A stretch of 64,000 bases of DNA. Origin: Cyclobacteriaceae bacterium. GTDB taxonomy: Bacteria; Bacteroidota; Bacteroidia; Cytophagales; Cyclobacteriaceae. Below are positions 1 to 64,000 of the stretch, one piece after another (positions within the stretch are counted from its first letter, which is position 1; each line of letters starts with the position of its first letter). Under the pieces are notes generated by a model. It ran no database searches, was not told where the DNA came from, and worked only from the letters and a program-made list of their open reading frames with translations. Location of the stretch: assembly GCA_020436165.1 (NCBI GenBank), contig JAGQYI010000063.1, positions 1 to 64,000 on the forward strand, given 5' to 3'. A program made the translations under genes and the position numbers.

Positions 1-271
1 CTTGTCGGGGCTACTTTTTCTTATCTTATTAATTCTTTTTATTTTCTTTTAAAAACTTTGGTTCCTACTGTAAAAGGTTCGTCAAAGTATTTTTAATTTA
101 CTAATATGTTTTCTTAAGACATTTTCTAACCCTTCAATTAGTTTCATAATAAAATATTATTCTTTTGTTATCTTATTAATAATATTTTTTATCTTTTGTT
201 TGCTTATTTTTTATTTGTTTTCTAGTTTAGAATGAATTATTGAAGCAAACTATTAATTAAAAAGTCTTATT
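1..271. other. AT-rich leader region without a gene
   Basis: This stretch is strongly AT-rich and holds no convincing reading frame or RNA gene. The only structure I can support is the candidate promoter at 199-230 described separately. The window edge cuts any upstream gene. Confidence 0.6.
199..230 (+). promoter_or_regulatory. Candidate promoter of first PKD lipoprotein
   Basis: TTTG at 199-202, a 20-base spacer, and TAGTTTAG at 223-230 resemble the Bacteroidota -33/-7 layout (TTTG, about 19 bases, TAnnTTTG). The -33 part lies inside TTTTGTTTGCTT (194-205), a 12-mer also found at the same distance before the paralogous lipoprotein gene at 19991. That shared context is the main reason to trust it. 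Confidence 0.45.
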
Positions 272-1198
272 ATGAAAGGGAAACGTTTACTTAGTCTATT
301 CAAGGTGTTAGCAATTGGTATGCTACCCGTGTTTTTTTTAGCGTGCAGCAAAAAAGAAACTCCAGTTCCTGCGCCTGTTGCCAGTTTTGATTACACAATT
401 GATGGCAAAACGGTTACAATTACCAACAAATCCACAAATGCGGTTGATTATTCATGGGATTTTGGAGATGGGGGTACTTCAACAGATGAATCACCATCTC
501 ATACCTACGATGCTAATGGGGGTTACATTATTAAACTTACTGCCACGAACGAATCAGGAAGCGATGATTCGGAAGTTGCAGTTGAGATTATAAATATTGT
601 TATTGATGGCAGTTTTGCTGATTGGGATGATGTACCAGCTGCTGCAACTTATACAGAAGGAGAAGGAGGAACTATTTTGGAAGTTAAATTTGAAAACCTT
701 GCGAAAAATAAATTGTTTGTTTATGTTAAAACAACAGACGCTTCCACGGATTTTATTGACTTATTTATAAATGCAGATGAGAACGCTTCTACTGGTTTTG
801 ATTCATGGCAATACCCGCTTACCAAAGGATGGGATATACTTTATGAGGGTTATGTTGCTACTCAGACAACACCTGCCGATCCGTTCTTCGGTAATTACGA
901 TGATGCAGCCGCGGCCGATGCTGGTTCTCAAACTGCGTGGGTTTGGCATCAACTGACACCCGCCTCAACATTTGTTGTGATGGCAAATGCAGGGGCTGTA
1001 TCTGGAGGAATGGCTTATGAATTCTCCTTTGATATGAGTGAAATACCTGCATCCTATACTATAGGTAGCACACTTGATATATTTATTAATGATGTGGATG
1101 CACCTGATGGAGTTGGTTCCGATTGGGCCAATATTGGTAATTTTCCTGCTCCAATTGGGGAAGAAACTTCAGCTGCGTTTACTTATACTTTAAAATAG
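272..1198 (+). CDS. PKD-domain surface lipoprotein, SusE/F-like position
   Basis: A 308-residue predicted lipoprotein: hydrophobic signal ending in FFLAC with the lipidated Cys at 25, followed by Lys-rich residues. Residues about 35-107 form a PKD domain (YSWDFGDGGTSTDESPSHTY is diagnostic). The rest, from about 108, begins IDGSFADWDD and is a beta-rich domain also seen in the paralogue at 19991 and twice in the secreted protein at 1271. Family knowledge: PKD lipoproteins near SusCD often bind glycans on the cell surface. Inference: a surface glycan-binding protein of this locus; ligand unknown. A clear terminator follows, so it is probably transcribed alone from the promoter at 199-230. Confidence 0.75.
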   Translation: MKGKRLLSLFKVLAIGMLPVFFLACSKKETPVPAPVASFDYTIDGKTVTITNKSTNAVDYSWDFGDGGTSTDESPSHTYDANGGYIIKLTATNESGSDDSEVAVEIINIVIDGSFADWDDVPAAATYTEGEGGTILEVKFENLAKNKLFVYVKTTDASTDFIDLFINADENASTGFDSWQYPLTKGWDILYEGYVATQTTPADPFFGNYDDAAAADAGSQTAWVWHQLTPASTFVVMANAGAVSGGMAYEFSFDMSEIPASYTIGSTLDIFINDVDAPDGVGSDWANIGNFPAPIGEETSAAFTYTLK

Positions 1199-1219
1199 AT
1201 ATTTATATATATTAAATTT

Positions 1220-1256
1220 CAAAGCCCGGTTTCAAGCCGGGCTTTGTTTTATTTAA
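1220..1256 (+). terminator. Rho-independent terminator
   Basis: CAAAGCCCGG (1220-1229) pairs perfectly with CCGGGCTTTG (1237-1246) across a 7-base loop and is followed by TTTTATTT. It ends the PKD lipoprotein gene and separates it from the gene at 1271. Confidence 0.85.
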
Positions 1257-1270
1257 CTTAAATTGGGATT

Positions 1271-4200
1271 ATGAAAAAAGGTATTGCTTTTTCCTTGGCT
1301 TTTTCATTGCTGAGCACATTTTGTATAGCTCAAACTACCATTAATTATGATCCTGATCTTTCTAACATACCCAATCCCGAAAGAGGATTCTACCATCATA
1401 CAGAAACCCATTCAAACAATTATACTTTTCTTAACTCAGAAACGCTGGCCTCGTACAGAAACGATGGAATAACGCTTATTCTAAGAGTATTTTACCTTGA
1501 GGCATTTAAGGAAGGTGCTATTTCAAACACGTACCTTGAAAATATGCAAAAGGATTTTTTGGAGGCTAGAAAAGCGGGCGTAAAAGTGGTGGTTAGATTT
1601 GCTTATACCAGTAAATCCACCGCACCATATGGAGATGCCCCGTTGGATATTGTTTTACAACATATTTCTCAACTACAACCTGTACTAAGATCAAATTCAG
1701 ATGTTATTGCTTTATTCCAGGCTGGTTTTATTGGTGCGTGGGGAGAATGGTATTACACAGATTATTTTTCAAATATTGTTGGCTCTCCCAATGCAGAAGA
1801 TTGGATAAACAGAAGAGCATTGGTCAATGCGTTTTTGGAAGCCGTTCCGGAAAACCGGATGATTCAGGTTAGAACTCCTAAAATAAAAATGTCTTTGCTT
1901 GAAGATGAAACGCCCATCGCAGAGGCAGATGCGTATAACGGTACTGCAAAAGCAAGACTTGCGCATCACAATGATTGTTTTGTTGCTTCTGAGACAGATT
2001 ATGGAACCTACGTAGACATACCAACTGAAAAAGCTTATTTAGAAGCTGAAACCAAATACCTTGTAATGGGGGGCGAGACATGTAATTTAGCTGATCCTTA
2101 CTCATATTGTCCTAATGCCGTATCTGAGTTGGAGCGCTTTCATTGGTCATTTTTAAATATTGATTACAACCAGACAGTATTAAATGTTTGGAAAGAAGAT
2201 GCATGCTTTGAAGAGGTGCAGCTAAATCTTGGATATAGGTATCGTTTGGTTGATGCAACCGTAACTTCAGAAGCCAGGCCTGGAGACAAGTTTAGTGTAA
2301 ATGTAAATTTGGTAAACGATGGGTGGTCGAATGTATATAATGAGCGAAAGTTTGAATTTGTTTTGATCAACAATACAACGAATAAGGAGTACTATTTTGA
2401 AACAAGCGAAGACCCAAGACTTTGGTCAATTGACAACTCCAATGCTGTTAACCTTACGGTTGGAATTCCTGGTGATATTGAGCCTGGTGATTATTCTGTT
2501 TTTATTAATCTTCCGGACCCCGAACCTTCATTGTATGGAAATCCCAACTATTCAATAAGATTAGCCAATACTGATATGTGGAATAGCCAACATGGCTACA
2601 ATGATCTGGGTATTGATTTAAATATTTCAACAAGTAATTCTGGAAACACGTACACTGGAGATGATTTTTTCCAGGAAAGAATGACTTCAACATCAGAACC
2701 AAGCGAAATAATAGTAGATGGAGGTTCCAGTGATTGGGGAACTATTACTTCATCATTCGAGTCAATGGGTAATTTGTATGCAAAGTCTATAAAACTTTAC
2801 AATAGCGCTGATAGCCTTTATTTTTTAATTGAAGGTCAAAATTTAAATGATGCTTACCAAATTTTTCTGGATCTGGATCAATCCGCTACAACCGGGTATC
2901 ATGCATGGCAATGGACCAATAACGGGGCCGATCTTTTAATCGAAAATGGCATTCTATACGATTACAGTGGAACAGGTAATGCGTGGGGCTGGACCGTTAA
3001 TGGCAATAGTAATTCGGTAAAGAACTCAGATGTTATTGAATTAGGAATACCCTTGTCACTTTTAGATGGACATGCCGAGATCAATTTTGCTTTTGTTAGT
3101 GACCCCAACAACACTATTGATGATAATTATCTTCCTGATCAAAACTCAGACTTTCTCACTTACAGATTATTTCTTTCTATGAATAGAGAACTTTTTAGCG
3201 GGCAGGACCAAAATAAGCTACTCTTGTATTGGGGGAAAACAGAGGAGGGTGTGATTAGAACAATTGAGCGCTCTGAAAATGCAAGTAATTATACCATTAT
3301 AGCAACAATTGATGGAAGTGTAGACTCTTATACAGATTACGATGTATCGGGTGGAATAGACTATTCGTATCGATATTATTTACGAAAGGGAGAGCAAATT
3401 TCTCAATACTCTTCTGGTGTTACTGTAAGCACAAATGATGGAAGGGACAGATATTATAATATTGTTATTGATGGACTTGATAACGATTGGTTTGCAATAC
3501 CACCTTTGGCAACACAGCAATTGAATAATAAAGCCTATTTCATACGATCACAGTGGGGTAGTGCCAAGGCAAATTTCATTTTCTCGTCAGTAGGGGTTGA
3601 CAGTTATGCAATTTTTATGGATACAGATGCGAACGGGTCCACGGGTGGTTCAACTTACGAGGGTGCATCCAATGGTGGTTATGATTATCTTATAAAGGAT
3701 GGTGATCTTTTTAAGTATAATTCTGGCAATTGGGAATCAACAGGAAACACGGTAGAAGAAGTTAAAACATCCCATCTGGATGAGCTGAGCATACCTCTTT
3801 CGAATCTTGACAACCTGGGTGATAATGCGCTCATTAATATGAATATATTTTTGGTAAATGGAATAGATACGGCCTATTTACCATCCAAAGAATTTTATGC
3901 TGCTTATGTTAGAACTTTGCCTTCTGCCGTACCTGAATCTTTCAGCATTCGCAAATCGGAGGAACTTCCTAAAAGCAGATTAATACTTACCTGGACCAAA
4001 TGCTATGATTGTGATGGCTATATACTAGAAAGATCACTTGATGGCATTGATTTTAATGAAATTACTTCTTTGGATGCGGAAGAAGATCTTTACCGTGATG
4101 ACAATTTAGAAGATGAAACCACTTATTTCTACCGTATGTACTCATATACGGATATTGGACCCTCTGGGTACACTGACATAGTATCAGAAACTACAGGAGA

Positions 4201-4474
4201 AGAAGTCCTTGGCTTTAGAAGTGAGCTTGAAGGAATGATTCAAACTTATCCCAATCCTGTTGGAAATATGCTGACGATAAAAACCGAATTGTATCCTGGA
4301 GTTTATCAGGTGCGAATTATGCAACCTGATGGAAGGGTTGTTAAAGATATGTCATTGAAAATTAGTGGTAATAATGCCTCCTTTTCACTGGATGGAATTG
4401 AGAATGGAGTTTACATACTTGTAGTGACAAAGGAGGATATCAATTACCAAACACGATTTTTGAAACTTAATTAA
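1271..4474 (+). CDS. Secreted DUF4874/DUF4832 protein with T9SS sorting domain
   Basis: A 1067-residue exported protein. Signal peptide ends near CIAQ (residue 21). Residues about 25-185 match the DUF4874 type (SNIPNPERGFYHH start) and about 190-410 the DUF4832 type, which together make a TIM-barrel-like unit. GAWGEW places a Glu at 159 and MGGET a Glu at 269, positions that look like a glycosidase acid pair. Two domains starting IIVDGGSSDW (about 477) and IVIDGLDNDW (about 737) resemble the C-terminal half of the PKD lipoproteins; Fn3-like segments follow, and residues about 985-1067 (TYPNPVGN motif) form a T9SS type A sorting domain. Role inferred: secreted glycan-binding or glycan-cleaving enzyme of this locus. 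The family has no activity that I can name with certainty. Confidence 0.7.
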   Translation: MKKGIAFSLAFSLLSTFCIAQTTINYDPDLSNIPNPERGFYHHTETHSNNYTFLNSETLASYRNDGITLILRVFYLEAFKEGAISNTYLENMQKDFLEARKAGVKVVVRFAYTSKSTAPYGDAPLDIVLQHISQLQPVLRSNSDVIALFQAGFIGAWGEWYYTDYFSNIVGSPNAEDWINRRALVNAFLEAVPENRMIQVRTPKIKMSLLEDETPIAEADAYNGTAKARLAHHNDCFVASETDYGTYVDIPTEKAYLEAETKYLVMGGETCNLADPYSYCPNAVSELERFHWSFLNIDYNQTVLNVWKEDACFEEVQLNLGYRYRLVDATVTSEARPGDKFSVNVNLVNDGWSNVYNERKFEFVLINNTTNKEYYFETSEDPRLWSIDNSNAVNLTVGIPGDIEPGDYSVFINLPDPEPSLYGNPNYSIRLANTDMWNSQHGYNDLGIDLNISTSNSGNTYTGDDFFQERMTSTSEPSEIIVDGGSSDWGTITSSFESMGNLYAKSIKLYNSADSLYFLIEGQNLNDAYQIFLDLDQSATTGYHAWQWTNNGADLLIENGILYDYSGTGNAWGWTVNGNSNSVKNSDVIELGIPLSLLDGHAEINFAFVSDPNNTIDDNYLPDQNSDFLTYRLFLSMNRELFSGQDQNKLLLYWGKTEEGVIRTIERSENASNYTIIATIDGSVDSYTDYDVSGGIDYSYRYYLRKGEQISQYSSGVTVSTNDGRDRYYNIVIDGLDNDWFAIPPLATQQLNNKAYFIRSQWGSAKANFIFSSVGVDSYAIFMDTDANGSTGGSTYEGASNGGYDYLIKDGDLFKYNSGNWESTGNTVEEVKTSHLDELSIPLSNLDNLGDNALINMNIFLVNGIDTAYLPSKEFYAAYVRTLPSAVPESFSIRKSEELPKSRLILTWTKCYDCDGYILERSLDGIDFNEITSLDAEEDLYRDDNLEDETTYFYRMYSYTDIGPSGYTDIVSETTGEEVLGFRSELEGMIQTYPNPVGNMLTIKTELYPGVYQVRIMQPDGRVVKDMSLKISGNNASFSLDGIENGVYILVVTKEDINYQTRFLKLN

Positions 4475-4498
4475 TAGTAAAATTGGCCGTTTTTTGGC

Positions 4499-5500
4499 CT
4501 ATTGAGGTAGTTTGTACCATTTCATTGCATTTTCAAAGTAGACTTTTTTAATAACCTCATCAGGTAACTTCAGGCCGTTGAACACACCTGTCACTTTCGG
4601 AGCACTCATTGTATCTTTAGTTGTAAAGAACCTCCAATGCATCTGGTATTTGGCTTCCATTGTTTCAATAAGTTCTTTATCGGAAAGCGATCCATCGTCA
4701 ATTACGTCTGTGCCATAAATAATTCTATCCTGATACTTCAAAAAGAAGTTATAAACCTTTTGCCAATCGGTTTTGCATTGATGTTGCAAATGGCATATTC
4801 TTTCGGCCAGATCTACAGCTGCCAAAGGAAATTTATCTAAAAAGTCACCTATTTTATCTACATTCCACTCATGACTAGCCAAGTGTAAACCAACAAATCT
4901 CAGTTTTGGGTGTTTTTCAAGTCTTCTGTTTCTCGCTTCCAAATGATCCTTATATGCAGGCATTTCCGGGTGCAGGTACATATGATATTCGGGGTGTTCT
5001 TTAAAGTATGCCCTGTCCTGCTCTACTGTCATTTTTTCAATTGGCAACCAACAGTTTTTAGGTTCACCATTGTGTCCAAGAACAACTAAATCATTTTCTT
5101 CCAAATAATTAAAAATCGAATCGAATGAGTGATGATCAAGTCCAATGTAATTTTCATCTAAGTCGGTTACTTCCATTCCGATATTCTTCCAAACCTTAAC
5201 ACCAATAGCTCCGTTTGAAAATGATTTCTTTAATATACTAAGTACATCGGACTCCCAGTTTAATGATCCCCAGTTAGCCATTGGGAATGAGGCAACATAG
5301 TGTAATTGATTCCCAACTGCGTATTTTAATTTAAGAATTGTTTTCTCCTGGTCTTCTAAGGGTTTGAAAAAGGGTATATCGGTATTAATAGACAAGTATT
5401 TAATGTTGTTCTTGGCTCCATAATTGAGCAATGCCACTCGTTCATAATTGAAATGAACATGCGCATCTATTTTGGGTATATTCCAGTTTATATTTCCCAT
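4499..5500 (-). CDS. Cytosolic amidohydrolase-2 family TIM-barrel hydrolase
   Basis: A 333-residue protein without a signal peptide. Metal-ligand pattern of the amidohydrolase superfamily is visible: DAHVHF near the N terminus (HxH), LGHNGEP, GLHLASHEW, and a late Asp in IIYGTDV. It converges on the secreted DUF4832 gene and diverges from agaS. A related but exported protein is encoded at 8735, so the two may act on the same compound in different compartments. Members of this broad family hydrolyse lactones, decarboxylate aromatic acids or deacylate; I cannot choose among them. Given the missing GalNAc-6-phosphate deacetylase in an otherwise complete Aga-like pathway, a deacetylase role is worth testing, but this is inference only. 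Confidence 0.7.
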   Translation of the reverse strand: MGNINWNIPKIDAHVHFNYERVALLNYGAKNNIKYLSINTDIPFFKPLEDQEKTILKLKYAVGNQLHYVASFPMANWGSLNWESDVLSILKKSFSNGAIGVKVWKNIGMEVTDLDENYIGLDHHSFDSIFNYLEENDLVVLGHNGEPKNCWLPIEKMTVEQDRAYFKEHPEYHMYLHPEMPAYKDHLEARNRRLEKHPKLRFVGLHLASHEWNVDKIGDFLDKFPLAAVDLAERICHLQHQCKTDWQKVYNFFLKYQDRIIYGTDVIDDGSLSDKELIETMEAKYQMHWRFFTTKDTMSAPKVTGVFNGLKLPDEVIKKVYFENAMKWYKLPQ

Positions 5501-5625
5501 ATGACAAAATTGTTGATTTTAAACCATTGAAGTTTGATCAGATTAAAGTACTTCATGATGAATTGGTTTATCAATTTATTTTTCCAAACTTCATTTTAAC
5601 CCCTTCACACAACTAGTTAGCAGAA

Positions 5626-5640
5626 CTTTCTTTTCTTTCG
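5626..5640 (+). promoter_or_regulatory. Possible DeoR/AgaR-type operator before agaS
   Basis: CTTTCTTTTCTTTCG shows TTTC units at roughly 5-base period. E. coli AgaR operators are known to contain repeated CTTTC-like pentamers, and this window encodes a DeoR-family regulator at 21064. Similar runs occur at 19918-19942 and 22916-22938. In AT-rich DNA such T-rich runs can arise by chance. Confidence 0.3.
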
Positions 5641-5694
5641 ATAAATATATAAAAAAGAAACTATATATAAGTTTAATATAAAATAATGAAAGAT

Positions 5695-5725
5695 ATTGAA
5701 GGTATATATAATTACATTATATTTG
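5695..5725 (+). promoter_or_regulatory. Candidate promoter of the agaS operon
   Basis: ATTG at 5695-5698, 19 bases, then TATATTTG at 5718-5725, an exact TAnnTTTG -7 box. The agaS start at 5767 lies about 40 bases downstream, giving a short leader. Confidence 0.5.
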
Positions 5726-5766
5726 ATAAGCATAAATCGAGTTGAATAATAAGTTATAATAAGAAG

Positions 5767-6921
5767 ATGAGTGTACTTGGATATAGCGAACAGGAGCTAT
5801 TGTCTTTGGGAGGATATCATACAGCTGTTGAAATAGCGCAACAACCAAATGTTTGGAAAAAGGTATGGGAAACTGTTTTTGAGAGAAAGAATGATATAAA
5901 ATTCTTTTTGAATGAAGCTGTTAACAAAGCACATAGTATAATTTTAACTGGAGCAGGAACAAGTGCTTTCATTGGGCTCTCTTTAAAGGGAGTTTTTGGT
6001 AACAGCACTGGCCTTATAACTGAATCTATTTCAACCACAGATCTGGTTTCACACCCAACCCATTATTTGCTAAAAAACCATCCCATTCTTCTTATATCAT
6101 TTGCCAGGTCGGGTGATAGCCCAGAAAGCAAAGCTGTTTTGAAGCTGGCAGATAAATATAGCCAGGAGTGTTATCATTTAATAATTACTTGTAATCCTAA
6201 TGGCGAGCTTGCCAAAGGAACTACCAAGAATGGTAAGTTCGTTTTTCTTTTGCCAGAGGAGGCCAATGACCAGAGCCTGGCTATGACAAGCAGCTACTCA
6301 GGTATGCTTTTAGCAGGTATGCTTATAGCCAAAATAAATGAGATTGAATCACTAAAGCCACAGGTTGATTTGTTGGTAACGTACGGCAGAAATTTGCTTG
6401 ACCAATCTGATAGGATCAAACAACTTGCCGGTTTGAATTTTAAAAGAGCAGTCTTTCTTGGCTCAGGACCACAATATGGAACCGCCAAGGAATCCCATCT
6501 TAAATTGCAAGAGCTTACAGATGGAAGAGTAATATGCAAACATGATTCCTACCTTGGATTCAGACATGGTCCCAAAGCGGTTATTGATAACTCAACTTTA
6601 GTTGTATATCTATTGTCTAATGAACCTTACGTTCAGAAATACGAAAAGGATCTGGTTAGTTCGATGCATAATGATAAGAGAGCAATGTGTGAAGTAGCAA
6701 TAATGGAGAGAGAAATTGAAGGAATTAATATAGGTGAAAGCTTTGTAATGAATACAGGAGGTGGAAAACTAGATGAAGAAATGCTACCTGTATGTGCAAT
6801 AATCCCTGCTCAATTGTTTGGGTTTCACAAATCGGTTGCATTAGGGTTGCTTCCTGATAAGCCTTCTGCAAGTGGGGCCATTTCAAGAGTGGTAGAAGGA
6901 GTGAAAATATATGACCTTTAG
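5767..6921 (+). CDS. agaS: Galactosamine-6-phosphate deaminase/isomerase, AgaS-like
   Basis: A 384-residue cytosolic protein with two SIS domains. It matches the AgaS family along its length: ILTGAGTSAFIG, TTDLVSHPTHYL, LISFARSGDSPESKA, CYHLIITCN, AMTSSYSG, GFRHGPKAV and the C-terminal DKPSASGAISRVVEGV. AgaS converts galactosamine-6-phosphate to tagatose-6-phosphate plus ammonia in the GalNAc/galactosamine pathway. It is the first gene of a plus-strand operon, with a sugar kinase 43 bases downstream and a tagatose-type aldolase after that, which supports the assignment. The ATG at 5767 sits about 40 bases after a good promoter. A ketose/aldose isomerase acting on another hexosamine phosphate is the main alternative. 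Confidence 0.88.
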   Translation: MSVLGYSEQELLSLGGYHTAVEIAQQPNVWKKVWETVFERKNDIKFFLNEAVNKAHSIILTGAGTSAFIGLSLKGVFGNSTGLITESISTTDLVSHPTHYLLKNHPILLISFARSGDSPESKAVLKLADKYSQECYHLIITCNPNGELAKGTTKNGKFVFLLPEEANDQSLAMTSSYSGMLLAGMLIAKINEIESLKPQVDLLVTYGRNLLDQSDRIKQLAGLNFKRAVFLGSGPQYGTAKESHLKLQELTDGRVICKHDSYLGFRHGPKAVIDNSTLVVYLLSNEPYVQKYEKDLVSSMHNDKRAMCEVAIMEREIEGINIGESFVMNTGGGKLDEEMLPVCAIIPAQLFGFHKSVALGLLPDKPSASGAISRVVEGVKIYDL

Positions 6922-6964
6922 AATCGATTTTTTGAACTAGATTACCAAGGTAAACAAACGAAAT

Positions 6965-7909
6965 ATGAAAGAGTTTGATGTGTTGGTTGTAGGGGAGCTT
7001 AATGTTGATATAATTCTTGATAGAATTAATGGGTTTCCCGAAATAGGAAAGGAAATTTTATCAGAAAAGTTAACGGTTACCCTTGGAAGCAGTTCCGCAA
7101 TTTTTGCCAGCAATTTGAGCACCCTTGGTGCTAAAGTTGCCTTTTTGGGAAAAATAGGTAAGGATAGTCATGCGGAGTTGGTTAAATCAACACTAAAGGC
7201 AAAAAATGTGAATGTTGAAAATGTTATTGAAACCTCTGAATTCAATACCGGTGTAACAGTTGTTCTTAATTACGATACAGACCGCGCCAATGTTACCTAC
7301 CCGGGCGCTATGGATCATTTGAGCCTGGATGATATTACTGATGTTATTTTGAGCAAAGCCAAACATTTGCATTTAAGTTCTGTTTTTATGCAACCCGGTT
7401 TAAAACCAGGTGTAACGGAACTATTTAAACGAGCTAAAAAACTTGGTTTGACAACATCCCTGGATCCTCAGTGGGATCCATCTGAAAAATGGGAGTTGAA
7501 TATCAAAGAGCTGCTACCTCTAATAGATATTTTCCTTCCCAACATAAAAGAATTTCAATTTATTACTAAGGCATCAAGTATCGATCAAGGTATTGAAAAA
7601 GTGAAGGATTTTGCCAATGCAATTGTGATCAAGGATGGGGTTAATGGAGCACATTTATGGAATAACAATAAGCTTGTAACCAAAGAGGCCTATCTGAATA
7701 GCAAAGTGGCAGATTGCATTGGTGCGGGCGATAGTTTTGATGCTGGCTTTATCAGTCAATTTATAAAAGGAGTTCCTCTTGAAAACTGTTTGCAATATGG
7801 CAACGTTTCTGGGGCAGTAAATACAACAAAAAGAGGTGGAACAACGGCATTCAGTTCTTTAGAAGATTTTAAAGAAATAGCTAATCGAAAATTTTCTGTT
7901 AAACTATAA
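6965..7909 (+). CDS. PfkB-family sugar kinase, ribokinase-like
   Basis: A 314-residue cytosolic kinase. N-terminal signature VVGELNVDIILD and C-terminal PfkB signature CIGAGDSFDAGF with the catalytic Asp in GAGDSFD are clear. Sequence style is ribokinase-like (takes an unphosphorylated sugar) rather than the FruK/LacC style of the second kinase at 22941. Its stop overlaps the aldolase start (TAATG at 7907), so the two are translationally coupled. Inference: it phosphorylates the imported sugar, possibly galactosamine or GalNAc, ahead of AgaS. It could instead be a tagatose-6-phosphate kinase. Confidence 0.82.
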   Translation: MKEFDVLVVGELNVDIILDRINGFPEIGKEILSEKLTVTLGSSSAIFASNLSTLGAKVAFLGKIGKDSHAELVKSTLKAKNVNVENVIETSEFNTGVTVVLNYDTDRANVTYPGAMDHLSLDDITDVILSKAKHLHLSSVFMQPGLKPGVTELFKRAKKLGLTTSLDPQWDPSEKWELNIKELLPLIDIFLPNIKEFQFITKASSIDQGIEKVKDFANAIVIKDGVNGAHLWNNNKLVTKEAYLNSKVADCIGAGDSFDAGFISQFIKGVPLENCLQYGNVSGAVNTTKRGGTTAFSSLEDFKEIANRKFSVKL

Positions 7910-8724
7910 TGAAATTACAAGATCAACTCGCGCTAAACAAGAAAGAGAAAAAGGCACTACTGGCAACGAATTTCTATAATTATGAAACATTAGCTGCCGT
8001 TTTAACAGCAGCAAAAAGACTAAACACCTCACTTATTCTTCAGCTTTCAGAAAGCTCCATCCATTACATGGGCCTTGAAGTGGCTAAAAGTTTAGCTGAT
8101 AGTGCCCGAAGTCAATTTGGAGTTAATGCATGGCTTCATCTGGACCACGGGCAGGACATAAACTTAATCAAACAATGCATTGATATTGGGTTTGATTCGG
8201 TAATGATTGATGCAAGCGAAAAGCCGTTTGAGGAGAACATAAAAGTAACATCTGAAATTGTGGAATATGCCTCAAAAAAGAACATTAACGTGGAAGCTGA
8301 ACTGGGCTATGTGGCCAAGCTTGGACAGGCACAAGAAATGGTGTATACACAACCTGATGAAGCACGTGAGTTTGTAGAACGAACAGGCGTAAATGCATTA
8401 GCAATTGCGGTTGGCTCTGCGCATGGATTCTATAAAGAGATGCCTAAACTCCAGCTAAATTTAATTGAAGAAATTAACAATGCTACAACAGCAGCTTTGG
8501 TGCTACATGGTAGCTCAGGTATACCTCACGATCAGGTAAAGGAGTCTATAAAAAGAGGTATTACAAAAATTAATCTGGCTACAGAAATAAAGAATATTTT
8601 CATGAAAAGCCTACAGCAGATACTTGCCAATAATGAAGAAATAGATCTAAGAAAAGTCTTTCCAAGGGCTACGGCAAGTGCCACTCAATTAGTAACCGAA
8701 AAGCTTAAAATGATAAATTTTTAA
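7909..8724 (+). CDS. Class II ketose-bisphosphate aldolase, KbaY/GatY-type
   Basis: A 271-residue protein of the zinc-dependent class II aldolase family. Diagnostic stretches are AWLHLDHGQD (catalytic Asp and first zinc His), DSVMIDASEKPFEEN, VEAELGYV, AIAVGSAHGFY (zinc His), LVLHGSSGIP (zinc His) and ITKINLATEI. Length and motifs fit tagatose-1,6-bisphosphate aldolases such as KbaY, GatY and AgaY, which yield dihydroxyacetone phosphate and glyceraldehyde-3-phosphate. The start codon overlaps the kinase stop. Together with AgaS and two PfkB kinases it completes the lower galactosamine route. Fructose-1,6-bisphosphate specificity cannot be excluded from sequence alone. Confidence 0.85.
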   Translation: MKLQDQLALNKKEKKALLATNFYNYETLAAVLTAAKRLNTSLILQLSESSIHYMGLEVAKSLADSARSQFGVNAWLHLDHGQDINLIKQCIDIGFDSVMIDASEKPFEENIKVTSEIVEYASKKNINVEAELGYVAKLGQAQEMVYTQPDEAREFVERTGVNALAIAVGSAHGFYKEMPKLQLNLIEEINNATTAALVLHGSSGIPHDQVKESIKRGITKINLATEIKNIFMKSLQQILANNEEIDLRKVFPRATASATQLVTEKLKMINF

Positions 8725-8734
8725 TGTAACAAAC

Positions 8735-9814
8735 ATGAAAAAGCTACTTACCTTTCTTCCGATTTTGTTTATACTAACCTCAAGCTTTGGTCAGGATCTC
8801 GATAACCTTTTACTTAAAGATTACAGACCGGTTAGCATATATAACATTACTAAAACCAAAGTTGAAAAGGCGAAATTTCCCGTTGTAGATATGCACTCCC
8901 ATCCATATGCTTCAACCGAGGAGGAAATTAAGCAATGGATAGAAAATATGGACCAATTTGGAATCGAAAAAACGGTGCTATTAACTTATGCAACAGGAAA
9001 GGAGTTTGATAGCCTTTATGCCGTTTATTCGAAATACGATGGAAGGTTTGAATTGTGGTGTGGGTTTGATTACACTGGCTATAACGAAAAAGGTTGGCCA
9101 AAGCATGCAATTAAAGAGTTGGAGCGTTGTCATAAAGTGGGAGCCAAAGGTATTGGAGAACTTGGCGATAAGGGGCTCGGATTGTTTTATGCCCACCCTA
9201 CTCCTGCCTATGGAATGCATATAGATGACGAGCGAATGAAACCGCTGATTAAACGATGCGGAGAGTTGGGTATGCCTATCAACATTCATGTAGCCGAACC
9301 CTACTGGATGTATGCTAAAATGGATTCAACCAACGATGGATTGATGAATGGATATACCTGGCGCATTGACCTCACAAAAAAAGGTATTCTTAATCATCAG
9401 GAACTTATAAATACACTGGAAAATGCAGTTAGAGATAACCCGGGAACTACCTTTATTGCCTGCCACTTTGCCAACTGTGGCTACGACCTAAGTATTTTAG
9501 GTAATTTATTGGATAAATACCCTAACCTATTTGCTGATATTGCTGCACGATATGCGGAGATTGGGCCAGTGCCACGCTATGCTAAAGCGTTTTTCGAAAA
9601 GTACAATGACAGGCTAATCTATGGTACTGACATGGGTTTTGATAAAAGCATGTACAGCATAACCTTTAGAATGCTTGAAACAGCCGATGAGCATTTCTAT
9701 GAAATTGATTTGTTTAATTATCACTGGGCCCTGAACGGGTTTGACTTAAGTGATGAAACACTCAAAAAACTCTATTATGAAAATGCAAAGAAAATTATGG
9801 GTAAGGACGATTAA
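8735..9814 (+). CDS. Exported amidohydrolase-2 family hydrolase
   Basis: A 359-residue protein with a signal peptide ending in SSFGQ (about residue 20), so it acts in the periplasm or on the surface. Amidohydrolase superfamily ligands appear in VVDMHSHPYA, INIHVAEPYW, FIACHFANCG and LIYGTDMGFD. It lies 10 bases after the aldolase and its last 38 bases overlap the start of the GH36 gene, so it is clearly part of the operon. The cytosolic protein at 4499 is a distant relative with the same ending (KKLYYENAKK here, KKVYFENAMK there). Possible roles are deacylation, lactone hydrolysis or decoration removal from the released sugar; I cannot tell which. Confidence 0.75.
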   Translation: MKKLLTFLPILFILTSSFGQDLDNLLLKDYRPVSIYNITKTKVEKAKFPVVDMHSHPYASTEEEIKQWIENMDQFGIEKTVLLTYATGKEFDSLYAVYSKYDGRFELWCGFDYTGYNEKGWPKHAIKELERCHKVGAKGIGELGDKGLGLFYAHPTPAYGMHIDDERMKPLIKRCGELGMPINIHVAEPYWMYAKMDSTNDGLMNGYTWRIDLTKKGILNHQELINTLENAVRDNPGTTFIACHFANCGYDLSILGNLLDKYPNLFADIAARYAEIGPVPRYAKAFFEKYNDRLIYGTDMGFDKSMYSITFRMLETADEHFYEIDLFNYHWALNGFDLSDETLKKLYYENAKKIMGKDD

Positions 9815-11852
9815 AGTTATAGCAGTAGTTCTAACTACATCTTTTCTTTTTTCATGTGCAGGCTCATCTGACATTAAAATTACCAATGGAAATTTAGTTT
9901 ACGAGATAAACTACGATATGCAAACCAAGGTAAGTTCTTTGAGCCCGGAGGCAAAAGAATTTACGTACGATTTTCAAAACTCTGAACTTCTAACACTTCG
10001 TAATTCAGAGACTACAAATTTCGCAATTTCAGATGTAAAAGAAGAGCAAATCACTGATCCGATGCCAGGCCGTGAATGGGTAGTAACTGGAACCTATAAC
10101 CATGATGGAACCAAAATAAACAAGGTATTAAATGTAAAGGCGTTTGATGAATTCCCTGACATGCTTTCTGTAAAGGTGGCCTATACCAACACTTCTGGAA
10201 AGGACATTTATGTTAGGAATTGGAAGAATCATAATTACAAAATACTAGATCAGGATGACCAACCTGGCTTTTGGGCCTTTCAGGGAAGTTCTTCGGATGC
10301 CCGTGCTGACTGGATACAACCCATAACGCCCGGCTATTACAAAAAGAATTTCATGGGAATGAATAATTCTGACTACGGAGGAGGCATTCCTATAACAAGC
10401 CTTTGGAGAAAGGATGCCGGTATTGCTATCGGTCATTTGGAAATGACCCCAAAGCTGGTTTCCTTACCAACAGAATTGGCGTTGGATGAAACGGATGCTG
10501 AAATTAGCGTTGCCAAATTTTTTGATTACCCAACCTTATTTAAAGATGAGGAAACAATTGAAACACTGGAAACTTTTATAATGGTGTTTGATGGGGATTA
10601 CTACTCTTCTCTTGAAAAGTATTCTCAGCTAATGCAGAAAAAGGGTATTGTATTTCCGAAATCTGAAGAAGCAGCCTTTGAACCCATCTGGTGTGCATGG
10701 GGCTATGAGCGCAATTTTACACCTGATGAAGTGGTGGGAACACTGCCAAAGGTGAAAGAACTTGGAATAAAATGGGCTGTGCTGGATGATGGATTTCAGA
10801 TAGCGGAGGGAGACTGGGATGCCAATCCCAAGAAATACCCAAAAGGTAATATCGAGATAAGGCAGCTGGTAGATAAAATTCATAGTTATGGCCTTAAGGC
10901 CAAAGTATGGTGGACTCCATTAGCTGCAGACCCTGGAAGCAAGGCGTTAACCGAAACCCCTGAAATGCGATTGTTCAAATCAGATTGGTCTCCTCAGTTT
11001 ATTACATGGTGGGATGCTTATTATCTGGCTCCCGTCAATTCATATACTGAAAAGTACACCAAAGGGACACTTGACCTGTTTTTGAAAGAGTGGGATTTTG
11101 ATGGTTTGAAGATGGACGGTCAGCACATGAATGGTGTTGAACCCGATCACAACCCTTCAAGTAATCTTGAGTATCCTGAACAAGCAGTGGAGGGCTTACC
11201 CAATTTCTTCCATATGATTTATGACTATACCCGAAGCATTAAGCCCAATGCGGTTGTAGAAAACTGTCCATGTGGTACGTGCATGTCCTTTTTCAATATG
11301 ACAGGTATGAACCAGGCGGTTTCGTCTGATCCTCTTTCAAGCTGGCAAATAAGAACAAAAGGTAAAACCTATAAGGCACTAATTCCTAATACAGCCTACT
11401 ATGGCGACCATGTAGAATTGAGTGATAACGGTAATGACTTTGCCAGTTCGTTTGGAGTTGGTGCGGTTTTGGGGACAAAGTTTACCTGGCCAAAAGATAA
11501 TCCCACAGCCTCTGAATCATTTTTGCTAACGCCAGAAAAGGAGAAAGTTTGGAAGAAATGGTTCGGCCTATATAATGACAAAATGCTTTCGAAAGGGAAG
11601 TACCTGGGTGAGCTGTACGACATAGGCTATGACAAACCCGAAACACATGCCATTTCTAAAGATGGTTCCATGTACTATGCCTTTTATGCAGATAAGTGGG
11701 ATGGTGAGGTGGCGCTAAGGGGCTTATCAGGTGGAAGTTATTCTGTGGTTGACTACTTTAATGGTAAAGATTACGGTACTGTATCCGGTGATGCTCCTAA
11801 GCTAAATGTCGCATTTGACAAGTTTTTGTTGCTGCAAGTAACACCCAACTAA
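9777..11852 (+). CDS. Lipoprotein GH36-like alpha-galactosidase/alpha-GalNAcase
   Basis: A 691-residue lipoprotein when started at ATG 9777 (a second ATG follows at 9783); upstream codons lie within the previous gene and lack signal character. The signal ends SFLFSC with Cys27. An N-terminal beta domain is followed by a TIM barrel: IWCAWGYERNF, KWAVLDDGFQ, FDGLKMDGQH (candidate nucleophile Asp447) and AVSSDPLSSW (candidate acid/base Asp518), as expected for clan GH-D family GH36. A Cys-rich VENCPCGTC stretch lies between. GH36 includes alpha-galactosidases and alpha-N-acetylgalactosaminidases; the AgaS-type operon favours an amino sugar substrate, which is inference. It starts inside the amidohydrolase gene, indicating translational coupling. 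Confidence 0.8.
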   Translation: MKMQRKLWVRTIKVIAVVLTTSFLFSCAGSSDIKITNGNLVYEINYDMQTKVSSLSPEAKEFTYDFQNSELLTLRNSETTNFAISDVKEEQITDPMPGREWVVTGTYNHDGTKINKVLNVKAFDEFPDMLSVKVAYTNTSGKDIYVRNWKNHNYKILDQDDQPGFWAFQGSSSDARADWIQPITPGYYKKNFMGMNNSDYGGGIPITSLWRKDAGIAIGHLEMTPKLVSLPTELALDETDAEISVAKFFDYPTLFKDEETIETLETFIMVFDGDYYSSLEKYSQLMQKKGIVFPKSEEAAFEPIWCAWGYERNFTPDEVVGTLPKVKELGIKWAVLDDGFQIAEGDWDANPKKYPKGNIEIRQLVDKIHSYGLKAKVWWTPLAADPGSKALTETPEMRLFKSDWSPQFITWWDAYYLAPVNSYTEKYTKGTLDLFLKEWDFDGLKMDGQHMNGVEPDHNPSSNLEYPEQAVEGLPNFFHMIYDYTRSIKPNAVVENCPCGTCMSFFNMTGMNQAVSSDPLSSWQIRTKGKTYKALIPNTAYYGDHVELSDNGNDFASSFGVGAVLGTKFTWPKDNPTASESFLLTPEKEKVWKKWFGLYNDKMLSKGKYLGELYDIGYDKPETHAISKDGSMYYAFYADKWDGEVALRGLSGGSYSVVDYFNGKDYGTVSGDAPKLNVAFDKFLLLQVTPN

Positions 11853-11864
11853 AATCAATGCTTT

Positions 11865-13403
11865 ATGAAGAAAATAGTTCTCCAGGGAATGCTATATCTA
11901 TTCTCTACAGTAGCCTGTAGTCAGGACTATACGAATGTTGACATTGATAGTGAAGTAACCGATGTACAACCGATGACCGGAATGGTTTTTTGGCCAGGGA
12001 ACAATGACATCGAAACAGATGCTATTGCTCTCGAATTTTCGTACATGGATTTCTCTCAAATTGTGCTGGCTCAAAGTGAATACGACTGGACGGTGGTGGA
12101 TAATTTGTTAGACGAAATGGCCTCAAGAAATCATCAGGCAGTTCTTAGGTTTCGGTTTACTTATGTTGGAAAAACAACCACCGTTCCACAGTACATTAAG
12201 GATTTGCCAGACTACCATGAAACAGAGGCGCTTTCGGAAGGAATGACTACCTGGTTTCCTGATTGGACAAATGCAGAACTAAAAAGGTTTACCCTTGAGT
12301 TTTACGAAAAGTTTGCAGAGCGATACGATAATGATCCAAGGCTTGCCTTCCTGCAAGTGGGTTTTGGCCTGTGGGCAGAATACCACATTTACGATGGGCC
12401 TTTTGAGCTAGGTGTGACTTTTCCCGACAAAGAATTTCAAAAGGAGTTTTTTGCCAAACTGGACTCAGTTTTCACAAATACATTTTGGAGTATATCAATC
12501 GATGCTGCCGATGGTACTTATAGCCCCTTCTCTGCAGAACCAGATCTGAAGAATTTAACGTTTGGGTTATTTGATGATTCCTTTATGCATGGCTCGCATT
12601 CGGGGTATAATACCGATTGCTGGAATTTCTTTGGCAGAGACCGGTATAAAGAGGCACCAGCAGGAGGTGAGTTTAGCTACTATTCAGATTACGACCAGCA
12701 AAACATTTTAAACCCGGTTGTGGGAGCTTATGGAAAGCCCTATGAAATTTATGCCCAGGATTTTCACATCACCTACATTAATGCCAACGACCAAAACAGA
12801 TACCATAGCCTTAAGCGCATTAAAGAGGCTAGTATGAATAGTGGGTACAAATTCAAGCTTAATTCTGTTAAAACCAAGCCGGGAAGTACAGTTATAGAAA
12901 TTGTTAATCTGGGAGTTGCGCCTATCTATACAAATGCATATCTAGCTGTAAATGGTGTGCGAAGCACAGAATCGTTGAAACTTCTGGCTCCGGATGAGCC
13001 AGTTTCCATTACTATTCCGGAAGGAGGGGACAACATTGCTGTTACGATAGAATCAGATGATATTTTATCCACTGAGACAATCGAGTACTTTGGAACTGTA
13101 AATGACTATGAACGATATGTGCAACCTGAAGAGCAGGTGCTTGGCTTTGAAAGTAAAAAGACCAGCTTGTTCACAGTATATCCTACTGTTGTTGACCAGG
13201 GGGGAGTTGTAAAAGTGGATTATAAGGGGAAAGAAGAATATAGTATTAAAATCTATGACCAATTGGGTAAAGTCGTTTATTCAAAGAAATCATCGACACA
13301 CTCGTTCATAAACACTGCAAATTATGTTAGTGGTTTATACTATATGGTCGTAAACAACCCATTAGTCAATACAGTTGACACTGTAAAATTTGTAGTAGAG
13401 TGA
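11865..13403 (+). CDS. DUF4832-type TIM-barrel protein with T9SS sorting domain
   Basis: A 512-residue exported protein 12 bases after the GH36 gene. Signal region ends near VACSQ (about residue 20). The core shares features with the 1067-residue protein at 1271: a long barrel, FGLWAEYH with Glu172 where the other has GAWGEW, and AGGEF with Glu269 where the other has MGGET. A small beta domain (about 280-400) precedes a T9SS type A sorting domain (VYPTVVDQGG, about 430-512). The two acidic positions resemble the acid/base and nucleophile of clan GH-A glycosidases, so I infer a secreted glycosidase of unassigned family. Context suggests the same galactosamine-type glycan as substrate. Confidence 0.65.
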   Translation: MKKIVLQGMLYLFSTVACSQDYTNVDIDSEVTDVQPMTGMVFWPGNNDIETDAIALEFSYMDFSQIVLAQSEYDWTVVDNLLDEMASRNHQAVLRFRFTYVGKTTTVPQYIKDLPDYHETEALSEGMTTWFPDWTNAELKRFTLEFYEKFAERYDNDPRLAFLQVGFGLWAEYHIYDGPFELGVTFPDKEFQKEFFAKLDSVFTNTFWSISIDAADGTYSPFSAEPDLKNLTFGLFDDSFMHGSHSGYNTDCWNFFGRDRYKEAPAGGEFSYYSDYDQQNILNPVVGAYGKPYEIYAQDFHITYINANDQNRYHSLKRIKEASMNSGYKFKLNSVKTKPGSTVIEIVNLGVAPIYTNAYLAVNGVRSTESLKLLAPDEPVSITIPEGGDNIAVTIESDDILSTETIEYFGTVNDYERYVQPEEQVLGFESKKTSLFTVYPTVVDQGGVVKVDYKGKEEYSIKIYDQLGKVVYSKKSSTHSFINTANYVSGLYYMVVNNPLVNTVDTVKFVVE

Positions 13404-13494
13404 GCCTGCTAAAAGTTAAACTTTGGTTAACAGTAAAGTGCGGAACTAAACTTTGGCAACTAACATATGTATTAAACTACTTACCCGATTAAAA

Positions 13495-15063
13495 ATGAGA
13501 AAAACATTTTTATTACTGTCAATACTTATTTCAATCTATAGCTATTCTCAAGAAAGGCTTGAAATCAAACTTCAGAAAAATGAAAATTGGTGGGCAGGAA
13601 TTATAGATCATGGTCATCTTATGCCTTTACACGCTGATTTTAGATTTGACCTGATTGAAGCGGACACATACAACCAATTGCAGCCTCTTCTTATTTCAAG
13701 TAATGGCAGATATCTTTTTTCAGATGAACCTTTTAAGTTCCAGGTATTTGAAGATCGAATTGAAGTTGAGAGCATAGAAAAACTAAAGATTGAATCTGCT
13801 GGTACTTCTTTAAAGGAAGCCTATATGGATGTAACCACAAGGCATTTTTCTTTTGAGGGGCATTATCCAGACTCTGAGTTGTTTTTAAAACCACAGTATA
13901 ATACTTGGATTGAGCTAACTTACAATCAAAACCAAAAAGATGTATTAACCTACGCACAAAACATGCTTGACAATGGATTGCCTTCCGGAGTAATTATGAT
14001 AGATGATACATGGCAGCATGACTACGGGGTTTGGGAGTTTGATGCAAACAAATTTCCCAATCCTAAAGCAATGGTAGACTCGCTTCATGCTGAAGGTTTT
14101 AAGGTAATGCTATGGATATGTCCATTTGTTAGCCCCGATTCAAGAGAGTATAGATTATTGGCCAATGAAGGAGGCCTGCTATTGAACACTGAAGGAACAG
14201 CCCCCCAACTTGTTGATTGGTGGAATGGTATAAGTGCAGTAATTGATTTGAGCCATCCAAATGGTTCGAAGTGGTTTCAGGATAGATTGGATTATTTACA
14301 AAGCGAGTACGGTATCGATGGATTTAAATTTGATGCCGGGGATATTCGATTTTATACGGATGGGAAATCATACGGCAATATTTCGCCTCATCAACAGTGC
14401 GAATTATTTAACAAGCTTGGGGAAAATTATAAGCTTAATGAGTTTCGTGTTGCTTGGAAAGCAGGAGGCGAACCTTTGGCTCAGCGCCTGGCCGACAAAG
14501 CGCATAATTGGACGGATTTGCAAAAGCTTATTCCGCAGATATGCCTTCAGGGTATTATGGGGTATCCATTTGCTTGCCCTGACATGATTGGTGGAGGTGA
14601 GTATGGTTCTTTTCTCAATCTCGAAAGTATTGATCAGGAGTTAATTGTTAGGTCAGCCCAATGCCATGTTTTCATGCCTATGATGCAATTTTCAGTGAAT
14701 CCATTTAGAATTTTGGATGAACAGCATGCAAAAGCAGTGAAGGAAGCTGTTGCTTTAAGGCAAGAATTTGCCCCAATAATCATGCAGTTAGCAGAATCTG
14801 CCGCCCGTACCGGAGAGCCCATAGTTCGGCTGATGGAATACGAGTTTCCACATCAGGGATTTGATGACGTTACAAATCAGTTTATGCTTGGCGATACCTA
14901 TTTAATAGCTCCGGTATTAGAACAAGGAATAAAAAAACAGATCATCAAGCTTCCGAAGGGAAAATGGAAGGATCCAAATGGTAAAATTTGGAGTGGTAAT
15001 CGCAGTATAGACTATCCAGTAGACTTAGAAACAATCCCCTATTTCACTAAAATAATTAAGTGA
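13495..15063 (+). CDS. Exported GH31 family alpha-glycosidase
   Basis: A 522-residue protein if started at ATG 13495, where a clean signal peptide begins (MRKTFLLLSI to YSYSQ, about 19 residues); the longer frame upstream starts with non-signal codons. The barrel shows GH31 marks: MIDDTWQHDYG, MLWICPFVSPDS, DGFKFDAGD (candidate nucleophile Asp280), AHNWTDLQ (candidate acid/base Asp341) and GYPFACPDMIGGGEYG. GH31 covers alpha-glucosidases, alpha-galactosidases, alpha-N-acetylgalactosaminidases and sulfoquinovosidases. The setting favours an alpha-galactosaminide or alpha-galactoside. It lies 91 bases after the DUF4832 gene and converges on susD. Confidence 0.82.
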   Translation: MRKTFLLLSILISIYSYSQERLEIKLQKNENWWAGIIDHGHLMPLHADFRFDLIEADTYNQLQPLLISSNGRYLFSDEPFKFQVFEDRIEVESIEKLKIESAGTSLKEAYMDVTTRHFSFEGHYPDSELFLKPQYNTWIELTYNQNQKDVLTYAQNMLDNGLPSGVIMIDDTWQHDYGVWEFDANKFPNPKAMVDSLHAEGFKVMLWICPFVSPDSREYRLLANEGGLLLNTEGTAPQLVDWWNGISAVIDLSHPNGSKWFQDRLDYLQSEYGIDGFKFDAGDIRFYTDGKSYGNISPHQQCELFNKLGENYKLNEFRVAWKAGGEPLAQRLADKAHNWTDLQKLIPQICLQGIMGYPFACPDMIGGGEYGSFLNLESIDQELIVRSAQCHVFMPMMQFSVNPFRILDEQHAKAVKEAVALRQEFAPIIMQLAESAARTGEPIVRLMEYEFPHQGFDDVTNQFMLGDTYLIAPVLEQGIKKQIIKLPKGKWKDPNGKIWSGNRSIDYPVDLETIPYFTKIIK

Positions 15064-15149
15064 AGTGTAGTTAAAATTTTCGCTGAGGTTGTTAAGTAAT
15101 CGATTTATAAAATTGTCGTAATAGGTTTTAACCTTTTCAATATTAGAAT

Positions 15150-15182
15150 AAAAAAGGCCCAATCGAAATTGAGCCAATTTTT
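15150..15182. terminator. Bidirectional terminator between GH31 and susD
   Basis: GGCCCAAT (15156-15163) and ATTGAGCC (15168-15175) form a hairpin with one mismatch and a CGAA loop, flanked by an A run on the left and AATTTTT on the right. It sits between convergent genes and could stop transcription from both sides. Confidence 0.55.
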
Positions 15183-15203
15183 AATCAACCAAGTACATGT
15201 TAA

Positions 15204-16667
15204 TCAATCATTTTGTGTGCAAAGAGGGTTGTAGGTCAATTCGCCAGGTGGGATATAGAATATGTTTGCCGGATCATCGTAAGGTATTATCTGAGTTGTC
15301 TCACCTGAGGCAAGATGAATTCCAGGATAACTTCTATTCATGTCCCTTTTATTTCTAAACTGGTCAAAACTTCTTTGTCCTTCGTAAGCCATCTCAAGTC
15401 TTCTCTCTTCAAGCACAATATCGAGTACGGATCTTCCTCCAAGATTACCCAGGGTGTATAGCTCAGCTCCTGTAAGACCGGCCCTGGTTCTTATAATATT
15501 TACGTCATCAAGGGCCAATTGATCATTTCCTAATTTAGCATTAGCTTCTGCGCGATTCAGGTACATTTCCGAAAGTCGTAAGTACTGCGGAGAAGATAGG
15601 TTTACCAATCCATCCTGACCTGTGAACTTGAGAATATATCGTACAGGGTATCCGCTTTTCATTGTTCCGGGTATTAATATGAGGTCGTTTCTGACATCAT
15701 TCGGATGTTGTGTAATTAAATTTAGAAAAGTTTGAGATACGAAAACTTCACCCCAACCCCCATTATTACCATCATCATAGTACATAGAACCAATGGAACC
15801 TTCTTTTCCGGAATAATCTTGTGGGCTAATATGCCTAATAATAAATAAGGATTCAGGTGAATTTTGAGTATTAGCAAAATTGTCAATATACTCACTTCTG
15901 GTTGCAAGGCGTTTACCTGAGTTATTTATTACTTCTGTTGCATAGTCAATAGTCTTTTGATTATTTTCCATATACAGGTAAACTCTGCTTAGCAAAGCTT
16001 GAGCAGCTGCTTTTGAGGCATATTCTACCCCCCTGTCCTGGTCCATAAGCGAAATGGCCTTTTCTAAATCACTGATAATTTGATCATAACACTCACCGAC
16101 AGTAGCTCTTGCTTTTGACTGAGGTTCAGTGGCATTTAGGCGAAGTACTATTCCGGGATTAGAAGTACCAAGTGTGTATGGGAATGAATAAAACTTCAGT
16201 AAGTCAAACTGAGCCATAGCTCTCAGAAAGTAATTCTCTCCGATAAGCTGATCATTTATAGTACTTACACCTTCTTCAGAAGACTCTATAACCAGATTGG
16301 CTCCTAAAATAAGTTTGTAAGCTACAAACCAGAAATAGGCTGTATTTTCCTGAGTGGGCACATGGTTTCTTGTAAATACCAAGTATAGTGGATCAGATGA
16401 ATACTGAGTGTACATTACATTATCTCCGGCAAATTCACTCAATTGATATAAGTGTCTAACATATGAATTATTAAGGTTAACCTGGCCTCCAAATTCCAAA
16501 ACATCTTTTAGCAGAGAGTAATTACCAGAGGTAGCTACTTCAAGACCATCTTTATCTGTTAGTAATTTTCCGTTAGTTAGTTTATCAGAGGGTTGAATTT
16601 CTAAGTTGCAGGAATTAGTAAATAGGAGTAAAGCAAATGCTATTAATATATATTTAAGTTTTTTCAT
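15204..16667 (-). CDS. susD: SusD/RagB family outer-membrane lipoprotein
   Basis: A 487-residue lipoprotein with signal MKKLKYILIA to TNSC (Cys20). It shows the SusD pattern: ENYFLRAMAQFDLLKFYSFP, PQSKARATVGECYDQIISDL, SRVYLYMENN, and the C-terminal LRLSEMYLNRAEANAKLG with LEERRLEMAYEGQRSFDQFR. SusD proteins sit on the outer membrane and act as a lid and glycan-binding partner of SusC. The gene starts 4 bases after the end of the SusC gene on the same strand, the usual SusCD order. Substrate is inferred from neighbours to be an alpha-galactosamine-type glycan fragment. Its low-identity family does not let sequence predict the ligand. Confidence 0.93.
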   Translation of the reverse strand: MKKLKYILIAFALLLFTNSCNLEIQPSDKLTNGKLLTDKDGLEVATSGNYSLLKDVLEFGGQVNLNNSYVRHLYQLSEFAGDNVMYTQYSSDPLYLVFTRNHVPTQENTAYFWFVAYKLILGANLVIESSEEGVSTINDQLIGENYFLRAMAQFDLLKFYSFPYTLGTSNPGIVLRLNATEPQSKARATVGECYDQIISDLEKAISLMDQDRGVEYASKAAAQALLSRVYLYMENNQKTIDYATEVINNSGKRLATRSEYIDNFANTQNSPESLFIIRHISPQDYSGKEGSIGSMYYDDGNNGGWGEVFVSQTFLNLITQHPNDVRNDLILIPGTMKSGYPVRYILKFTGQDGLVNLSSPQYLRLSEMYLNRAEANAKLGNDQLALDDVNIIRTRAGLTGAELYTLGNLGGRSVLDIVLEERRLEMAYEGQRSFDQFRNKRDMNRSYPGIHLASGETTQIIPYDDPANIFYIPPGELTYNPLCTQND

Positions 16668-16671
16668 AGCT

Positions 16672-19600
16672 CTAGAAATTAATGTTTAATTGAACATTGT
16701 ACTGTTTGCTTAAAGGGTATTTTAGGAAAGATAAACCCGGAAGCTCGAAGGCCCCTAAGGTCATATTTATGTCAGGATCCATTCCTGAAAATTTGGTAAA
16801 AGTGAGCAAGTTGTCAACGCTTGCACCAATTGAAGCACTTTTTATTTTAGCCCAACCAAGTACCAACTGGGGTAAATTGTAAGAAAGAGAGATATTTCTT
16901 ATTCTCATATAGTCACCTTTTTCTATATATCTTGAGGATGTAAAATGAGATCCATCGTTATCGCCCTTCGTTAAAATTGGATGAGTAGCTATATCGCCAG
17001 GTTTTAACCATCTTGTCCACCCATCTTGTAATTCCATCATGTTAATGCCCACGTTAGCCCCATCGGAATCAACGAATTCTCTTGTTGAGTTATATATTTC
17101 GTTCCCTAATTGATATGTCAAAAGAAAACTTAGAGTGAGACCTTTATAAGAAATGCTACTGGTCATACCACCTGAAATTTTTGGAATTGCTGATGATATT
17201 GGTTGAATGGTCGCAAGATTATAATCTGAAGTTTCTGTAGCAGTTCCGTCAGGTAAAATTTGTTCCCAAACGGGGGCTCCGTTATCAGGATTAACACCAA
17301 GCCATTTCGGCATATACCATGTAAAAGCGGGTAAACCTACTTTATTGATTTGAAAAACTGGACCTGAACTAATGTATTGCTCGTCACTTACCTCTGAAAT
17401 GTAAGTCATCTCATTTTGGTTATACGATATATTGAAGTTGCCATTATAGGTCCAATCTCCAAATGATTTTTTATAGTCAACACTAAACTCGATTCCTTTA
17501 TTTACCATAGATCCAATGTTTTCCCACCTGGATTCAAACCCCTGGGAATAGGCCAATGGATTTTTAAAAAGCATATTGTCTACCTTTTTTTCATATACAT
17601 CAATGGTAAAAAGCAAATCACTATTAAATAAACCAAAATCAACACCAATATTAGCGATGGTTGAAGTTTCCCATCCTAGTTGTTTGTTTTCAGGGTTGGC
17701 GGGGATTCCTGCCGGTTGCCCGTCATATTGTGTAGATATATCATATAGTGGGTAGTATTCATAAGGTTGCGGGCCACCTAATGTTCCTAAACCATCATTT
17801 CCGACCAAACCATAACTAAGTCTCAACTTCAGTAACTTAATGACTGAACTTGAAAGAAAATCTTCCTCGGAAACTAACCATGCCACCGAAGCGGATGGGA
17901 ATGCACCCCAGCGACTGTCAGGAGCAAAAATTGAGGAACCGTCAGCCCTGTAAACCAATGTTGCAAAATATTTGCTCTTAAAACCATAGTCAATTTCACT
18001 AATAAACGAAAGAGATGAAAATTGGGCAAATGCTCCTGAAACATCGTTATAGCTGGAGGCCCCAACAGGAACTTTAATAGTAGGGGCAAGATTGGAAACT
18101 TCTACACCTAAGGAATTGGTTTGATCCGAGGCACCTTCCTGTGCTAAAAACGCAGTCAGTGCGTGGTCTCCAAACGATTTGTTTAGTCGGATAAAGTTAG
18201 TGTAGAGAATAGACCGGTTGCTAACCTGATCAGCGTAGACAATACCATTCATTTGAATGCCTTCGTGTGTAAGAGGGGAATAATATTGGTCATACCGACT
18301 ATTACTTCCACTTACTCTTACCCTTGTTTCAAGGCTTAGCCAATCAGTAATATTGAATAGTAGTCTTGTGGACCAAACCAAGTTCATTCCCTTTGAACCC
18401 AAAGAATTGTATTTGGCCGAGTTAACAAAATTTCGTCTAAATTGTCCGTACCATTTTCCAGTAAATGAGCTTGAATTTACAAATTTTGTAGTTCCATCTT
18501 CATTATAGGGATCATCCCATGGTAAACTATAAAAAGCATCTTCAAACCAGGAATAATGACTCTGATGATCTTGGTTAAACTGAGCATTCACATCGGTTGA
18601 TAATGAAAATACATCTGAAGCTGAAAAACTTATTCCACCACGCATATTCAACCTTTGAAAATCTGTATTGATAAATGTACCCTCTTCATCAAAGTAGTCT
18701 ATATTAAAGCTGTAGGACACTTTTGAAGCATTTCCTCTTACAGCAAAATTGTAGTTTTGAATGGTTGCTTTGCGGAACCCTGCATCTATCCAATTAAAAT
18801 TCTGGTCCCTCAATTCTTGCGGTCTGTTAGCCAAAAAACCAAGTCTGTCGGTGCCCCACATTATTTCCTGAGTATCGTATAACTCTGAACCACTCATCAT
18901 TTTAAACTTACCCATGCTTGCTTCTTTAATACCAAAGGAACTCCCAAAATGAATTTCATTAGTATTATCTTTTGCCCTTTTTGTTGTAACAACTAAAACT
19001 CCAGCTGCTCCACGAGAACCATAAAGACCAATTGCAGCAGCATCTTTTAAAACAGTTATGTTTTCTACATCGCTTGGTACAAAATTTCCACCAATCATCC
19101 CGTCAACTACGATCAAAGGAGATCTGTCCGCATTAATTGAAGTGATGCCTCTAAGCCTGATATCAGGTGCAGCACCGGGTTGTCCGGTTGAGGTATTCAC
19201 AGTTAGACCGGCAACTTTACCTTGTAGCATATTCTCCACATTACTCGAAGTCACGTTTTTTACATCATCTATGCCGAGTGATACAACAGAGGCGGAAAGC
19301 TCTTTTTGACTTTTCTGACTATATCCGGTAACAATGATTTCATCTAATGTGGAAACATCTTCAACTAAGGAAACATTTATGACTGTTTGACTACCAACCT
19401 CTATTTCTTCCGTGTTAAAACCAACAAAAGAAAACACTAATGTTTCTTCTGGATTAACTTTTATATAATAGTTGCCATCCAAATCAGTAGTTGTGCCTCG
19501 TGTAGTTCCTTTAATAAATACACTAACACCTGGTAGTGCAGTATTATCAGTGGCTGATACTACCTTACCTGAAACTTGCTGTTGCGCAAGCGCATCGGAA

Positions 19601-19686
19601 TACTTGGCTATCACAGCAGTAAATATTATGAGATGAAGAATGAGAAATTTAAATTTCCAAGGCTTCGCAAGTATTTTTACTTTCAT
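16672..19686 (-). CDS. susC: SusC/RagA family TonB-dependent transporter
   Basis: A 1004-residue outer-membrane transporter. After an export signal (to about residue 35, DALAQ), residues about 37-115 form a CarboxypepD_reg-like domain (VSGKVVSATDNTALPGVSVF), followed by the TonB-box-like LDEIIVTGYSQ and a plug domain (LRGITSINADRSPLIVVDGM). The remaining residues form the beta barrel, ending in aromatic-rich QYNVQLNINF. It pairs with the SusD gene downstream to import oligosaccharides using TonB energy. It is divergent from the PKD lipoprotein at 19991 across a 304-base gap, and no HTCS or ECF-sigma gene is present, so control probably comes from the DeoR-type regulator nearby. Confidence 0.93.
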   Translation of the reverse strand: MKVKILAKPWKFKFLILHLIIFTAVIAKYSDALAQQQVSGKVVSATDNTALPGVSVFIKGTTRGTTTDLDGNYYIKVNPEETLVFSFVGFNTEEIEVGSQTVINVSLVEDVSTLDEIIVTGYSQKSQKELSASVVSLGIDDVKNVTSSNVENMLQGKVAGLTVNTSTGQPGAAPDIRLRGITSINADRSPLIVVDGMIGGNFVPSDVENITVLKDAAAIGLYGSRGAAGVLVVTTKRAKDNTNEIHFGSSFGIKEASMGKFKMMSGSELYDTQEIMWGTDRLGFLANRPQELRDQNFNWIDAGFRKATIQNYNFAVRGNASKVSYSFNIDYFDEEGTFINTDFQRLNMRGGISFSASDVFSLSTDVNAQFNQDHQSHYSWFEDAFYSLPWDDPYNEDGTTKFVNSSSFTGKWYGQFRRNFVNSAKYNSLGSKGMNLVWSTRLLFNITDWLSLETRVRVSGSNSRYDQYYSPLTHEGIQMNGIVYADQVSNRSILYTNFIRLNKSFGDHALTAFLAQEGASDQTNSLGVEVSNLAPTIKVPVGASSYNDVSGAFAQFSSLSFISEIDYGFKSKYFATLVYRADGSSIFAPDSRWGAFPSASVAWLVSEEDFLSSSVIKLLKLRLSYGLVGNDGLGTLGGPQPYEYYPLYDISTQYDGQPAGIPANPENKQLGWETSTIANIGVDFGLFNSDLLFTIDVYEKKVDNMLFKNPLAYSQGFESRWENIGSMVNKGIEFSVDYKKSFGDWTYNGNFNISYNQNEMTYISEVSDEQYISSGPVFQINKVGLPAFTWYMPKWLGVNPDNGAPVWEQILPDGTATETSDYNLATIQPISSAIPKISGGMTSSISYKGLTLSFLLTYQLGNEIYNSTREFVDSDGANVGINMMELQDGWTRWLKPGDIATHPILTKGDNDGSHFTSSRYIEKGDYMRIRNISLSYNLPQLVLGWAKIKSASIGASVDNLLTFTKFSGMDPDINMTLGAFELPGLSFLKYPLSKQYNVQLNINF

Positions 19687-19990
19687 ATACTTATATTTTG
19701 ATGTTAATGCTAATGTAAAAAATAAAATTAATCTACAATAGGCTAATCACCTATTTATTTGAATTAGCTTTGATTATTAATTTTTATTATTTAAAAATGT
19801 GCCTGATGCCTTCATAATGCTGAGTGCATTTTGTAGCGAATTCGAAACAATAAGTAATTCTTATTACGATAACATATAAGAATATTTGATTTTTTAATAA
19901 ATGAAAATAAGATAATGTTTTGTTTGCTTTCGTTTATTTATTATATACTTTCGTTATCAATAGTCCAATTAATTAACAATTTAGAAAGTT
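19687..19990. other. Divergent intergenic region between susC and PKD lipoprotein
   Basis: This AT-rich 304-base region should contain the promoters for both divergent transcripts. On the plus strand I can support the promoter at 19923-19953. I could not find a convincing TTTG/TAnnTTTG pair on the minus strand for susC. No reading frame or RNA gene is evident. Confidence 0.5.
19923..19953 (+). promoter_or_regulatory. Candidate promoter of second PKD lipoprotein
   Basis: TTTG at 19923-19926, a 19-base spacer and TACTTTCG at 19946-19953. The -33 box lies in TTTTGTTTGCTT (19918-19929), the same 12-mer found before the paralogue at 272 and at nearly the same distance from the start codon. The run from 19918 to 19942 also repeats TTT every 5 bases, as DeoR/AgaR operators do. 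Confidence 0.5.
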
Positions 19991-20902
19991 ATGCGTAGTA
20001 CAAATTTAAAATTAACAGTTTATAGTTTTTTAATGCTTGGCTTCCTGGCATTTGTTAGCTCTTGTAAAAAGGAAGAGGCTGTTCCAGCGCCTAAGGCTGA
20101 TTTCACATATGAAATAAGTGGAACCACGGTTACTTTTACAAATACTTCTACCGATGGAGATACTTATTCCTGGGATTTTGGGGATGGAGCAACATCAACA
20201 GATGAATCACCATCTCATACTTACAACGATTTTGCTGCCTACATTGTAGAACTAACTGCGACTAATGCATCAGGTTCTGATACCAAGTCAGTAGCAGTTC
20301 AGGTAGTACCAGAGATTACTATTGATGGAGATTTTTCCGATTGGGCTGATATTCCAGCACTTTCAACGCGAAACTCGGAGAATACAGGAGCGGTAACCAA
20401 GATTAAACTCGTATCAAGTCTCACACATATTTATGTTTATGTGGAGGGCACCGATGATCTGGGAGGATTCATTTCTATGTATATCAATGCTGATAATGAT
20501 ACCACAACAGGATGGGCTCCAAAGAATCATGTTTTTGATTTGGAAGGAAATAAAACTGCAACACAGGCAGGTGGAGATTATGAAATTGACCTAGGTGGCC
20601 CATGGAGTGATGGAGGTTATTCAACCGAAATTTGGAGTTGGTTGGAAAACCCTGCCAATACAGATCAGGCAGAGTGGTCATTTGAAGGAGAAGAAGTTGG
20701 ATCTGAGGATGTCTTTATTAAGCCTATAAAATCTGGTAATGCATACGAATTTGCAATAGTAAGAGCTAATTTTCCTGGTGGAATATCAGACACAATGTCG
20801 TTCTTGTTTGTTGATGTTGATATTGCCAATGACGATTGGGTTGAAACAGGATATCTACCCAATGATGGAGAGGGCTTCATTCAGGTAGATCTATTTAAAT
20901 AA
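19991..20902 (+). CDS. PKD-domain surface lipoprotein, paralogue of the first
   Basis: A 303-residue lipoprotein with Cys25 at the end of FVSSC. PKD domain at about 33-105 with SWDFGDGATSTDESPSHTY, almost the same as in the paralogue at 272. The C-terminal domain starts IDGDFSDWADIPA and keeps the repeated pattern of a beta-sandwich with MYINADNDTTTGW, a possible calcium-binding loop. It is divergent from susC and ends at a clear terminator. Likely a surface glycan-binding protein in the SusE/SusF role. The two paralogues share regulation signals (12-mer in the promoter) and may bind different parts of one glycan. Confidence 0.78.
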   Translation: MRSTNLKLTVYSFLMLGFLAFVSSCKKEEAVPAPKADFTYEISGTTVTFTNTSTDGDTYSWDFGDGATSTDESPSHTYNDFAAYIVELTATNASGSDTKSVAVQVVPEITIDGDFSDWADIPALSTRNSENTGAVTKIKLVSSLTHIYVYVEGTDDLGGFISMYINADNDTTTGWAPKNHVFDLEGNKTATQAGGDYEIDLGGPWSDGGYSTEIWSWLENPANTDQAEWSFEGEEVGSEDVFIKPIKSGNAYEFAIVRANFPGGISDTMSFLFVDVDIANDDWVETGYLPNDGEGFIQVDLFK

Positions 20903-20927
20903 TAATAGTAGGTTAATAAACGATTCG

Positions 20928-20958
20928 AGGCTGTTCAATTTATTGGCAGCCTTTTTTG
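20928..20958 (+). terminator. Rho-independent terminator
   Basis: AGGCTG (20928-20933) pairs with CAGCCT (20947-20952) across a 13-base loop, followed by a T run. It ends the second PKD lipoprotein gene. Confidence 0.7.
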
Positions 20959-21063
20959 TTTTAATTCTTTTGGCTTCGAAAGCTACTGTTAAATTAATAT
21001 TTGCGATTTGTTGGGGTTCTTCTTCTGGAAAGAAGGAATATTCTGTCAGATTGAACTTACATT

Positions 21064-21846
21064 TCAGGCAATGTATACCTCAATCCCACTTTCTTCCAAC
21101 CTTTTTTTGTCTTCACTTTTTATACCTTTATCGCTTACCACCTTACTAATATTTTCCAGCCCACAGATAAATGCAAAACTCTTTTTACCGAATTTGCTTG
21201 AGTCGGTAAGTAAAATAGTTTCGTTCGAAACCTCAATCATCAATTCATTTAAATGAGATTCTTCAATATTTGGGGTATAAAGACCATGTCTTGTATCGAT
21301 ACCATCAACACCAATAAATGCCTTGTCAACCGTAAAGTTTTTAAGACTTTTTTCTGCCATTGGCCCAACCAACGATTGCGAATTCTTTCTCATATAACCA
21401 CCTGGAATTATAAGGTTAATATTTGGCTTGTTGGATAAGAGAACTGCAATATTCAATGCGTTGGTGATAACAGTCAAGTCTTCCAGATGATCCAAATGCT
21501 TTACCATTTCTGCAGTGGTTGTTCCTGAATCAACTAAAATTATTTCTGAGTTTCTGATTAGGGTAGCAGCTAGTTCGCCAATTCTCTTTTTTTCCTCAAA
21601 GTGAATTTTATCTTTTTCTGAAAGCTGGTAGTCAAGGCCAACTCTACCAGTGTATTTCATTGCACCTCCTCTGGCTCGTATAAGAAGATTTTTGTGCTCT
21701 AGCTGGTCTAAATCATTTCGAATGGTAACCTCGCTTACTTTAAATGCTTTGCTTAATTCGTCTACGAATACTTCTCCATCGGCTTCAAGCCTTTGCATTA
21801 TCTGGTTTCTTCTAGCAACTGTGCTATTTCTACTTTTTACGGCCAT
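21064..21846 (-). CDS. DeoR/AgaR-family transcriptional regulator
   Basis: A 260-residue regulator if started at MAVKSRN (21846); an in-frame ATG at 21867 gives 267. The N-terminal winged helix is the DeoR signature (VDELSKAFKVSEVTIRNDL, then LIRARGGAM). The sugar-phosphate-binding effector domain shows ILVDSGTTTAEM, LTVITNALNIA, AFIGVDGIDTRHGLY and LLTDSSKFGKKS, the DeoR_C pattern. Such proteins usually repress sugar catabolism genes until a phosphorylated sugar binds. Placed between the PKD lipoprotein and the permease, it is the only regulator in the locus. Candidate TTTC-repeat operators lie before agaS, the PKD lipoproteins and the second kinase. Confidence 0.9.
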   Translation of the reverse strand: MAVKSRNSTVARRNQIMQRLEADGEVFVDELSKAFKVSEVTIRNDLDQLEHKNLLIRARGGAMKYTGRVGLDYQLSEKDKIHFEEKKRIGELAATLIRNSEIILVDSGTTTAEMVKHLDHLEDLTVITNALNIAVLLSNKPNINLIIPGGYMRKNSQSLVGPMAEKSLKNFTVDKAFIGVDGIDTRHGLYTPNIEESHLNELMIEVSNETILLTDSSKFGKKSFAFICGLENISKVVSDKGIKSEDKKRLEESGIEVYIA

Positions 21847-21929
21847 GGTTAAATTTTTGCGTTGCAATATACCATTTAAGAGGGAATTTTTTCAAAATTA
21901 CATTGTTTCCAATTCTTTATTTATAGTTA

Positions 21930-22805
21930 CTATTCTTCCGAATCTATAGCCAAAAGCAATGCGGCAATTACTGCTAAGCCAATTCCGGAGATTACTGTGG
22001 AATTAGGAATAACTCCGAGCAGAATCATTGCCAATACAGAAGTGATTAAGGGTGCACCAGCATTTGTTAAGGGTGAAACAACAATTGCCTTACCGTATCT
22101 GAATGCAAATACCAAAGAGAGTGCTCCCAATGAGTTTAGTATTTGTATGCCTGCTGCGAGCCAGGGACCATCAATGCCCCAATTGATCTCAGCAGAAAAA
22201 TCTGTCATAAAAATGGCTATGGGTATGAGAACAAGCCCGCTAAGCATCATGTAAAAAAAGATACTTTCTCCGCTCATGGTTTCATTAGCTAGTTTCATAA
22301 AATATGCTTGCACACCCCAGGCTATGAGAACTAACAATGCCAACAGAAACCAAACTATGTTTTGAGTCGTATTGCCCACTCCGGCACTATAATTAAGTAA
22401 GGGCAAACTAACAAGTGCCAATACTATACCAATGGCTCCTAACTTACCGGTTCTTTCCTTAAGCAGAAGAAGTGAAAGCACTATAGTTATTACAGGCGAA
22501 AGAGAAATAATTGGAAATATTAAGTGGGGTGGTCCAATTTTCACTGCGTGAAAAAGAATTAGCTGACCACCGGCACCAAAAAGGCCAATGATTAAACCAT
22601 AAATGATGGATTTTCGGTCATACTCTAATTTCCACTTTGCAAGATTTAGCACAATAAATGCAGGCGGTATCATGGTTATTGCCCAAACACAATAGACGAG
22701 GGTTTCCGGGAATCCATTTTCTGTGGGCAAGCCAATTAGTGCTCCCCAAACACCCCAAAAAATAGTTGTTGCTAACGCATATACTAACCACAATTTTGAT
22801 TTCAT
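21930..22805 (-). CDS. EamA/DMT-type permease, probable sugar uptake
   Basis: A 291-residue inner-membrane protein from MKSKLWLVY (22805; a longer start at 22829 is possible). About ten hydrophobic helices in two EamA-like halves, e.g. ATTIFWGVWGALIGLP and LSPVITIVLSLLLL in the first and VSPLTNAGAPLITSVLAM in the second. The family includes sugar permeases (GlcU/RhaT-like) and metabolite exporters. Its place between the regulator and the tagatose-6-phosphate-type kinase suggests import of the released monosaccharide across the inner membrane, which fills an otherwise missing step. This is inference from position, not from substrate-specific residues. Confidence 0.75.
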   Translation of the reverse strand: MKSKLWLVYALATTIFWGVWGALIGLPTENGFPETLVYCVWAITMIPPAFIVLNLAKWKLEYDRKSIIYGLIIGLFGAGGQLILFHAVKIGPPHLIFPIISLSPVITIVLSLLLLKERTGKLGAIGIVLALVSLPLLNYSAGVGNTTQNIVWFLLALLVLIAWGVQAYFMKLANETMSGESIFFYMMLSGLVLIPIAIFMTDFSAEINWGIDGPWLAAGIQILNSLGALSLVFAFRYGKAIVVSPLTNAGAPLITSVLAMILLGVIPNSTVISGIGLAVIAALLLAIDSEE

Positions 22806-22915
22806 TATTCTTTCTGTTTTGTAAAACAATGCCCAAAATACATAAAGGTTTTGTAAAAAATAATTATTTCATATACTAATTATTTAAGGTTATATATTTT
22901 GTTTTTTAATATTTT

Positions 22916-22923
22916 TACTTTCG
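22916..22923 (+). promoter_or_regulatory. Possible -7 box and operator of second PfkB kinase
   Basis: TACTTTCG at 22916-22923 is the same octamer used as -7 box before the gene at 19991, and ACTTTCGTT followed by TTATC recurs in both. The nearest TTTG upstream is only 14 bases away, so a full promoter is not clear. Confidence 0.3.
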
Positions 22924-22940
22924 TTTAATTATCTTTTCAA

Positions 22941-23873
22941 ATGAACAAGGACTTAAATAAAGTTAATGTACTCGTGGTTTGCCCAAACCCGTCAATAGAT
23001 ATTTATGCCGCAATTGACGGGTTTAATATTGGATCGACTACAAGGATAAAAAATGAGAGCAGATACCCGGGAGGTAAAGGAGTGCATGTGGCAATGGCTT
23101 TGTCAGAATTAGATATTCATGTAACATTAGTTGGTTTTTGGGGAGGTGTTACAGGAGAATGGGTTAAGAATGAAATAACGAAAATTTATCCTGATATTAA
23201 GATTGATGGGGTAAACATTCCAGGTTGGACCAGAAGCTGTTATACATTTAAATCCACAAACAGTGATGATGATTCAGAGTTGTTGGGAGCCGGACCAGAA
23301 ATTTCCCCAACAGATTACAATAATTTTTTAGGTATTGTTATGGATTATTTGTCCAATTCTTCCGCCCTGGTCTTAAGTGGTTCCTGGCCTTTAGGAGCTC
23401 CTTCAAATGGTTATGCTCAACTAATAAAACTCGCCAAATCATATAACGTTAAATCTTTTCTCGATTGCACTGGGGAACAATTCAATAATGCACTAAAAGA
23501 AGAGCCTTTTTTAATTCATTTAAATAGGCATGAGGTTATGGTAACTACCGGAATAACAGATTTTGATAGAGCAAGGAAAAGGATATCCAAAATGGTAAAT
23601 AATTGTGTGATAACAAACGGAGATAAAGGTGTTTATTACAATACTAAAGAAACTGAAGTTCACAGTGTTTATAGAATTAAAGATGTTGTAAGTACGATTG
23701 GCTCTGGCGATTGTTTACTAGCAGGGATAGTTGCAGGACATTTGAAAGATCTTCCTATTCAGGAAATAGCCAATTTAGGGGCGGCATGTGGTGCAGCAAA
23801 TTGCATGAGAAAAGAACTTGGGATGTTACATAAAAGTGATCTTCAAATGCTTCTTTCACAGGACTTAGAATAA
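22941..23873 (+). CDS. PfkB kinase, tagatose-6-phosphate/1-phosphofructokinase type
   Basis: A 310-residue cytosolic kinase of the FruK/LacC/PfkB hexose-phosphate branch: VCPNPSIDIYAAIDGF at the N terminus, YPGGKGVHVAMALSELD, LVLSGSWPLGAP and the catalytic STIGSGDCLLAGIVAG. This branch phosphorylates fructose-1-phosphate, fructose-6-phosphate or tagatose-6-phosphate. With AgaS and a KbaY-type aldolase in the locus, tagatose-6-phosphate is the natural substrate. It is divergent from the permease with a 135-base shared upstream region. Some substitutions (GSGDC for GAGDS) are seen in the second signature but the catalytic Asp is kept. Confidence 0.82.
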   Translation: MNKDLNKVNVLVVCPNPSIDIYAAIDGFNIGSTTRIKNESRYPGGKGVHVAMALSELDIHVTLVGFWGGVTGEWVKNEITKIYPDIKIDGVNIPGWTRSCYTFKSTNSDDDSELLGAGPEISPTDYNNFLGIVMDYLSNSSALVLSGSWPLGAPSNGYAQLIKLAKSYNVKSFLDCTGEQFNNALKEEPFLIHLNRHEVMVTTGITDFDRARKRISKMVNNCVITNGDKGVYYNTKETEVHSVYRIKDVVSTIGSGDCLLAGIVAGHLKDLPIQEIANLGAACGAANCMRKELGMLHKSDLQMLLSQDLE

Positions 23874-23966
23874 ATAACTTTAATAAATGGGAGCTTTTTA
23901 ATTGTAATAGTATAAGCTTTTGTCCACGAAATAAGTTTAGCTATTTTGGTGGTTTAGTTTTACTTC

Positions 23967-26108
23967 ATGAGACATTCAAAAAGGCACCTAATTTTTTTCT
24001 ATTATTTCCTGTATCTTCTAACTCCATTTTATTCTCATGCTCAGATACCGGCAGGCTATTACACTACTGCGAATGGCAAAACAGGCTATGAGCTAAAAAC
24101 AGCGTTATACAACATTATCAAAGACCATAATGCGCAAGGCTATGGTGATCTTTGGGATTTATATCCGAACTCCGATGCAAAGCCAAATGGAAAAGTTTGG
24201 GATATGTATTCGGATGTGCCGGGAGGAACACCAGCTTATGAATACACTTTTATAACCGACCAGTGTGGCAACTACTCAAGTGAGGGAGACTGTTACAATA
24301 GGGAGCACTCGTTTCCCAAAAGCTGGTTTAACGATGCGAGCCCCATGTATACCGATGCGTTTCATATAGTTCCCACTGATGGATATGTAAATGGGAAAAG
24401 GGGAAATCTGCCTTTTGGTGAGGTAGGAACGGCAACATTCACTTCTACCAATGGCTCAAAAGTTGGCGTTAGCAATTACCCCGGTTATACAGGTGAAGTG
24501 TTTGAGCCGATTGACGAATACAAAGGGGATTTTGCACGTGGCTATTTTTATATGGCTACGCGTTACGAAAACGTAATTGCAAGCTGGGAAACAAATAACA
24601 CCAATGGAGATGCCATGCTGGATGGCACTTCGGATCACGTGTTTGAAGACTGGGCGTTGAGTATGCTTATCGAATGGAACAATGCCGATCCGGTCAGTCA
24701 AAAAGAAATTGACAGGAACGATGCGGTTTATGACTTCCAGGGAAATAGAAACCCATTTATAGATCATCCGGAATATGTAGCTTCAATCTGGGGAGGCTCT
24801 ACTTCAACTCCAGTAATAAGTGTAACAGCTTCACTAACCGACTTTGGTTCGGTTGCGTTTGGTGAAGCGTCAGCAACACAATCGTACACCGTTTCAGGGG
24901 CTGATTTAACAGGTGATATTCTGATTGAAGCTAGTGCGGGCTTTGAAGTTTCTTTAACCGATGTGGACGCCAGCTTCACGTCAAATATTACTCTGCCACA
25001 AACATCCGGCTCAGTGGCGAGCACAACCGTTTACGTAAGGTTTAAACCCACATCAGACAGTAATAGCAATGTAACCGGAACGATTACACATACATCTTCA
25101 GGAGCCACTACTCAAACTATTAATGTTAGCGGCTCTGAAACTCAAAATGCAGGCGGTCCTATAATCACAGTAACAGCTTCACTAACCGACTTTGGTTCAG
25201 TTGCGTTTGGTGAAGCATCAGCGGCACAATCTTACACCGTTTCAGGGGTTGATTTAACAGATGATATTTTGGTTGAGGCTAGCGCAGGCTTTGAGGTTTC
25301 ATTAACCGATGTGGACGCCAGCTTCACGTCAAATATTACTCTGTCGCAAACATCCGGCTCAGTGGCGAGCACAATTGTATATGTAAGGTTTAAGCCCGCA
25401 TCAAATAGTAACACCAACGAAACAGGTACTTTAACACACACCTCCAACGGAGCAGAAAACGTGGTTGTAAATGTGAGTGGAACTGAGGTGGACGATGTGA
25501 TTGTAATTCCGAAACTTAACTTTAGCTTTTCATCCCGCACTACTAATCCCATTGGAGATTATGAGGTACAGTTATACGCTGATGTTGCTCCTCAGTCTGA
25601 TCTTGAAGTAGCTGTTTCATTAACTGACGGCATTAATATACAGTATGGCAATGATTTTTCTACCTCACCTGAATTAACCAATGGTTCCATGCTACTTACA
25701 TGGCCTGCGGGAAAATTAACTGCCTCCTTTTTAATCCACTTCAATGAAGATTGGTCTGCATTTAATGATCCGGGGTTTATTGAATTTGAAATAGAAACTG
25801 GAAACGGATATACCATTGGCAGTAACAATACATTTATTCTAAATGTAGAAAAACTGGTAAATGGAGTAAACGATGGTTTAGATTCTGGTCTTACCATTTT
25901 CCCCAATCCCGCCCATCAAAGAATCAATGTTGTAATTAAGAACAGGGATGTATCCTACCTTATTACAGACCTGTCCGGCAGGACTATACAAGGAGGGGAA
26001 ATGCCCCAAAACATGCAAATAGGCGTGGGTAATTTGCAACCGGGAAACTATCTTATCCATCTGATATCTGTTGATGGAAGAAATAGTTTACAGTTTATGG
26101 TTTATTAG
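23967..26108 (+). CDS. T9SS-secreted endonuclease I with tandem Ig-like repeats
   Basis: A 713-residue secreted protein. Signal to about residue 26 (YSHAQ). Residues about 28-270 are an endonuclease I/Vvn-type beta-beta-alpha-Me nuclease: CYNREHSFPKSW supplies the catalytic His114 and KRGNLPFG supplies Asn147 for the metal. Two repeats of about 116 residues (about 286-395 and 402-508) follow, each beginning TASLTDFGSVAFGEAS. Another beta domain and a T9SS type A sorting domain (FPNPAHQRINVVI, from about 640) end the protein. It should degrade DNA or RNA outside the cell. It begins a run of secreted nuclease-related genes and is probably unrelated to the sugar locus upstream. Confidence 0.88.
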   Translation: MRHSKRHLIFFYYFLYLLTPFYSHAQIPAGYYTTANGKTGYELKTALYNIIKDHNAQGYGDLWDLYPNSDAKPNGKVWDMYSDVPGGTPAYEYTFITDQCGNYSSEGDCYNREHSFPKSWFNDASPMYTDAFHIVPTDGYVNGKRGNLPFGEVGTATFTSTNGSKVGVSNYPGYTGEVFEPIDEYKGDFARGYFYMATRYENVIASWETNNTNGDAMLDGTSDHVFEDWALSMLIEWNNADPVSQKEIDRNDAVYDFQGNRNPFIDHPEYVASIWGGSTSTPVISVTASLTDFGSVAFGEASATQSYTVSGADLTGDILIEASAGFEVSLTDVDASFTSNITLPQTSGSVASTTVYVRFKPTSDSNSNVTGTITHTSSGATTQTINVSGSETQNAGGPIITVTASLTDFGSVAFGEASAAQSYTVSGVDLTDDILVEASAGFEVSLTDVDASFTSNITLSQTSGSVASTIVYVRFKPASNSNTNETGTLTHTSNGAENVVVNVSGTEVDDVIVIPKLNFSFSSRTTNPIGDYEVQLYADVAPQSDLEVAVSLTDGINIQYGNDFSTSPELTNGSMLLTWPAGKLTASFLIHFNEDWSAFNDPGFIEFEIETGNGYTIGSNNTFILNVEKLVNGVNDGLDSGLTIFPNPAHQRINVVIKNRDVSYLITDLSGRTIQGGEMPQNMQIGVGNLQPGNYLIHLISVDGRNSLQFMVY
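24822..25490 (+). repeat. 348-base tandem duplication inside the nuclease gene
   Basis: The sequence from 24822 recurs from 25170 with period 348 bases (116 codons). Over the first 230 bases the two copies differ at few positions, and CTTCACGTCAAATATTACTC is identical in both. The close DNA match points to a recent in-frame duplication of an Ig-like module. Confidence 0.85.
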
Positions 26109-26297
26109 TTTTATAAACCTTGTGCAAGTACCTAATTTTTGCTAGTTTCGATTTTGAAAAAGTATCCCTCCTTTTTTGATAGCTTAATAGTTTAGTAACC
26201 TTACTTACTCATAACTTTTTTGCATGGTTTTTTACATTCGCATGTTATTTCTTATTTCATAAATAAATCAATCAAATCTTACATTAACCTAACGATT

Positions 26298-29200
26298 ATG
26301 ATAAAATTTTACCAAACGCTTAAACAATTAAGCCTGTTGCTATTACTGCTTTTTGTAAGTGGAATAGCTTTTGGGCAAACAACTTATCTCGATGATAATT
26401 TCGATGATGGAGATATTTTAGGTTGGACTGAAGGAAGTACAGGTGACTGGGTTTCTTCAACAGATACACCTATAAATGGTACAAACTCCTTGAAGCATAA
26501 TTTATCGGGAGTATCTGGAACAAGTTATATTTCAACTACTATTTCTAGTGCAGATTTAACGGTAGAAGATTTTACTTGGAGGTTTCAATTACAAAATGGA
26601 GCATGGGATCCATCTTCTTCTAACAAGTTTTGGGTTTATATAGTTGCGAATGAATCTGACTTAACTAGTTCAACTGTTGATGGGTACGCGGTAGGAGTAA
26701 ACCTTACTGGTAGTAGTGATTTACTTACCTTGTGGAAGGTAACAGATGGGGCTGCTGATGTGGCTTTAATTACCTCTACTTTTGATTGGAATTCAAGTAA
26801 TGTTGTTGGAATTGAAGTTACAAGATCAAGTTTAGGTGGATGGGAATTAAGCTTTGATAGCGATGGCGGTTTTGATGCTTTGAGTTCTGCTGGAACGGCA
26901 AGTAATTCTGACTATACTACGTTTACAGATTTTGGGCTTGAGTTTACGTTTTCGTCTACTCGAGCTGGGCTATTGTGGATGGATGATGTGAATGTAGAGG
27001 GTACTGCTGCTGCTACAAATACTATAGTTCAGTTTTCATCAGCTTCTGCAAGTATTGGAGAAGGTGATGGCACATATAATATTACCCTTTCAATTGCTAA
27101 CGCAGATGCCACCAATGCCACTACTGTAGAAGTAGCCTTAACATCCGGTGATGCGGCAGATATCAATTCCTATACAACTCAAACGGCCACATTTGCAGCA
27201 GGTAGTAGTGCAGATGAAACCGTTACTTTGACTATTACCGATGATGCGACCTACGAAGGTGATGAAACTTTGACATTCACACTTCAAAATGTATCAGGAG
27301 GCAATAGTGCTGCTTTAGGAGCACAAACAACCTTTGATCTGACCATAATGGATAATGACCCTCTTCCTGAGGCAACCTTACCCTATTCGGAAACATTTGA
27401 TACCGATCTCTCAGGAGTTTATACTTATAGTGTATCAGGAGCTACCAAAGAATGGTATTATTCATCGGGAGTGGCTGTTGCAAATGGGTATAACAGTGGA
27501 GATGTTGAAGAAGACTGGTTGATACTTCCATCAATAAATCTAGATAATTATACAAGTGAGTTTATAAATTTTGATACCGAATACAGCTTTGGAACCGATG
27601 ACGCTAATAATTATCTAAAGCTAATGTATTCAACTGATTATGCAGGAACTGGAGACCCTACATCGGCAACCTGGACAGAGCTTTCTTATACGCAACCTGC
27701 AAGTTCAGGTACGCAAACTAATTCTGGCAATGTTGATTTAACTTCTATTTCAGGAACATCTGTTTATTTAGCTTTTAAATATCGATACGAGTCAGGAAGC
27801 TATCGTTCATGGGAAGTAGATAATATTATAGTTGAGGAAACACCTGCAAGTATATTAACAGTTACCGCATCTCTTACTGATTTTGGTAACGTGGATGTAA
27901 ATACTACCTCAGCAGAACAAACATTCACGGTTGAAGGAACCGCTTTAACTGGTGATATCACAGTAACAACTCCTACTAATTTTGAGGTTTCTCTTACTTC
28001 AGGTTCTGGATTTGGTAGTTCGGTTTCAGTTACGCCTTCATCTGGTACCGTTGCAACAACATCCATATTTGTTCGCTTTGCACCAACTTCTACATTGAAC
28101 AGTTTGAAATCAGGAGAAATAACAGTTAGCACCCCAGGTTTGACAGATGAGACAATTGCTGTAACTGGAACTGAAACTGGTAATGTTGGTATTGCTAATG
28201 ATTTGATCATTTCTGAATATTTTGAAGGTAGTGGCAATAATAAATATATAGAGATTTATAATGCATCAGGAAGTCAGGTAGACTTGAGTGCTTATACAGT
28301 TAAGCAAGCCAATAATGGTTCAGGGTTTGATGGAGCTTCACCTCCGGAAACATACTCAATTGACTTAACAGGAACACTTGATGCAGGCGATGTTTATATA
28401 ATTTACAATGGTGCAGCGGATAATGCTACTATTTTGGCAGAAGGTGACCTTGCCCTTTCTTACGGTAATAATCCAGGCGATAGAGTTGCTTCATTCAATG
28501 GAGATGATGCGATAGGTCTTTTCAAAAATGGAGTTTTGATAGATTTATTTGGCGATCCCAATAACGACCCTGGGTCCTCATGGAGTGCCGCAGGTGTATC
28601 AGGCGCCACTGTTAATCATACAATGGTGAGAAAATCGGCTATTATAACAGGTAATGTGGATATACTGGGCTCTTTTGGAACAGATGCCACTAATTCGGAA
28701 TGGATTGTATTGGCACAAGATGATGTATCTGATATTGGAAACCATTTTGCCTGTGCACCACCATCTTCACAGGCTACTGCTGTTACTTTTGGAACAACCG
28801 ATGAAACCAGTATGGTAATTAACTGGACACAGGGTAACGGTACCGATGCTTTGGTTGTAGTAAAAGAAGGAAGTGTAGTAGATACAAACCCTGAAAGTGG
28901 AACAGCTTATACTGCAGATGCAGCATTTGGCACCGGAGCTGAATTAGGAATGGGAAATTTTGTGGTATTTGCCGGTACTTCTTCAACACAAACTGTTACA
29001 GTTACAGGGCTTACACAAGGCACAACCTACCATGTAGCCGTTTATGAGTACAATAGCTCTGACAACTGTTATAATGTAGACACTCCTGCTACTGGCAGCA
29101 ATGATACCACTACACCTAACGATGCTGATTCTGACATTACCGCTAACGGAGGTACAACCTCAGATATCGATTATGCTACTTATCAAACTGCATCTACACT

Positions 29201-32200
29201 TACCGATGCTAATTCAGTAAGTCTTTTTATGTTTGATATCAATGACAAGGGCACAACTGATGCACAACCTACCACATTAACAGATATCTCTTTTAGCATA
29301 AGCAATTTTGAGAATGTAAGAACCATTGCCCTTTTTGATGGTGCTACCAATGTAGCAGAAATGAGCTCTGCGGCTACAGTTGACTTTACGGGTTTAAGTA
29401 TTGAGGCGGCTTCGGGAATGAGTAAATCTATTGCCGTAAGGGCAACCTTTATGGAGTCAGTGGATGATGAAGAGCAAATACAACTCGCTATTACCTCAGC
29501 AACTGCTGATGCAGGTGGCTCTGTGTTTGCAGCAGCCGATGCAGGTGGTGCTGAAAGCAGTATAGCAACTGCTGATTTAAATGCTATTGCAGTTACTGCT
29601 ACAGCTTTTGAAATTACGGCTCCCACTTCAGTTCAGATTAATGTTGATTTTGGTATTACTGCCGATGCGGTAGATGCCAATGGTAATACAGATATTGCAG
29701 CCAGAGATGTAACCTTAAGCTTAAACACAGGTACAGGTATAGTAAGTTCTACAACTGGATTAGGCCCTAACGCAATGATTAATGGTTCTTACACATGGAG
29801 CGATGTTCAGTATGACATGGAAGAGACGATAACATTGAATATAACTGATGGCTCCATTACATCTACTTCTGGAAGTATTGAAGCTTCAACAGTAGCAACT
29901 AATCTTGAAGATTTCACAAATTTCCCCGAGACAGGAACAAGTTATGTTGACGGTACCTTTACGGGCAATGATGGCTCAACTTGGTCATATGTTCAAACAA
30001 GTGGTAATAGTTCAGGTGCAGTAAGTGCACCAACACCAGTTTTAGGAAGAAATCGTACACCGGCAGCAGAAGTGACTTCAGGAACTATTAGTGGAGGCAT
30101 TGGAACCTTAAACTTTGATTACATTCAGGCATTTTCAACTAATGTAAACCTGGAGGTATATGTAAATGATGTGCTAGTAACAACGGTTACTTCAAGCAGT
30201 GAAACAGGGGTAATAAAAAATTCTGGTGATATTGCCGTTGATGTAGCTGGCGATATAGTTATTTCTTTCAGACAGCCAACTGATGCGGGTCAGGTTGGGA
30301 TAGATAATATTGAATGGACTTCATTCAATTCTACCGCACCTGCCATTAATATTGATGTAACAAGTTTTGTAGCAGATTTTGGTCCTACAACAGTAGGTAC
30401 AAGTACTGCTTCAAGTAGCTTTATCGTATCGGGTGAAAATCTTACAGCTGATATTACAGTTACTGCTCCAACTGGGTTTGAGGTTTCTATTGATGATACA
30501 AATTTCAGTACTTCGGTTAACTTAACTCAATCAGCAGGTGCTGTAGCAGCAACTGCAGTTTATACTCGTTTTAATCCTTCTTCCGCAGAATATTTTTCTG
30601 ATGACATAAGCATTACTTCAACCGGAGCAAATGATAAGACACTTACTGTCACAGGAACCGGGTTAAATGCTGATGCTATTTATTTCGAAGGATTTGATAC
30701 ATGTCCTTCATCAACTATGGTGGTATTCAGTGCGGCCAGCGATAAGGATTGGGGGTGCACTACTAGTGGCTATAATGGTAACGCGGCTAAAATGGCTGGT
30801 TTTGGATCAGATGTAGCTAATGATGAATGGTTAATCACTCCTTCCATTGATCTTTCTTCTGCTACCCATGCTACGTTAACATTCTACTCATGGACTAAAT
30901 ATACCGATGCTATTTATCCTCCAATTTCCGCTATGGTTTCAACAGATTATAGTGGCGCAGGAGACCCAACTAGTGCAACATGGACAGCCCTGGATCCACT
31001 TTGGTCATCTGAAAATTCTGAGATTTGGACTAGTTCTGGTGACCTTGATTTGAATTCTTATGTTGGAGGTTCCGTATATGTTGCTTTCCACTTTACATCA
31101 ACAGGAACAGGTGGAGGAGAGGTAGCCGATTGGGCAATTGATGACATCCTGATTGAAGATAGGTCATCAGTACCAAACCCTAGCGTTACAGTTACGTCTG
31201 CACTTACCGATTTTGGAAGTATAGACAATGGTTCTGTTTCAGCTTCTCAAAGTTTTACAGTAGAAGGCACTAATTTGACCGCAGATATTTCCATAGAAGC
31301 TTCTTCTAACTTCGAAGTTAGTTTGGATGATGTGGCTTTCGCCTCTTCAGTTTCGCTTACGCCTACCAGTGGCACGGTAGTTTCAACCACTATATTTGTT
31401 CGTTTTGCACCAGATTCGGGTATAAATGGGGCAACTAATGGTGAAATTACCGTTAGCACAGAATCTGCAAACAATCAAACCATTGCAGTCAGTGGTACGG
31501 AAACGGGTAATGCCGTTATTGAAGGCGACCTGTTCTTCTCTCAATACATTGAAGGATCTGGTAATAATAAAGCAATCGAAATTTACAATGGCACAGGAGC
31601 AGCAGTTGATTTGAGTAATTATGTTGTGAAACAATCACACGGAGGTGTAGGATTCGATAATGACCCTGTTGCTGACGTGTATACACTTCCTCTAAGTGGA
31701 ACTCTTGCAGCAGGAGATGTGTATGTGATTTACAATGCTGATGCAACTGATGCAACAATTATTGCAGAAGGCGATTTAGCTTTGACATATGCTGATACTG
31801 GTGATGGCGTACGTGTAGCTGCATTTACTGGAGATGATGCAATGGGTCTTTTTAAAGATGGAATACTCATAGATTTGATTGGTGATGCGAACAATGACCC
31901 TGGAACTGCCTGGGAGGTGGCTGGTATCGCTGATGCTACCACAAACCATACTCTAGTAAGAAAGGAGACCATTGCAACAGGTAACATTACTCCTTTAGGA
32001 TCTTTTGGTACCTCAGAAAGCGATTCAGAGTGGATCGTTCTTGATCAGGATGATATGACAGGATTAGGAAGTCATAATGTGGCTGTAGTAGAACCCGGCT
32101 TTACCGTGGACGATACAAATTTTGATGGAGCATTCGGAACTGTGAATGTTGGTGAAACATCAGATGCTTCTTCCTATGTAGTTTCAGGAAGTGACTTAAC

Positions 32201-32699
32201 TGGCGATCTTACAATCACAATACCTGCGGGCTTTGAAGCATCGTTAACCAGCGATTTCTCTAACCAGGTTGGAAATAGCACCTTGCCACTTTCAATAACT
32301 CCAACAGGAGGAACTATTGATAAGGTAACCGTTTTTGTTCGTTTCGCACCGGATGCAGAGGGATCGTTCAGCGGTAATCTGGTACATACCGCAACCGGTT
32401 TTGATCCTGTTAATCTTGCAGTAACAGGTGAGGGTGAGGCGGCATTAGGACTTGGAGATGCACTAAAGTATGGAATTGCTGTATACCCTAACCCGGCTAG
32501 CAACGTGCTTTACGTGGAAATACCAGGATCGTTTGGTAAAGCAGAAGCAAGCCTGCTGAGTCTCAACGGAGAATTCATTAAAATAAACGTGTTGAATGAT
32601 TCGAAACAGGTTGACTTGACCGGTCTACGAAGTGGGATTTACATGCTTCGGATTACAAATAATGAAGCGGTCGTTTACCAACGAATTTCAGTAAAATAG
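26298..32699 (+). CDS. Giant T9SS protein with two lamin-tail domains
   Basis: A 2133-residue secreted protein started at ATG 26298, where the signal MIKFYQTLKQ to IAFGQ begins; the frame extends upstream only through a TTG. In order: a laminin-G/ConA-like domain (FDDGDILGWTEGS), Calx-beta (SIGEGDGTYNITLSI), a choice-of-anchor-J-like domain (LPYSETFDTDLSG), an Ig-like repeat (TASLTDFGNVDV), a lamin-tail domain (ISEYFEGSGNNKYIEIYN), Fn3 and further beta domains, more Ig-like repeats, a second choice-of-anchor-J domain (YFEGFDTCPSST), a second lamin-tail domain (FSQYIEGSGNNKAIEIYN) and a T9SS sorting domain (VYPNPASNVLYVEI). No catalytic domain is evident. Lamin-tail domains are often found with secreted nucleases and phosphoesterases; here it may bind DNA or a surface, by inference. 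Confidence 0.78.
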   Translation: MIKFYQTLKQLSLLLLLLFVSGIAFGQTTYLDDNFDDGDILGWTEGSTGDWVSSTDTPINGTNSLKHNLSGVSGTSYISTTISSADLTVEDFTWRFQLQNGAWDPSSSNKFWVYIVANESDLTSSTVDGYAVGVNLTGSSDLLTLWKVTDGAADVALITSTFDWNSSNVVGIEVTRSSLGGWELSFDSDGGFDALSSAGTASNSDYTTFTDFGLEFTFSSTRAGLLWMDDVNVEGTAAATNTIVQFSSASASIGEGDGTYNITLSIANADATNATTVEVALTSGDAADINSYTTQTATFAAGSSADETVTLTITDDATYEGDETLTFTLQNVSGGNSAALGAQTTFDLTIMDNDPLPEATLPYSETFDTDLSGVYTYSVSGATKEWYYSSGVAVANGYNSGDVEEDWLILPSINLDNYTSEFINFDTEYSFGTDDANNYLKLMYSTDYAGTGDPTSATWTELSYTQPASSGTQTNSGNVDLTSISGTSVYLAFKYRYESGSYRSWEVDNIIVEETPASILTVTASLTDFGNVDVNTTSAEQTFTVEGTALTGDITVTTPTNFEVSLTSGSGFGSSVSVTPSSGTVATTSIFVRFAPTSTLNSLKSGEITVSTPGLTDETIAVTGTETGNVGIANDLIISEYFEGSGNNKYIEIYNASGSQVDLSAYTVKQANNGSGFDGASPPETYSIDLTGTLDAGDVYIIYNGAADNATILAEGDLALSYGNNPGDRVASFNGDDAIGLFKNGVLIDLFGDPNNDPGSSWSAAGVSGATVNHTMVRKSAIITGNVDILGSFGTDATNSEWIVLAQDDVSDIGNHFACAPPSSQATAVTFGTTDETSMVINWTQGNGTDALVVVKEGSVVDTNPESGTAYTADAAFGTGAELGMGNFVVFAGTSSTQTVTVTGLTQGTTYHVAVYEYNSSDNCYNVDTPATGSNDTTTPNDADSDITANGGTTSDIDYATYQTASTLTDANSVSLFMFDINDKGTTDAQPTTLTDISFSISNFENVRTIALFDGATNVAEMSSAATVDFTGLSIEAASGMSKSIAVRATFMESVDDEEQIQLAITSATADAGGSVFAAADAGGAESSIATADLNAIAVTATAFEITAPTSVQINVDFGITADAVDANGNTDIAARDVTLSLNTGTGIVSSTTGLGPNAMINGSYTWSDVQYDMEETITLNITDGSITSTSGSIEASTVATNLEDFTNFPETGTSYVDGTFTGNDGSTWSYVQTSGNSSGAVSAPTPVLGRNRTPAAEVTSGTISGGIGTLNFDYIQAFSTNVNLEVYVNDVLVTTVTSSSETGVIKNSGDIAVDVAGDIVISFRQPTDAGQVGIDNIEWTSFNSTAPAINIDVTSFVADFGPTTVGTSTASSSFIVSGENLTADITVTAPTGFEVSIDDTNFSTSVNLTQSAGAVAATAVYTRFNPSSAEYFSDDISITSTGANDKTLTVTGTGLNADAIYFEGFDTCPSSTMVVFSAASDKDWGCTTSGYNGNAAKMAGFGSDVANDEWLITPSIDLSSATHATLTFYSWTKYTDAIYPPISAMVSTDYSGAGDPTSATWTALDPLWSSENSEIWTSSGDLDLNSYVGGSVYVAFHFTSTGTGGGEVADWAIDDILIEDRSSVPNPSVTVTSALTDFGSIDNGSVSASQSFTVEGTNLTADISIEASSNFEVSLDDVAFASSVSLTPTSGTVVSTTIFVRFAPDSGINGATNGEITVSTESANNQTIAVSGTETGNAVIEGDLFFSQYIEGSGNNKAIEIYNGTGAAVDLSNYVVKQSHGGVGFDNDPVADVYTLPLSGTLAAGDVYVIYNADATDATIIAEGDLALTYADTGDGVRVAAFTGDDAMGLFKDGILIDLIGDANNDPGTAWEVAGIADATTNHTLVRKETIATGNITPLGSFGTSESDSEWIVLDQDDMTGLGSHNVAVVEPGFTVDDTNFDGAFGTVNVGETSDASSYVVSGSDLTGDLTITIPAGFEASLTSDFSNQVGNSTLPLSITPTGGTIDKVTVFVRFAPDAEGSFSGNLVHTATGFDPVNLAVTGEGEAALGLGDALKYGIAVYPNPASNVLYVEIPGSFGKAEASLLSLNGEFIKINVLNDSKQVDLTGLRSGIYMLRITNNEAVVYQRISVK

Positions 32700-32718
32700 A
32701 TAGGGCTAACACCCTAAT

Positions 32719-32756
32719 AAAAGCCACCAAATCGATTTCGGTTTGGTGGCTTTTTG
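32719..32756. terminator. Strong bidirectional terminator
   Basis: AAAAGCCACCAAA (32719-32731) and TTTGGTGGCTTTT (32742-32754) are perfect 13-base arms around a 10-base loop, flanked by A and T runs. It separates the giant secreted protein gene from the convergent nuclease genes. Confidence 0.9.
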
Positions 32757-32760
32757 TTTC

Positions 32761-33951
32761 TTATTGGTTTTCAAAGGTTGTTTCTACCGGACGGTGGTCA
32801 GAAACATTGGCATCATAATTATTTACCGTTAGGTCAAAACGAAGAGTTTCTGTTCTAACCCAGTTGTCAAATAATTCATTCGAAATCATTATATGGTCAA
32901 GGTGACTAGGCCAACCCGGGTAACTCCAGTAAGCACTGCTTCCTTTGGCAATGTCCATATCAGTAAACTCATAGTTGGAGGCATCTGCTATAAAATTGGA
33001 AAAGGGAGAACCGTTTAAGATATCATCATTATAGTCGCCAAGAACGATTACGTTTTTATCGGCAAGGTTTTGATCAATATAGTCTTTCAAAAGAACGCTG
33101 GCATCAGCTCGCCTTGATTCACCCTCACTACAACATTTCAGGTGAATATTGATCAAGGTAACTTCAAGACCGCTCTTGTGCTTTGCAGTGGCAATAACAG
33201 GCTGTCTTGGAAAGGCATCTGAATCATCATTATAGATTACCGACAAACTACTAAAGGAAGTGATCTCCGATGTTTTATAAAGGTATCCAAGTTCCTGCCC
33301 GTAACGCACATCATAAACAACCCCTTCCCAGCCAGGCAAGCTAGTAGCAAGATCTTCAAATGCGTCAGGCTCTGCAATTTCCTGAAAAGCAATGATGTCG
33401 GCATCCATAGAAAGGACAATATCACGAACGGCATTCACAGTGGTTGTTCCGTTCTTTGGGAAGTATTCCGTATTCCATGTAACCACATTCAATTGCTGAT
33501 CGGATGAAACGGAACTGTGGTCTTCAATAACTACTGATAGATCATTAGATTTATCAAAAGAGATGTTCTCTGAAGCCCCGGAAATGCTAAAAAGGATAGA
33601 TTCTTCATCCGTATCACTATCTGAAAGAGTTAGAATCGAAAATGAAACTTCATCTACATCCTTTTGGTAATCTATGGTGATCATATTGCTTACAGGTGTG
33701 GGAGACAGGTTGAAGTCTTCTCCTACCTTAGCGTTGTCGCTACTATAAGAAACATCAATATACCCATCTTTTGTTGTGGTTTTTCCAAATTTCAACGTCA
33801 CATCAATACTTTTGCCTTCTTCAACAGTCAGTAATGAAGCAGAAAAATTGATAGAAATCTCATTGGATCCAGGTATGATAATTTGCTGAGAAGAATCCTG
33901 AGGAGTGCAGGCAGCAAGACCTACGAATATGAGCAAGAGTAGATACCTCAT
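32761..33951 (-). CDS. Lipoprotein endonuclease/exonuclease/phosphatase enzyme
   Basis: A 396-residue lipoprotein (FVGLAACTP, Cys15). Residues about 30-145 form a Calx-beta-like domain (SLLTVEEGKSIDVTLKFG). From about 150 is an endonuclease/exonuclease/phosphatase (EEP) catalytic domain: VVTWNTEYFP, DIIAFQEIAEPD, VTLINIHLKC, NVIVLGDYNDD and VSDHRPVET, covering the Asn, Glu, His, Asp/Asn and terminal Asp-His pair of the family. It lies 2 bases after the second EEP gene on the same strand. Together with the T9SS endonuclease it could break down nucleic acid or phosphoesters at the surface. Exact substrate is unknown. Confidence 0.85.
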   Translation of the reverse strand: MRYLLLLIFVGLAACTPQDSSQQIIIPGSNEISINFSASLLTVEEGKSIDVTLKFGKTTTKDGYIDVSYSSDNAKVGEDFNLSPTPVSNMITIDYQKDVDEVSFSILTLSDSDTDEESILFSISGASENISFDKSNDLSVVIEDHSSVSSDQQLNVVTWNTEYFPKNGTTTVNAVRDIVLSMDADIIAFQEIAEPDAFEDLATSLPGWEGVVYDVRYGQELGYLYKTSEITSFSSLSVIYNDDSDAFPRQPVIATAKHKSGLEVTLINIHLKCCSEGESRRADASVLLKDYIDQNLADKNVIVLGDYNDDILNGSPFSNFIADASNYEFTDMDIAKGSSAYWSYPGWPSHLDHIMISNELFDNWVRTETLRFDLTVNNYDANVSDHRPVETTFENQ

Positions 33952-33953
33952 TT

Positions 33954-34964
33954 TTAATTTTTACCAATAACAATAAAAGTTGGGTAGTGGTCACTAAAGC
34001 CATTCTTATATACCCCATACGAAAAAGTTCTAAGTGGAGCTCCTTTATTATCACCGGAAGGCTCCTGCATATACTTTGCTGCAAAAATACTAAACGAGTC
34101 GTTTACATAATGGTAATTGGTAGCATGTTCTTGTAGCAAAGATTGTGAAATGATGATTTGGTCGAAAAGATTCCATGCCCCACGATAGTACAGTGTGCCA
34201 TATCCTTTTTTGAAAGTGTCTCCTGCTGCATCGTACAACATCCCAGGTGTCAGTTTGCTTATCTTATTGTCAGCCATAAGCACCTTCTTAATGCTTCTGT
34301 TGGTGGGGTCGTCATTAAAGTCGCCCATTAAAACAATTTTGGCCTGGGGGTTTATAGCCTGAACAGAGTCTACAGTTTTTCGTAACAAAGCAGCAGCCAT
34401 CAGCCGTTTATCTTCCTTTCCTCCTCTTCGTGAAGGCCAATGGTTAACTGCCACATGCAGTGTGTCTCCGTTGTAAAGCCCTTTTACCCACAATATGTCC
34501 CTGGTCTTAAAGTCGGGGTCCTCCGGGTCTTTGAAACTGATCTTTTTTACGGCAAAAGGTTGAAAAACCCCTTGTCTGTACAAAAGTCCAACATCAATAC
34601 CTCTTAGATCGGGTGAGTCGAAATGCACGATCTGGTAACGCTTCGCCCTTAGTTTTGGAGATTGAACAAGATCTTCAAGTACTTTCCTGTTCTCTATTTC
34701 TGAAACACCCAAAATATCAACCCCGCCAGCCATATCGGCAATTACCCTGGACATATTATTTATTTTGTTGGCATACTTTTCATTATCCCATTTATTAGCC
34801 CCAGTAGGAAGAAACTCCTCATCATTTATGTTTGGGTCATCCACGGTATCAAAAAAGTTTTCGAGATTGTAAAATCCGATGGTGCCAATACCTTTTACCT
34901 GGGCATTGGCCAACTCATTTAAAAACAGAAAAATAAGAAAGATGTATATTATTTTTTTCTTCAT
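33954..34964 (-). CDS. Exported endonuclease/exonuclease/phosphatase enzyme
   Basis: A 336-residue protein if started at MKKKIIYIF (34964), which begins a clean signal peptide ending ANAQ (about residue 22); an upstream ATG at 35018 would give a non-signal N terminus. EEP-fold motifs: IGFYNLENFFD, DILGVSEIENRKV, VAVNHWPSRRGG, IVLMGDFNDDP and FSDHYPTFIV. The family cleaves phosphodiester bonds in DNA, RNA or lipids. It leads a two-gene minus-strand operon with the lipoprotein EEP and is divergent from a TonB receptor gene across 137 bases, which suggests nutrient acquisition rather than DNA repair. Confidence 0.87.
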   Translation of the reverse strand: MKKKIIYIFLIFLFLNELANAQVKGIGTIGFYNLENFFDTVDDPNINDEEFLPTGANKWDNEKYANKINNMSRVIADMAGGVDILGVSEIENRKVLEDLVQSPKLRAKRYQIVHFDSPDLRGIDVGLLYRQGVFQPFAVKKISFKDPEDPDFKTRDILWVKGLYNGDTLHVAVNHWPSRRGGKEDKRLMAAALLRKTVDSVQAINPQAKIVLMGDFNDDPTNRSIKKVLMADNKISKLTPGMLYDAAGDTFKKGYGTLYYRGAWNLFDQIIISQSLLQEHATNYHYVNDSFSIFAAKYMQEPSGDNKGAPLRTFSYGVYKNGFSDHYPTFIVIGKN

Positions 34965-35050
34965 AATGTTTTGAAAAAGAATAAGTTTATCTAAAATCGT
35001 GCTGGCAAATTTCGTCATGTTTATGTTAATGATTTATTAAATAAACAGCA

Positions 35051-35081
35051 TTTGTTCAGGGATTTTATAACACTAGCTTTG
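35051..35081 (+). promoter_or_regulatory. Consensus promoter of the TonB receptor gene
   Basis: TTTG at 35051-35054, 19 bases, then TAGCTTTG at 35074-35081: an exact match to the Bacteroidota -33/-7 consensus. The ATG at 35102 lies about 20 bases after the -7 box, so the leader is very short. Confidence 0.7.
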
Positions 35082-35101
35082 CAAGCTTAACAAACTTTTT
35101 T

Positions 35102-37825
35102 ATGAATAGACTTTTACTAGCAGTATTATTAATTTTATTTACTTCGTTTGCCTTTGCTCAAACCGGAGAGGTAAAAGGAGTAATTGTTGATGCTGAAACC
35201 TCAGAACCTTTGATTGGGGCCACAGTGCTTATCAAAGGGACAACCATAGGTTCCATCACGGATTTGGAAGGAGCGTACATTATAAAGAACGTTCCCGCGG
35301 GAGAACAGACTGTACTTATAACCTATGTAGGTTACGAAGAAGTGAGCGTACCCATCACCATGATTGAGAATCAGGTGGTTGAAATGGGTTCAACTCAGTT
35401 AAAATCATCTTCAGTAAACTTAAAGGAACTGGAAGTTTTTGCTTCGGTTATTGACGACCGAAAAACACCGGTGGCTGTTTCTGCAATAAGCGCAAAAGAT
35501 ATTGAGGAACGCTATGCAGCGGCAGACGTTGCAGATATTATTCAAAGTACTCCGGGCATTTATACCACCGAAGGTGCCGGAGGCTACGGTGATCAGGAAG
35601 TATATATCCGTGGATTTGACCAGTCGAACGTAGCCTTTTTGGTAAATGGGGTACCTATAAATGACATGGAAAGTGGCTATATGTACTGGTCTAATTTTGC
35701 AGGTCTTAGTGAAGTTACCCGCCAGATCCAGGTACAACGCGGCTTAGGTGCCTCCAAACTAGCCATAAGCTCATTAGGTGGTACTGTAAACATGATCACG
35801 AAACCAGCTGACCGAGGTGAAGGTGGTCGTATAGAATACCAAACAGGGACTGGTTCATGGAATCAACGACTAAGATTCACGTACAACACAGGGGTTACCA
35901 GCAACGGTTGGGCGGTTAGTTTCCAGGGATCAAGAACAACAACCAATTCAAACTTTTTAGGAATGTCTTCTTACGGACAAGGTAGTGTTGTGCCGGGAGC
36001 TTTTACAGATGCATGGTCGTATTATTTGTCGGTATCTAAAGAAATCAATGAACAACATTCTATTATGTTTTGGGGGTTTGGTGCTCCAGTAAATCGTGGT
36101 ACAGCCTGGATAGTAGATAATGAAACAAGAAAGCAGTTCAACATTACAGATCCAATGGCTAATAATGCCTTAGGTATTTACCAGGGAGAACTATACAATG
36201 CACGACAAAATAAGATACATAAGCCATTAATGGCTGTCACCCATTTCTGGGACATAGATTACAATACGAGTTTATCTACTTCATTTTATGCCTCGTTTGC
36301 AAAGGTTTATTCTACTCAGCCCAGAGATGGTAATTCATCATTATTTTTTCCTACCAGGACCAAAGGTGATCCAGAGTTTACTACCGGAAATCTTATTAAT
36401 TGGGATTATCTGGCAGAACAGAATAGAACATCTGGGAGGTATACAACTATTGCTTACCCCAACGGTGATTTAAATACCTCCGAGATTTCTGGTTATGAGT
36501 CTCAGTATTTCTTAGAAGCCAGGTACAACAACCACCAGTGGTTGGGTTTGGTTTCAAACTTTAGAAAAACATTTGATAGACTCAATATCCTTGGTGGATT
36601 GGATATGAGATATTACAAAGGACTCCATTACTCTACCATTTACGATTTGTTTGGTGGGGATTTTAAAATTAATCAGAGTAATTATGGAGATGATTATAAC
36701 AAATTGATTCCATTCTCGGTACTGCGAGAAGGTGATCGTTATGGATACGATTATGATGGCATTGTTAAATGGGGGGCATTATTTGGCCAGGCGGAATATT
36801 CTTTTAATAAGTTTACCGCTTTTGGTACGGGTACGTTAACATTAACTGATTATAAAAGAATTGGGAATTTTTGGAATGGCCGCATTGCATATAATGATTA
36901 TTCATTCGGTGAATCAGAATCCAGAATTTTTACAACTTACACTTTGAAAGCTGGTGTAAGTTATCGTCCTACAAACAGGCATTTGTTTTTTGTAAATGGT
37001 GGACGCTTCACCCGTCCTCCATTTTTTAGAGACGCTTTTGTAGATGCAAGATATACTAATGAGTATAGACCTGAATTGAAAAATGAAACTATAAATTCTT
37101 TTGAAGCAGGTTATGGGTACAATACGAGTAAATTACGAATTAATGCTAATTACTATTTGACTTATTGGTACAATCGAACCACAACTTATGATGCAGATAA
37201 TGGAGATACTGATTTAAATGGGTTGTCTTTATCGTTAGATAACGGTGATATTATTCCAATTGTGGTCAATGGGTTAATTTCAAGACATGAAGGAGTTGAA
37301 TTAGAGTTTAAATATAATGTCACACCGGCTCTGGAGTTAAATGGTTTCTTGTCACTTGGAGATTGGAAGTGGGCCAATAATGTAACAGTTGAAACTATAT
37401 TTGAATCGAATGGAGAAGTTGACACTTTCAGATTACCAGTTAATGTGAAAGGGTTTCCTGTAGGGGCTTCTGCTCAAACAACTGGTGGAATCGGAGTTCA
37501 CTACAGCGGTTTGCGTAATGCGTACATTGGTGGCCGATGGAATTATTTTGATAGAATATCTGTGCGATATTATCCAGAGGATGTTATTTACAACTATATT
37601 ACTCTCGATGAAATTAATAACAAATTCGATGATTATTCAACCTTGCAACTGTATGCAGGTGTTTATTTTGATTTAGGAGATAATATTAGAGGTAGATTAT
37701 CGGCTAGTGTTCAAAATGTATTTAATATAGAATATGTAAGATGGTCGAGCTTCTTCTTTCAGGAGTTTCAAAACGCCTATGGCTACCCTCGCACCTTTAC
37801 TCTGGGACTTTCAATTGATTTTTAA
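35102..37825 (+). CDS. TonB-dependent receptor, non-SusC type
   Basis: A 907-residue outer-membrane receptor. Signal to residue 19 (FAFA), then a CarboxypepD_reg-like domain (VKGVIVDAETSEPLIGATVL, about 23-105), a plug (DIIQSTPGIYTTEGAGGYG, YIRGFDQSNVAFLVNGVPIN) and a barrel ending in YGYPRTFTLGLSIDF, the usual C-terminal Phe. It lacks the SusD partner; the next gene starts 3 bases later and encodes a lipoprotein of repeated choice-of-anchor-J-like domains that may replace it. Neighbouring nucleases suggest a nucleotide, nucleoside or phosphate-related ligand; this is inference from position. Confidence 0.88.
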   Translation: MNRLLLAVLLILFTSFAFAQTGEVKGVIVDAETSEPLIGATVLIKGTTIGSITDLEGAYIIKNVPAGEQTVLITYVGYEEVSVPITMIENQVVEMGSTQLKSSSVNLKELEVFASVIDDRKTPVAVSAISAKDIEERYAAADVADIIQSTPGIYTTEGAGGYGDQEVYIRGFDQSNVAFLVNGVPINDMESGYMYWSNFAGLSEVTRQIQVQRGLGASKLAISSLGGTVNMITKPADRGEGGRIEYQTGTGSWNQRLRFTYNTGVTSNGWAVSFQGSRTTTNSNFLGMSSYGQGSVVPGAFTDAWSYYLSVSKEINEQHSIMFWGFGAPVNRGTAWIVDNETRKQFNITDPMANNALGIYQGELYNARQNKIHKPLMAVTHFWDIDYNTSLSTSFYASFAKVYSTQPRDGNSSLFFPTRTKGDPEFTTGNLINWDYLAEQNRTSGRYTTIAYPNGDLNTSEISGYESQYFLEARYNNHQWLGLVSNFRKTFDRLNILGGLDMRYYKGLHYSTIYDLFGGDFKINQSNYGDDYNKLIPFSVLREGDRYGYDYDGIVKWGALFGQAEYSFNKFTAFGTGTLTLTDYKRIGNFWNGRIAYNDYSFGESESRIFTTYTLKAGVSYRPTNRHLFFVNGGRFTRPPFFRDAFVDARYTNEYRPELKNETINSFEAGYGYNTSKLRINANYYLTYWYNRTTTYDADNGDTDLNGLSLSLDNGDIIPIVVNGLISRHEGVELEFKYNVTPALELNGFLSLGDWKWANNVTVETIFESNGEVDTFRLPVNVKGFPVGASAQTTGGIGVHYSGLRNAYIGGRWNYFDRISVRYYPEDVIYNYITLDEINNKFDDYSTLQLYAGVYFDLGDNIRGRLSASVQNVFNIEYVRWSSFFFQEFQNAYGYPRTFTLGLSIDF

Positions 37826-37828
37826 GCT

Positions 37829-39862
37829 ATGAAAAAAGCATTTTATATATTATTGTTTACTTCCTTATTGGCATGCAATAAGGATATTGTAAAAGGAACT
37901 GCCGTAAGTTTTTATCCTGATTTGGTAGATCGAGTAACAGAAGGCGGAAGCTCAAGTGCAACTCTTGAATTAACTGGTCCGGGAGTAGGTAAGGTAATAG
38001 TTTCGGTTTCTAATTCAGAGTTTATTACCACCGACCCTGCTATGGTTGATGGGAAGATTGAATTGGTGTTTGAAGGAGGAGTAACACAACAATCAATTGA
38101 TATAAATGTTGCTCGTGGTGGTAATGGAGAGGATTATGTTTCTACATTCTCAGTGGAGTCTTTTACACACGACATCAAAGGTGTGGGTAGTGGTGAATTC
38201 AAACTATTTGTAAATGCCATTCCTTCTCTAACACTTCCTGTTTTCCATGATTTTGATGATTGTACAACCGATTATGCCATTCCGGATGGTTTTATTGAGG
38301 AGAATGTGCCCGGGTCAAAAACAGATAGAGGATGGGGATGCCGTGCAGATGGAACAAATGCCTCAAGAGCTGTAAGAGCAAGCTCATTTGGGGGTGAAGC
38401 CGGTACAGATAATGCATGGCTTATTACCAATGGTAGCCTTGATCTTACTTCGCTTAGCGAAGCATACCTCACTTTTGATCTAAAATCGCATTATTCGGGT
38501 GATGGGGATCTTTACGTAAAATGGTCTGAAGATTACAGTGGCGCGGGTGATCCCACACAGGCTACCTGGCAGGATGTTCCGGGGGTTAGCAGTCAGCTTC
38601 CGTCCAAGGGGTCAAACAGTTTTAAAAATATAAAATCAGACTTAACAAGTTTGGTTGGTAAAAAGATTTTTATTGCTTTTCAATTCGTTGGTGGCTCTGA
38701 TGCAAGTTCGGCTTCGTACGAATTGGATAATTTCTCAATATCTGATGATGGCAGTGGTTTTGAGTTCTTTACACTACCTTTTAGTGATGATCTTAATTCC
38801 TGTTCCGATTTCAATGTACCAGCCAACTTTATACAGGTAAGAACAGATGGTTCTAAACAAGACAGAGGTTGGGCTTGTGGTGGGAATGGCACCTCAGGTT
38901 CACAGGCAGTTAGTGCTACTGCCCTGGGAGGGGTAGATGGTACCGTGGATGCCTGGTTGATCTCTGCAAAAGCTTTTGATCTTTCCTCAATCACGAAAGG
39001 AAATCTGAGTTTCGATATCAGGTCATCCACATCAGGATCTGGTGAGTTAAAGATACTTTGGTCTTCTGATTATACAGGCAGTGGTTCTACTGGGGCTGCT
39101 AATTGGTTGGAGTTTACGGGTTTTGATTTGCCAACAGGTGGTTCTAATTTGTACCAGACTGTGGAGGTAAATCTGGAAGATGCGATTGGTAAAGAAGCGT
39201 ATATTGCATTTCAATATGTTGGTGCAACCAACTCAAGTGCTGTTACATATGATTTAGATAATATAAGTGTAGCCGAAACTACAGGCGGTAACGGTGGATC
39301 TGACTTAACCGACCCGGGTAACTGCGACTTGACGGGTGTCGGAACAGTAATTGTTAGCCATGATTTTGAAGGATGCACTACGGATTATGAGGTTCCAAGC
39401 GGATTTATTGAAGTTAATCTACCAGGCTCTAAAACGGATAGAGGCTGGGGTTGTCGTGCAGACGGAACAGATGATTCTCGCGCAGTGCGTGCCAGTGCAT
39501 TTGGTGGTACCGAAGGTTACGACAATGCATGGTTAATTATGGATGCAATTGATGTCTCCTCCTATACAGAAATTAGTGTTACGTTTGATGTAACCTCAAT
39601 ATATGATGGGCCTGGTGATATGTACGTGTTATACTCAAATGACTATTCAGGCTCCGGAGATCCTACAGGATCTACATGGGTTCAACTAGAAAATGTAGGT
39701 GACCAACTACCTGCAAAGGGATCGGATAGTTACAAAACTATTACCACCTCTCCGTGTAATATGACGGGTAGTTCAGTATATATCGCATTCCAATATGTAA
39801 ATGGAACTTCTGCAGCATCTTCTTCCTGGTCTATAGATAATCTTGAGGTAAGAGGAAATTAA
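37829..39862 (+). CDS. Lipoprotein with three choice-of-anchor-J-like repeats
   Basis: A 677-residue lipoprotein (TSLLACNKD, Cys16). A Calx-beta-like N-terminal domain (to about 140) is followed by three repeats at about 145-310, 320-475 and 515-677. Repeats 1 and 3 share PGSKTDRGWGCRADGT and close with AFQFVGG or AFQYVNG; repeat 2 keeps SKQDRGWACGGNGT. Each repeat contains a conserved Cys near the start (DDCTTDY, NSCSDF, EGCTTDY) and one in RGWGC, which may form a disulfide. Such domains resemble carbohydrate-binding beta sandwiches. The 3-base spacing from the TonB receptor indicates an obligate partner protein, in a SusD-like role, on the cell surface. Confidence 0.75.
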   Translation: MKKAFYILLFTSLLACNKDIVKGTAVSFYPDLVDRVTEGGSSSATLELTGPGVGKVIVSVSNSEFITTDPAMVDGKIELVFEGGVTQQSIDINVARGGNGEDYVSTFSVESFTHDIKGVGSGEFKLFVNAIPSLTLPVFHDFDDCTTDYAIPDGFIEENVPGSKTDRGWGCRADGTNASRAVRASSFGGEAGTDNAWLITNGSLDLTSLSEAYLTFDLKSHYSGDGDLYVKWSEDYSGAGDPTQATWQDVPGVSSQLPSKGSNSFKNIKSDLTSLVGKKIFIAFQFVGGSDASSASYELDNFSISDDGSGFEFFTLPFSDDLNSCSDFNVPANFIQVRTDGSKQDRGWACGGNGTSGSQAVSATALGGVDGTVDAWLISAKAFDLSSITKGNLSFDIRSSTSGSGELKILWSSDYTGSGSTGAANWLEFTGFDLPTGGSNLYQTVEVNLEDAIGKEAYIAFQYVGATNSSAVTYDLDNISVAETTGGNGGSDLTDPGNCDLTGVGTVIVSHDFEGCTTDYEVPSGFIEVNLPGSKTDRGWGCRADGTDDSRAVRASAFGGTEGYDNAWLIMDAIDVSSYTEISVTFDVTSIYDGPGDMYVLYSNDYSGSGDPTGSTWVQLENVGDQLPAKGSDSYKTITTSPCNMTGSSVYIAFQYVNGTSAASSSWSIDNLEVRGN

Positions 39863-39892
39863 CAGTTAAGAAAGTTAATAAGTTATAATATG

Positions 39893-39922
39893 GGCCCTGT
39901 ATATGCAGGGCCTTTGTTTTTT
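39893..39922 (+). terminator. Rho-independent terminator
   Basis: GGCCCTG (39893-39899) pairs with CAGGGCC (39906-39912) around TATATG-type loop bases, followed by TTTGTTTTTT. It ends the TonB receptor and lipoprotein operon. Confidence 0.85.
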
Positions 39923-39995
39923 CGATGCAATTGTAAAATTCATTCTGGTGTTGTATCGTTTCCTGCAATTTCTTAAACGTATTATTTTTACACCA

Positions 39996-41027
39996 ATGAG
40001 GTTCGTTTTACTGGGGTTTTTCTTTATTTCATTTCTGCCCTCCTTAGGTCAAGGCTTAAAGGTGCCATTGCCCACCGTTGAGACGTATGAATACGATACC
40101 AGCTACATTGAAAGTTTTAATTCCAAATTTGCCCTTCGCTTTGTTATTCCGCGTAGGATTGAGAATTTCAGTATAAAAGATACCCGGTCAAACAAGAAAT
40201 ACAACTATAGCAGCAATGAGCATTATGGGGTGGGCATAGGGTTTACCTATAGATGGCTTGCAGTAGATATGACCATAAATCCGGATTTTACACAGCGGGA
40301 TGTTACCAGATACGGTAATACAAAAGAGTTCAATTTGAAAGGGAGTGCTTATTTAAAGAGAAATCTTCTGGATGTCTATTTGAGAAGTTACAAAGGATAC
40401 TACATCTCGAACCCTTCGGACATTTTTTCGGAATGGGATTCGGAACAACCCTATCCGCAGCGGCAGGACATTCGAACATTGGGCTGGGGGATAAATTATA
40501 CCATTCCGTTTAATTGGAAGAAATACAGCCCGAAGGTAACGTTTGTTTTGGATGGCAAACTTAAAAAGAGTGCCGGCTCATTTATGGCCATATCATCGGC
40601 CTATTTTTATCATTTAAGAGCCGATTCCAGTATAACAGATAATCTATTCGCTCCAGAAGGGCAAATTCATGCAGCTAATATGGCTTTACTTTCCGGGCTT
40701 TTCGGCTATGCCTATACCTTTGTATACAAAGATTTTTATGCTACCTTATCTGCATTTCCGGGTCTTACTCTTCCTATTGGAACGGTTTACAGTACAGCTG
40801 GTAGTGAGCACCCACGATTTACTGCCAATTTCAAGCTCATGCTTCGGGGCGGTATAGGTTATAATTCTGACCGCTGGTATACAGGTATCTATGTTATTTT
40901 TGATGTAAACCAGGTACAGCTTCCAGACAATATTTTGCTGGGCAATGGAATTGGAGAAATTCGATTTTTTATAGCCTATCGCCTCAAACCACCAAAAGTG
41001 GTGGATAAGGTAATGGACAAATTATAA
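39996..41027 (+). CDS. DUF4421-like outer-membrane protein
   Basis: A 343-residue exported protein when started at ATG 39996, which begins the signal MRFVLLGFFF to PSLGQ; upstream codons overlap the previous terminator. The body is rich in alternating aromatic beta strands (VGIGFTYRWLAVDMTI, YTGIYVIFDVNQVQL, GEIRFFIAYRL) and fits the DUF4421 family of putative beta-barrel proteins. YDTSYIESFNSKFALR near the N terminus is typical of the family. Function unknown. It converges with the PhoH gene, their stop codons overlapping by 6 bases. Confidence 0.7.
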   Translation: MRFVLLGFFFISFLPSLGQGLKVPLPTVETYEYDTSYIESFNSKFALRFVIPRRIENFSIKDTRSNKKYNYSSNEHYGVGIGFTYRWLAVDMTINPDFTQRDVTRYGNTKEFNLKGSAYLKRNLLDVYLRSYKGYYISNPSDIFSEWDSEQPYPQRQDIRTLGWGINYTIPFNWKKYSPKVTFVLDGKLKKSAGSFMAISSAYFYHLRADSSITDNLFAPEGQIHAANMALLSGLFGYAYTFVYKDFYATLSAFPGLTLPIGTVYSTAGSEHPRFTANFKLMLRGGIGYNSDRWYTGIYVIFDVNQVQLPDNILLGNGIGEIRFFIAYRLKPPKVVDKVMDKL

Positions 41028-42362
41028 CAAATCGTTGGCGAGGTTAGCCAGCTCCGAACGTTCTCCTTTTTCAAGCGTAATATGTGCATACAGCGGGTGG
41101 CTGTCCACACGATCTATAAGATACGACAGACCATTACTTTGCGAATCCAGATACGGAGTATCTATCTGGTTTACATCACCGGTAAGTATGATCTTGCAAT
41201 TCTCACCTGCACGAGTGATTATGGTTTTCACTTCATGCGGGGTAAGGTTCTGCGCCTCATCTACAATGAAAATGATATTAGAGAAACTTCTACCCCGGAT
41301 GTATGCCAGTGGAGTTATCACCAGTTTTTCCTGGTTCACCATTTCTGTGATTTTGGTGTACTCCTTATCCGTTTCGCTCCATTGGTTTTGAATGAACTTC
41401 AGATTGTCCCAAAGAGGTTCCATGTAAGGGTTAACCTTAGATTTAAAGTCGCCCGGAAGGTATCCAATATCTTTATTGCTTAACGGAACAATAGGACGAG
41501 CCAGATAAATTTGTTTGAAATCCCGTTTTTGCTCCATAGCAGCAGCCAGGGCAATCAATGTTTTGCCCGTACCTGCAACGCCACTTATCGTCACCAGTTT
41601 AATATCAGGATTTAAAATGGCACTTATAGCAAAAGCCTGCTCAGCATTTCGAGGTTTTATACCATATACGCTGCGTTTATCAACGCGCTCAATGCGCTCC
41701 TCTATCGGGTTTTTATAAGCAAGCACCGATTTTTTCCCATTTTTAAGTATGAGGAATTCATTGTCCTTAATCCTCTTTTTGGGAAGAATCTCTTTTTGAG
41801 CAACCCCATTGGTTTCATATATCTGGTTTATTAAATCCGAGTTTACCCGCTGATGGGTGCTTTTACCTGTGTAAAGTGTATTTACGTTTTGAACTTTTCC
41901 AGTAGTGTAATCTTCGGCCGTTAAATTAAGCGACTTCGCTTTCAGCCTCAGGTTGATGTCTTTGGTTACAAGAATCACCTTTTTCCCCTTTTCCGTTTCC
42001 TGAAGCTGCATGGCTGCATTAAGAATTCTGTGATCGGGCTTTTCTTCTCCAAATACATCGTTGGCATTAACCTTACTCTCAGAGGACATTAACACTTTGA
42101 ATGATCCTTTTTTAGAGGAACCGTTAAGTGGAATCCAGTCTTGCAAATTATGGTCTTTGGATAATTTATCAATTAGCCGTGTAAACTCTCTTGCCTCGTA
42201 ATTTCGTGTGTCATTCCCCTTCTTAAATGTATCAAGCTCCTCCAATACTGTAATCGGAATTCCTACATCATGTTCAGCAAAATTTAAAATTGAGTTGTGT
42301 TCGTATAAAATAACGCTTGTGTCAAGCACGAATACTTTTTTTTCTTTCTTTTTGGCTGTCAT
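41022..42362 (-). CDS. PhoH-like ATPase with N-terminal PIN domain
   Basis: A 446-residue cytosolic protein from ATG 42362 (upstream alternative is a TTG). N-terminal PIN nuclease domain (KVFVLDTSVILYEHNSI) and C-terminal PhoH ATPase with Walker A GVAGTGKTLIAL and Walker B FIVDEAQNLTPHE. PIN-PhoH fusions are RNA helicase/nuclease proteins; cellular role is not settled. Sequence is well conserved and complete. The gene is followed convergently by the DUF4421 gene with overlapping stops. Confidence 0.9.
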   Translation of the reverse strand: MTAKKKEKKVFVLDTSVILYEHNSILNFAEHDVGIPITVLEELDTFKKGNDTRNYEAREFTRLIDKLSKDHNLQDWIPLNGSSKKGSFKVLMSSESKVNANDVFGEEKPDHRILNAAMQLQETEKGKKVILVTKDINLRLKAKSLNLTAEDYTTGKVQNVNTLYTGKSTHQRVNSDLINQIYETNGVAQKEILPKKRIKDNEFLILKNGKKSVLAYKNPIEERIERVDKRSVYGIKPRNAEQAFAISAILNPDIKLVTISGVAGTGKTLIALAAAMEQKRDFKQIYLARPIVPLSNKDIGYLPGDFKSKVNPYMEPLWDNLKFIQNQWSETDKEYTKITEMVNQEKLVITPLAYIRGRSFSNIIFIVDEAQNLTPHEVKTIITRAGENCKIILTGDVNQIDTPYLDSQSNGLSYLIDRVDSHPLYAHITLEKGERSELANLANDLL

Positions 42363-42371
42363 TTTCAACAA

Positions 42372-42787
42372 TACAAATACATTAAAAATTTGTAATACAA
42401 CGTACTATTAAGGGGGATAAACAGGGAAATGTGTGCTTTTTGATGTTCTGGTAATTTGCTTACACCATCCATTCTTTCGCGCATAATCCTACGTCATAAA
42501 ATTACTCAATAAGAATGGAAATACTAGCAAGAAAATGCCAGAAAACATTATAATTTCAACGGTTGTTCCAAATGGCCAAAAACGGTAACATCTAACATGC
42601 ATCAACCCCAAAATCTTTGACCTTTAGTGGTCTGATTTTTTACTAACTCTCTTATTGGTAAATACTCGTGCATACTTTTTTCATAGTTTATAAGGTAAAG
42701 AAGTATAAAAAATATTTTTGTAAAATATTGAAAAACAACTGCTTACGAACAATTTTTAATTTTGGCATTATCGTTGCAATTCATAGT
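42372..42787. other. Intergenic region before the glycine-rich protein
   Basis: About 400 bases without a supported gene. A possible -7 box TAATTTTG lies at 42757-42764, shortly before the start codons at 42788 and 42809; no matching TTTG at the right distance was found. The upstream GTG-initiated extension of the next gene covers this box and is rejected for that reason. Confidence 0.5.
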
Positions 42788-43573
42788 ATGAACCAAACAA
42801 TGATAGTCATGAAAAGGAAAATTTTACTTAGCGTTTTGGGAGCGATACTATTTATTGGGGCATCTAATCAAAGAGCAGATGCTCAAACATTTATTGCTTC
42901 ATTTGGGGTTCAGCAAAGCTGGGGAGTACCAATAGATGTAGTCCATTATATCGATGATCATTATTATGGATACAAGTGGGTACATACAAGACAAGTGGTT
43001 CGCCACGGAATGGTAGATTTTGTGGTGATTATGCAACGTGGTCCTGTATTTTTTGAAATAACCTTTGACAGGTTTGGAAGAATTTACAGAACTGTACGAT
43101 TGAATAATTACCCACTTCATAATCACGTTTGTGATGCATATTGCGGGTATCATACAAACTACTATAAAACGAATTATGTTGTCGTTCATACGAATAGAAA
43201 ACGTGCTTATTACAGGCCTCAATGGAATGGATATGGACACTATGAACATAACAAGCATTATTCAGATCATAAGTACAAAGATGGTGATCGAAGAGATGAC
43301 AGAGGCAGGTATGACGGGGATAGTGGCAGATCAGGTGATAATGGTGTAAGAGATCATGGGAAAGGTTATGGCAAGGGCAAAGGTGGAGGAAATGGTCATG
43401 ATTCCGGAGGTGGAAGATCAGGTGATTATGGAAAAGGTAATAGCAATGGACGTGATAACTCAGGTGGAAAGCGATCCGGTTATAGCCGAGGCTCCAGTGG
43501 CACATCTGCCAGCAGCGGAGAAAGAAGTGGCTCATCCACGCCCACTCGCAGAGTTAGAGGCTCAGGTAATTAA
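42788..43573 (+). CDS. Exported protein with Gly/Ser/Arg-rich tail
   Basis: A 261-residue protein from ATG 42788 (an alternative ATG at 42809 begins the signal MKRKILLSVLGAILFIG more neatly). Signal ends near ADAQ. The N-terminal domain, to about residue 115 of the mature part, is rich in His and Tyr (HYIDDHYYGYKWVHTRQVV, CDAYCGYHTNYY). The last 110 residues are low-complexity Gly/Asp/Arg/Ser (GKGYGKGKGGGNG). I do not recognise a function; the His/Cys content may bind metal. It stands alone with a terminator behind it. Confidence 0.6.
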   Translation: MNQTMIVMKRKILLSVLGAILFIGASNQRADAQTFIASFGVQQSWGVPIDVVHYIDDHYYGYKWVHTRQVVRHGMVDFVVIMQRGPVFFEITFDRFGRIYRTVRLNNYPLHNHVCDAYCGYHTNYYKTNYVVVHTNRKRAYYRPQWNGYGHYEHNKHYSDHKYKDGDRRDDRGRYDGDSGRSGDNGVRDHGKGYGKGKGGGNGHDSGGGRSGDYGKGNSNGRDNSGGKRSGYSRGSSGTSASSGERSGSSTPTRRVRGSGN

Positions 43574-43599
43574 GAAAAATGGTTTAGGTTGAGTTGTTA

Positions 43600-43634
43600 G
43601 GCCCTCCCTTAGCTAAGCGGGGGGCTTTTTATTT
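43600..43634 (+). terminator. Rho-independent terminator
   Basis: GGCCCTCCCTTAG and CTAAGCGGGGGGCTT form an imperfect GC-rich hairpin (one internal mismatch and a G-T pair) followed by TTTTTATTTT. It closes the glycine-rich protein gene and faces the transporter gene. Confidence 0.6.
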
Positions 43635-43649
43635 TACACACGACCGGTA

Positions 43650-45083
43650 CTACCAAATCCATCCCACCAGGGTTTGCGCTGCAAGAAACAGCACCAGCAC
43701 GGAAATAATATTTAACCAAATACCGGCCTTGACCATTTGGGTCATTCGAATGTGACCACTAGAGAAAACTATGGCATTGGGAGGTGTTGATATGGGCATC
43801 ATAAACGCGCAGCTGGCAGCCATTGCAACCGGAATAGAAAGTACCAGGGGATCAATATTGGCCCCCTCTGCAATGGCAATAACTATTGGAATGAAAACGG
43901 TTGCCAGGGCAACATTACTCATCAACTCGGTGAGGAACAACATGGTGGTAATGAGTATAAGGAAGATGATAAGTATTGAGAAGTGATTTTGAGAAATTAC
44001 ATCAGAGATCAAATCCACAATACCGGTTTTTTCCATGGCTTTTGCCAAGGTCATTCCTCCTCCAAAAAGCAATAAAATACCCCAGGGTAATCGCTCAGTT
44101 GCCTTCCAAATAAGCAGCTTTTGTTCTGCTTTGCCATCCATAGGAATAATGAACATAAGCAAACCACCAATCATAGCCGTAACGGTGTCGTTGAGCAATG
44201 TAAAACCTAACACATTATTTAAAGGCTCTTTGAATATCCACATAAAGGCGGTAAGCGCAAACACAAGGGCAACCATTCGCTCCTCTCTTTTCCATTTACC
44301 CAGCTGGTGTATCTCTCTTTTAATGAGCGCTTCAGCGTTGCTCATTTGTCCCAATCGGTTTTTGTAAAGAAGTTGTGTGAGCAGGATATACGTAATCGTA
44401 AGAAGCACCAGGCTGACAGGTACACCCACCATCATCCAATCGGCAAAGCCAATTTCGGTATGCAGCAATTCCTGAGCATACCCGGCAAAGACCACGTTGG
44501 GAGGAGTGCCTATTATGGTGGCCAAGCCACCAATATTGGCGGCATAGGCAATGCCCAGCATAAGTGCAAGGGCAAACTTTGAGAAACCATTTGAATCAAG
44601 TGAATCGTGCTGCACCAGCTTAACCACCGAGGCGGCAATGGGCAGCATCATAATGGTAGTGGCGGTATTGCTGATCCACATACTTAGAAAACCGGTTGCG
44701 ATCATGAAACCAAGGATAATGCCGTTAGCACTTGTTCCGGTTATTTTAATAAGTCCAAGAGCAATGCGTTTGTGAAGACCGTGTTCCTCCAGCCCAAGCG
44801 CAATAAAGAACCCACCCATAAACAGGAATATTACAGGGCTTGCATAAGGAGCTGTTGCCTCCTTAACCTGAAATACGCCTAAGGCAGGGAATAAAATAAT
44901 GGGCAATAAGGCCGTAACGGCCAATGGCGCTGCTTCGCTTATCCACCAGGCCACCATCCATAAGGCAACCCCCAGTACACGCCAGGCCATTGGGTTTAAA
45001 TACTCCGATGACTGCAGTGTTAATGCAAGGATAAAAAGAACAGGCCCAAGAAAAAGGCCAACTACTTTAATGGATAACCGCAT
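43650..45083 (-). CDS. DASS/SLC13 family sodium-coupled anion transporter
   Basis: A 477-residue inner-membrane protein with 11-12 hydrophobic helices. The two repeated DASS signatures are present: ANIGGLATIIGTPPNVVFAG in the first half and MPISTPPNAIVFSSGHI in the second, the SNT-like motifs that bind sodium and carboxylate. It should import C4-dicarboxylates, sulfate or related anions with sodium. It is followed 28 bases upstream by an acetyltransferase gene on the same strand (45112-45561), so the two may be cotranscribed. Substrate cannot be set from motifs alone. Confidence 0.88.
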   Translation of the reverse strand: MRLSIKVVGLFLGPVLFILALTLQSSEYLNPMAWRVLGVALWMVAWWISEAAPLAVTALLPIILFPALGVFQVKEATAPYASPVIFLFMGGFFIALGLEEHGLHKRIALGLIKITGTSANGIILGFMIATGFLSMWISNTATTIMMLPIAASVVKLVQHDSLDSNGFSKFALALMLGIAYAANIGGLATIIGTPPNVVFAGYAQELLHTEIGFADWMMVGVPVSLVLLTITYILLTQLLYKNRLGQMSNAEALIKREIHQLGKWKREERMVALVFALTAFMWIFKEPLNNVLGFTLLNDTVTAMIGGLLMFIIPMDGKAEQKLLIWKATERLPWGILLLFGGGMTLAKAMEKTGIVDLISDVISQNHFSILIIFLILITTMLFLTELMSNVALATVFIPIVIAIAEGANIDPLVLSIPVAMAASCAFMMPISTPPNAIVFSSGHIRMTQMVKAGIWLNIISVLVLFLAAQTLVGWIW

Positions 45084-45111
45084 AGACTAAAAAATGGTCA
45101 CCCTAAGTTAG

Positions 45112-45561
45112 CTAAAATTCGATACTTCCGTTCAACCACTCACCATTCATGTCTGCGCCATAGCGTTTATAAAAATCAATGGCCGGGGTGTTCCAGTCGA
45201 GCACCTGCCACATCATGCCGGAGTAGCCTTTGGCTTTGCCTTCTTCAATGCAGGCTTCGAACAACATTTTACCGGCTCCCAACCCACGGGCTGATTCGGT
45301 CACGATCAGGTCTTCGAGGTACAAGCGTAGCCCCCTCCAGGTAGAGTAGCGAATGTACCATAGCGCCATGCCTATGATCTCGCCTTTGTGTTCGGCAACA
45401 AAAAACCAATAGACAGGATGCTCGCCAAAGCCATCCCTTTGCATAAGCTCAACGGTATTAATTACTTTTTCAGGTGCTTTTTCGAATAGCGCAAGCTCTT
45501 TAATTAACTCTAATATTCTCGGTAAGTCGGCTTCTACGCCTCTTCGTATGGTTATGCTCAT
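45112..45561 (-). CDS. GNAT acetyltransferase, diamine acetyltransferase-like
   Basis: A 149-residue cytosolic enzyme. Acetyl-CoA-binding motif ARGLGAGKMLFEACI (R/Q-x-x-G-x-G/A) follows the strand YLEDLIVTE, and WNTPAIDFYKRYGA ends the fold. The pattern YIRYSTWRGLRLYLEDLIV is similar to spermidine/spermine or diamine N-acetyltransferases. Complete length for the family. Substrate is unproven; amino-acid derivatives or aminoglycosides are other options. Confidence 0.82.
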   Translation of the reverse strand: MSITIRRGVEADLPRILELIKELALFEKAPEKVINTVELMQRDGFGEHPVYWFFVAEHKGEIIGMALWYIRYSTWRGLRLYLEDLIVTESARGLGAGKMLFEACIEEGKAKGYSGMMWQVLDWNTPAIDFYKRYGADMNGEWLNGSIEF

Positions 45562-45592
45562 GTTGCTATGATTGTGTAATTAATGACTCTAA

Positions 45593-45937
45593 TTATATAT
45601 TAAAAAAAGTATTTAATGTCGAATTTATTCTTTCAGTCAATAAACTTATTAATTCTTCATTGAGGTATTCATATTTATCTTCTATATGTAATGTCTCAAT
45701 GCGGGGTAAATCTAAATTCCTATAAGTTCTTCGTATTCTATTTTTTTGTCTATTCTCCATAACAAAAATTAATTCGGCCCATGCTAAATCTTTTTCTCTT
45801 AGTTGCCTTTCACTTTTAGGGCTTAATCCAACAGACCTTATATTGAATCTATTGTCATTTTTGAAAACGTATTCTGCAGTTCTGCTTCGTCTTTTATTTC
45901 TTCCACAAACTACTAACACATTTGGTTTAAGGTTCAT
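45593..45937 (-). CDS. Short low-molecular-weight phosphatase-like protein
   Basis: A 114-residue cytosolic protein. VVCGRNKRRSRTAEYVF contains the CX5RS phosphate loop of low-molecular-weight tyrosine phosphatases (Cys11, Arg17). RSVGLSPKSERQL and ELIFVMENRQ fit the same fold. It is shorter than typical members (about 150 residues), and the usual C-terminal DPY acid loop is not clear, although IEDKYEYL may replace it. It may act on a small phosphoester or arsenate rather than protein. Isolated between a palindromic repeat region and an acetyltransferase gene. Confidence 0.65.
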   Translation of the reverse strand: MNLKPNVLVVCGRNKRRSRTAEYVFKNDNRFNIRSVGLSPKSERQLREKDLAWAELIFVMENRQKNRIRRTYRNLDLPRIETLHIEDKYEYLNEELISLLTERINSTLNTFFNI

Positions 45938-45959
45938 CTATATTCTAATCTTAACAGCC

Positions 45960-46019
45960 ATCCTGAATTCGATTCAGGATCTTGAGAAAAAATGTGAGAT
46001 TCCGAATCAAGTTCGGAAT
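45960..46019. repeat. Pair of short palindromic hairpins
   Basis: ATCCTGAAT and ATTCAGGAT (45960-45968, 45972-45980) are perfect 9-base arms; ATTCCGAA and TTCGGAAT (45999-46006, 46012-46019) are perfect 8-base arms. They resemble the dispersed palindromic elements common in Bacteroidota genomes and may also terminate transcription. Another related element lies at 47931-47973. Confidence 0.75.
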
Positions 46020-46033
46020 GACGGTCTTAGGGT

Positions 46034-46070
46034 TACAACTCTATATCCAACTGGTTACGGGTAGTCTTCT
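46034..46070 (-). pseudogene. Decayed copy of the lysA 3' end
   Basis: Read on the minus strand, these bases end in codons for RNQLDIEL and a stop. The real lysA ends NQVDIEL at 46651. The DNA agrees at most positions over about 37 bases with a 2-base deletion, and then diverges. The remnant sits on the far side of the toxin-antitoxin pair, which suggests the pair entered at the lysA 3' end and duplicated it. Confidence 0.7.
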
Positions 46071-46081
46071 AGGATAAGACA

Positions 46082-46381
46082 TTACGTTTTAAACCTTCTT
46101 TTAGTGTCCTGCCTGTTGTCCCAGAAAGACAAGATTTCAATGTGGTCCCCATTGATTTCGTAGAAAATTAAATACACTTTCATTACCACAACACGGGTTT
46201 TCTTATTTTCAGTAAGCCGACCAATAAATTCACTTTCAGAAAGAGTAGTTAATAAATCATTGATTTCGTTAAGAAGTTTAAGGCTATACTTGGTAGTACC
46301 ATTTCTTTCAGTATAGAACTCTAAAACTTCTTTGAGTTCAGTATTAGCCCTTGATGACCAAATTACTTCTTTTTTAGCCAT
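46082..46381 (-). CDS. RelE/ParE superfamily toxin
   Basis: A 99-residue protein with the ParE/RelE fold pattern: VIWSSRANTELKEVLEFY at the start, FIGRLTENKKTRVVVMKVYL and IEILSFWDNRQDT at the end. Such toxins block translation or DNA gyrase. Its start lies inside the 3' end of the upstream 78-residue gene (19-base overlap), the standard antitoxin-then-toxin layout. Complete and apparently intact. Confidence 0.8.
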   Translation of the reverse strand: MAKKEVIWSSRANTELKEVLEFYTERNGTTKYSLKLLNEINDLLTTLSESEFIGRLTENKKTRVVVMKVYLIFYEINGDHIEILSFWDNRQDTKRRFKT

Positions 46382-46599
46382 TCGCTCATTTCAGACATTA
46401 CCTGACTATGTTCCTTGAAATTTCCTTTTTTTATATCTTCCCGGCCGGCTTCAATAGATTTTTTTTGTTGCTCATTAAGTTCGTATAAGGATTGCTCTGA
46501 ACTATCAAACAACGTTTGTAGCGCACGCAAAAAGTTAATATCCTTAGAACTTTTAATCCTCGAAATCAGATTGTTCTTTAACTGAATGTTACTGTCCAT
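46363..46599 (-). CDS. Probable antitoxin of the RelE/ParE pair
   Basis: A 78-residue hydrophilic protein, first gene of the two-gene minus-strand unit and overlapping the toxin by 19 bases. The C-terminal part (QQKKSIEAGREDIKKGN) resembles the toxin-binding tails of small antitoxins, in which EQQKKSIEAGR-type helices are common. No DNA-binding motif that I can name is visible. Assignment rests mostly on position and overlap. Confidence 0.7.
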   Translation of the reverse strand: MDSNIQLKNNLISRIKSSKDINFLRALQTLFDSSEQSLYELNEQQKKSIEAGREDIKKGNFKEHSQVMSEMSEWLKKK

Positions 46600-46650
46600 A
46601 CCAAAGAGTTACTATAGTAAAACTACTAATTTTCTTACAAATATGGCTAT

Positions 46651-47883
46651 CTACAACTCTATATCCACCTGGTTGCGGGTAATGTCTTCCATGGTTTCCC
46701 GCTTGCGGATCAAATGAGGCTTGCCGTTGTAAATCAACACTTCCGCTGGGCGGAAACGTGAGTTGTAATTGGATGACATAGAGAAGCCATAGGCTCCGGC
46801 ATTCTTGATGGCAAGAATATCGCCTTCTTTTACCTCATCCAACTTACGGTCCCAGCCAAAGGTGTCGGTTTCGCAGATGTAGCCCACAATGGTATATACC
46901 CGCTTGGTTCCGTTTATGTTTGAGATGTTCACAATGTCGTGGTAAGCATCGTACATCATGGGGCGAATGAGGTGGTTCATACCGGAATCTACACCCACAA
47001 ACACGGTGGCAGGAGTGGTTTTTACCACGTTGGTTTTTACCAATAGCACACCCGCCTCGCTTACCAGGTATTTTCCTGGCTCAAACCACAATTGCAGGTC
47101 ACGACCGTAGTCTTTGCAAAAGGCTCTAAATGCTTTACTAATCTTTTCACCTAGATCCTCCAGGTCCACCTGCACGTCCGATTCGTGGTAGGGTACTTTA
47201 AAGCCACTACCAAAATCGATAAACCGAAGCTCTTTGAAATCTTTAGCCAGGTCGAACAGCAGCTTGGCGCCATTCAGGAATACACCAGCATCCAGAATGT
47301 CGGAACCGGTATGCATGTGCAGGCCAACCACTTTGATGTTATAGGTTTCAATGACGCGCAATAAATGACGCGTTTGCAGAATTGAAATACCGAACTTGGA
47401 ATCAATATGGCCTGTGGAGATCTTATGATTGCCACCCGCCATTAAGTGCGGGTTCAAACGAATGAAGACAGGAACTGTATCACGGAATTCGTTTCCAAAC
47501 TGTTCCAACACAGAAATGTTGTCAATATTGATCATCACTCCTTTCTCGATCCCTTCTTTGATCTCATCAAAGGAAACCCCATTGGGAGTGTACATAATGT
47601 CTTTTGGATTGAACCCCGCCATTAAACCAAGCTCCACTTCCTGGATAGAAACGGCATCCAGTCCAGCGCCTAACGAACGGAGGTATTTTAACACAGCAAG
47701 GTTGGTTAGCGCTTTAGAAGCATACTTAATCTTAACGTCTAGTTTTGGGAAGGCACCCTTTAGCTTTTCATATTGTGCTTTAATTCTTTCAGAATCGTAC
47801 ACGTACACGGGTGTGCCAAACTCATTGGCAACATCGATCAGGTTAACACCCTGAATCTGGTATTTGTTATTAACTAGTTCCAT
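46651..47883 (-). CDS. lysA: Diaminopimelate decarboxylase
   Basis: A 410-residue PLP enzyme that makes lysine from meso-diaminopimelate. Lys57 in KIKYASKALT binds PLP; GLHMHTGSD, RFIDFGSGFKVPY, LWFEPGKYLV and GYICETDTFGWDRKL (catalytic Cys in CET) are family hallmarks, and AGAYGFSMSSNYNSR ends the fold. Length is typical. The 3' end is duplicated in decayed form at 46034, across a toxin-antitoxin pair. Confidence 0.95.
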   Translation of the reverse strand: MELVNNKYQIQGVNLIDVANEFGTPVYVYDSERIKAQYEKLKGAFPKLDVKIKYASKALTNLAVLKYLRSLGAGLDAVSIQEVELGLMAGFNPKDIMYTPNGVSFDEIKEGIEKGVMINIDNISVLEQFGNEFRDTVPVFIRLNPHLMAGGNHKISTGHIDSKFGISILQTRHLLRVIETYNIKVVGLHMHTGSDILDAGVFLNGAKLLFDLAKDFKELRFIDFGSGFKVPYHESDVQVDLEDLGEKISKAFRAFCKDYGRDLQLWFEPGKYLVSEAGVLLVKTNVVKTTPATVFVGVDSGMNHLIRPMMYDAYHDIVNISNINGTKRVYTIVGYICETDTFGWDRKLDEVKEGDILAIKNAGAYGFSMSSNYNSRFRPAEVLIYNGKPHLIRKRETMEDITRNQVDIEL

Positions 47884-47930
47884 TAGATAAAATCAAGCCG
47901 TAAAGATACGAGAAGAATGCGATTATAGTC

Positions 47931-47973
47931 ACCCTGAATTCCTGCCTGTCCGGTCAGGCGGGTATTTCAGGGT
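47931..47973. repeat. Nested palindromic intergenic element
   Basis: Outer arms ACCCTGAA (47931-47938) and TTCAGGGT (47966-47973) enclose inner arms CCTGCCTG (47941-47948) and CAGGCGGG (47955-47962), which pair with one G-T wobble. It lies between lysA and a membrane protein gene and resembles the hairpins at 45960-46019. Confidence 0.7.
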
Positions 47974-47980
47974 CTTGATG

Positions 47981-48424
47981 TTAAAAGCTATAAGAATACA
48001 TTGCTAAAGTGCCTAATGTATAGCTTATAGTGTTTACAATAATTGTAGTCTTAATAATTTGAGGTTTTGAATAGTCTTTTTTGAGCATTAAGCAATTAAC
48101 TGTTCCTTCAATTAATAAAGTAAAAATAAATGCTATTGCATAAAACACTGCTAACCCTTTAAATCCATTAACCTCATTACTACTTACCCAAGGGAACCAA
48201 ACAACAAGCCACCAGCCACCATTTAAAATCATTGAACCTATTATTCCAAATATTCCACTTATTAAGTTTGAAACTGTTATGGCAGTATAGATTTTTTTAT
48301 TCTTCCATTTTTTTGATAGCAAGAAGCTAGCGCTCAAACATTCAATAAGTATTATAACAATCATGAAAATCCAGCCTTGCGGAAGGAAAGCATAAATTCC
48401 AAAGCTCACGTTCAACAGTATCAT
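47981..48424 (-). CDS. Small membrane protein of unknown function
   Basis: A 147-residue protein with four hydrophobic segments (GWIFMIVIILIECLSASFLL, AITVSNLISGIFGIIGSMI, FKGLAVFYAIAFIFTLLI and IIVNTISYTLGTLAMY). No motif that I recognise. It lies between an oxidoreductase gene and lysA on the same strand and could be the last member of that unit, or stand alone. Confidence 0.6.
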   Translation of the reverse strand: MILLNVSFGIYAFLPQGWIFMIVIILIECLSASFLLSKKWKNKKIYTAITVSNLISGIFGIIGSMILNGGWWLVVWFPWVSSNEVNGFKGLAVFYAIAFIFTLLIEGTVNCLMLKKDYSKPQIIKTTIIVNTISYTLGTLAMYSYSF

Positions 48425-48466
48425 TTTCTTTTTTTAATATTTAGAAACCGAAGTTATAGGTTTTGA

Positions 48467-49456
48467 TCATTTTACCTTCAACACAATCTTGCCCACATTC
48501 TTATTGGCCTCCATACGTTGGTGAGCCTGCTGAATATCCTTCCAATCGAGTACACTATCGATAATGGGGGTAATCTTGCCAGACGCTAAATCCGGTAGAA
48601 AATCGGCAGAAAAAGCCTGGATTAGCTCCTGCTTGTAGGCATTGCTTCGGGCCCGCAGGGTTGTTCCCTGAATTTTGAGTCGTTTGGTGAGAATGGGACG
48701 TATATTAAATGCTTCAATTGTAACACCACCCATAGTGGCAATGAGCATGAGTGTACCATCAACCGCCAGGCAATCGAGGTTTCGTTCAAAATTGGGGGCG
48801 CCAATAAAACTTAGGATTATGCTTACTCCTTGGTTCTTGGTAAACTCTTTAACTACCGATGCAAAATCCTGGGTTTTATAATCGATGATTAAATCGGCTC
48901 CAAGGTTTTTGCAGGTGGCGTGTTTGGCAGCTGAAGCGGTACAAATAACCCTACAGCCCCTTGCTTTGGCCAACTGAATGGCAGAAGTGCCTACTCCGCT
49001 GGCTCCGGCATGTATCAGTACCGTACTGCCAAATTTGGTTTTCCCTTCAAAGAAAAGAGCCTGGTTGGCAGTAAGAAAAACTTCGGGAATGGCAGCCCCT
49101 TGTTCAAGCGTTAGAGAATCGGGAATATGCATCACCAACCGCTGATCTGCCTTAACGTACTCTGCCTGGCCACCTCCTGCCAGCAGTGTCATAACACGAT
49201 CACCGGGTGTAAAATGTTTTACATTTTTACCAACCTGTTTTACGATACCCGAAGCTTCGAGGCCCAGGATTTCAGATTCGCCTTTAGGCGGAGGATATTT
49301 GCCTTTGCGTTGCAGCAAATCGGCACGGTTAAGGGCAGCGTAATGCACTTCAATGAGCACTTCATTTTCGCTTAGAGCGGGCATTGCCGTTTCACCAATG
49401 TAGAGGGTTTCCACTCCACCAAATTCGGTTTGAAGTACTGCTTTCATCTTATTCAT
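48467..49456 (-). CDS. NAD(P)H quinone oxidoreductase, PIG3-like
   Basis: A 329-residue zinc-independent MDR-family reductase; ATG 49447 (MKAVLQTEFGG) is an equally good start. Motifs: LLQRKGKYPPPKGESEILGL, an N-terminal catalytic-domain stretch, and HAGASGVGTSAIQLAKARG, the NADPH-binding AxxGVG loop. The family, including human TP53I3, reduces quinones and other electrophiles. The next gene upstream on this strand encodes an iodotyrosine-deiodinase-like flavoprotein and the two nearly overlap (49449-49456). Confidence 0.87.
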   Translation of the reverse strand: MNKMKAVLQTEFGGVETLYIGETAMPALSENEVLIEVHYAALNRADLLQRKGKYPPPKGESEILGLEASGIVKQVGKNVKHFTPGDRVMTLLAGGGQAEYVKADQRLVMHIPDSLTLEQGAAIPEVFLTANQALFFEGKTKFGSTVLIHAGASGVGTSAIQLAKARGCRVICTASAAKHATCKNLGADLIIDYKTQDFASVVKEFTKNQGVSIILSFIGAPNFERNLDCLAVDGTLMLIATMGGVTIEAFNIRPILTKRLKIQGTTLRARSNAYKQELIQAFSADFLPDLASGKITPIIDSVLDWKDIQQAHQRMEANKNVGKIVLKVK

Positions 49457-50129
49457 AAAACTTGCTTATCCTTTCCAATGGCTTGCGTTCCAGTTTGGGC
49501 ACATAGGTTTCTTCAGCCGGGTAGCCCACAGGGATCAAAAGGAAGGGCCGCTCGTTTTCCGGACGGTTCAATATTTTGGTGAGAAAGCCCATTGGGCTTG
49601 GGGTATGTGTTAATGCAACCAACCCTGCATTGTGAATGGCGGTAAGCAAAAATCCACTTGCCAACCCAACCGATTCATTTACATAGTAATTATTGGTTTT
49701 GTCTTCGCCATTTATGTTGTAGGCTTTTTTGAAAACCACAATCAGGTAAGGAGCAATCTCCAGGAAAGGTTTGTGCCAGTCGGTTCCCAGATGCTCCAGG
49801 TCATGGAGCCATTCTTCGCTCATGCGTTTGCTGTAGCTTTCCTTTTCTTCTTCCTCCGCAGCAATTCGAATTTGCTTTTTTATCTCCGGGTTGGAAACCA
49901 CACAAAACGTCCAGGGTTGTTTGTGTGCCCCGGATGGTGCTGTGGAGGCAGACTTAAGAATATTTTCGATCACTTCTTTTGGTATAGGCGTATCAGAAAA
50001 GTCGCGCACGGTTCTTCGGTTATTGAGCCAGTGGTAGTAGGTTTCCGATCGCTCTGTCATTTCGTGGGGCTCGTACGTATCGCGCACGTACTCCACAAAT
50101 GGAAAGCCGTTGATTTCTTTGGTTTTCAT
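49449..50129 (-). CDS. Iodotyrosine deiodinase-like nitroreductase
   Basis: A 226-residue FMN protein of the nitroreductase fold. It matches the iodotyrosine deiodinase (IYD) branch: NNRRTVRDFSDTPIPKEVIE, STAPSGAHKQPWTFCVVSNP and AGLVALTHTPSP. The IYD active-site lid residues appear in order: Glu and Tyr in EKESYSKRM spaced by four, and a Lys 21 residues after the Tyr in TDWHKPF. IYD removes iodide or bromide from halotyrosines; bacterial members exist in Bacteroidota. Actual substrate here is unproven. It overlaps the quinone reductase gene by 8 bases if that gene starts at 49456, and precedes it in one operon. Confidence 0.82.
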   Translation of the reverse strand: MKTKEINGFPFVEYVRDTYEPHEMTERSETYYHWLNNRRTVRDFSDTPIPKEVIENILKSASTAPSGAHKQPWTFCVVSNPEIKKQIRIAAEEEEKESYSKRMSEEWLHDLEHLGTDWHKPFLEIAPYLIVVFKKAYNINGEDKTNNYYVNESVGLASGFLLTAIHNAGLVALTHTPSPMGFLTKILNRPENERPFLLIPVGYPAEETYVPKLERKPLERISKFYE

Positions 50130-50150
50130 ATCAGGCTGTTACAGTATTTT

Positions 50151-52064
50151 CTACATTGGATTATTTCCCCAATCCAATATTTTGTCCAATGAGCTAGTTG
50201 CCACATAATGGTAATTAGCCCGTGCTTTGGCATAAATTTCCATTGCCATCTTTTTCCCATCCTCAGTTTTTACCATTTCTCCATACAACGGCATCAGGAA
50301 TTTTCTTCGGCCTGTATGAATGAGGAAGTTCTCCATGTTTTTATATGCTGGTGTATAGTTGTGCTTAATAGCATGTACAAACCAGGCATCCAGAATTTCA
50401 GAGTTACCTGAATAGGTGAAATTCAGATAATCGTCCAGCTCCTTCATTTGTTCAGAAGTCATACTTTCAGGTAGATGACGAATAAAATGAATCCACTCAT
50501 GTGAGCTCCATTTCTCAGTAATTATATCCTCAGGAGAGATAAGCTGTTGTATCGGTGTTCCACCTTCCCATTTTTTGAGTACTTCATCTACTTTGGTAAA
50601 GCGATCAGATACGGGGATAGGACAATCGGCTGGCAAACCTTCACCGTAAATCCATTCCTGGTAGAGTTTTTCATCTACCGGAACTCCATTTTTTTCAAAC
50701 AGATTTTTGTTCAACTGCTTGATAAACTCTTCGGTAGTCATGGAATGGAAAGCGTTTTCTGTAAAGTATTCTTTAAGAAATGTATCGAACTTCTCTCTAC
50801 CAAATCTCTCTTCCAGCAGACGAAGGAAGTAATAACCTTTGTCGTAGGCTATATTGGTCATACCATCGTCCGGGTTGCGGCCTTCGAGGTTCAATTTCAA
50901 TTCCGTATCTTCTGGATGCTCACCTGCGTTTATGTTCTTAATTTCGTCTTTAAGCTCCTGCAAGCTCAGCTTTGCCAGCATTTCCGAATAATCACGTCCG
51001 TAAAGAGCTTCCATAATACGCTCTTCAAAATAAACGGTAAAGCCCTCGTTGAGCCAGAAGTCGTCCCAGGTGGCGTTGGTTACTAAATTGCCCGACCATG
51101 AGTGTGCCAGTTCATGCGCAATCAGTGAAACCAATGAGCGGTCACCTGCAAGAATAGTTGGTGTTGCAAAAGTTAAACGTGGGTTTTCCATGCCTCCAAA
51201 TGGGAAACTGGGTGGCAGCACAATTACATCGTACACCCCCCATTGATAAGGGCCGTATAGTTGCTCAGCTGCGTCTACCATATTTTCCATATCAGCAAAT
51301 TCATAAGCGGCCGCTTTTATCACAGATGGCTCCGCATATACTCCTGTTCGTTCACCAATTTTCTGGTAGGTAATATCGCCAACGGCCAAAGCAAGCAAAT
51401 AAGCAGGAATGGGCTTGTCCATGGTAAATTTGTACGAACCATCTTTGGAAACTTCACGCGGATTGGAAGCGCTCATGAGTGCCAGCATGCCTTCAGGCAC
51501 TTGCACATGTGCATTATACGTAAAACGAATGCCCGGAGAGTCTTGCACAGGAATCCAGCTGCGGGCTAAGATAGCCTCTGATTGTGTGAATAGAAAAGGA
51601 TCTTTTTCATCGGCTGTTTGCTGTGGCGTTAACCATTGCAAAGCTTCTGCTCCAGGGCTGGTGGTATATTTTATACTAATCCTTTTTATGTCGGGTTTTA
51701 GAGAGACTGTAAGCGGGCTTCCCATAAAAGGTTTGGCTTCACCAACTTCAAACGTTAGAGGTTGACCGTTACCATCTTTAACTTCCTGAATGGAAAGACC
51801 ACTGATGTCCAGAATAATTTCGTTGGCATCTTCTGCCCTGGAAATATCAAAACTGGCAGTTGCGCTAATGGTTTTCGTATCAAAGTTAACTGAGGCATCC
51901 CAATCTAAATGAGTGATTACTGCTTCCTCAGGTTTAGCGTAGGTGTGGTGGTCTACTACTTTCATTGGTTCGTTATTTTCAGTTTCGTTTTGAGATGTTG
52001 AACAGGCAAACATCATAAAAGAAGCGCCTAAAGCCAACAGGTATCTTCTATAAGACTTTTGCAT
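50151..52064 (-). CDS. M1 family aminopeptidase, lipoprotein
   Basis: A 637-residue surface or periplasmic lipoprotein (MMFACSTSQ, Cys21). The M1 exopeptidase signature GGMENPRLTF and zinc motif HELAHSWSGNLVTNATWDD with the distal LNEGF Glu are both intact. Its C-terminal half resembles leukotriene A4 hydrolase-type M1 enzymes. It should remove N-terminal amino acids from peptides in the periplasm or outside the cell. Complete; 21 bases separate it from the IYD-like gene on the same strand. Confidence 0.92.
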   Translation of the reverse strand: MQKSYRRYLLALGASFMMFACSTSQNETENNEPMKVVDHHTYAKPEEAVITHLDWDASVNFDTKTISATASFDISRAEDANEIILDISGLSIQEVKDGNGQPLTFEVGEAKPFMGSPLTVSLKPDIKRISIKYTTSPGAEALQWLTPQQTADEKDPFLFTQSEAILARSWIPVQDSPGIRFTYNAHVQVPEGMLALMSASNPREVSKDGSYKFTMDKPIPAYLLALAVGDITYQKIGERTGVYAEPSVIKAAAYEFADMENMVDAAEQLYGPYQWGVYDVIVLPPSFPFGGMENPRLTFATPTILAGDRSLVSLIAHELAHSWSGNLVTNATWDDFWLNEGFTVYFEERIMEALYGRDYSEMLAKLSLQELKDEIKNINAGEHPEDTELKLNLEGRNPDDGMTNIAYDKGYYFLRLLEERFGREKFDTFLKEYFTENAFHSMTTEEFIKQLNKNLFEKNGVPVDEKLYQEWIYGEGLPADCPIPVSDRFTKVDEVLKKWEGGTPIQQLISPEDIITEKWSSHEWIHFIRHLPESMTSEQMKELDDYLNFTYSGNSEILDAWFVHAIKHNYTPAYKNMENFLIHTGRRKFLMPLYGEMVKTEDGKKMAMEIYAKARANYHYVATSSLDKILDWGNNPM

Positions 52065-52217
52065 TAGTTTCTGGGGTTTACAATTAAAGAAATTAGGCTA
52101 ATGGTTGGTAAAATTAGCCAGAGCAAACCAATAGGCATACCTATTTTGCCAGAAATTGAGAATTATGGATTGGCTTACTTTAACCTCTGTTTTTGCCTAT
52201 TCTCAAATGCCTCTTCA

Positions 52218-52243
52218 TTTTCTTTTGCACGCCCAAAAGAAAA
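52218..52243. repeat. Perfect 10-base palindromic hairpin
   Basis: TTTTCTTTTG (52218-52227) and CAAAAGAAAA (52234-52243) are perfect arms around CACGCC. The same text type appears in many genomes as the recurring 'ARPKEN' reading frame, a signature of a repeat rather than a protein. Confidence 0.75.
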
Positions 52244-52263
52244 CGAAGCAAAAGAAAAAGGCG

Positions 52264-52356
52264 CCACGAATAAAGCCCGCTCTCCACTCAAAACGCGCTA
52301 GCCTTCCCTTAAGGCTTGCCTATGCACAGCCCACGAGCGGTCCGCGCTATTCGTGG
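52264..52356. repeat. Large stem-loop element with inner hairpin
   Basis: CCACGAATA (52264-52272) pairs perfectly with TATTCGTGG (52348-52356), enclosing about 75 bases that contain GCCTT (52301-52305) and AAGGC (52311-52315). Together with the adjacent hairpin this is likely a dispersed palindromic repeat of unknown family. Confidence 0.65.
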
Positions 52357-52398
52357 ACATCGGCCCTCAAACTTTTATGCTTTATTTAAATTATAGGC

Positions 52399-52557
52399 TT
52401 AGGAGTGCCCCTTAACTACTATTTTAATGATCCTAAAGTTGAGCAAGAAGAAGCGTATGATCTGGTAAGGAACAAAACTTCTGAAAAATAACACTCCTTT
52501 GGTAGGCATTGGAGGATAATATTGCTCTGAGTACTTGGGTATATTTCTTTTTTCCAT
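52399..52557 (-). CDS. Small membrane-associated protein, SQR operon partner
   Basis: A 52-residue frame, ATG at 52557 and TAA at 52399, beginning MEKRNIPKYSEQYYPPMPTK and continuing with a basic, aromatic and Ile/Phe-rich half (VPYQIIRFFLLNF, IIKIVVKGHS). Its start lies 7 bases after the stop of the SQR-like gene on the same strand. Protein-like composition, a sensible N terminus and tight spacing support a real gene. Function is unknown; it may anchor the flavoprotein to the inner membrane, which is inference. Confidence 0.7.
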   Translation of the reverse strand: MEKRNIPKYSEQYYPPMPTKGVLFFRSFVPYQIIRFFLLNFRIIKIVVKGHS

Positions 52558-52564
52558 TGTTATC

Positions 52565-54025
52565 TTATTCAGGTATTAACCACCAGAAAGGTCTCCCTTT
52601 GGCTTTGTATAAAAACATATAGTGCATTAACCATTTTAACCAGTGTCCTGCAAGACCAGGTTCTCCCATCGTAGTGGTAATATCGCGGCCCCAGTCTGGA
52701 TATTTCTCCCAGTCTGGCACAATCGGATTTACCGTCATGGTTGCTGCCGTTCCGTGTGTCATGCCAAAACCGGCTGAAACAATACATGCGGCTCCCATTC
52801 GGCCCATCGAGGCTCTGTGTTTGAATTGCGGTTCTCCCGATTTAATCCATTCGGCTACGTTTTGAGCCGTAATTTTACCGGTTACGCCTGAAGGCATTCC
52901 TGTTCGTGGAGGAGCAGGGAAAATAGGTGTTCCATTCTTACTCTTCATGGGTTTTGAAATGGAATGGGGAGGCGCAAATGCAATTCCAGGCGCAAGAACG
53001 TTGGCATATGTTGGGTTTTGATAGGTTTCAGGCCAGTCGTTCACACTCCATTGATCATAGTCTTTTGGAGTATAATCAGCGTCTACCTTCATAAACCCGT
53101 TAGGAGCAAACAAGGTATCGGTAATATCTTCACCCGCTTTGTTATAAGCTTTAAACCCATGGCCTGAGAAACCTGGAATGAGCATTGCAAAATCAAATTT
53201 TTGCTCCAGGTTTTCCCCATCCAGATTTTCGTAATAGATCGTGTTGTTCTCAATTTTTTTAACACCGGCCCGCTTTATCCATCGGATACCACGTTCAATA
53301 AAATACGACTCTGTAAAGAGTTTGGTGTTGGAAATGTATCCACCCTTTTTGATAAAGGCTCCACCCATTCCAAAATCGCCTAATTCATATTCATTGGTGA
53401 GCCAAACAAGCTCTGCCATATCTTGCAACTTACGGTGCTTAATTTCATAGGCTACATTCAAAATGTATTCGAAGGCTGCTCCCTGGCAGGTAGCGGTGGG
53501 GTGTCCGGTGCCAATAACAAAGGTTTGTTTTTCACCGGCCTTCATTTTTTCAAATTTCTTTTCCAATTCCTCCCAGGCTTCCTGCGCATGGTTATAGGTA
53601 CATACCGAGGTTAACCCTCCCTGACCGGGCACAAGCCCTTCGGTAGCAGCAAAGTTTAGCTTGGGGCCTGTGGCATTTATAAGATAATCGTATGTTACCT
53701 TTTCTTTTTGCCCTTTCTGTTCTTCGGAGGTGTATTCTACCTCCACAAAAGGACTCTCCAGTTCAGCATCGCCTTCAGGATAAAAATTGGTAGCCTTGGC
53801 CTGTATCATTTCTATTCCCCACTTTTTGTAACGGGGCGCAAGTTTAAAGCGAACCTCATCTATTTTCATTCTGCCAACTCCTACCCAAATATTGGAGGGA
53901 ATCCAATTATAGTAGGTGTTGGGTGTGATAACGGTAATAGTATGCTTTTTACCTAAATATTTACGCAGGTAAGAGGTGGCCGTGTGGCCTGAAATACCTG
54001 CGCCAAGAACAACAACTCGTGCCAT
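52565..54025 (-). CDS. Sulfide:quinone oxidoreductase-like flavoprotein
   Basis: A 486-residue FAD-dependent enzyme. N-terminal VVVLGAGISGHTATSYLR is the FAD-binding GxGxxG loop. Three Cys residues sit where SQR enzymes keep theirs: Cys142 in LTSVCTYNHA, Cys180 in HPTATCQGAAFEY and Cys414 in GAACIVSAGFG. SQR oxidises sulfide to sulfane sulfur and passes electrons to quinone in the membrane. The 52-residue gene downstream may help anchoring. An alternative is an NADH dehydrogenase-2-like role, but the three Cys argue for SQR. Confidence 0.83.
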   Translation of the reverse strand: MARVVVLGAGISGHTATSYLRKYLGKKHTITVITPNTYYNWIPSNIWVGVGRMKIDEVRFKLAPRYKKWGIEMIQAKATNFYPEGDAELESPFVEVEYTSEEQKGQKEKVTYDYLINATGPKLNFAATEGLVPGQGGLTSVCTYNHAQEAWEELEKKFEKMKAGEKQTFVIGTGHPTATCQGAAFEYILNVAYEIKHRKLQDMAELVWLTNEYELGDFGMGGAFIKKGGYISNTKLFTESYFIERGIRWIKRAGVKKIENNTIYYENLDGENLEQKFDFAMLIPGFSGHGFKAYNKAGEDITDTLFAPNGFMKVDADYTPKDYDQWSVNDWPETYQNPTYANVLAPGIAFAPPHSISKPMKSKNGTPIFPAPPRTGMPSGVTGKITAQNVAEWIKSGEPQFKHRASMGRMGAACIVSAGFGMTHGTAATMTVNPIVPDWEKYPDWGRDITTTMGEPGLAGHWLKWLMHYMFLYKAKGRPFWWLIPE

Positions 54026-54124
54026 TATAGTATAGTTTTTGAATGGTAATTCACGAAATTATGATTTAGCGCATTGGGTTTGTGTGACTTGTATTACAAA
54101 CCAGTGATAATCAATAGATCTGGC

Positions 54125-55378
54125 CTATGCTCTTGGGAGCTTTATGTAGAATGTTGAACCTTCCCCCTCTTTACTTTCAAGCCATATCCAGCCACTCATT
54201 CTGTCAATATATCTTTTAACAATATAGAGACCAATGCCGGAGGAGGGTTCATTATTTGTTGGTACAGCGCTAAGCACCTGGTGCTTTTTAAACACGTTTT
54301 CAAGGTCATTTTCCTTGAAGCCCGGGCCCCGATCCTGCACCGTTACCAAAACTTGCTTTTGATCTGATTTCACATCGATAACGACCTTTTTGTTTGGCTC
54401 AGAATATTTAATGGCGTTCGAAAGAAGGTTGGAAAAAACTTTGTAAAGCCCCTCTTCTATACCATGAATAAGTATGTTTTTTGAATCGCAGATATGCTTT
54501 ACCTCAATGCTTTTAGCTTTGGCAAGAGGAGCCATTTCGTTGATGACCTGAAGAATAGTTTTGTTAAGATTAACATCTGATAAGCCCGCCTTTTCTATAG
54601 ATTCTTCAATTGACTGGTTCTTTAAGTAGCCCGTAATCTGGTTTTTGTGGTTATCGGCCAGTCCTTTGATTTTTCGCATCAATTCTTTTTGCTCATTAGA
54701 AAGCTTGTCGCTTTCCAATTCCAAAATGGAGATAAGACCCTCAATTTGAGCCAAGGGCGTTTTAAGATCGTGTGCGACAATGCTCATTAGATCGTTTTTT
54801 TCTACATTGAGCTTTTCAAGTTTTAAACGTTGTGTCTTTAGCAATTCTTTGTACCGATCTTGAATAATAATGAAGTATCTGAGCGAAATAACAATTGCAA
54901 TAGTTAGAGCAATAATGTTTACATAAGAATAATTCTCAATGGGGTATGGATGGACAAAGAATTGAGGGGCCAGAAATAGAAAAATGTCTAAAGTAATGAG
55001 CAAATAAAGCTGTAATGGATTGTTACCAAGAATAATAAATAAGACAATTATCAATAGATAGAAGTACTCAGCTCCACGACCTGGTAATACATACATGGAG
55101 GTGAGAAAAATTTGTAAATTCAAGAATAAAAAAATTAGAAACTTACTCAGACCATACTTCTTTTTTGTAACAGGAATTAATAAGCCTAAGGAAAGGATAA
55201 AGAATACAGCCTGCAGAATGGAATTATTGTATTGATTGGTGTATAAACCATTATAAACCAAAAAAAAGGCATTGTAAAGCAAGTAAATAAGTACTGTAGT
55301 GTACAGTACTTTTCCTTTTATATTTTCCTCAAAATTTATTGGAGAAGTATTCTCCGAACTCGAAGGATCAGATGGCAT
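54125..55378 (-). CDS. Membrane sensor histidine kinase, orphan
   Basis: A 417-residue protein with about six N-terminal transmembrane helices (to about residue 170), a coiled-coil linker (TQRLKLEKLNVEKNDL) and a HisKA/HATPase_c core. H box SIVAHDLKTPLAQIEGL holds the phospho-accepting His; N box KVFSNLLSNAIKYSEP, D box VQDRGPGFKEND and G box SSGIGLYIVKRY are all present. No response regulator gene is next to it. Signal unknown; the integral-membrane sensor has no recognised extracytoplasmic domain. Confidence 0.87.
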   Translation of the reverse strand: MPSDPSSSENTSPINFEENIKGKVLYTTVLIYLLYNAFFLVYNGLYTNQYNNSILQAVFFILSLGLLIPVTKKKYGLSKFLIFLFLNLQIFLTSMYVLPGRGAEYFYLLIIVLFIILGNNPLQLYLLITLDIFLFLAPQFFVHPYPIENYSYVNIIALTIAIVISLRYFIIIQDRYKELLKTQRLKLEKLNVEKNDLMSIVAHDLKTPLAQIEGLISILELESDKLSNEQKELMRKIKGLADNHKNQITGYLKNQSIEESIEKAGLSDVNLNKTILQVINEMAPLAKAKSIEVKHICDSKNILIHGIEEGLYKVFSNLLSNAIKYSEPNKKVVIDVKSDQKQVLVTVQDRGPGFKENDLENVFKKHQVLSAVPTNNEPSSGIGLYIVKRYIDRMSGWIWLESKEGEGSTFYIKLPRA

Positions 55379-55426
55379 AAGCGCTTATTGTGCAGGAAAT
55401 ATACAAAAAAACGAAAATTTACCTTT

Positions 55427-56317
55427 CTATTTTTTTCTATTCGTTAAATAAACCCCGGTTAACACACCCAGCATTCCCAGGTAATGTCCCGGTAATAGTA
55501 CTTCTCCATCCCATAAGCCCCAAAGAATGGCAACAATAGGAATCAGGTATGTTACAGAACTTGTAAATATGGGTGATGTTATTTGTATAAGCATATTAAA
55601 CAATGCCATGGCTACTGCTGTGCTCATAATACCTAAAATGGCTATGTACATAAAGGATTGCCTGGCGATAGGTTCTGTTGCTATTTGATGAGCTGCATCT
55701 GTGAAAAATAAAAGATACGTTAACGCAACAGGAACGATCATGCCTAATGAAACACTTGTTACAGTCATTGCATCCAATCCTTTCACATTGAATTTGATCA
55801 CATTCACATTTATGCCATAGCAAAAAGTGGCAGCTAGTATAAATAGCCCATAACTATTAATAGTTGATAAGGAGTCCCACGAACCGGCCAAAACCAGGGC
55901 GGCTGTTCCGGCAAATCCAAGAAATACTCCCAAAAACTGTAATTTTCTAAACTTTTGCGCATAAAAAAATGCACCTACCAGAAGAACAAAAATGGGAGTA
56001 AGAGCATTTAATACCCCTGCCAATGCGCTGTCGAGCTGAGTCTCTGCTTTGGCAAACAAAAAGGCAGGAATGAAACTGCCTACAAAGCCAACTACTAACA
56101 AGAACCACCAGTTAGTGCCTTTTACATGTTTCATTTTTGAAAAGGCGAACGGCAGCAAAACAATGCCTGCGCTCAGCATGCGTAAGGCGCCAACTTCTCC
56201 CGGGTCAAATGCATCGAGCCCTCTTTTGATTAGTATGAATGAAGTACCCCAAATGAGTGTGAGAATCGCCAGTAATGTCCAGGCCAGCGATCTCTGTTGT
56301 TTGGCCCCAATGGTCAT
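55427..56317 (-). CDS. EamA/DMT superfamily transporter
   Basis: A 296-residue inner-membrane protein with about ten helices in two EamA repeats: LIWGTSFILIKRGLDAFDPG and ALRMLSAGIVLLPF in the first, TSSVTYLIPIVAILWGLWDG in the second. Typical for drug or metabolite exporters of this family. It overlaps dusB by 4 bases and follows it on the same strand. Not closely similar to the putative sugar permease at 21930. Confidence 0.85.
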   Translation of the reverse strand: MTIGAKQQRSLAWTLLAILTLIWGTSFILIKRGLDAFDPGEVGALRMLSAGIVLLPFAFSKMKHVKGTNWWFLLVVGFVGSFIPAFLFAKAETQLDSALAGVLNALTPIFVLLVGAFFYAQKFRKLQFLGVFLGFAGTAALVLAGSWDSLSTINSYGLFILAATFCYGINVNVIKFNVKGLDAMTVTSVSLGMIVPVALTYLLFFTDAAHQIATEPIARQSFMYIAILGIMSTAVAMALFNMLIQITSPIFTSSVTYLIPIVAILWGLWDGEVLLPGHYLGMLGVLTGVYLTNRKK

Positions 56318-57309
56318 GAGACGAACTCTGATTGGCTAAATTTTTCACTTATTTCATCCAGCACGTCAAACAATGCCTGGTCATCTTCCAACTCCACTAA
56401 TTGTGTTCGGTAGGGTTTAAAGTGAGGAATTCCTTTAAAATAATTGGTATAATGTCTTCGCATCTCAAAAATGCCTGTTTTACCAGGCTTCCAATCTATT
56501 GAAAAGCTTAGATGTTTTTTAACGGCATCTACTCTTTGTTTTATGGTAGGGGGTTCCAGATGCTCACCCGTGGCCATAAAATGTTTTATTTCGTTGAATA
56601 TCCATGGGTAGCCAATGGCGGCACGACCAATCATAATGCCATCAACACCATACTTCTCCTTGTATTCAACCGCTTTTTCAGGTGAGTCAATGTCGCCATT
56701 GCCAAAGATGGGTATCTCAATTTCAGGATCGTTCTTAACGGCCGCAATCATGGTCCAATCGGCTTCGCCTTTGTACATCTGCTGACGCGTGCGGCCATGA
56801 ATGGTTAAGGCTTTTATACCTGCTTCCTGTAACCGCTTGGCTACTTCAACAATTTCTATAGTGCTGCTATCCCAGCCCAGTCGTGTTTTAACCGTTACGG
56901 GTAAATTCACCTGCTTCACAATTTCGGCAGTCATCTGTTGCATTTTGGGGATATCCAACAAAATACCTGCACCGGCACCTTTGCTCACCACTTTTTTTAC
57001 AGGGCATCCGTAATTAATATCTATAAGCTCAGGCTGGGCTTCCTCGGCTCTGGAAGCAGCTAAACGCATCGATTCTATCTTATCACCAAAAATCTGAATA
57101 CCGATGGGGCGTTCATAGTCAAATACATCCAGCTTTTGCACGCTTTTAGCAGCATCGCGAATTAAACCTTCAGCAGAAATAAATTCCGTGTACATCAGGT
57201 CAGCGCCATTTTCCTTGCACACCGCCCTGAAAGGAGGATCACTTACATCCTCCATAGGAGCTAAAAGAAGCGGGAATTCGCCAATTTCGTGTTTGCCTAT
57301 CTTAACCAT
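56314..57309 (-). CDS. dusB: tRNA-dihydrouridine synthase
   Basis: A 331-residue FMN enzyme that reduces uridines in tRNA. LLAPMEDVSDPPFRAVC starts the barrel, DINYGCPVKKVVSKGAGAG contains the catalytic Cys and substrate loop, VKTRLGWD and ALTIHGRTRQQMYKGEADW follow, and GNGDIDSPEKA with DGIMIGRAAIGYPW ends the FMN site. The DusB subclass is likely for Bacteroidota. Followed by the EamA gene with a 4-base overlap. Confidence 0.93.
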   Translation of the reverse strand: MVKIGKHEIGEFPLLLAPMEDVSDPPFRAVCKENGADLMYTEFISAEGLIRDAAKSVQKLDVFDYERPIGIQIFGDKIESMRLAASRAEEAQPELIDINYGCPVKKVVSKGAGAGILLDIPKMQQMTAEIVKQVNLPVTVKTRLGWDSSTIEIVEVAKRLQEAGIKALTIHGRTRQQMYKGEADWTMIAAVKNDPEIEIPIFGNGDIDSPEKAVEYKEKYGVDGIMIGRAAIGYPWIFNEIKHFMATGEHLEPPTIKQRVDAVKKHLSFSIDWKPGKTGIFEMRRHYTNYFKGIPHFKPYRTQLVELEDDQALFDVLDEISEKFSQSEFVS

Positions 57310-57367
57310 TTAAGCCATTTCGATTGTAGCTTGCAAAGTTATGCCTTTTCCAAAAAAATAATCCGCT

Positions 57368-57375
57368 TATTTTTG
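57368..57375 (+). promoter_or_regulatory. Possible -7 box before the CPBP gene
   Basis: TATTTTTG matches TAnnTTTG and lies 16 bases before ATG 57391. No good TTTG at the -33 distance was seen, so it is a weak call. Confidence 0.3.
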
Positions 57376-57390
57376 CTGCAAACAACTTGA

Positions 57391-58326
57391 ATGGAGAACC
57401 ACTCGATACAACCTTTTGGAGAACCTATAAACCCCTGGAGGTTACTTATTATAACAGTTGTTAGCAGCTTTGTTGGGTTCCAGCTTATTGGAGGCTTTAT
57501 TGGTATTTTGGCTGTACTACCTTTTTATGAAGGTGGTATCATGGATTTTATGACTGCAATGGGTGATCCTCTGAGTCATCCTGACATACGGATGCCAATT
57601 CTTGTAATTCAGGGGATAGGTTCCGCTTTTGGAATGATATTTATCCCATGGCTTATCTATACTAAGATTTTCAAATTCGAACTGAATTTTGGACAAACAA
57701 GGGCTGAGGTTCAGCCGCTGATTCTTACTTTCCTTCTTGTTTTGTTCTTCATGGCGGTCAATTCTCCTGTGGTTGAGTGGAATCAAAGTATTAAACTTCC
57801 GTCATTCCTCGGAGGTCTTGAGGAGTCACTGAGGTCGATGGAACAAAATCTTGAAGAATTGACTAAATATATGACTCAGTTTAATTCGGTGGGGCAGTTG
57901 TTGTTTGGTATGCTCATTATTGCTGTAATACCTGCAATTGGGGAAGAATTGGTTTTTAGAGGACTCGTACAAAATCATTTGTTCAGGATAACCAAGAATG
58001 TTCATGTGGCTATTTGGGTAGCAGCCTTCCTTTTTGGTGCCATGCATATGCAGTTTTACGGCATGTTTGCACGGATGATGTTGGGCGCTATGTTCGGGTA
58101 TCTTTACTATTTTTCAGGAAGTTTGTTTTATCCAATGCTGGCCCATTTTGTGAACAACGGAGTGGCCGTGCTGGCTGTATATATGTACAACAAAGGAGAG
58201 TTGAATTATAATATAGAATCTCCAGAAGCATTGCCCTGGCATCAGGTTTTAATTTCAACAGTCGTTTTTATATTGCTATTTTTTGCTTTCATTAGGAATT
58301 TTAAGCGCAAAGAATATAATGCCTAA
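57391..58326 (+). CDS. CPBP-family intramembrane glutamic protease
   Basis: A 311-residue inner-membrane protein with about eight helices. The CPBP/Abi motifs are intact: GEELVFRGLVQNHLFRI (EExxxR), LFGAMHMQFYG (catalytic His) and LAHFVNNG (HxxxN). Members cleave prenylated or membrane peptides. A possible -7 box TATTTTTG lies at 57368-57375. Its last 8 bases overlap the start of the DUF2007 gene, and it begins a run CPBP-DUF2007-cdsA with overlapping ends. Confidence 0.88.
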   Translation: MENHSIQPFGEPINPWRLLIITVVSSFVGFQLIGGFIGILAVLPFYEGGIMDFMTAMGDPLSHPDIRMPILVIQGIGSAFGMIFIPWLIYTKIFKFELNFGQTRAEVQPLILTFLLVLFFMAVNSPVVEWNQSIKLPSFLGGLEESLRSMEQNLEELTKYMTQFNSVGQLLFGMLIIAVIPAIGEELVFRGLVQNHLFRITKNVHVAIWVAAFLFGAMHMQFYGMFARMMLGAMFGYLYYFSGSLFYPMLAHFVNNGVAVLAVYMYNKGELNYNIESPEALPWHQVLISTVVFILLFFAFIRNFKRKEYNA

Positions 58327-58534
58327 TTGGTCTAAAATATACGAAACTAAAAAACCCTACCGAGCTGAAATGGTTAAGGACATTTTAGAAAATTATGGTA
58401 TTAAAGCGATAGTTTTAAACAGGAAAGACACCGCATATGATATTTTTGGTCAGCTTGAAGTGCATGTAAATGCAGATGAGGTTTTAAAAGCTTTGAAAAT
58501 AATAGAGGATGACATCAGATTCGAAGAGGTTTAG
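58319..58534 (+). CDS. DUF2007 domain protein
   Basis: A 71-residue protein from ATG 58319 (MPNWSKIYETKKPYRAEMVK), which overlaps the CPBP gene end by 8 bases; a longer TTG frame is less likely. YGIKAIVLNRKDTAY and FGQLEVHVNADEVLKALKII match the small DUF2007 ('putative signal transducing protein') family. Function unknown. Its 3' end overlaps the cdsA start by 26 bases. Confidence 0.82.
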   Translation: MPNWSKIYETKKPYRAEMVKDILENYGIKAIVLNRKDTAYDIFGQLEVHVNADEVLKALKIIEDDIRFEEV

Positions 58535-59339
58535 TTCGTTAAACCAACGTGTGCCTACGGCAATTGTAGGAGCTTTAGCAATTATTGGTGGGGTTTCTTA
58601 CGGTATGTGGGGTTATTTTGCAGTCTTTCTAATTATTGGAGGCTTCAGCTTATGGGAGTTTTACAGGTTGGCCATTATGGATGAAATGGCACCTCTCAAG
58701 ATATGGGGAACTATACTGGGTATGGTACTTTTTTCCGTTTCTTTTTTAATAGAAGCAGACATTATCGATCCCAAATATATTTTGCTTGCCTTCCCTCTTT
58801 TTGCTTCCGTATTTCTTATCAAACTGTACAAAAAGGGAGAGACAAAACCTTTTACACATGTTGCCTATACCTATTTGGGCATAGTGTACGTATCCATTCC
58901 CTTTTCGCTTTTAAATGTGATTGTGTTTGATATGGGGCACTATCGTTACCAGGTTATCCTTGGTATGCTCTTTATTTTATGGGCCAGTGATACCGGAGCC
59001 TATTTCTCAGGCATTCTTTTTGGAAAGAAAAAACTTTTTGAACGTGTATCGCCTAAAAAGACCTGGGAGGGTAGTATAGGAGGTGGAGTTTTAGGTTTGA
59101 TTATGGCGTATGTGTTCTCCCTTTATTTCTCAGATCTCACCATGATTCAATGGTTTGTAGCTGCCGCGCTCATCGTTATTGCGGGTACCTATGGAGACCT
59201 GGTTGAGTCGCTTTTCAAACGAAGTATCGCCATAAAGGATTCCGGAGAATCTCTTCCCGGACATGGTGGCTTTTTAGACCGTTTTGACGGTTTATTGCTG
59301 GCTAGCCCTTTTATGGCAGCATTTATAAAGCTGATTTAG
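58509..59339 (+). CDS. cdsA: Phosphatidate cytidylyltransferase
   Basis: A 276-residue inner-membrane enzyme that makes CDP-diacylglycerol from phosphatidate and CTP. Multiple helices and the CdsA signature SLFKRSIAIKDSGESLPGHG with the following GFLDRFDG are intact, as is SDTGAYFSGILFGKKKLFE with VSPKKTWEGSIGG. It begins inside the DUF2007 gene. The phosphatidylserine decarboxylase gene follows 92 bases later, so both phospholipid steps lie together. Confidence 0.93.
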   Translation: MTSDSKRFSSLNQRVPTAIVGALAIIGGVSYGMWGYFAVFLIIGGFSLWEFYRLAIMDEMAPLKIWGTILGMVLFSVSFLIEADIIDPKYILLAFPLFASVFLIKLYKKGETKPFTHVAYTYLGIVYVSIPFSLLNVIVFDMGHYRYQVILGMLFILWASDTGAYFSGILFGKKKLFERVSPKKTWEGSIGGGVLGLIMAYVFSLYFSDLTMIQWFVAAALIVIAGTYGDLVESLFKRSIAIKDSGESLPGHGGFLDRFDGLLLASPFMAAFIKLI

Positions 59340-59382
59340 AGACAGTTATAAAATAAGTCGTATTTTTTGGTTTTAGATTATT

Positions 59383-59390
59383 TAACTTTG
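59383..59390 (+). promoter_or_regulatory. Possible -7 box before psd
   Basis: TAACTTTG at 59383-59390 matches TAnnTTTG exactly, 42 bases before the psd start. A TTTG lies upstream at a non-standard distance, so promoter strength is uncertain. Confidence 0.35.
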
Positions 59391-59431
59391 CATTTCTTAC
59401 AAAGAACAACCAGAAACGTTATTTACTTAAA

Positions 59432-60100
59432 ATGCTAAAAATGAGAATCCATAAGGAGGGAAGAAGACTGCTAAGCATTCTCTTTTTGCTCCTGGTGTCA
59501 TTCAACTTTGTGGTGGCATATGCCATTAAGCCCTCTGAGCAAATTCTTAACTTAAGTATAATAGCATCTATTATTCTTTACCTGGCTATACTTCAGTTTT
59601 TCAGGAACCCCCACATCACGGTTTCGAATAACGGCATGCATGTGCTGGCTCCTGCCGATGGTAAAGTGGTGGTAATTGAAAAAACACATGAGAATGAGTT
59701 TTTTGATGACGAGAGAATCCAGATTTCCATTTTCATGTCTCCTACCAATGTGCATGTAAACAGGGCCCCACTTTCAGGTATTGTAAAATATTTCAAATAC
59801 CACCCGGGAAAATACCGCGTTGCCTGGCATCCCAAATCTTCTACTGACAACGAAAGAACCACCATGGTACTTACCTCTCATTCGGGTATTGATGTGCTTG
59901 TTCGACAGATTGCCGGAGCTATGGCACGAAGAATCAAATGGTATGTTAACGAAGGCAGCCAGATTGAACAAGGCCATGAATATGGGTTCATTAAGTTTGG
60001 CTCAAGAGTAGATGTATTTCTACCATTGGATGCGAACATTCTTGTGCATCACGGCACAAAAACAAAAGGGGGCAGAACAGTACTGGCCGAGTTGGCCTAA
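59432..60100 (+). CDS. psd: Phosphatidylserine decarboxylase proenzyme
   Basis: A 222-residue short-type Psd (ATG 59432; 59441 also possible). One or two helices at the N terminus (LLSILFLLLVSFNFVVAY) and conserved stretches VLAPADGKVVVIE, FMSPTNVHVNRAP and YFKYHPGKYRVAW. Self-cleavage site FGSR gives the pyruvoyl group from Ser191. It makes phosphatidylethanolamine, the main lipid of Bacteroidota, downstream of CdsA and PssA activities. Short forms of about 220 residues are normal in this phylum. Confidence 0.93.
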   Translation: MLKMRIHKEGRRLLSILFLLLVSFNFVVAYAIKPSEQILNLSIIASIILYLAILQFFRNPHITVSNNGMHVLAPADGKVVVIEKTHENEFFDDERIQISIFMSPTNVHVNRAPLSGIVKYFKYHPGKYRVAWHPKSSTDNERTTMVLTSHSGIDVLVRQIAGAMARRIKWYVNEGSQIEQGHEYGFIKFGSRVDVFLPLDANILVHHGTKTKGGRTVLAELA

Positions 60101-60195
60101 ACTTTGTCTTCTTTTTGACAAACCCATTTTATTTACTTTTCTATTTGGAACGATTAGGAGGTACACTTCGTTACTTTGAATAAACAATTACCGAC

Positions 60196-60798
60196 ATGAA
60201 GTATCTCGTTATAATTCTATTACTTTCATTTGCATCTATGACAAACGCTCAAGATCAAAAGCCTTCAACAGAAGTTGCTGTTTTTGGAGAAGGATGTTTC
60301 TGGTGTACGGAAGCCGTATTTGAAGAACTTAAAGGGGTAATATCTGTTGAATCTGGTTATATGGGAGGTAAGGTTGCTAACCCTTCCTATCAATTGGTGT
60401 GCACCGGTACTACGGGGCATGCAGAAGTTACTAAAATAACTTTCGATCCTAATGTTATAAGCTTTAAGGAGTTATTGGAAGTGTTCTGGAAAACGCATGA
60501 TCCCACAACACTCAACAGGCAGGGAGCCGATACCGGAACCCAGTACAGATCAGCTATCTTTTACATGAATGAGGAGCAAAAAGAGTTAGCAGAAAAATAT
60601 AAGAAACGCCTGAACGAATCAGGTGCATTTAACGCACCCATTGTAACAGAGATAACCAAAGCGGGCCCCTTTTATCCTGCCGAAGATTACCATCAGAATT
60701 ACTATTCCCTCAATCCTAACCAAGGGTATTGCAGGTATGTAATTCAACCAAAAGTTGAGAAATTCAGGAAGGCATTTGCTGATAAGCTAAAGGACTAA
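60196..60798 (+). CDS. msrA: Exported peptide-methionine (S)-S-oxide reductase
   Basis: A 200-residue protein with a signal peptide (MKYLVIILLL to MTNAQ, about 19 residues), so a periplasmic MsrA. FGEGCFWCTEAVFEEL has the catalytic Cys34 and the second Cys37; GYMGGKVANPSY, GHAEVTKITFDP and TQYRSAIFY are typical, and NQGYCRYVI supplies a C-terminal resolving Cys. It repairs oxidised methionine in envelope proteins. It converges with the unknown gene at 60795 with a 4-base overlap. Confidence 0.95.
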   Translation: MKYLVIILLLSFASMTNAQDQKPSTEVAVFGEGCFWCTEAVFEELKGVISVESGYMGGKVANPSYQLVCTGTTGHAEVTKITFDPNVISFKELLEVFWKTHDPTTLNRQGADTGTQYRSAIFYMNEEQKELAEKYKKRLNESGAFNAPIVTEITKAGPFYPAEDYHQNYYSLNPNQGYCRYVIQPKVEKFRKAFADKLKD

Positions 60799-61481
60799 TT
60801 GTCGCTGTCAATTAACTTTTGATAATCTGGTCGGGGAAGTATATAAGGTATAACATCCGGGTTGTTGCTATCGAACCACATATTATAGCGTGCAACAATT
60901 TGCTGGTAGTTAAGAAATTTATACCCTTCTTCCGCATCGCGCACTTTTTTGTTTAATGCAGTATCGTCAAAAATCAGGGAACTCATATTACGGGCGAAAT
61001 TAATGGCCAACCGGCCAACAAAATAAGCTCTAAGAGTAACCGTATTGGTAACCAACCTGTTTACTGTATAGTAATCAGGTTTATCGAACGGTTTGTTGGG
61101 AATAAGCACAATACTTTCTCTTATAGCTCCTTCTCGCACAACCATTACCCAGCGGCTGCTGTCACCGTCAAAATATTCAGGAACATACAACTGATCGTTC
61201 ACATAAAAACCGGCAATTTTATCTTTCAGGTATGCTTTCTCTTTGTTATTCTTTTTTCGGTAGGTAATTAGAGGTAGCGTAGGGTCAGTTAATAGATATG
61301 GCTCTTCATATTTTATCAAAGCCTCCTCTTTTTCGCCATTTTTCAAGACTACATACCCATCCAGGGACTGGTCATACTTATCAATATCAACATATCTTTT
61401 GTAGGCTTCTTTGTTTATGGTTTGAGCAATAGCTGCAATCCCGAACAAAGTAAAGAGCGTACCTAAAAGTGCTTGTTTCAT
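60795..61481 (-). CDS. Exported protein of unknown function
   Basis: A 228-residue protein with signal peptide (LFGIAAIAQ). The body has GYVVLKNGEKEEALIKYEE and a RWVMVVREGAIRESIVL strand pair but no motif I recognise. It is not an obvious enzyme. Isolated and convergent with msrA, overlapping it by 4 bases. Confidence 0.6.
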   Translation of the reverse strand: MKQALLGTLFTLFGIAAIAQTINKEAYKRYVDIDKYDQSLDGYVVLKNGEKEEALIKYEEPYLLTDPTLPLITYRKKNNKEKAYLKDKIAGFYVNDQLYVPEYFDGDSSRWVMVVREGAIRESIVLIPNKPFDKPDYYTVNRLVTNTVTLRAYFVGRLAINFARNMSSLIFDDTALNKKVRDAEEGYKFLNYQQIVARYNMWFDSNNPDVIPYILPRPDYQKLIDSDN

Positions 61482-61598
61482 CAGGTTAATTTTTGGCGAT
61501 AAAACGCAATTACCGTACCATTAAGAAAACACAAGGGTCTCTAAAATGGTGATTGCAAAAGTAAATATAGAAAACTAACTGCAAAATAGACATTCTGT

Positions 61599-61691
61599 TT
61601 GTTTCAATTGAAAAAATGGTTTCAAGATAATTTGTTTGAAAATAGGCTTTACGAAAAGTATTTGCCTTTTATACCTCAAATCATCCAATAA
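61599..61691 (+). CDS. Possible 30-residue peptide with TTG start
   Basis: A short frame preceding moxR reads LFQLKKWFQDNLFENRLYEK, then YLPFIPQIIQ and a stop, from TTG 61599 to TAA 61691. Its amphipathic, charge-balanced make-up looks protein-like, but length, non-ATG start and lack of a known homologue leave it doubtful. It could be a peptide gene or a decayed gene tail. Confidence 0.22.
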   Translation: MFQLKKWFQDNLFENRLYEKYLPFIPQIIQ

Positions 61692-61765
61692 AAATTTACT
61701 TGCCGCATTCTAGTCTCAATTCTTTATACTTGCGGTTGAAAAAATTCAGAGTTTGCAACATAGTT

Positions 61766-62764
61766 ATGGAGGTTGAAAAAGAAGTAGCAACAAATAGTTC
61801 TGTTTCAGAACTTCAGGATAAGATAGGAAAAGTTTTTAGTGAAATCGGGAAAGTAGTTGTTGGTCAGGAGCATATGATCAATCGCTTGCTGGTAGGGCTT
61901 TTTTCCAATGGCCACGTTTTGTTGGAAGGAGTTCCCGGAATTGCCAAAACACTTACGGTAAGCACACTTGCCAAGGTACTCCATCTGGATTTTCAGCGTA
62001 TTCAGTTTACGCCCGACCTTCTGCCTGCCGACCTGGTGGGCACCATGATTTACAACCAAAAGGTAGGAAGCTTTGAAGTGAAGAAAGGGCCTGTATTTGC
62101 AAATATTATTTTGGCAGATGAGGTAAACCGATCGCCCGCCAAAGTGCAATCTGCTTTGCTCGAATCGATGCAGGAGAAACAGGTGACAATTGGTGAAACC
62201 ACCTATCCGTTGGATCGTCCGTTTCTTGTGCTGGCTACGCAAAACCCGGTGGATCAGGAAGGAACCTACCCATTGCCTGAAGCCCAGGTGGATCGTTTTA
62301 TGCTAAAGGTGCATGTGGATTACCCTTCCAAAGAAGAGGAAATGGAAGTAATGCGCAGGATGTCGAACCTTTCGTTTGACGCTTCGGTAGACACCATCCT
62401 TACCAAGGAAGATATTTTTGCCGTTCGCGAGGCGGTGAATAAGGTACACCTTAATGAATCGATTGAGAAATACATTATCGAACTGGTATATGCTACTCGT
62501 GAACCAAAGAGCTATGGACTCGATCATGAAGCGCAATACATTCAGTTTGGCGCATCGCCAAGGGCAACCATTAACATGAACCTGGCAGCCAAAGTAGTGG
62601 CCTTCTTTAATAAACGCGATTACGTTTTACCTGAAGATGTAAAAGAAGTTGCTCCGGATGTATTGAATCATAGAATTATACTTAATTATGAAGCTGAAGC
62701 GGACGGTGTAACTACGCACGATATTATTGATGCCTTATTGAAGAAGGTGCCTGTCAACTACTAG
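61766..62764 (+). CDS. MoxR-family AAA+ ATPase
   Basis: A 332-residue cytosolic AAA+ protein from ATG 61766 (MEVEKEVATN); the longer TTG frame covers a non-conserved stretch. Walker A LEGVPGIAKTLTV, with Lys61, Walker B ANIILADEVNRSPAKVQSAL and sensor stretch VLATQNPVDQEGTYPLPEAQ are intact, as is FGASPRATINMN in the lid. MoxR proteins act as chaperones for envelope and cofactor assembly, usually with VWA-domain genes nearby; none is visible in this window. Its 3' end overlaps the acetyltransferase gene by 30 bases on opposite strands. Confidence 0.92.
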   Translation: MEVEKEVATNSSVSELQDKIGKVFSEIGKVVVGQEHMINRLLVGLFSNGHVLLEGVPGIAKTLTVSTLAKVLHLDFQRIQFTPDLLPADLVGTMIYNQKVGSFEVKKGPVFANIILADEVNRSPAKVQSALLESMQEKQVTIGETTYPLDRPFLVLATQNPVDQEGTYPLPEAQVDRFMLKVHVDYPSKEEEMEVMRRMSNLSFDASVDTILTKEDIFAVREAVNKVHLNESIEKYIIELVYATREPKSYGLDHEAQYIQFGASPRATINMNLAAKVVAFFNKRDYVLPEDVKEVAPDVLNHRIILNYEAEADGVTTHDIIDALLKKVPVNY

Positions 62765-63196
62765 TTTCATGTAGTAAAGGTCGAACCCGGTGGCCCAGTA
62801 GTCCTCCTTAATTTCAATCAGCTCAAAACCAAAGCGCGCATAAAACGTGTAGGCAAACTGAGAAGTGCGTACATCAATTGTTTTGATGCTCTCAATAATT
62901 TTTAGTTCCTCAAGGCAGTAATTGATCAGCAGGGTACCATAGCCTTTTCCTTGTACATCCGGGTGGAAAAAATCCCATGCCAAACGGCCCTTGGTTCCGT
63001 TGTCGAGCACATCAAAACCACCGCAACCAACCAATTTGTTACCATCCTGTACTACAAAATAATGTACAGGTGAGCTTTTCAAAAAAGACTCAAAGGCTGC
63101 CTGTTCGGATGGATCGAAATAGGACGGGGTATTTAACTCGAAGAGCTTGATAAGTTGAGAGGAATCGGTGGCTTTATACGGACGAATAGTATTCAA
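62735..63196 (-). CDS. GNAT acetyltransferase
   Basis: A 153-residue acetyltransferase. DGNKLVGCGGFDVLDNGTKG and HPDVQGKGYGTLLINYCLEE (acetyl-CoA loop QGKGYG) are the diagnostic parts; YTFYARFGFELIEIKE ends the fold. It starts at TTG 63196 (NTIRPYKATDS), since no upstream in-frame ATG exists and the first residues already look like the family start. Substrate unknown. Its 3' end overlaps moxR by 30 bases in the convergent direction. Confidence 0.8.
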   Translation of the reverse strand: MNTIRPYKATDSSQLIKLFELNTPSYFDPSEQAAFESFLKSSPVHYFVVQDGNKLVGCGGFDVLDNGTKGRLAWDFFHPDVQGKGYGTLLINYCLEELKIIESIKTIDVRTSQFAYTFYARFGFELIEIKEDYWATGFDLYYMKLVVDRHLLQ

Positions 63197-63251
63197 AGCT
63201 GTTAAACTTAATTAGTTAAAGTAAATTTAGAAATTATAAAATTCAAACCCT

Positions 63252-63317
63252 ATCCGAGTCATTCGATAGTTAGGGAAGACTCGGATGTTAGCTTTGCCCC
63301 CGAATCCCCGCCTGGGG
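63252..63317. repeat. Palindromic repeats overlapping a gene end
   Basis: ATCCGAGTC (63252-63260) pairs perfectly with GACTCGGAT (63278-63286); CCCC (63306-63309) pairs with GGGG (63314-63317). The second lies in the 3' end of the membrane protein gene, whose last codons look repeat-derived. It may act as a terminator. Confidence 0.65.
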
Positions 63318-63809
63318 TTGGTGACTCGAAGGGGGTAGAATGGATGAGTTACGAGATTCCTCTAGTTTTTCAAAATATTGACGAATTGTTTTTTCTAACC
63401 TCTTAGATTCTTCTATACTATTAAAGTTAGATAAATACAGTTTTATTCTGCTTCCAAAGTAATAACCTTTGCTTGCAAAGTAATAACCTTGATTGTCCTT
63501 TAAATTTATGTGGTACACAAATGGAGACCAAAAAACAGGTTCTATATTTTTGAACTTACTTATGCTTATCTTTTTATTAAAGAAAATATTCCTAAGCACT
63601 ATAAAATCACCCTTCAACGAGACTTCATAAATTTGTAAGCTTGCGAAGCTAAATACAATCAACAGTAGTAATCCCACACCAAAAACCAAAAAGATATTAT
63701 TGGAGTTTGAAAAATACATAAAAGGTAGGCAGAGCAAAACCCATAAAAAGATTGTCACAAAAGTTAGAATCTGATTTTCTCGAACAAGTTTACTTCCTAT
63801 GTGTAACAT
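63288..63809 (-). CDS. Small membrane protein of unknown function
   Basis: A 173-residue protein with two N-terminal helices (FVTIFLWVLLCLPFMYF and NIFLVFGVGLLLLIVFSFAS) followed by a soluble beta-rich part (IYEVSLKGDFIVLRNIFFNK) that resembles a PH-like domain. The C terminus (PPSSHQPQAGIRGQS) is encoded by a palindromic repeat and may be recently added. Function unknown. Confidence 0.55.
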   Translation of the reverse strand: MLHIGSKLVRENQILTFVTIFLWVLLCLPFMYFSNSNNIFLVFGVGLLLLIVFSFASLQIYEVSLKGDFIVLRNIFFNKKISISKFKNIEPVFWSPFVYHINLKDNQGYYFASKGYYFGSRIKLYLSNFNSIEESKRLEKTIRQYFEKLEESRNSSILPPSSHQPQAGIRGQS

Positions 63810-63865
63810 CTTCTAATCTATTTATTTTTCCTTATTGATCTTTAGCCCAAATTAGGGTTCCGACC

Positions 63866-63989
63866 CAATGCTGACGCACGTTTAAAACTTTGGCTGGTCT
63901 TACTGCTGACAAGAATAAACCAGATAATTACGTAAGGTCAATATCTAATGTTAATAATGTTATTAACAATGCTGACGCGCGTTTAAAAC
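63866..63989. repeat. Two 23-base direct repeats with palindromic core
   Basis: CAATGCTGACGCACGTTTAA at 63866 and CAATGCTGACGCGCGTTTAA at 63967 begin near-identical 23-base copies, 101 bases apart with one mismatch. The second also forms ACGCG/CGCGT arms at 63975-63993. Such repeats border mobile or extragenic palindromic elements; the window end cuts the rest. Confidence 0.7.
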
Positions 63990-64000
63990 GCGTGTCGGTA

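What the first reader, a model, noticed from the sequence alone, without database searches (positions are those of the whole stretch)
1271..23873. Predicted alpha-galactosamine-type glycan utilisation locus under a DeoR regulator
AgaS, a KbaY-type aldolase, two PfkB kinases, GH36 and GH31 alpha-glycosidases, SusCD, two binding lipoproteins, a permease and a DeoR regulator occur together. The cytosolic part is the Aga pathway known from Proteobacteria; combining it with SusCD, T9SS enzymes and lipoprotein glycosidases is a layout I do not recognise as described. It predicts a polymer or glycoconjugate with alpha-linked galactosamine or GalNAc as substrate.
Basis: partly seen in the sequence, partly recalled or inferred. 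Interest (0 to 1): 0.78.

Follow-up and report, generated by a model that had tools for sequence, protein, structure and literature searches.

The report
Gene set for eating galactosamine biofilms
A bacterium carries a block of genes, most of which distant relatives keep together too, that is predicted to cut up, import and feed on galactosamine-rich polymers like those that other microbes likely use to build biofilms.

Summary
Window 272-23873 carries AgaS, two PfkB kinases, a class II aldolase, GH36, GH31, SusC/SusD, two paralogous PKD lipoproteins, an EamA permease and a DeoR-type regulator over the AgaR cut-off, plus a second DUF4832-like enzyme and two amidohydrolases. Nineteen loci elsewhere (18 Bacteroidota, one Colwellia) keep most of the set, and AgaS is in 22 of 23 genomes whose fetched locus has this GH36 near the DUF4832-like enzyme, against 24 of 390 genomes of the window's order. 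The nearest solved GH36 relative is a galactosaminidase; a DUF4832 enzyme broke Pel aggregates in print (PMC12345266). I predict a locus for alpha-1,4-galactosamine polymers of Pel or galactosaminogalactan type; galactosamine, likely not GalNAc, enters the Aga pathway (no NagA over cut-off, but that search has gaps). New here: relatives replace the LacC-like kinase PfkB2 by KbaZ, never both, which fits KbaZ as the reported tagatose-6-P 4-epimerase (PMC11907403). Substrate and all activities are untested.

The parts
272..1198 (+). PKD lipoprotein 1, predicted surface glycan-binding protein
   Evidence: PKD_4 over cut-off; 38% identical paralogue of 19991-20902; lipobox by eye
1271..4474 (+). 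DUF4874+DUF4832 enzyme with T9SS signal, predicted endo-acting hydrolase
   Evidence: DUF4832 231 bits, DUF4874 175 bits, Por_Secre_tail over cut-off; WGEW at residue 157; SIR_1591, also TIM barrel plus DUF4832, acts on Pel aggregates
4499..5500 (-). AH1, Amidohydro_2 without signal peptide by eye, role unknown (candidate deacetylase)
   Evidence: on the AgaS stretch in 8 of 23 order loci
5767..6921 (+). AgaS, predicted galactosamine-6-P deaminase/isomerase
   Evidence: TIGR02815 374 bits, under cut-off 529; PDB 3odp 301 bits
6965..7909 (+). PfkB1, predicted galactosamine kinase
   Evidence: PfkB 156 bits; in 42 of 43 tabulated loci, window included; the exception has a BcrAD_BadFG kinase
7909..8724 (+). 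class II aldolase, predicted tagatose-1,6-bisphosphate aldolase
   Evidence: PF01116 280 bits; cbbA 230.5 over its cut-off, tagatose model TIGR01858 212 under its cut-off
8735..9814 (+). AH2, Amidohydro_2 with signal peptide by eye, role unknown
9750..11852 (+). GH36, lipoprotein by eye, predicted alpha-galactosaminidase (open frame from a GTG; the true start is probably later)
   Evidence: Melibiase; FpGalNase 203-205 bits, next GH36 structure 34.7 bits
11865..13403 (+). T9TIM: T9SS protein, TIM barrel, divergent DUF4832-type enzyme
13453..15063 (+). GH31, predicted alpha-galactosidase
   Evidence: 8j50 549 bits; KFDAGD conserved
15204..16667 (-). SusD-like lipoprotein
   Evidence: SusD_RagB and SusD-like_3 over cut-off
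16672..19686 (-). SusC-like TonB-dependent transporter
   Evidence: TIGR04056 714 bits over cut-off
19927..19955 (+). two CTTTCGTT words between susC and PKD2, predicted AgaR operator
19991..20902 (+). PKD lipoprotein 2, predicted glycan-binding protein
   Evidence: PKD_4 over cut-off
21064..21867 (-). AgaR-class DeoR repressor
   Evidence: NF040755 269.4 bits, cut-off 260
21930..22829 (-). EamA permease, predicted galactosamine importer
   Evidence: EamA 93 bits; in 16 of 19 related loci
22918..22925 (+). CTTTCGTT word upstream of PfkB2, predicted AgaR operator
22941..23873 (+). PfkB2, predicted tagatose-6-P kinase (LacC/FruK type)
   Evidence: TIGR03168 212.6 bits, cut-off 216.4; never together with KbaZ in the genomes searched

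Best explanation
Window 272-23873 is a SusCD-type polysaccharide-utilisation locus that is predicted to break down an alpha-1,4-linked, galactosamine-rich exopolysaccharide of Pel or galactosaminogalactan type and would feed the released galactosamine through AgaS and tagatose phosphates into glycolysis. Predicted order of events: two T9SS-exported DUF4832-type TIM-barrel enzymes cut the polymer outside the cell; the two PKD lipoproteins and SusD hold it; SusC brings oligosaccharides in; the GH36 lipoprotein takes off galactosamine and the GH31 takes off galactose; EamA carries galactosamine across the inner membrane; PfkB1 phosphorylates it; AgaS turns galactosamine-6-P into tagatose-6-P and ammonia; PfkB2 and the aldolase finish the split. 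AgaR would repress the set through CTTTCGTT operators. In relatives KbaZ stands in for PfkB2, probably turning tagatose-6-P straight into fructose-6-P. Shown: gene content, synteny, co-occurrence, exclusion, motif. Inferred: every activity, the substrate, every location and the roles of AH1 and AH2.
For: (1) PfkB1 and aldolase on the AgaS stretch in 23 of 23 other AgaS loci of the order. (2) 19 loci with AgaS on the contig of a T9TIM relative: GH36 in 17, DUF4832 in 16, EamA in 16, DeoR in 15, SusC in 15. (3) AgaS in 22 of 23 genomes with GH36 in the fetched T9TIM locus, 13 of 27 others tested, 24 of 390 in the order. (4) GH36 is close to FpGalNase (203-205 bits), far from alpha-galactosidases (34.7 and 21 bits), and keeps W, DD, W, KxD, C and D of its active site. 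(5) SIR_1591, a TIM barrel with DUF4832, breaks Pel aggregates (PMC12345266, passages). (6) T9TIM model nearest to beta-amylases, which cut alpha-1,4 links (the reaction is recalled). (7) AgaR over cut-off. (8) No NagA over cut-off in the own genome or in 18 of 19 relatives, with the gap told below. (9) KbaZ in 14 of 31 genomes, PfkB2 over 200 bits in 10, never both; the fewest switches on the tree is 5. (10) The 4 of 19 loci in which no aldolase was found all have KbaZ. (11) Other AgaS loci carry GH109, GH20 or a weak GH123-like protein. (12) CTTTCGTT: 14 in 39,440 intergenic bases of the 19 loci, 2 in 60,697 control bases.
Against: No activity was measured. AgaS, the aldolase and PfkB2 are under their specific NCBIfam cut-offs. 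FpGalNase Y464 is not kept in the GH36. T9TIM relatives occur in genomes without AgaS (14 of 27 tested; some named as planctomycetes or Fibrobacter), so the family is not tied to galactosamine alone. One GH36-bearing genome (L087) has no AgaS. GH31 and AH1 are each found in 1 of 19 relatives, so they are not core. AH1 and AH2 are unexplained. In R. faecimaris PfkB2 is broken and KbaZ was not found. The relatives are partly bins of unknown completeness. The DUF4832 reading rests on one paper, whose products were not named in the passages I read.
Confidence: 0.68

Rival explanations
1. The locus eats a plain alpha-galactan: GH36 and GH31 release galactose, PfkB1 makes galactose-6-P, and AgaS only isomerises it to tagatose-6-P.
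For: GH31 is nearest to alpha-galactosidases; GH36 relatives are named alpha-galactosidase by several sources; AgaS-like proteins are often named tagatose-6-P ketose/aldose isomerase.
Against: Only close solved GH36 relative is FpGalNase; AgaR over cut-off; E. coli C without agaS did not grow on galactosamine, and AgaS deaminase activity is cited there from earlier work (PMC3668189, passages); other AgaS loci carry GH109 or GH20.
Confidence: 0.13
2. The substrate is a host glycan with terminal alpha-GalNAc or alpha-Gal (blood-group or mucin type).
For: FpGalNase acts on deacetylated A antigen (PMC11762096); some AgaS relatives carry GH109 and GH20; several related loci come from gut or rumen bins by title.
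Against: No Pfam hit to a fucosidase, sialidase or mucin peptidase in the 18 proteins at 272-32699 that were scanned; the outer enzymes are of DUF4832 type; other carriers are no gut bins by title (Reichenbachiella faecimaris, Portibacter lacus, Colwellia).
Confidence: 0.1
3. The cell turns over its own exopolysaccharide rather than foraging.
For: Pel makers carry such hydrolases beside their own biosynthesis genes (PMC7112168, passages).
Against: No PelF over cut-off in the own genome, best 44.5 against 100 bits; the locus has import and full catabolism genes. Other galactosamine polymer synthases were not searched.
Confidence: 0.05
4. KbaZ in relatives is only the stabilising aldolase subunit, and its exclusion of PfkB2 is lineage accident.
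For: Older assignment as told in PMC3668189; an aldolase is found in 10 of the 14 KbaZ loci.
Against: The fewest switches on the AgaS+PfkB1 tree is 5; in 4 KbaZ loci no aldolase was found; E. coli KbaZ and GatZ epimerise F6P to Tag6P (PMC11907403, passages); the Colwellia locus has a phosphoglucose isomerase.
Confidence: 0.15

Closest known systems
Aga/Gam pathway of E. coli and Shewanella
   Same: AgaS, class II aldolase, AgaR-class repressor
   Different: No NagA/AgaA over cut-off, no KbaZ; kinase and EamA permease where E. coli has a PTS; joined to SusCD and T9SS enzymes
B. thetaiotaomicron PUL BT4240-50 (PMC11992087, abstract, outline and passages)
   Same: SusCD locus for a galactosamine-type sugar with its own kinase
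   Different: That one uses a GalNAc 1-kinase, GH109 and GH2 and serves mucin; the word tagatose does not occur in its text
Streptococcal pel operon hydrolase SIR_1591 (PMC12345266, passages)
   Same: TIM barrel with DUF4832, as in 1271-4474
   Different: There it sits in a biosynthesis operon; here in a catabolic locus with T9SS signals. The two sequences were not aligned here
Flavonifractor plautii FpGalNase (PMC11762096, part 1 of 2 of the text)
   Same: GH36 with the same named active-site residues bar Y464
   Different: No FpGalNAcDeAc-like partner was identified here; different neighbourhood
GH31 alpha-galactosidases 8j50-8j53
   Same: 549 to 540 bits, catalytic KFDAGD
   Different: Here inside a galactosamine locus; the alpha-1,4-galactobiose specificity of those enzymes is recalled, not from a call

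Membership tests
SusCD-type polysaccharide-utilisation locus | adjacent SusC and SusD | tested here: met
   16672-19686 and 15204-16667, 4 bases apart
SusCD-type polysaccharide-utilisation locus | glycoside hydrolases beside them | tested here: met
   GH36, GH31 and DUF4832 enzyme
Aga/Gam pathway | AgaS | tested here: inconclusive
   374 bits, cut-off 529; PDB tagatose-6-P isomerase-named proteins 301-242 bits
Aga/Gam pathway | AgaR repressor | tested here: met
   269.4 bits, cut-off 260
Aga/Gam pathway | AgaA/NagA deacetylase | tested here: inconclusive
   no match over cut-off in the own genome, best 31 against 225.65 bits, but the control missed B. subtilis at E<=1e-10
Aga/Gam pathway | KbaZ | tested here: not met
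   no match in G000 at E<=1e-10 with a KbaZ-like query
Aga/Gam pathway | tagatose-bisphosphate aldolase KbaY/GatY | tested here: inconclusive
   TIGR01858 212 bits, cut-off 443.6
Aga/Gam pathway | PTS import | not tested
   no PTS Pfam hit among the proteins scanned in the locus; genome not searched
DUF4874+DUF4832 Pel hydrolases | both domains in 1271-4474 | tested here: met
   both over cut-off
DUF4874+DUF4832 Pel hydrolases | DUF4832 in 11865-13403 | tested here: inconclusive
   15.7 bits, cut-off 29.2; 9 of 21 aligned members, itself included, match at E<=1
DUF4874+DUF4832 Pel hydrolases | activity on Pel | not testable with these tools
   needs enzyme assay
FpGalNase-type GH36 | W317, D346, D347, W387, K461, D463, C513, D532 | tested here: met
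   aligned by HMMER; K461/D463 read by eye as K-M-D, where HMMER places a gap
FpGalNase-type GH36 | Y464 | tested here: not met
   glycine follows K-M-D
FpGalNase-type GH36 | alpha-galactosaminidase activity | not testable with these tools
   needs enzyme assay
BT4240-50-type GalNAc PUL | APH-type GalNAc 1-kinase | tested here: not met
   no APH domain among the 18 proteins scanned, 272-32699

The most novel reading that the evidence does not exclude
A widespread, so far unnamed class of locus lets Bacteroidota (and a Colwellia) graze on the Pel- and galactosaminogalactan-type biofilm matrix of other microbes, using a new family of beta-amylase-fold endo-alpha-1,4-galactosaminidases (11865-13403), and it has two interchangeable ways out of tagatose-6-P: the KbaZ epimerase to fructose-6-P, or a LacC-like kinase with an aldolase.
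Probability: 0.45. Interest if true: 0.85.

Novelty: new variant of a known kind. Interest (0 to 1): 0.7.

Why it matters
If true, matrix polysaccharides of Pel and galactosaminogalactan type are food for a dedicated gene system found across Bacteroidota, and each locus is a ready source of paired endo- and exo-enzymes against such matrices. The repeated swap of KbaZ and a LacC-like kinase is natural genetic evidence on a disputed protein: it fits KbaZ as an enzyme of its own and not only as an aldolase subunit. A gut-genome survey that I read in passages found the agaS plus agaA pathway only in Actinobacteria, Firmicutes and Proteobacteria (PMC5583593).

Tried and rejected
Sulfoquinovose catabolism (isomerase, kinase, aldolase, GH31) was considered and dropped: the GH31 is far closer to alpha-galactosidases (549 bits) than to YihQ (43 bits).

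AH1 as a substitute for NagA: of the 8 order genomes with AH1 on the AgaS stretch, 3 have NagA over cut-off, 1 has a match below it, 4 have none; all 15 without AH1 there have NagA. Suggestive, but 14 of those 15 are one genus, and close AH1 relatives also stand without AgaS within about 10 kb in all 14 loci fetched for this. No solved relative of AH1 at E<=1 or of AH2 at E<=0.001. The fold search of AH2 gave uncharacterised amidohydrolases and decarboxylases. Left open.

A gene of 486-532 aa next to T9TIM or GH36 in 6 of 19 loci looks NodB-like by eye; the members scanned have no Pfam (two members), NCBIfam or PDB hit (one member).

Rows and choices: the genome-contig scan kept the best 80 of 367 relatives. 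AgaS was sought in 50 of these 80 genomes, all 23 with a GH36 match in the fetched stretch (one of them, L112, a 70-residue piece at the edge) and 27 of 57 without, chosen by hand. Flanks were at most 10 kb, so the split is rough: when longer stretches were fetched, 4 of the 13 AgaS-positive 'without' loci (L084, L086, L120, L124) turned out to have GH36 further out. Of the 35 AgaS-positive genomes, 3 had AgaS inside the fetched locus at once without extension (L098, L107, L109), 17 were fetched as plausible by position, 16 of these proved to be the same contig and one (L175) not; 15 were not fetched. Hence 19 loci. Eleven order loci of one genus were left out of the tree. Searches used 31 genomes: 19 of the related loci, the own genome and 11 of 23 order genomes. 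Fisher values ignore relatedness. 'No aldolase' in 4 loci means none in the fetched stretch; those genomes were not searched for it.

Paper searches for a description of this locus; none of the rows listed is one (85 showed 12 of 21 papers, 86 showed 15 of 75). Only open-licence papers are held.

Full report
What is there. The window opens on a locus of sixteen genes. Running right from 5767 to 15063 with gaps of at most 49 bases are AgaS, PfkB1, a class II aldolase, AH2, GH36, a 512-aa T9SS protein (T9TIM) and GH31. To the left lie PKD lipoprotein 1, a DUF4874+DUF4832 enzyme with a T9SS signal, and AH1; to the right SusD/SusC, PKD lipoprotein 2, a DeoR-type regulator, an EamA permease and PfkB2. 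The regulator passes NCBIfam's AgaR cut-off, 269.4 against 260 bits. The two PKD proteins are 38% identical, and a module of about 85 residues from PKD1 recurs twice in the tail of the DUF4832 enzyme (E 6e-5 each), which suggests one shared ligand.

Is the company real? In 390 genomes of the order AgaS is rare, 24 of 390, and in the 23 others PfkB1 and the aldolase are on the same fetched stretch in every case. Among the outer enzymes that I scanned there are GH109, GH20, a weak GH123-like match and a heparinase-like protein. The GH36 clade is in 1 of 390, the own genome alone (E<=1e-60), so this outer set is rare in its order and was perhaps acquired. A scan of genomes of 84,980 species with T9TIM gave 367 relatives, of which the best 80 were kept. 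AgaS is in 22 of 23 genomes whose fetched T9TIM locus also has GH36, and in 13 of 27 of those without (Fisher p 0.0004, relatedness ignored; 4 of the 13 later showed GH36 further out). For 19 loci AgaS is on the same contig as T9TIM; these hold GH36 in 17, DUF4832 in 16, EamA in 16, DeoR in 15, SusC in 15, the aldolase in 15 and PfkB1 in 18. They include Reichenbachiella faecimaris, Portibacter lacus, Barnesiella and Paludibacter records and, without SusCD, Colwellia sp. C2M11.

The pathway. The Colwellia locus lacks PfkB1 and has a BcrAD_BadFG kinase with a weak NagK match instead, which points to PfkB1 as the amino-sugar kinase. Three loci in which no aldolase was found (L120, L124, L141) still keep PfkB1, which argues against PfkB1 making tagatose bisphosphate. 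NagA does not pass its cut-off in the own genome and does so in 1 of 19 related genomes, with one just under. By the criterion used in PMC5583593, AgaS without AgaA means galactosamine rather than GalNAc use. The NagA control has gaps: at E<=1e-10 it did not ring in Bacillus subtilis, which has a nagA (recalled), nor in Bacteroides ihuae. So this point is likely, not shown.

The swap. Between AgaS and PfkB1 many relatives carry a KbaZ/GatZ-like gene (PF08013). Among the 19 loci and the window, 14 have KbaZ and 6 have PfkB2, none has both and none lacks both, though the PfkB2 of R. faecimaris is broken by stops. In L090 and L105 PfkB2 sits in the KbaZ slot. Genome-wide, over 31 genomes, KbaZ is in 14 and none of these has a PfkB2 relative at E<=1e-15; PfkB2 over 200 bits is in 10; R. 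faecimaris has the broken one; 6 order genomes have neither, five of them with a distant match of 61-67 bits. Some of these genomes are bins of unknown completeness. On a tree of AgaS+PfkB1 (32 rows) the fewest changes between KbaZ and PfkB2 is 5. The four loci in which no aldolase was found all have KbaZ, and the Colwellia one has a phosphoglucose isomerase. GatZ and KbaZ of E. coli have been reported to epimerise fructose-6-P to tagatose-6-P (PMC11907403, passages). The plain reading is two exits from tagatose-6-P: epimerase to fructose-6-P, or kinase plus aldolase. The window has the second. Against it stands that 10 of 14 KbaZ loci also keep the aldolase. This is inferred from distribution; no KbaZ of these loci has been assayed.

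Regulation. The word CTTTCGTT stands twice between susC and PKD2 and once before PfkB2. In the whole window its count of 6 is only mildly above chance (2 of 100 shuffles reach it). It was found in the window and then tested elsewhere: 14 in 39,440 intergenic bases of the 19 loci and 21 in 65,755 of the 23 order loci, against 2 in 32,366 and 0 in 28,331 bases of two control sets. Anagrams of the word are not enriched in that way, though the one-base variant CTTTCATT is partly so. Likeness to the E. coli AgaR operator is recalled, not from a call.

Substrate. [quoted passage not shown] A GH36 of galactosaminidase type, a GH31 of alpha-galactosidase type, two DUF4832-type enzymes and no NagA over cut-off fit such a polymer best; GH31 favours the galactose-bearing kind. 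Bacterial sheath polymers with alpha-linked galactosamine (recalled) would fit as well. The own genome has no PelF over cut-off, so foraging is likelier than turnover of its own Pel.

What stays open. AH1 and AH2 are conserved enough to matter (AH2 52-67% identical in 7 of 19 loci; D, HxH, H, E, H, D kept in all 19 aligned rows) but their reaction is unknown. Relatives of T9TIM without AgaS show that the family has other settings. The claim 'works like an Aga pathway' is stronger than 'is the Aga pathway', since KbaZ was sought and not found, and no NagA/AgaA passed its cut-off.

Noticed in passing
window 23967-39862: Right beside the locus: a T9SS Endonuclease_1 protein, a 2159-aa T9SS protein with lamin-tail and Calx-beta domains, two Exo_endo_phos proteins, a TonB receptor and a DUF5017 protein. 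It looks like a set for extracellular DNA or phosphate, a fitting neighbour for matrix grazing.
   Followed up: partly
G391 (Reichenbachiella faecimaris), L088 near 11568-12440: PfkB2 relative broken by several stops while KbaZ was not found, so this strain may have neither exit or a substitute.
   Followed up: partly
L189:9426-10406 (G000 contig C2): Lipoprotein (by eye) at the place of a GH114-family match, 48.5 bits over cut-off; GH114 is the family of fungal Ega3 (recalled). No galactosamine genes were seen around it by eye.
   Followed up: partly
L086:8718-10175, L096:11581-13050 and four other loci: Unnamed 486-532 aa gene next to T9TIM or GH36 in 6 of 19 loci; NodB-deacetylase-like by eye, no family or PDB hit in the members scanned.
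   Followed up: partly
L182:16063-17130; clustered relatives in L124 and L141: APH-family kinase in three loci where no aldolase was found, like GalNAc 1-kinases by eye; with a GH109-cluster gene there too, GalNAc may take another route.
   Followed up: partly
L146 (Colwellia sp. C2M11): Locus with TonB receptor, GH27, phosphoglucose isomerase, BcrAD_BadFG kinase, KbaZ and AgaS: a proteobacterial version without SusCD.
   Followed up: partly
L084 and L086: Two neighbouring genes shared by both loci: a VCPO/DUF6851-like protein and an FG-GAP/ASPIC-UnbV protein with a T9SS signal; no link to the pathway seen.
   Followed up: no
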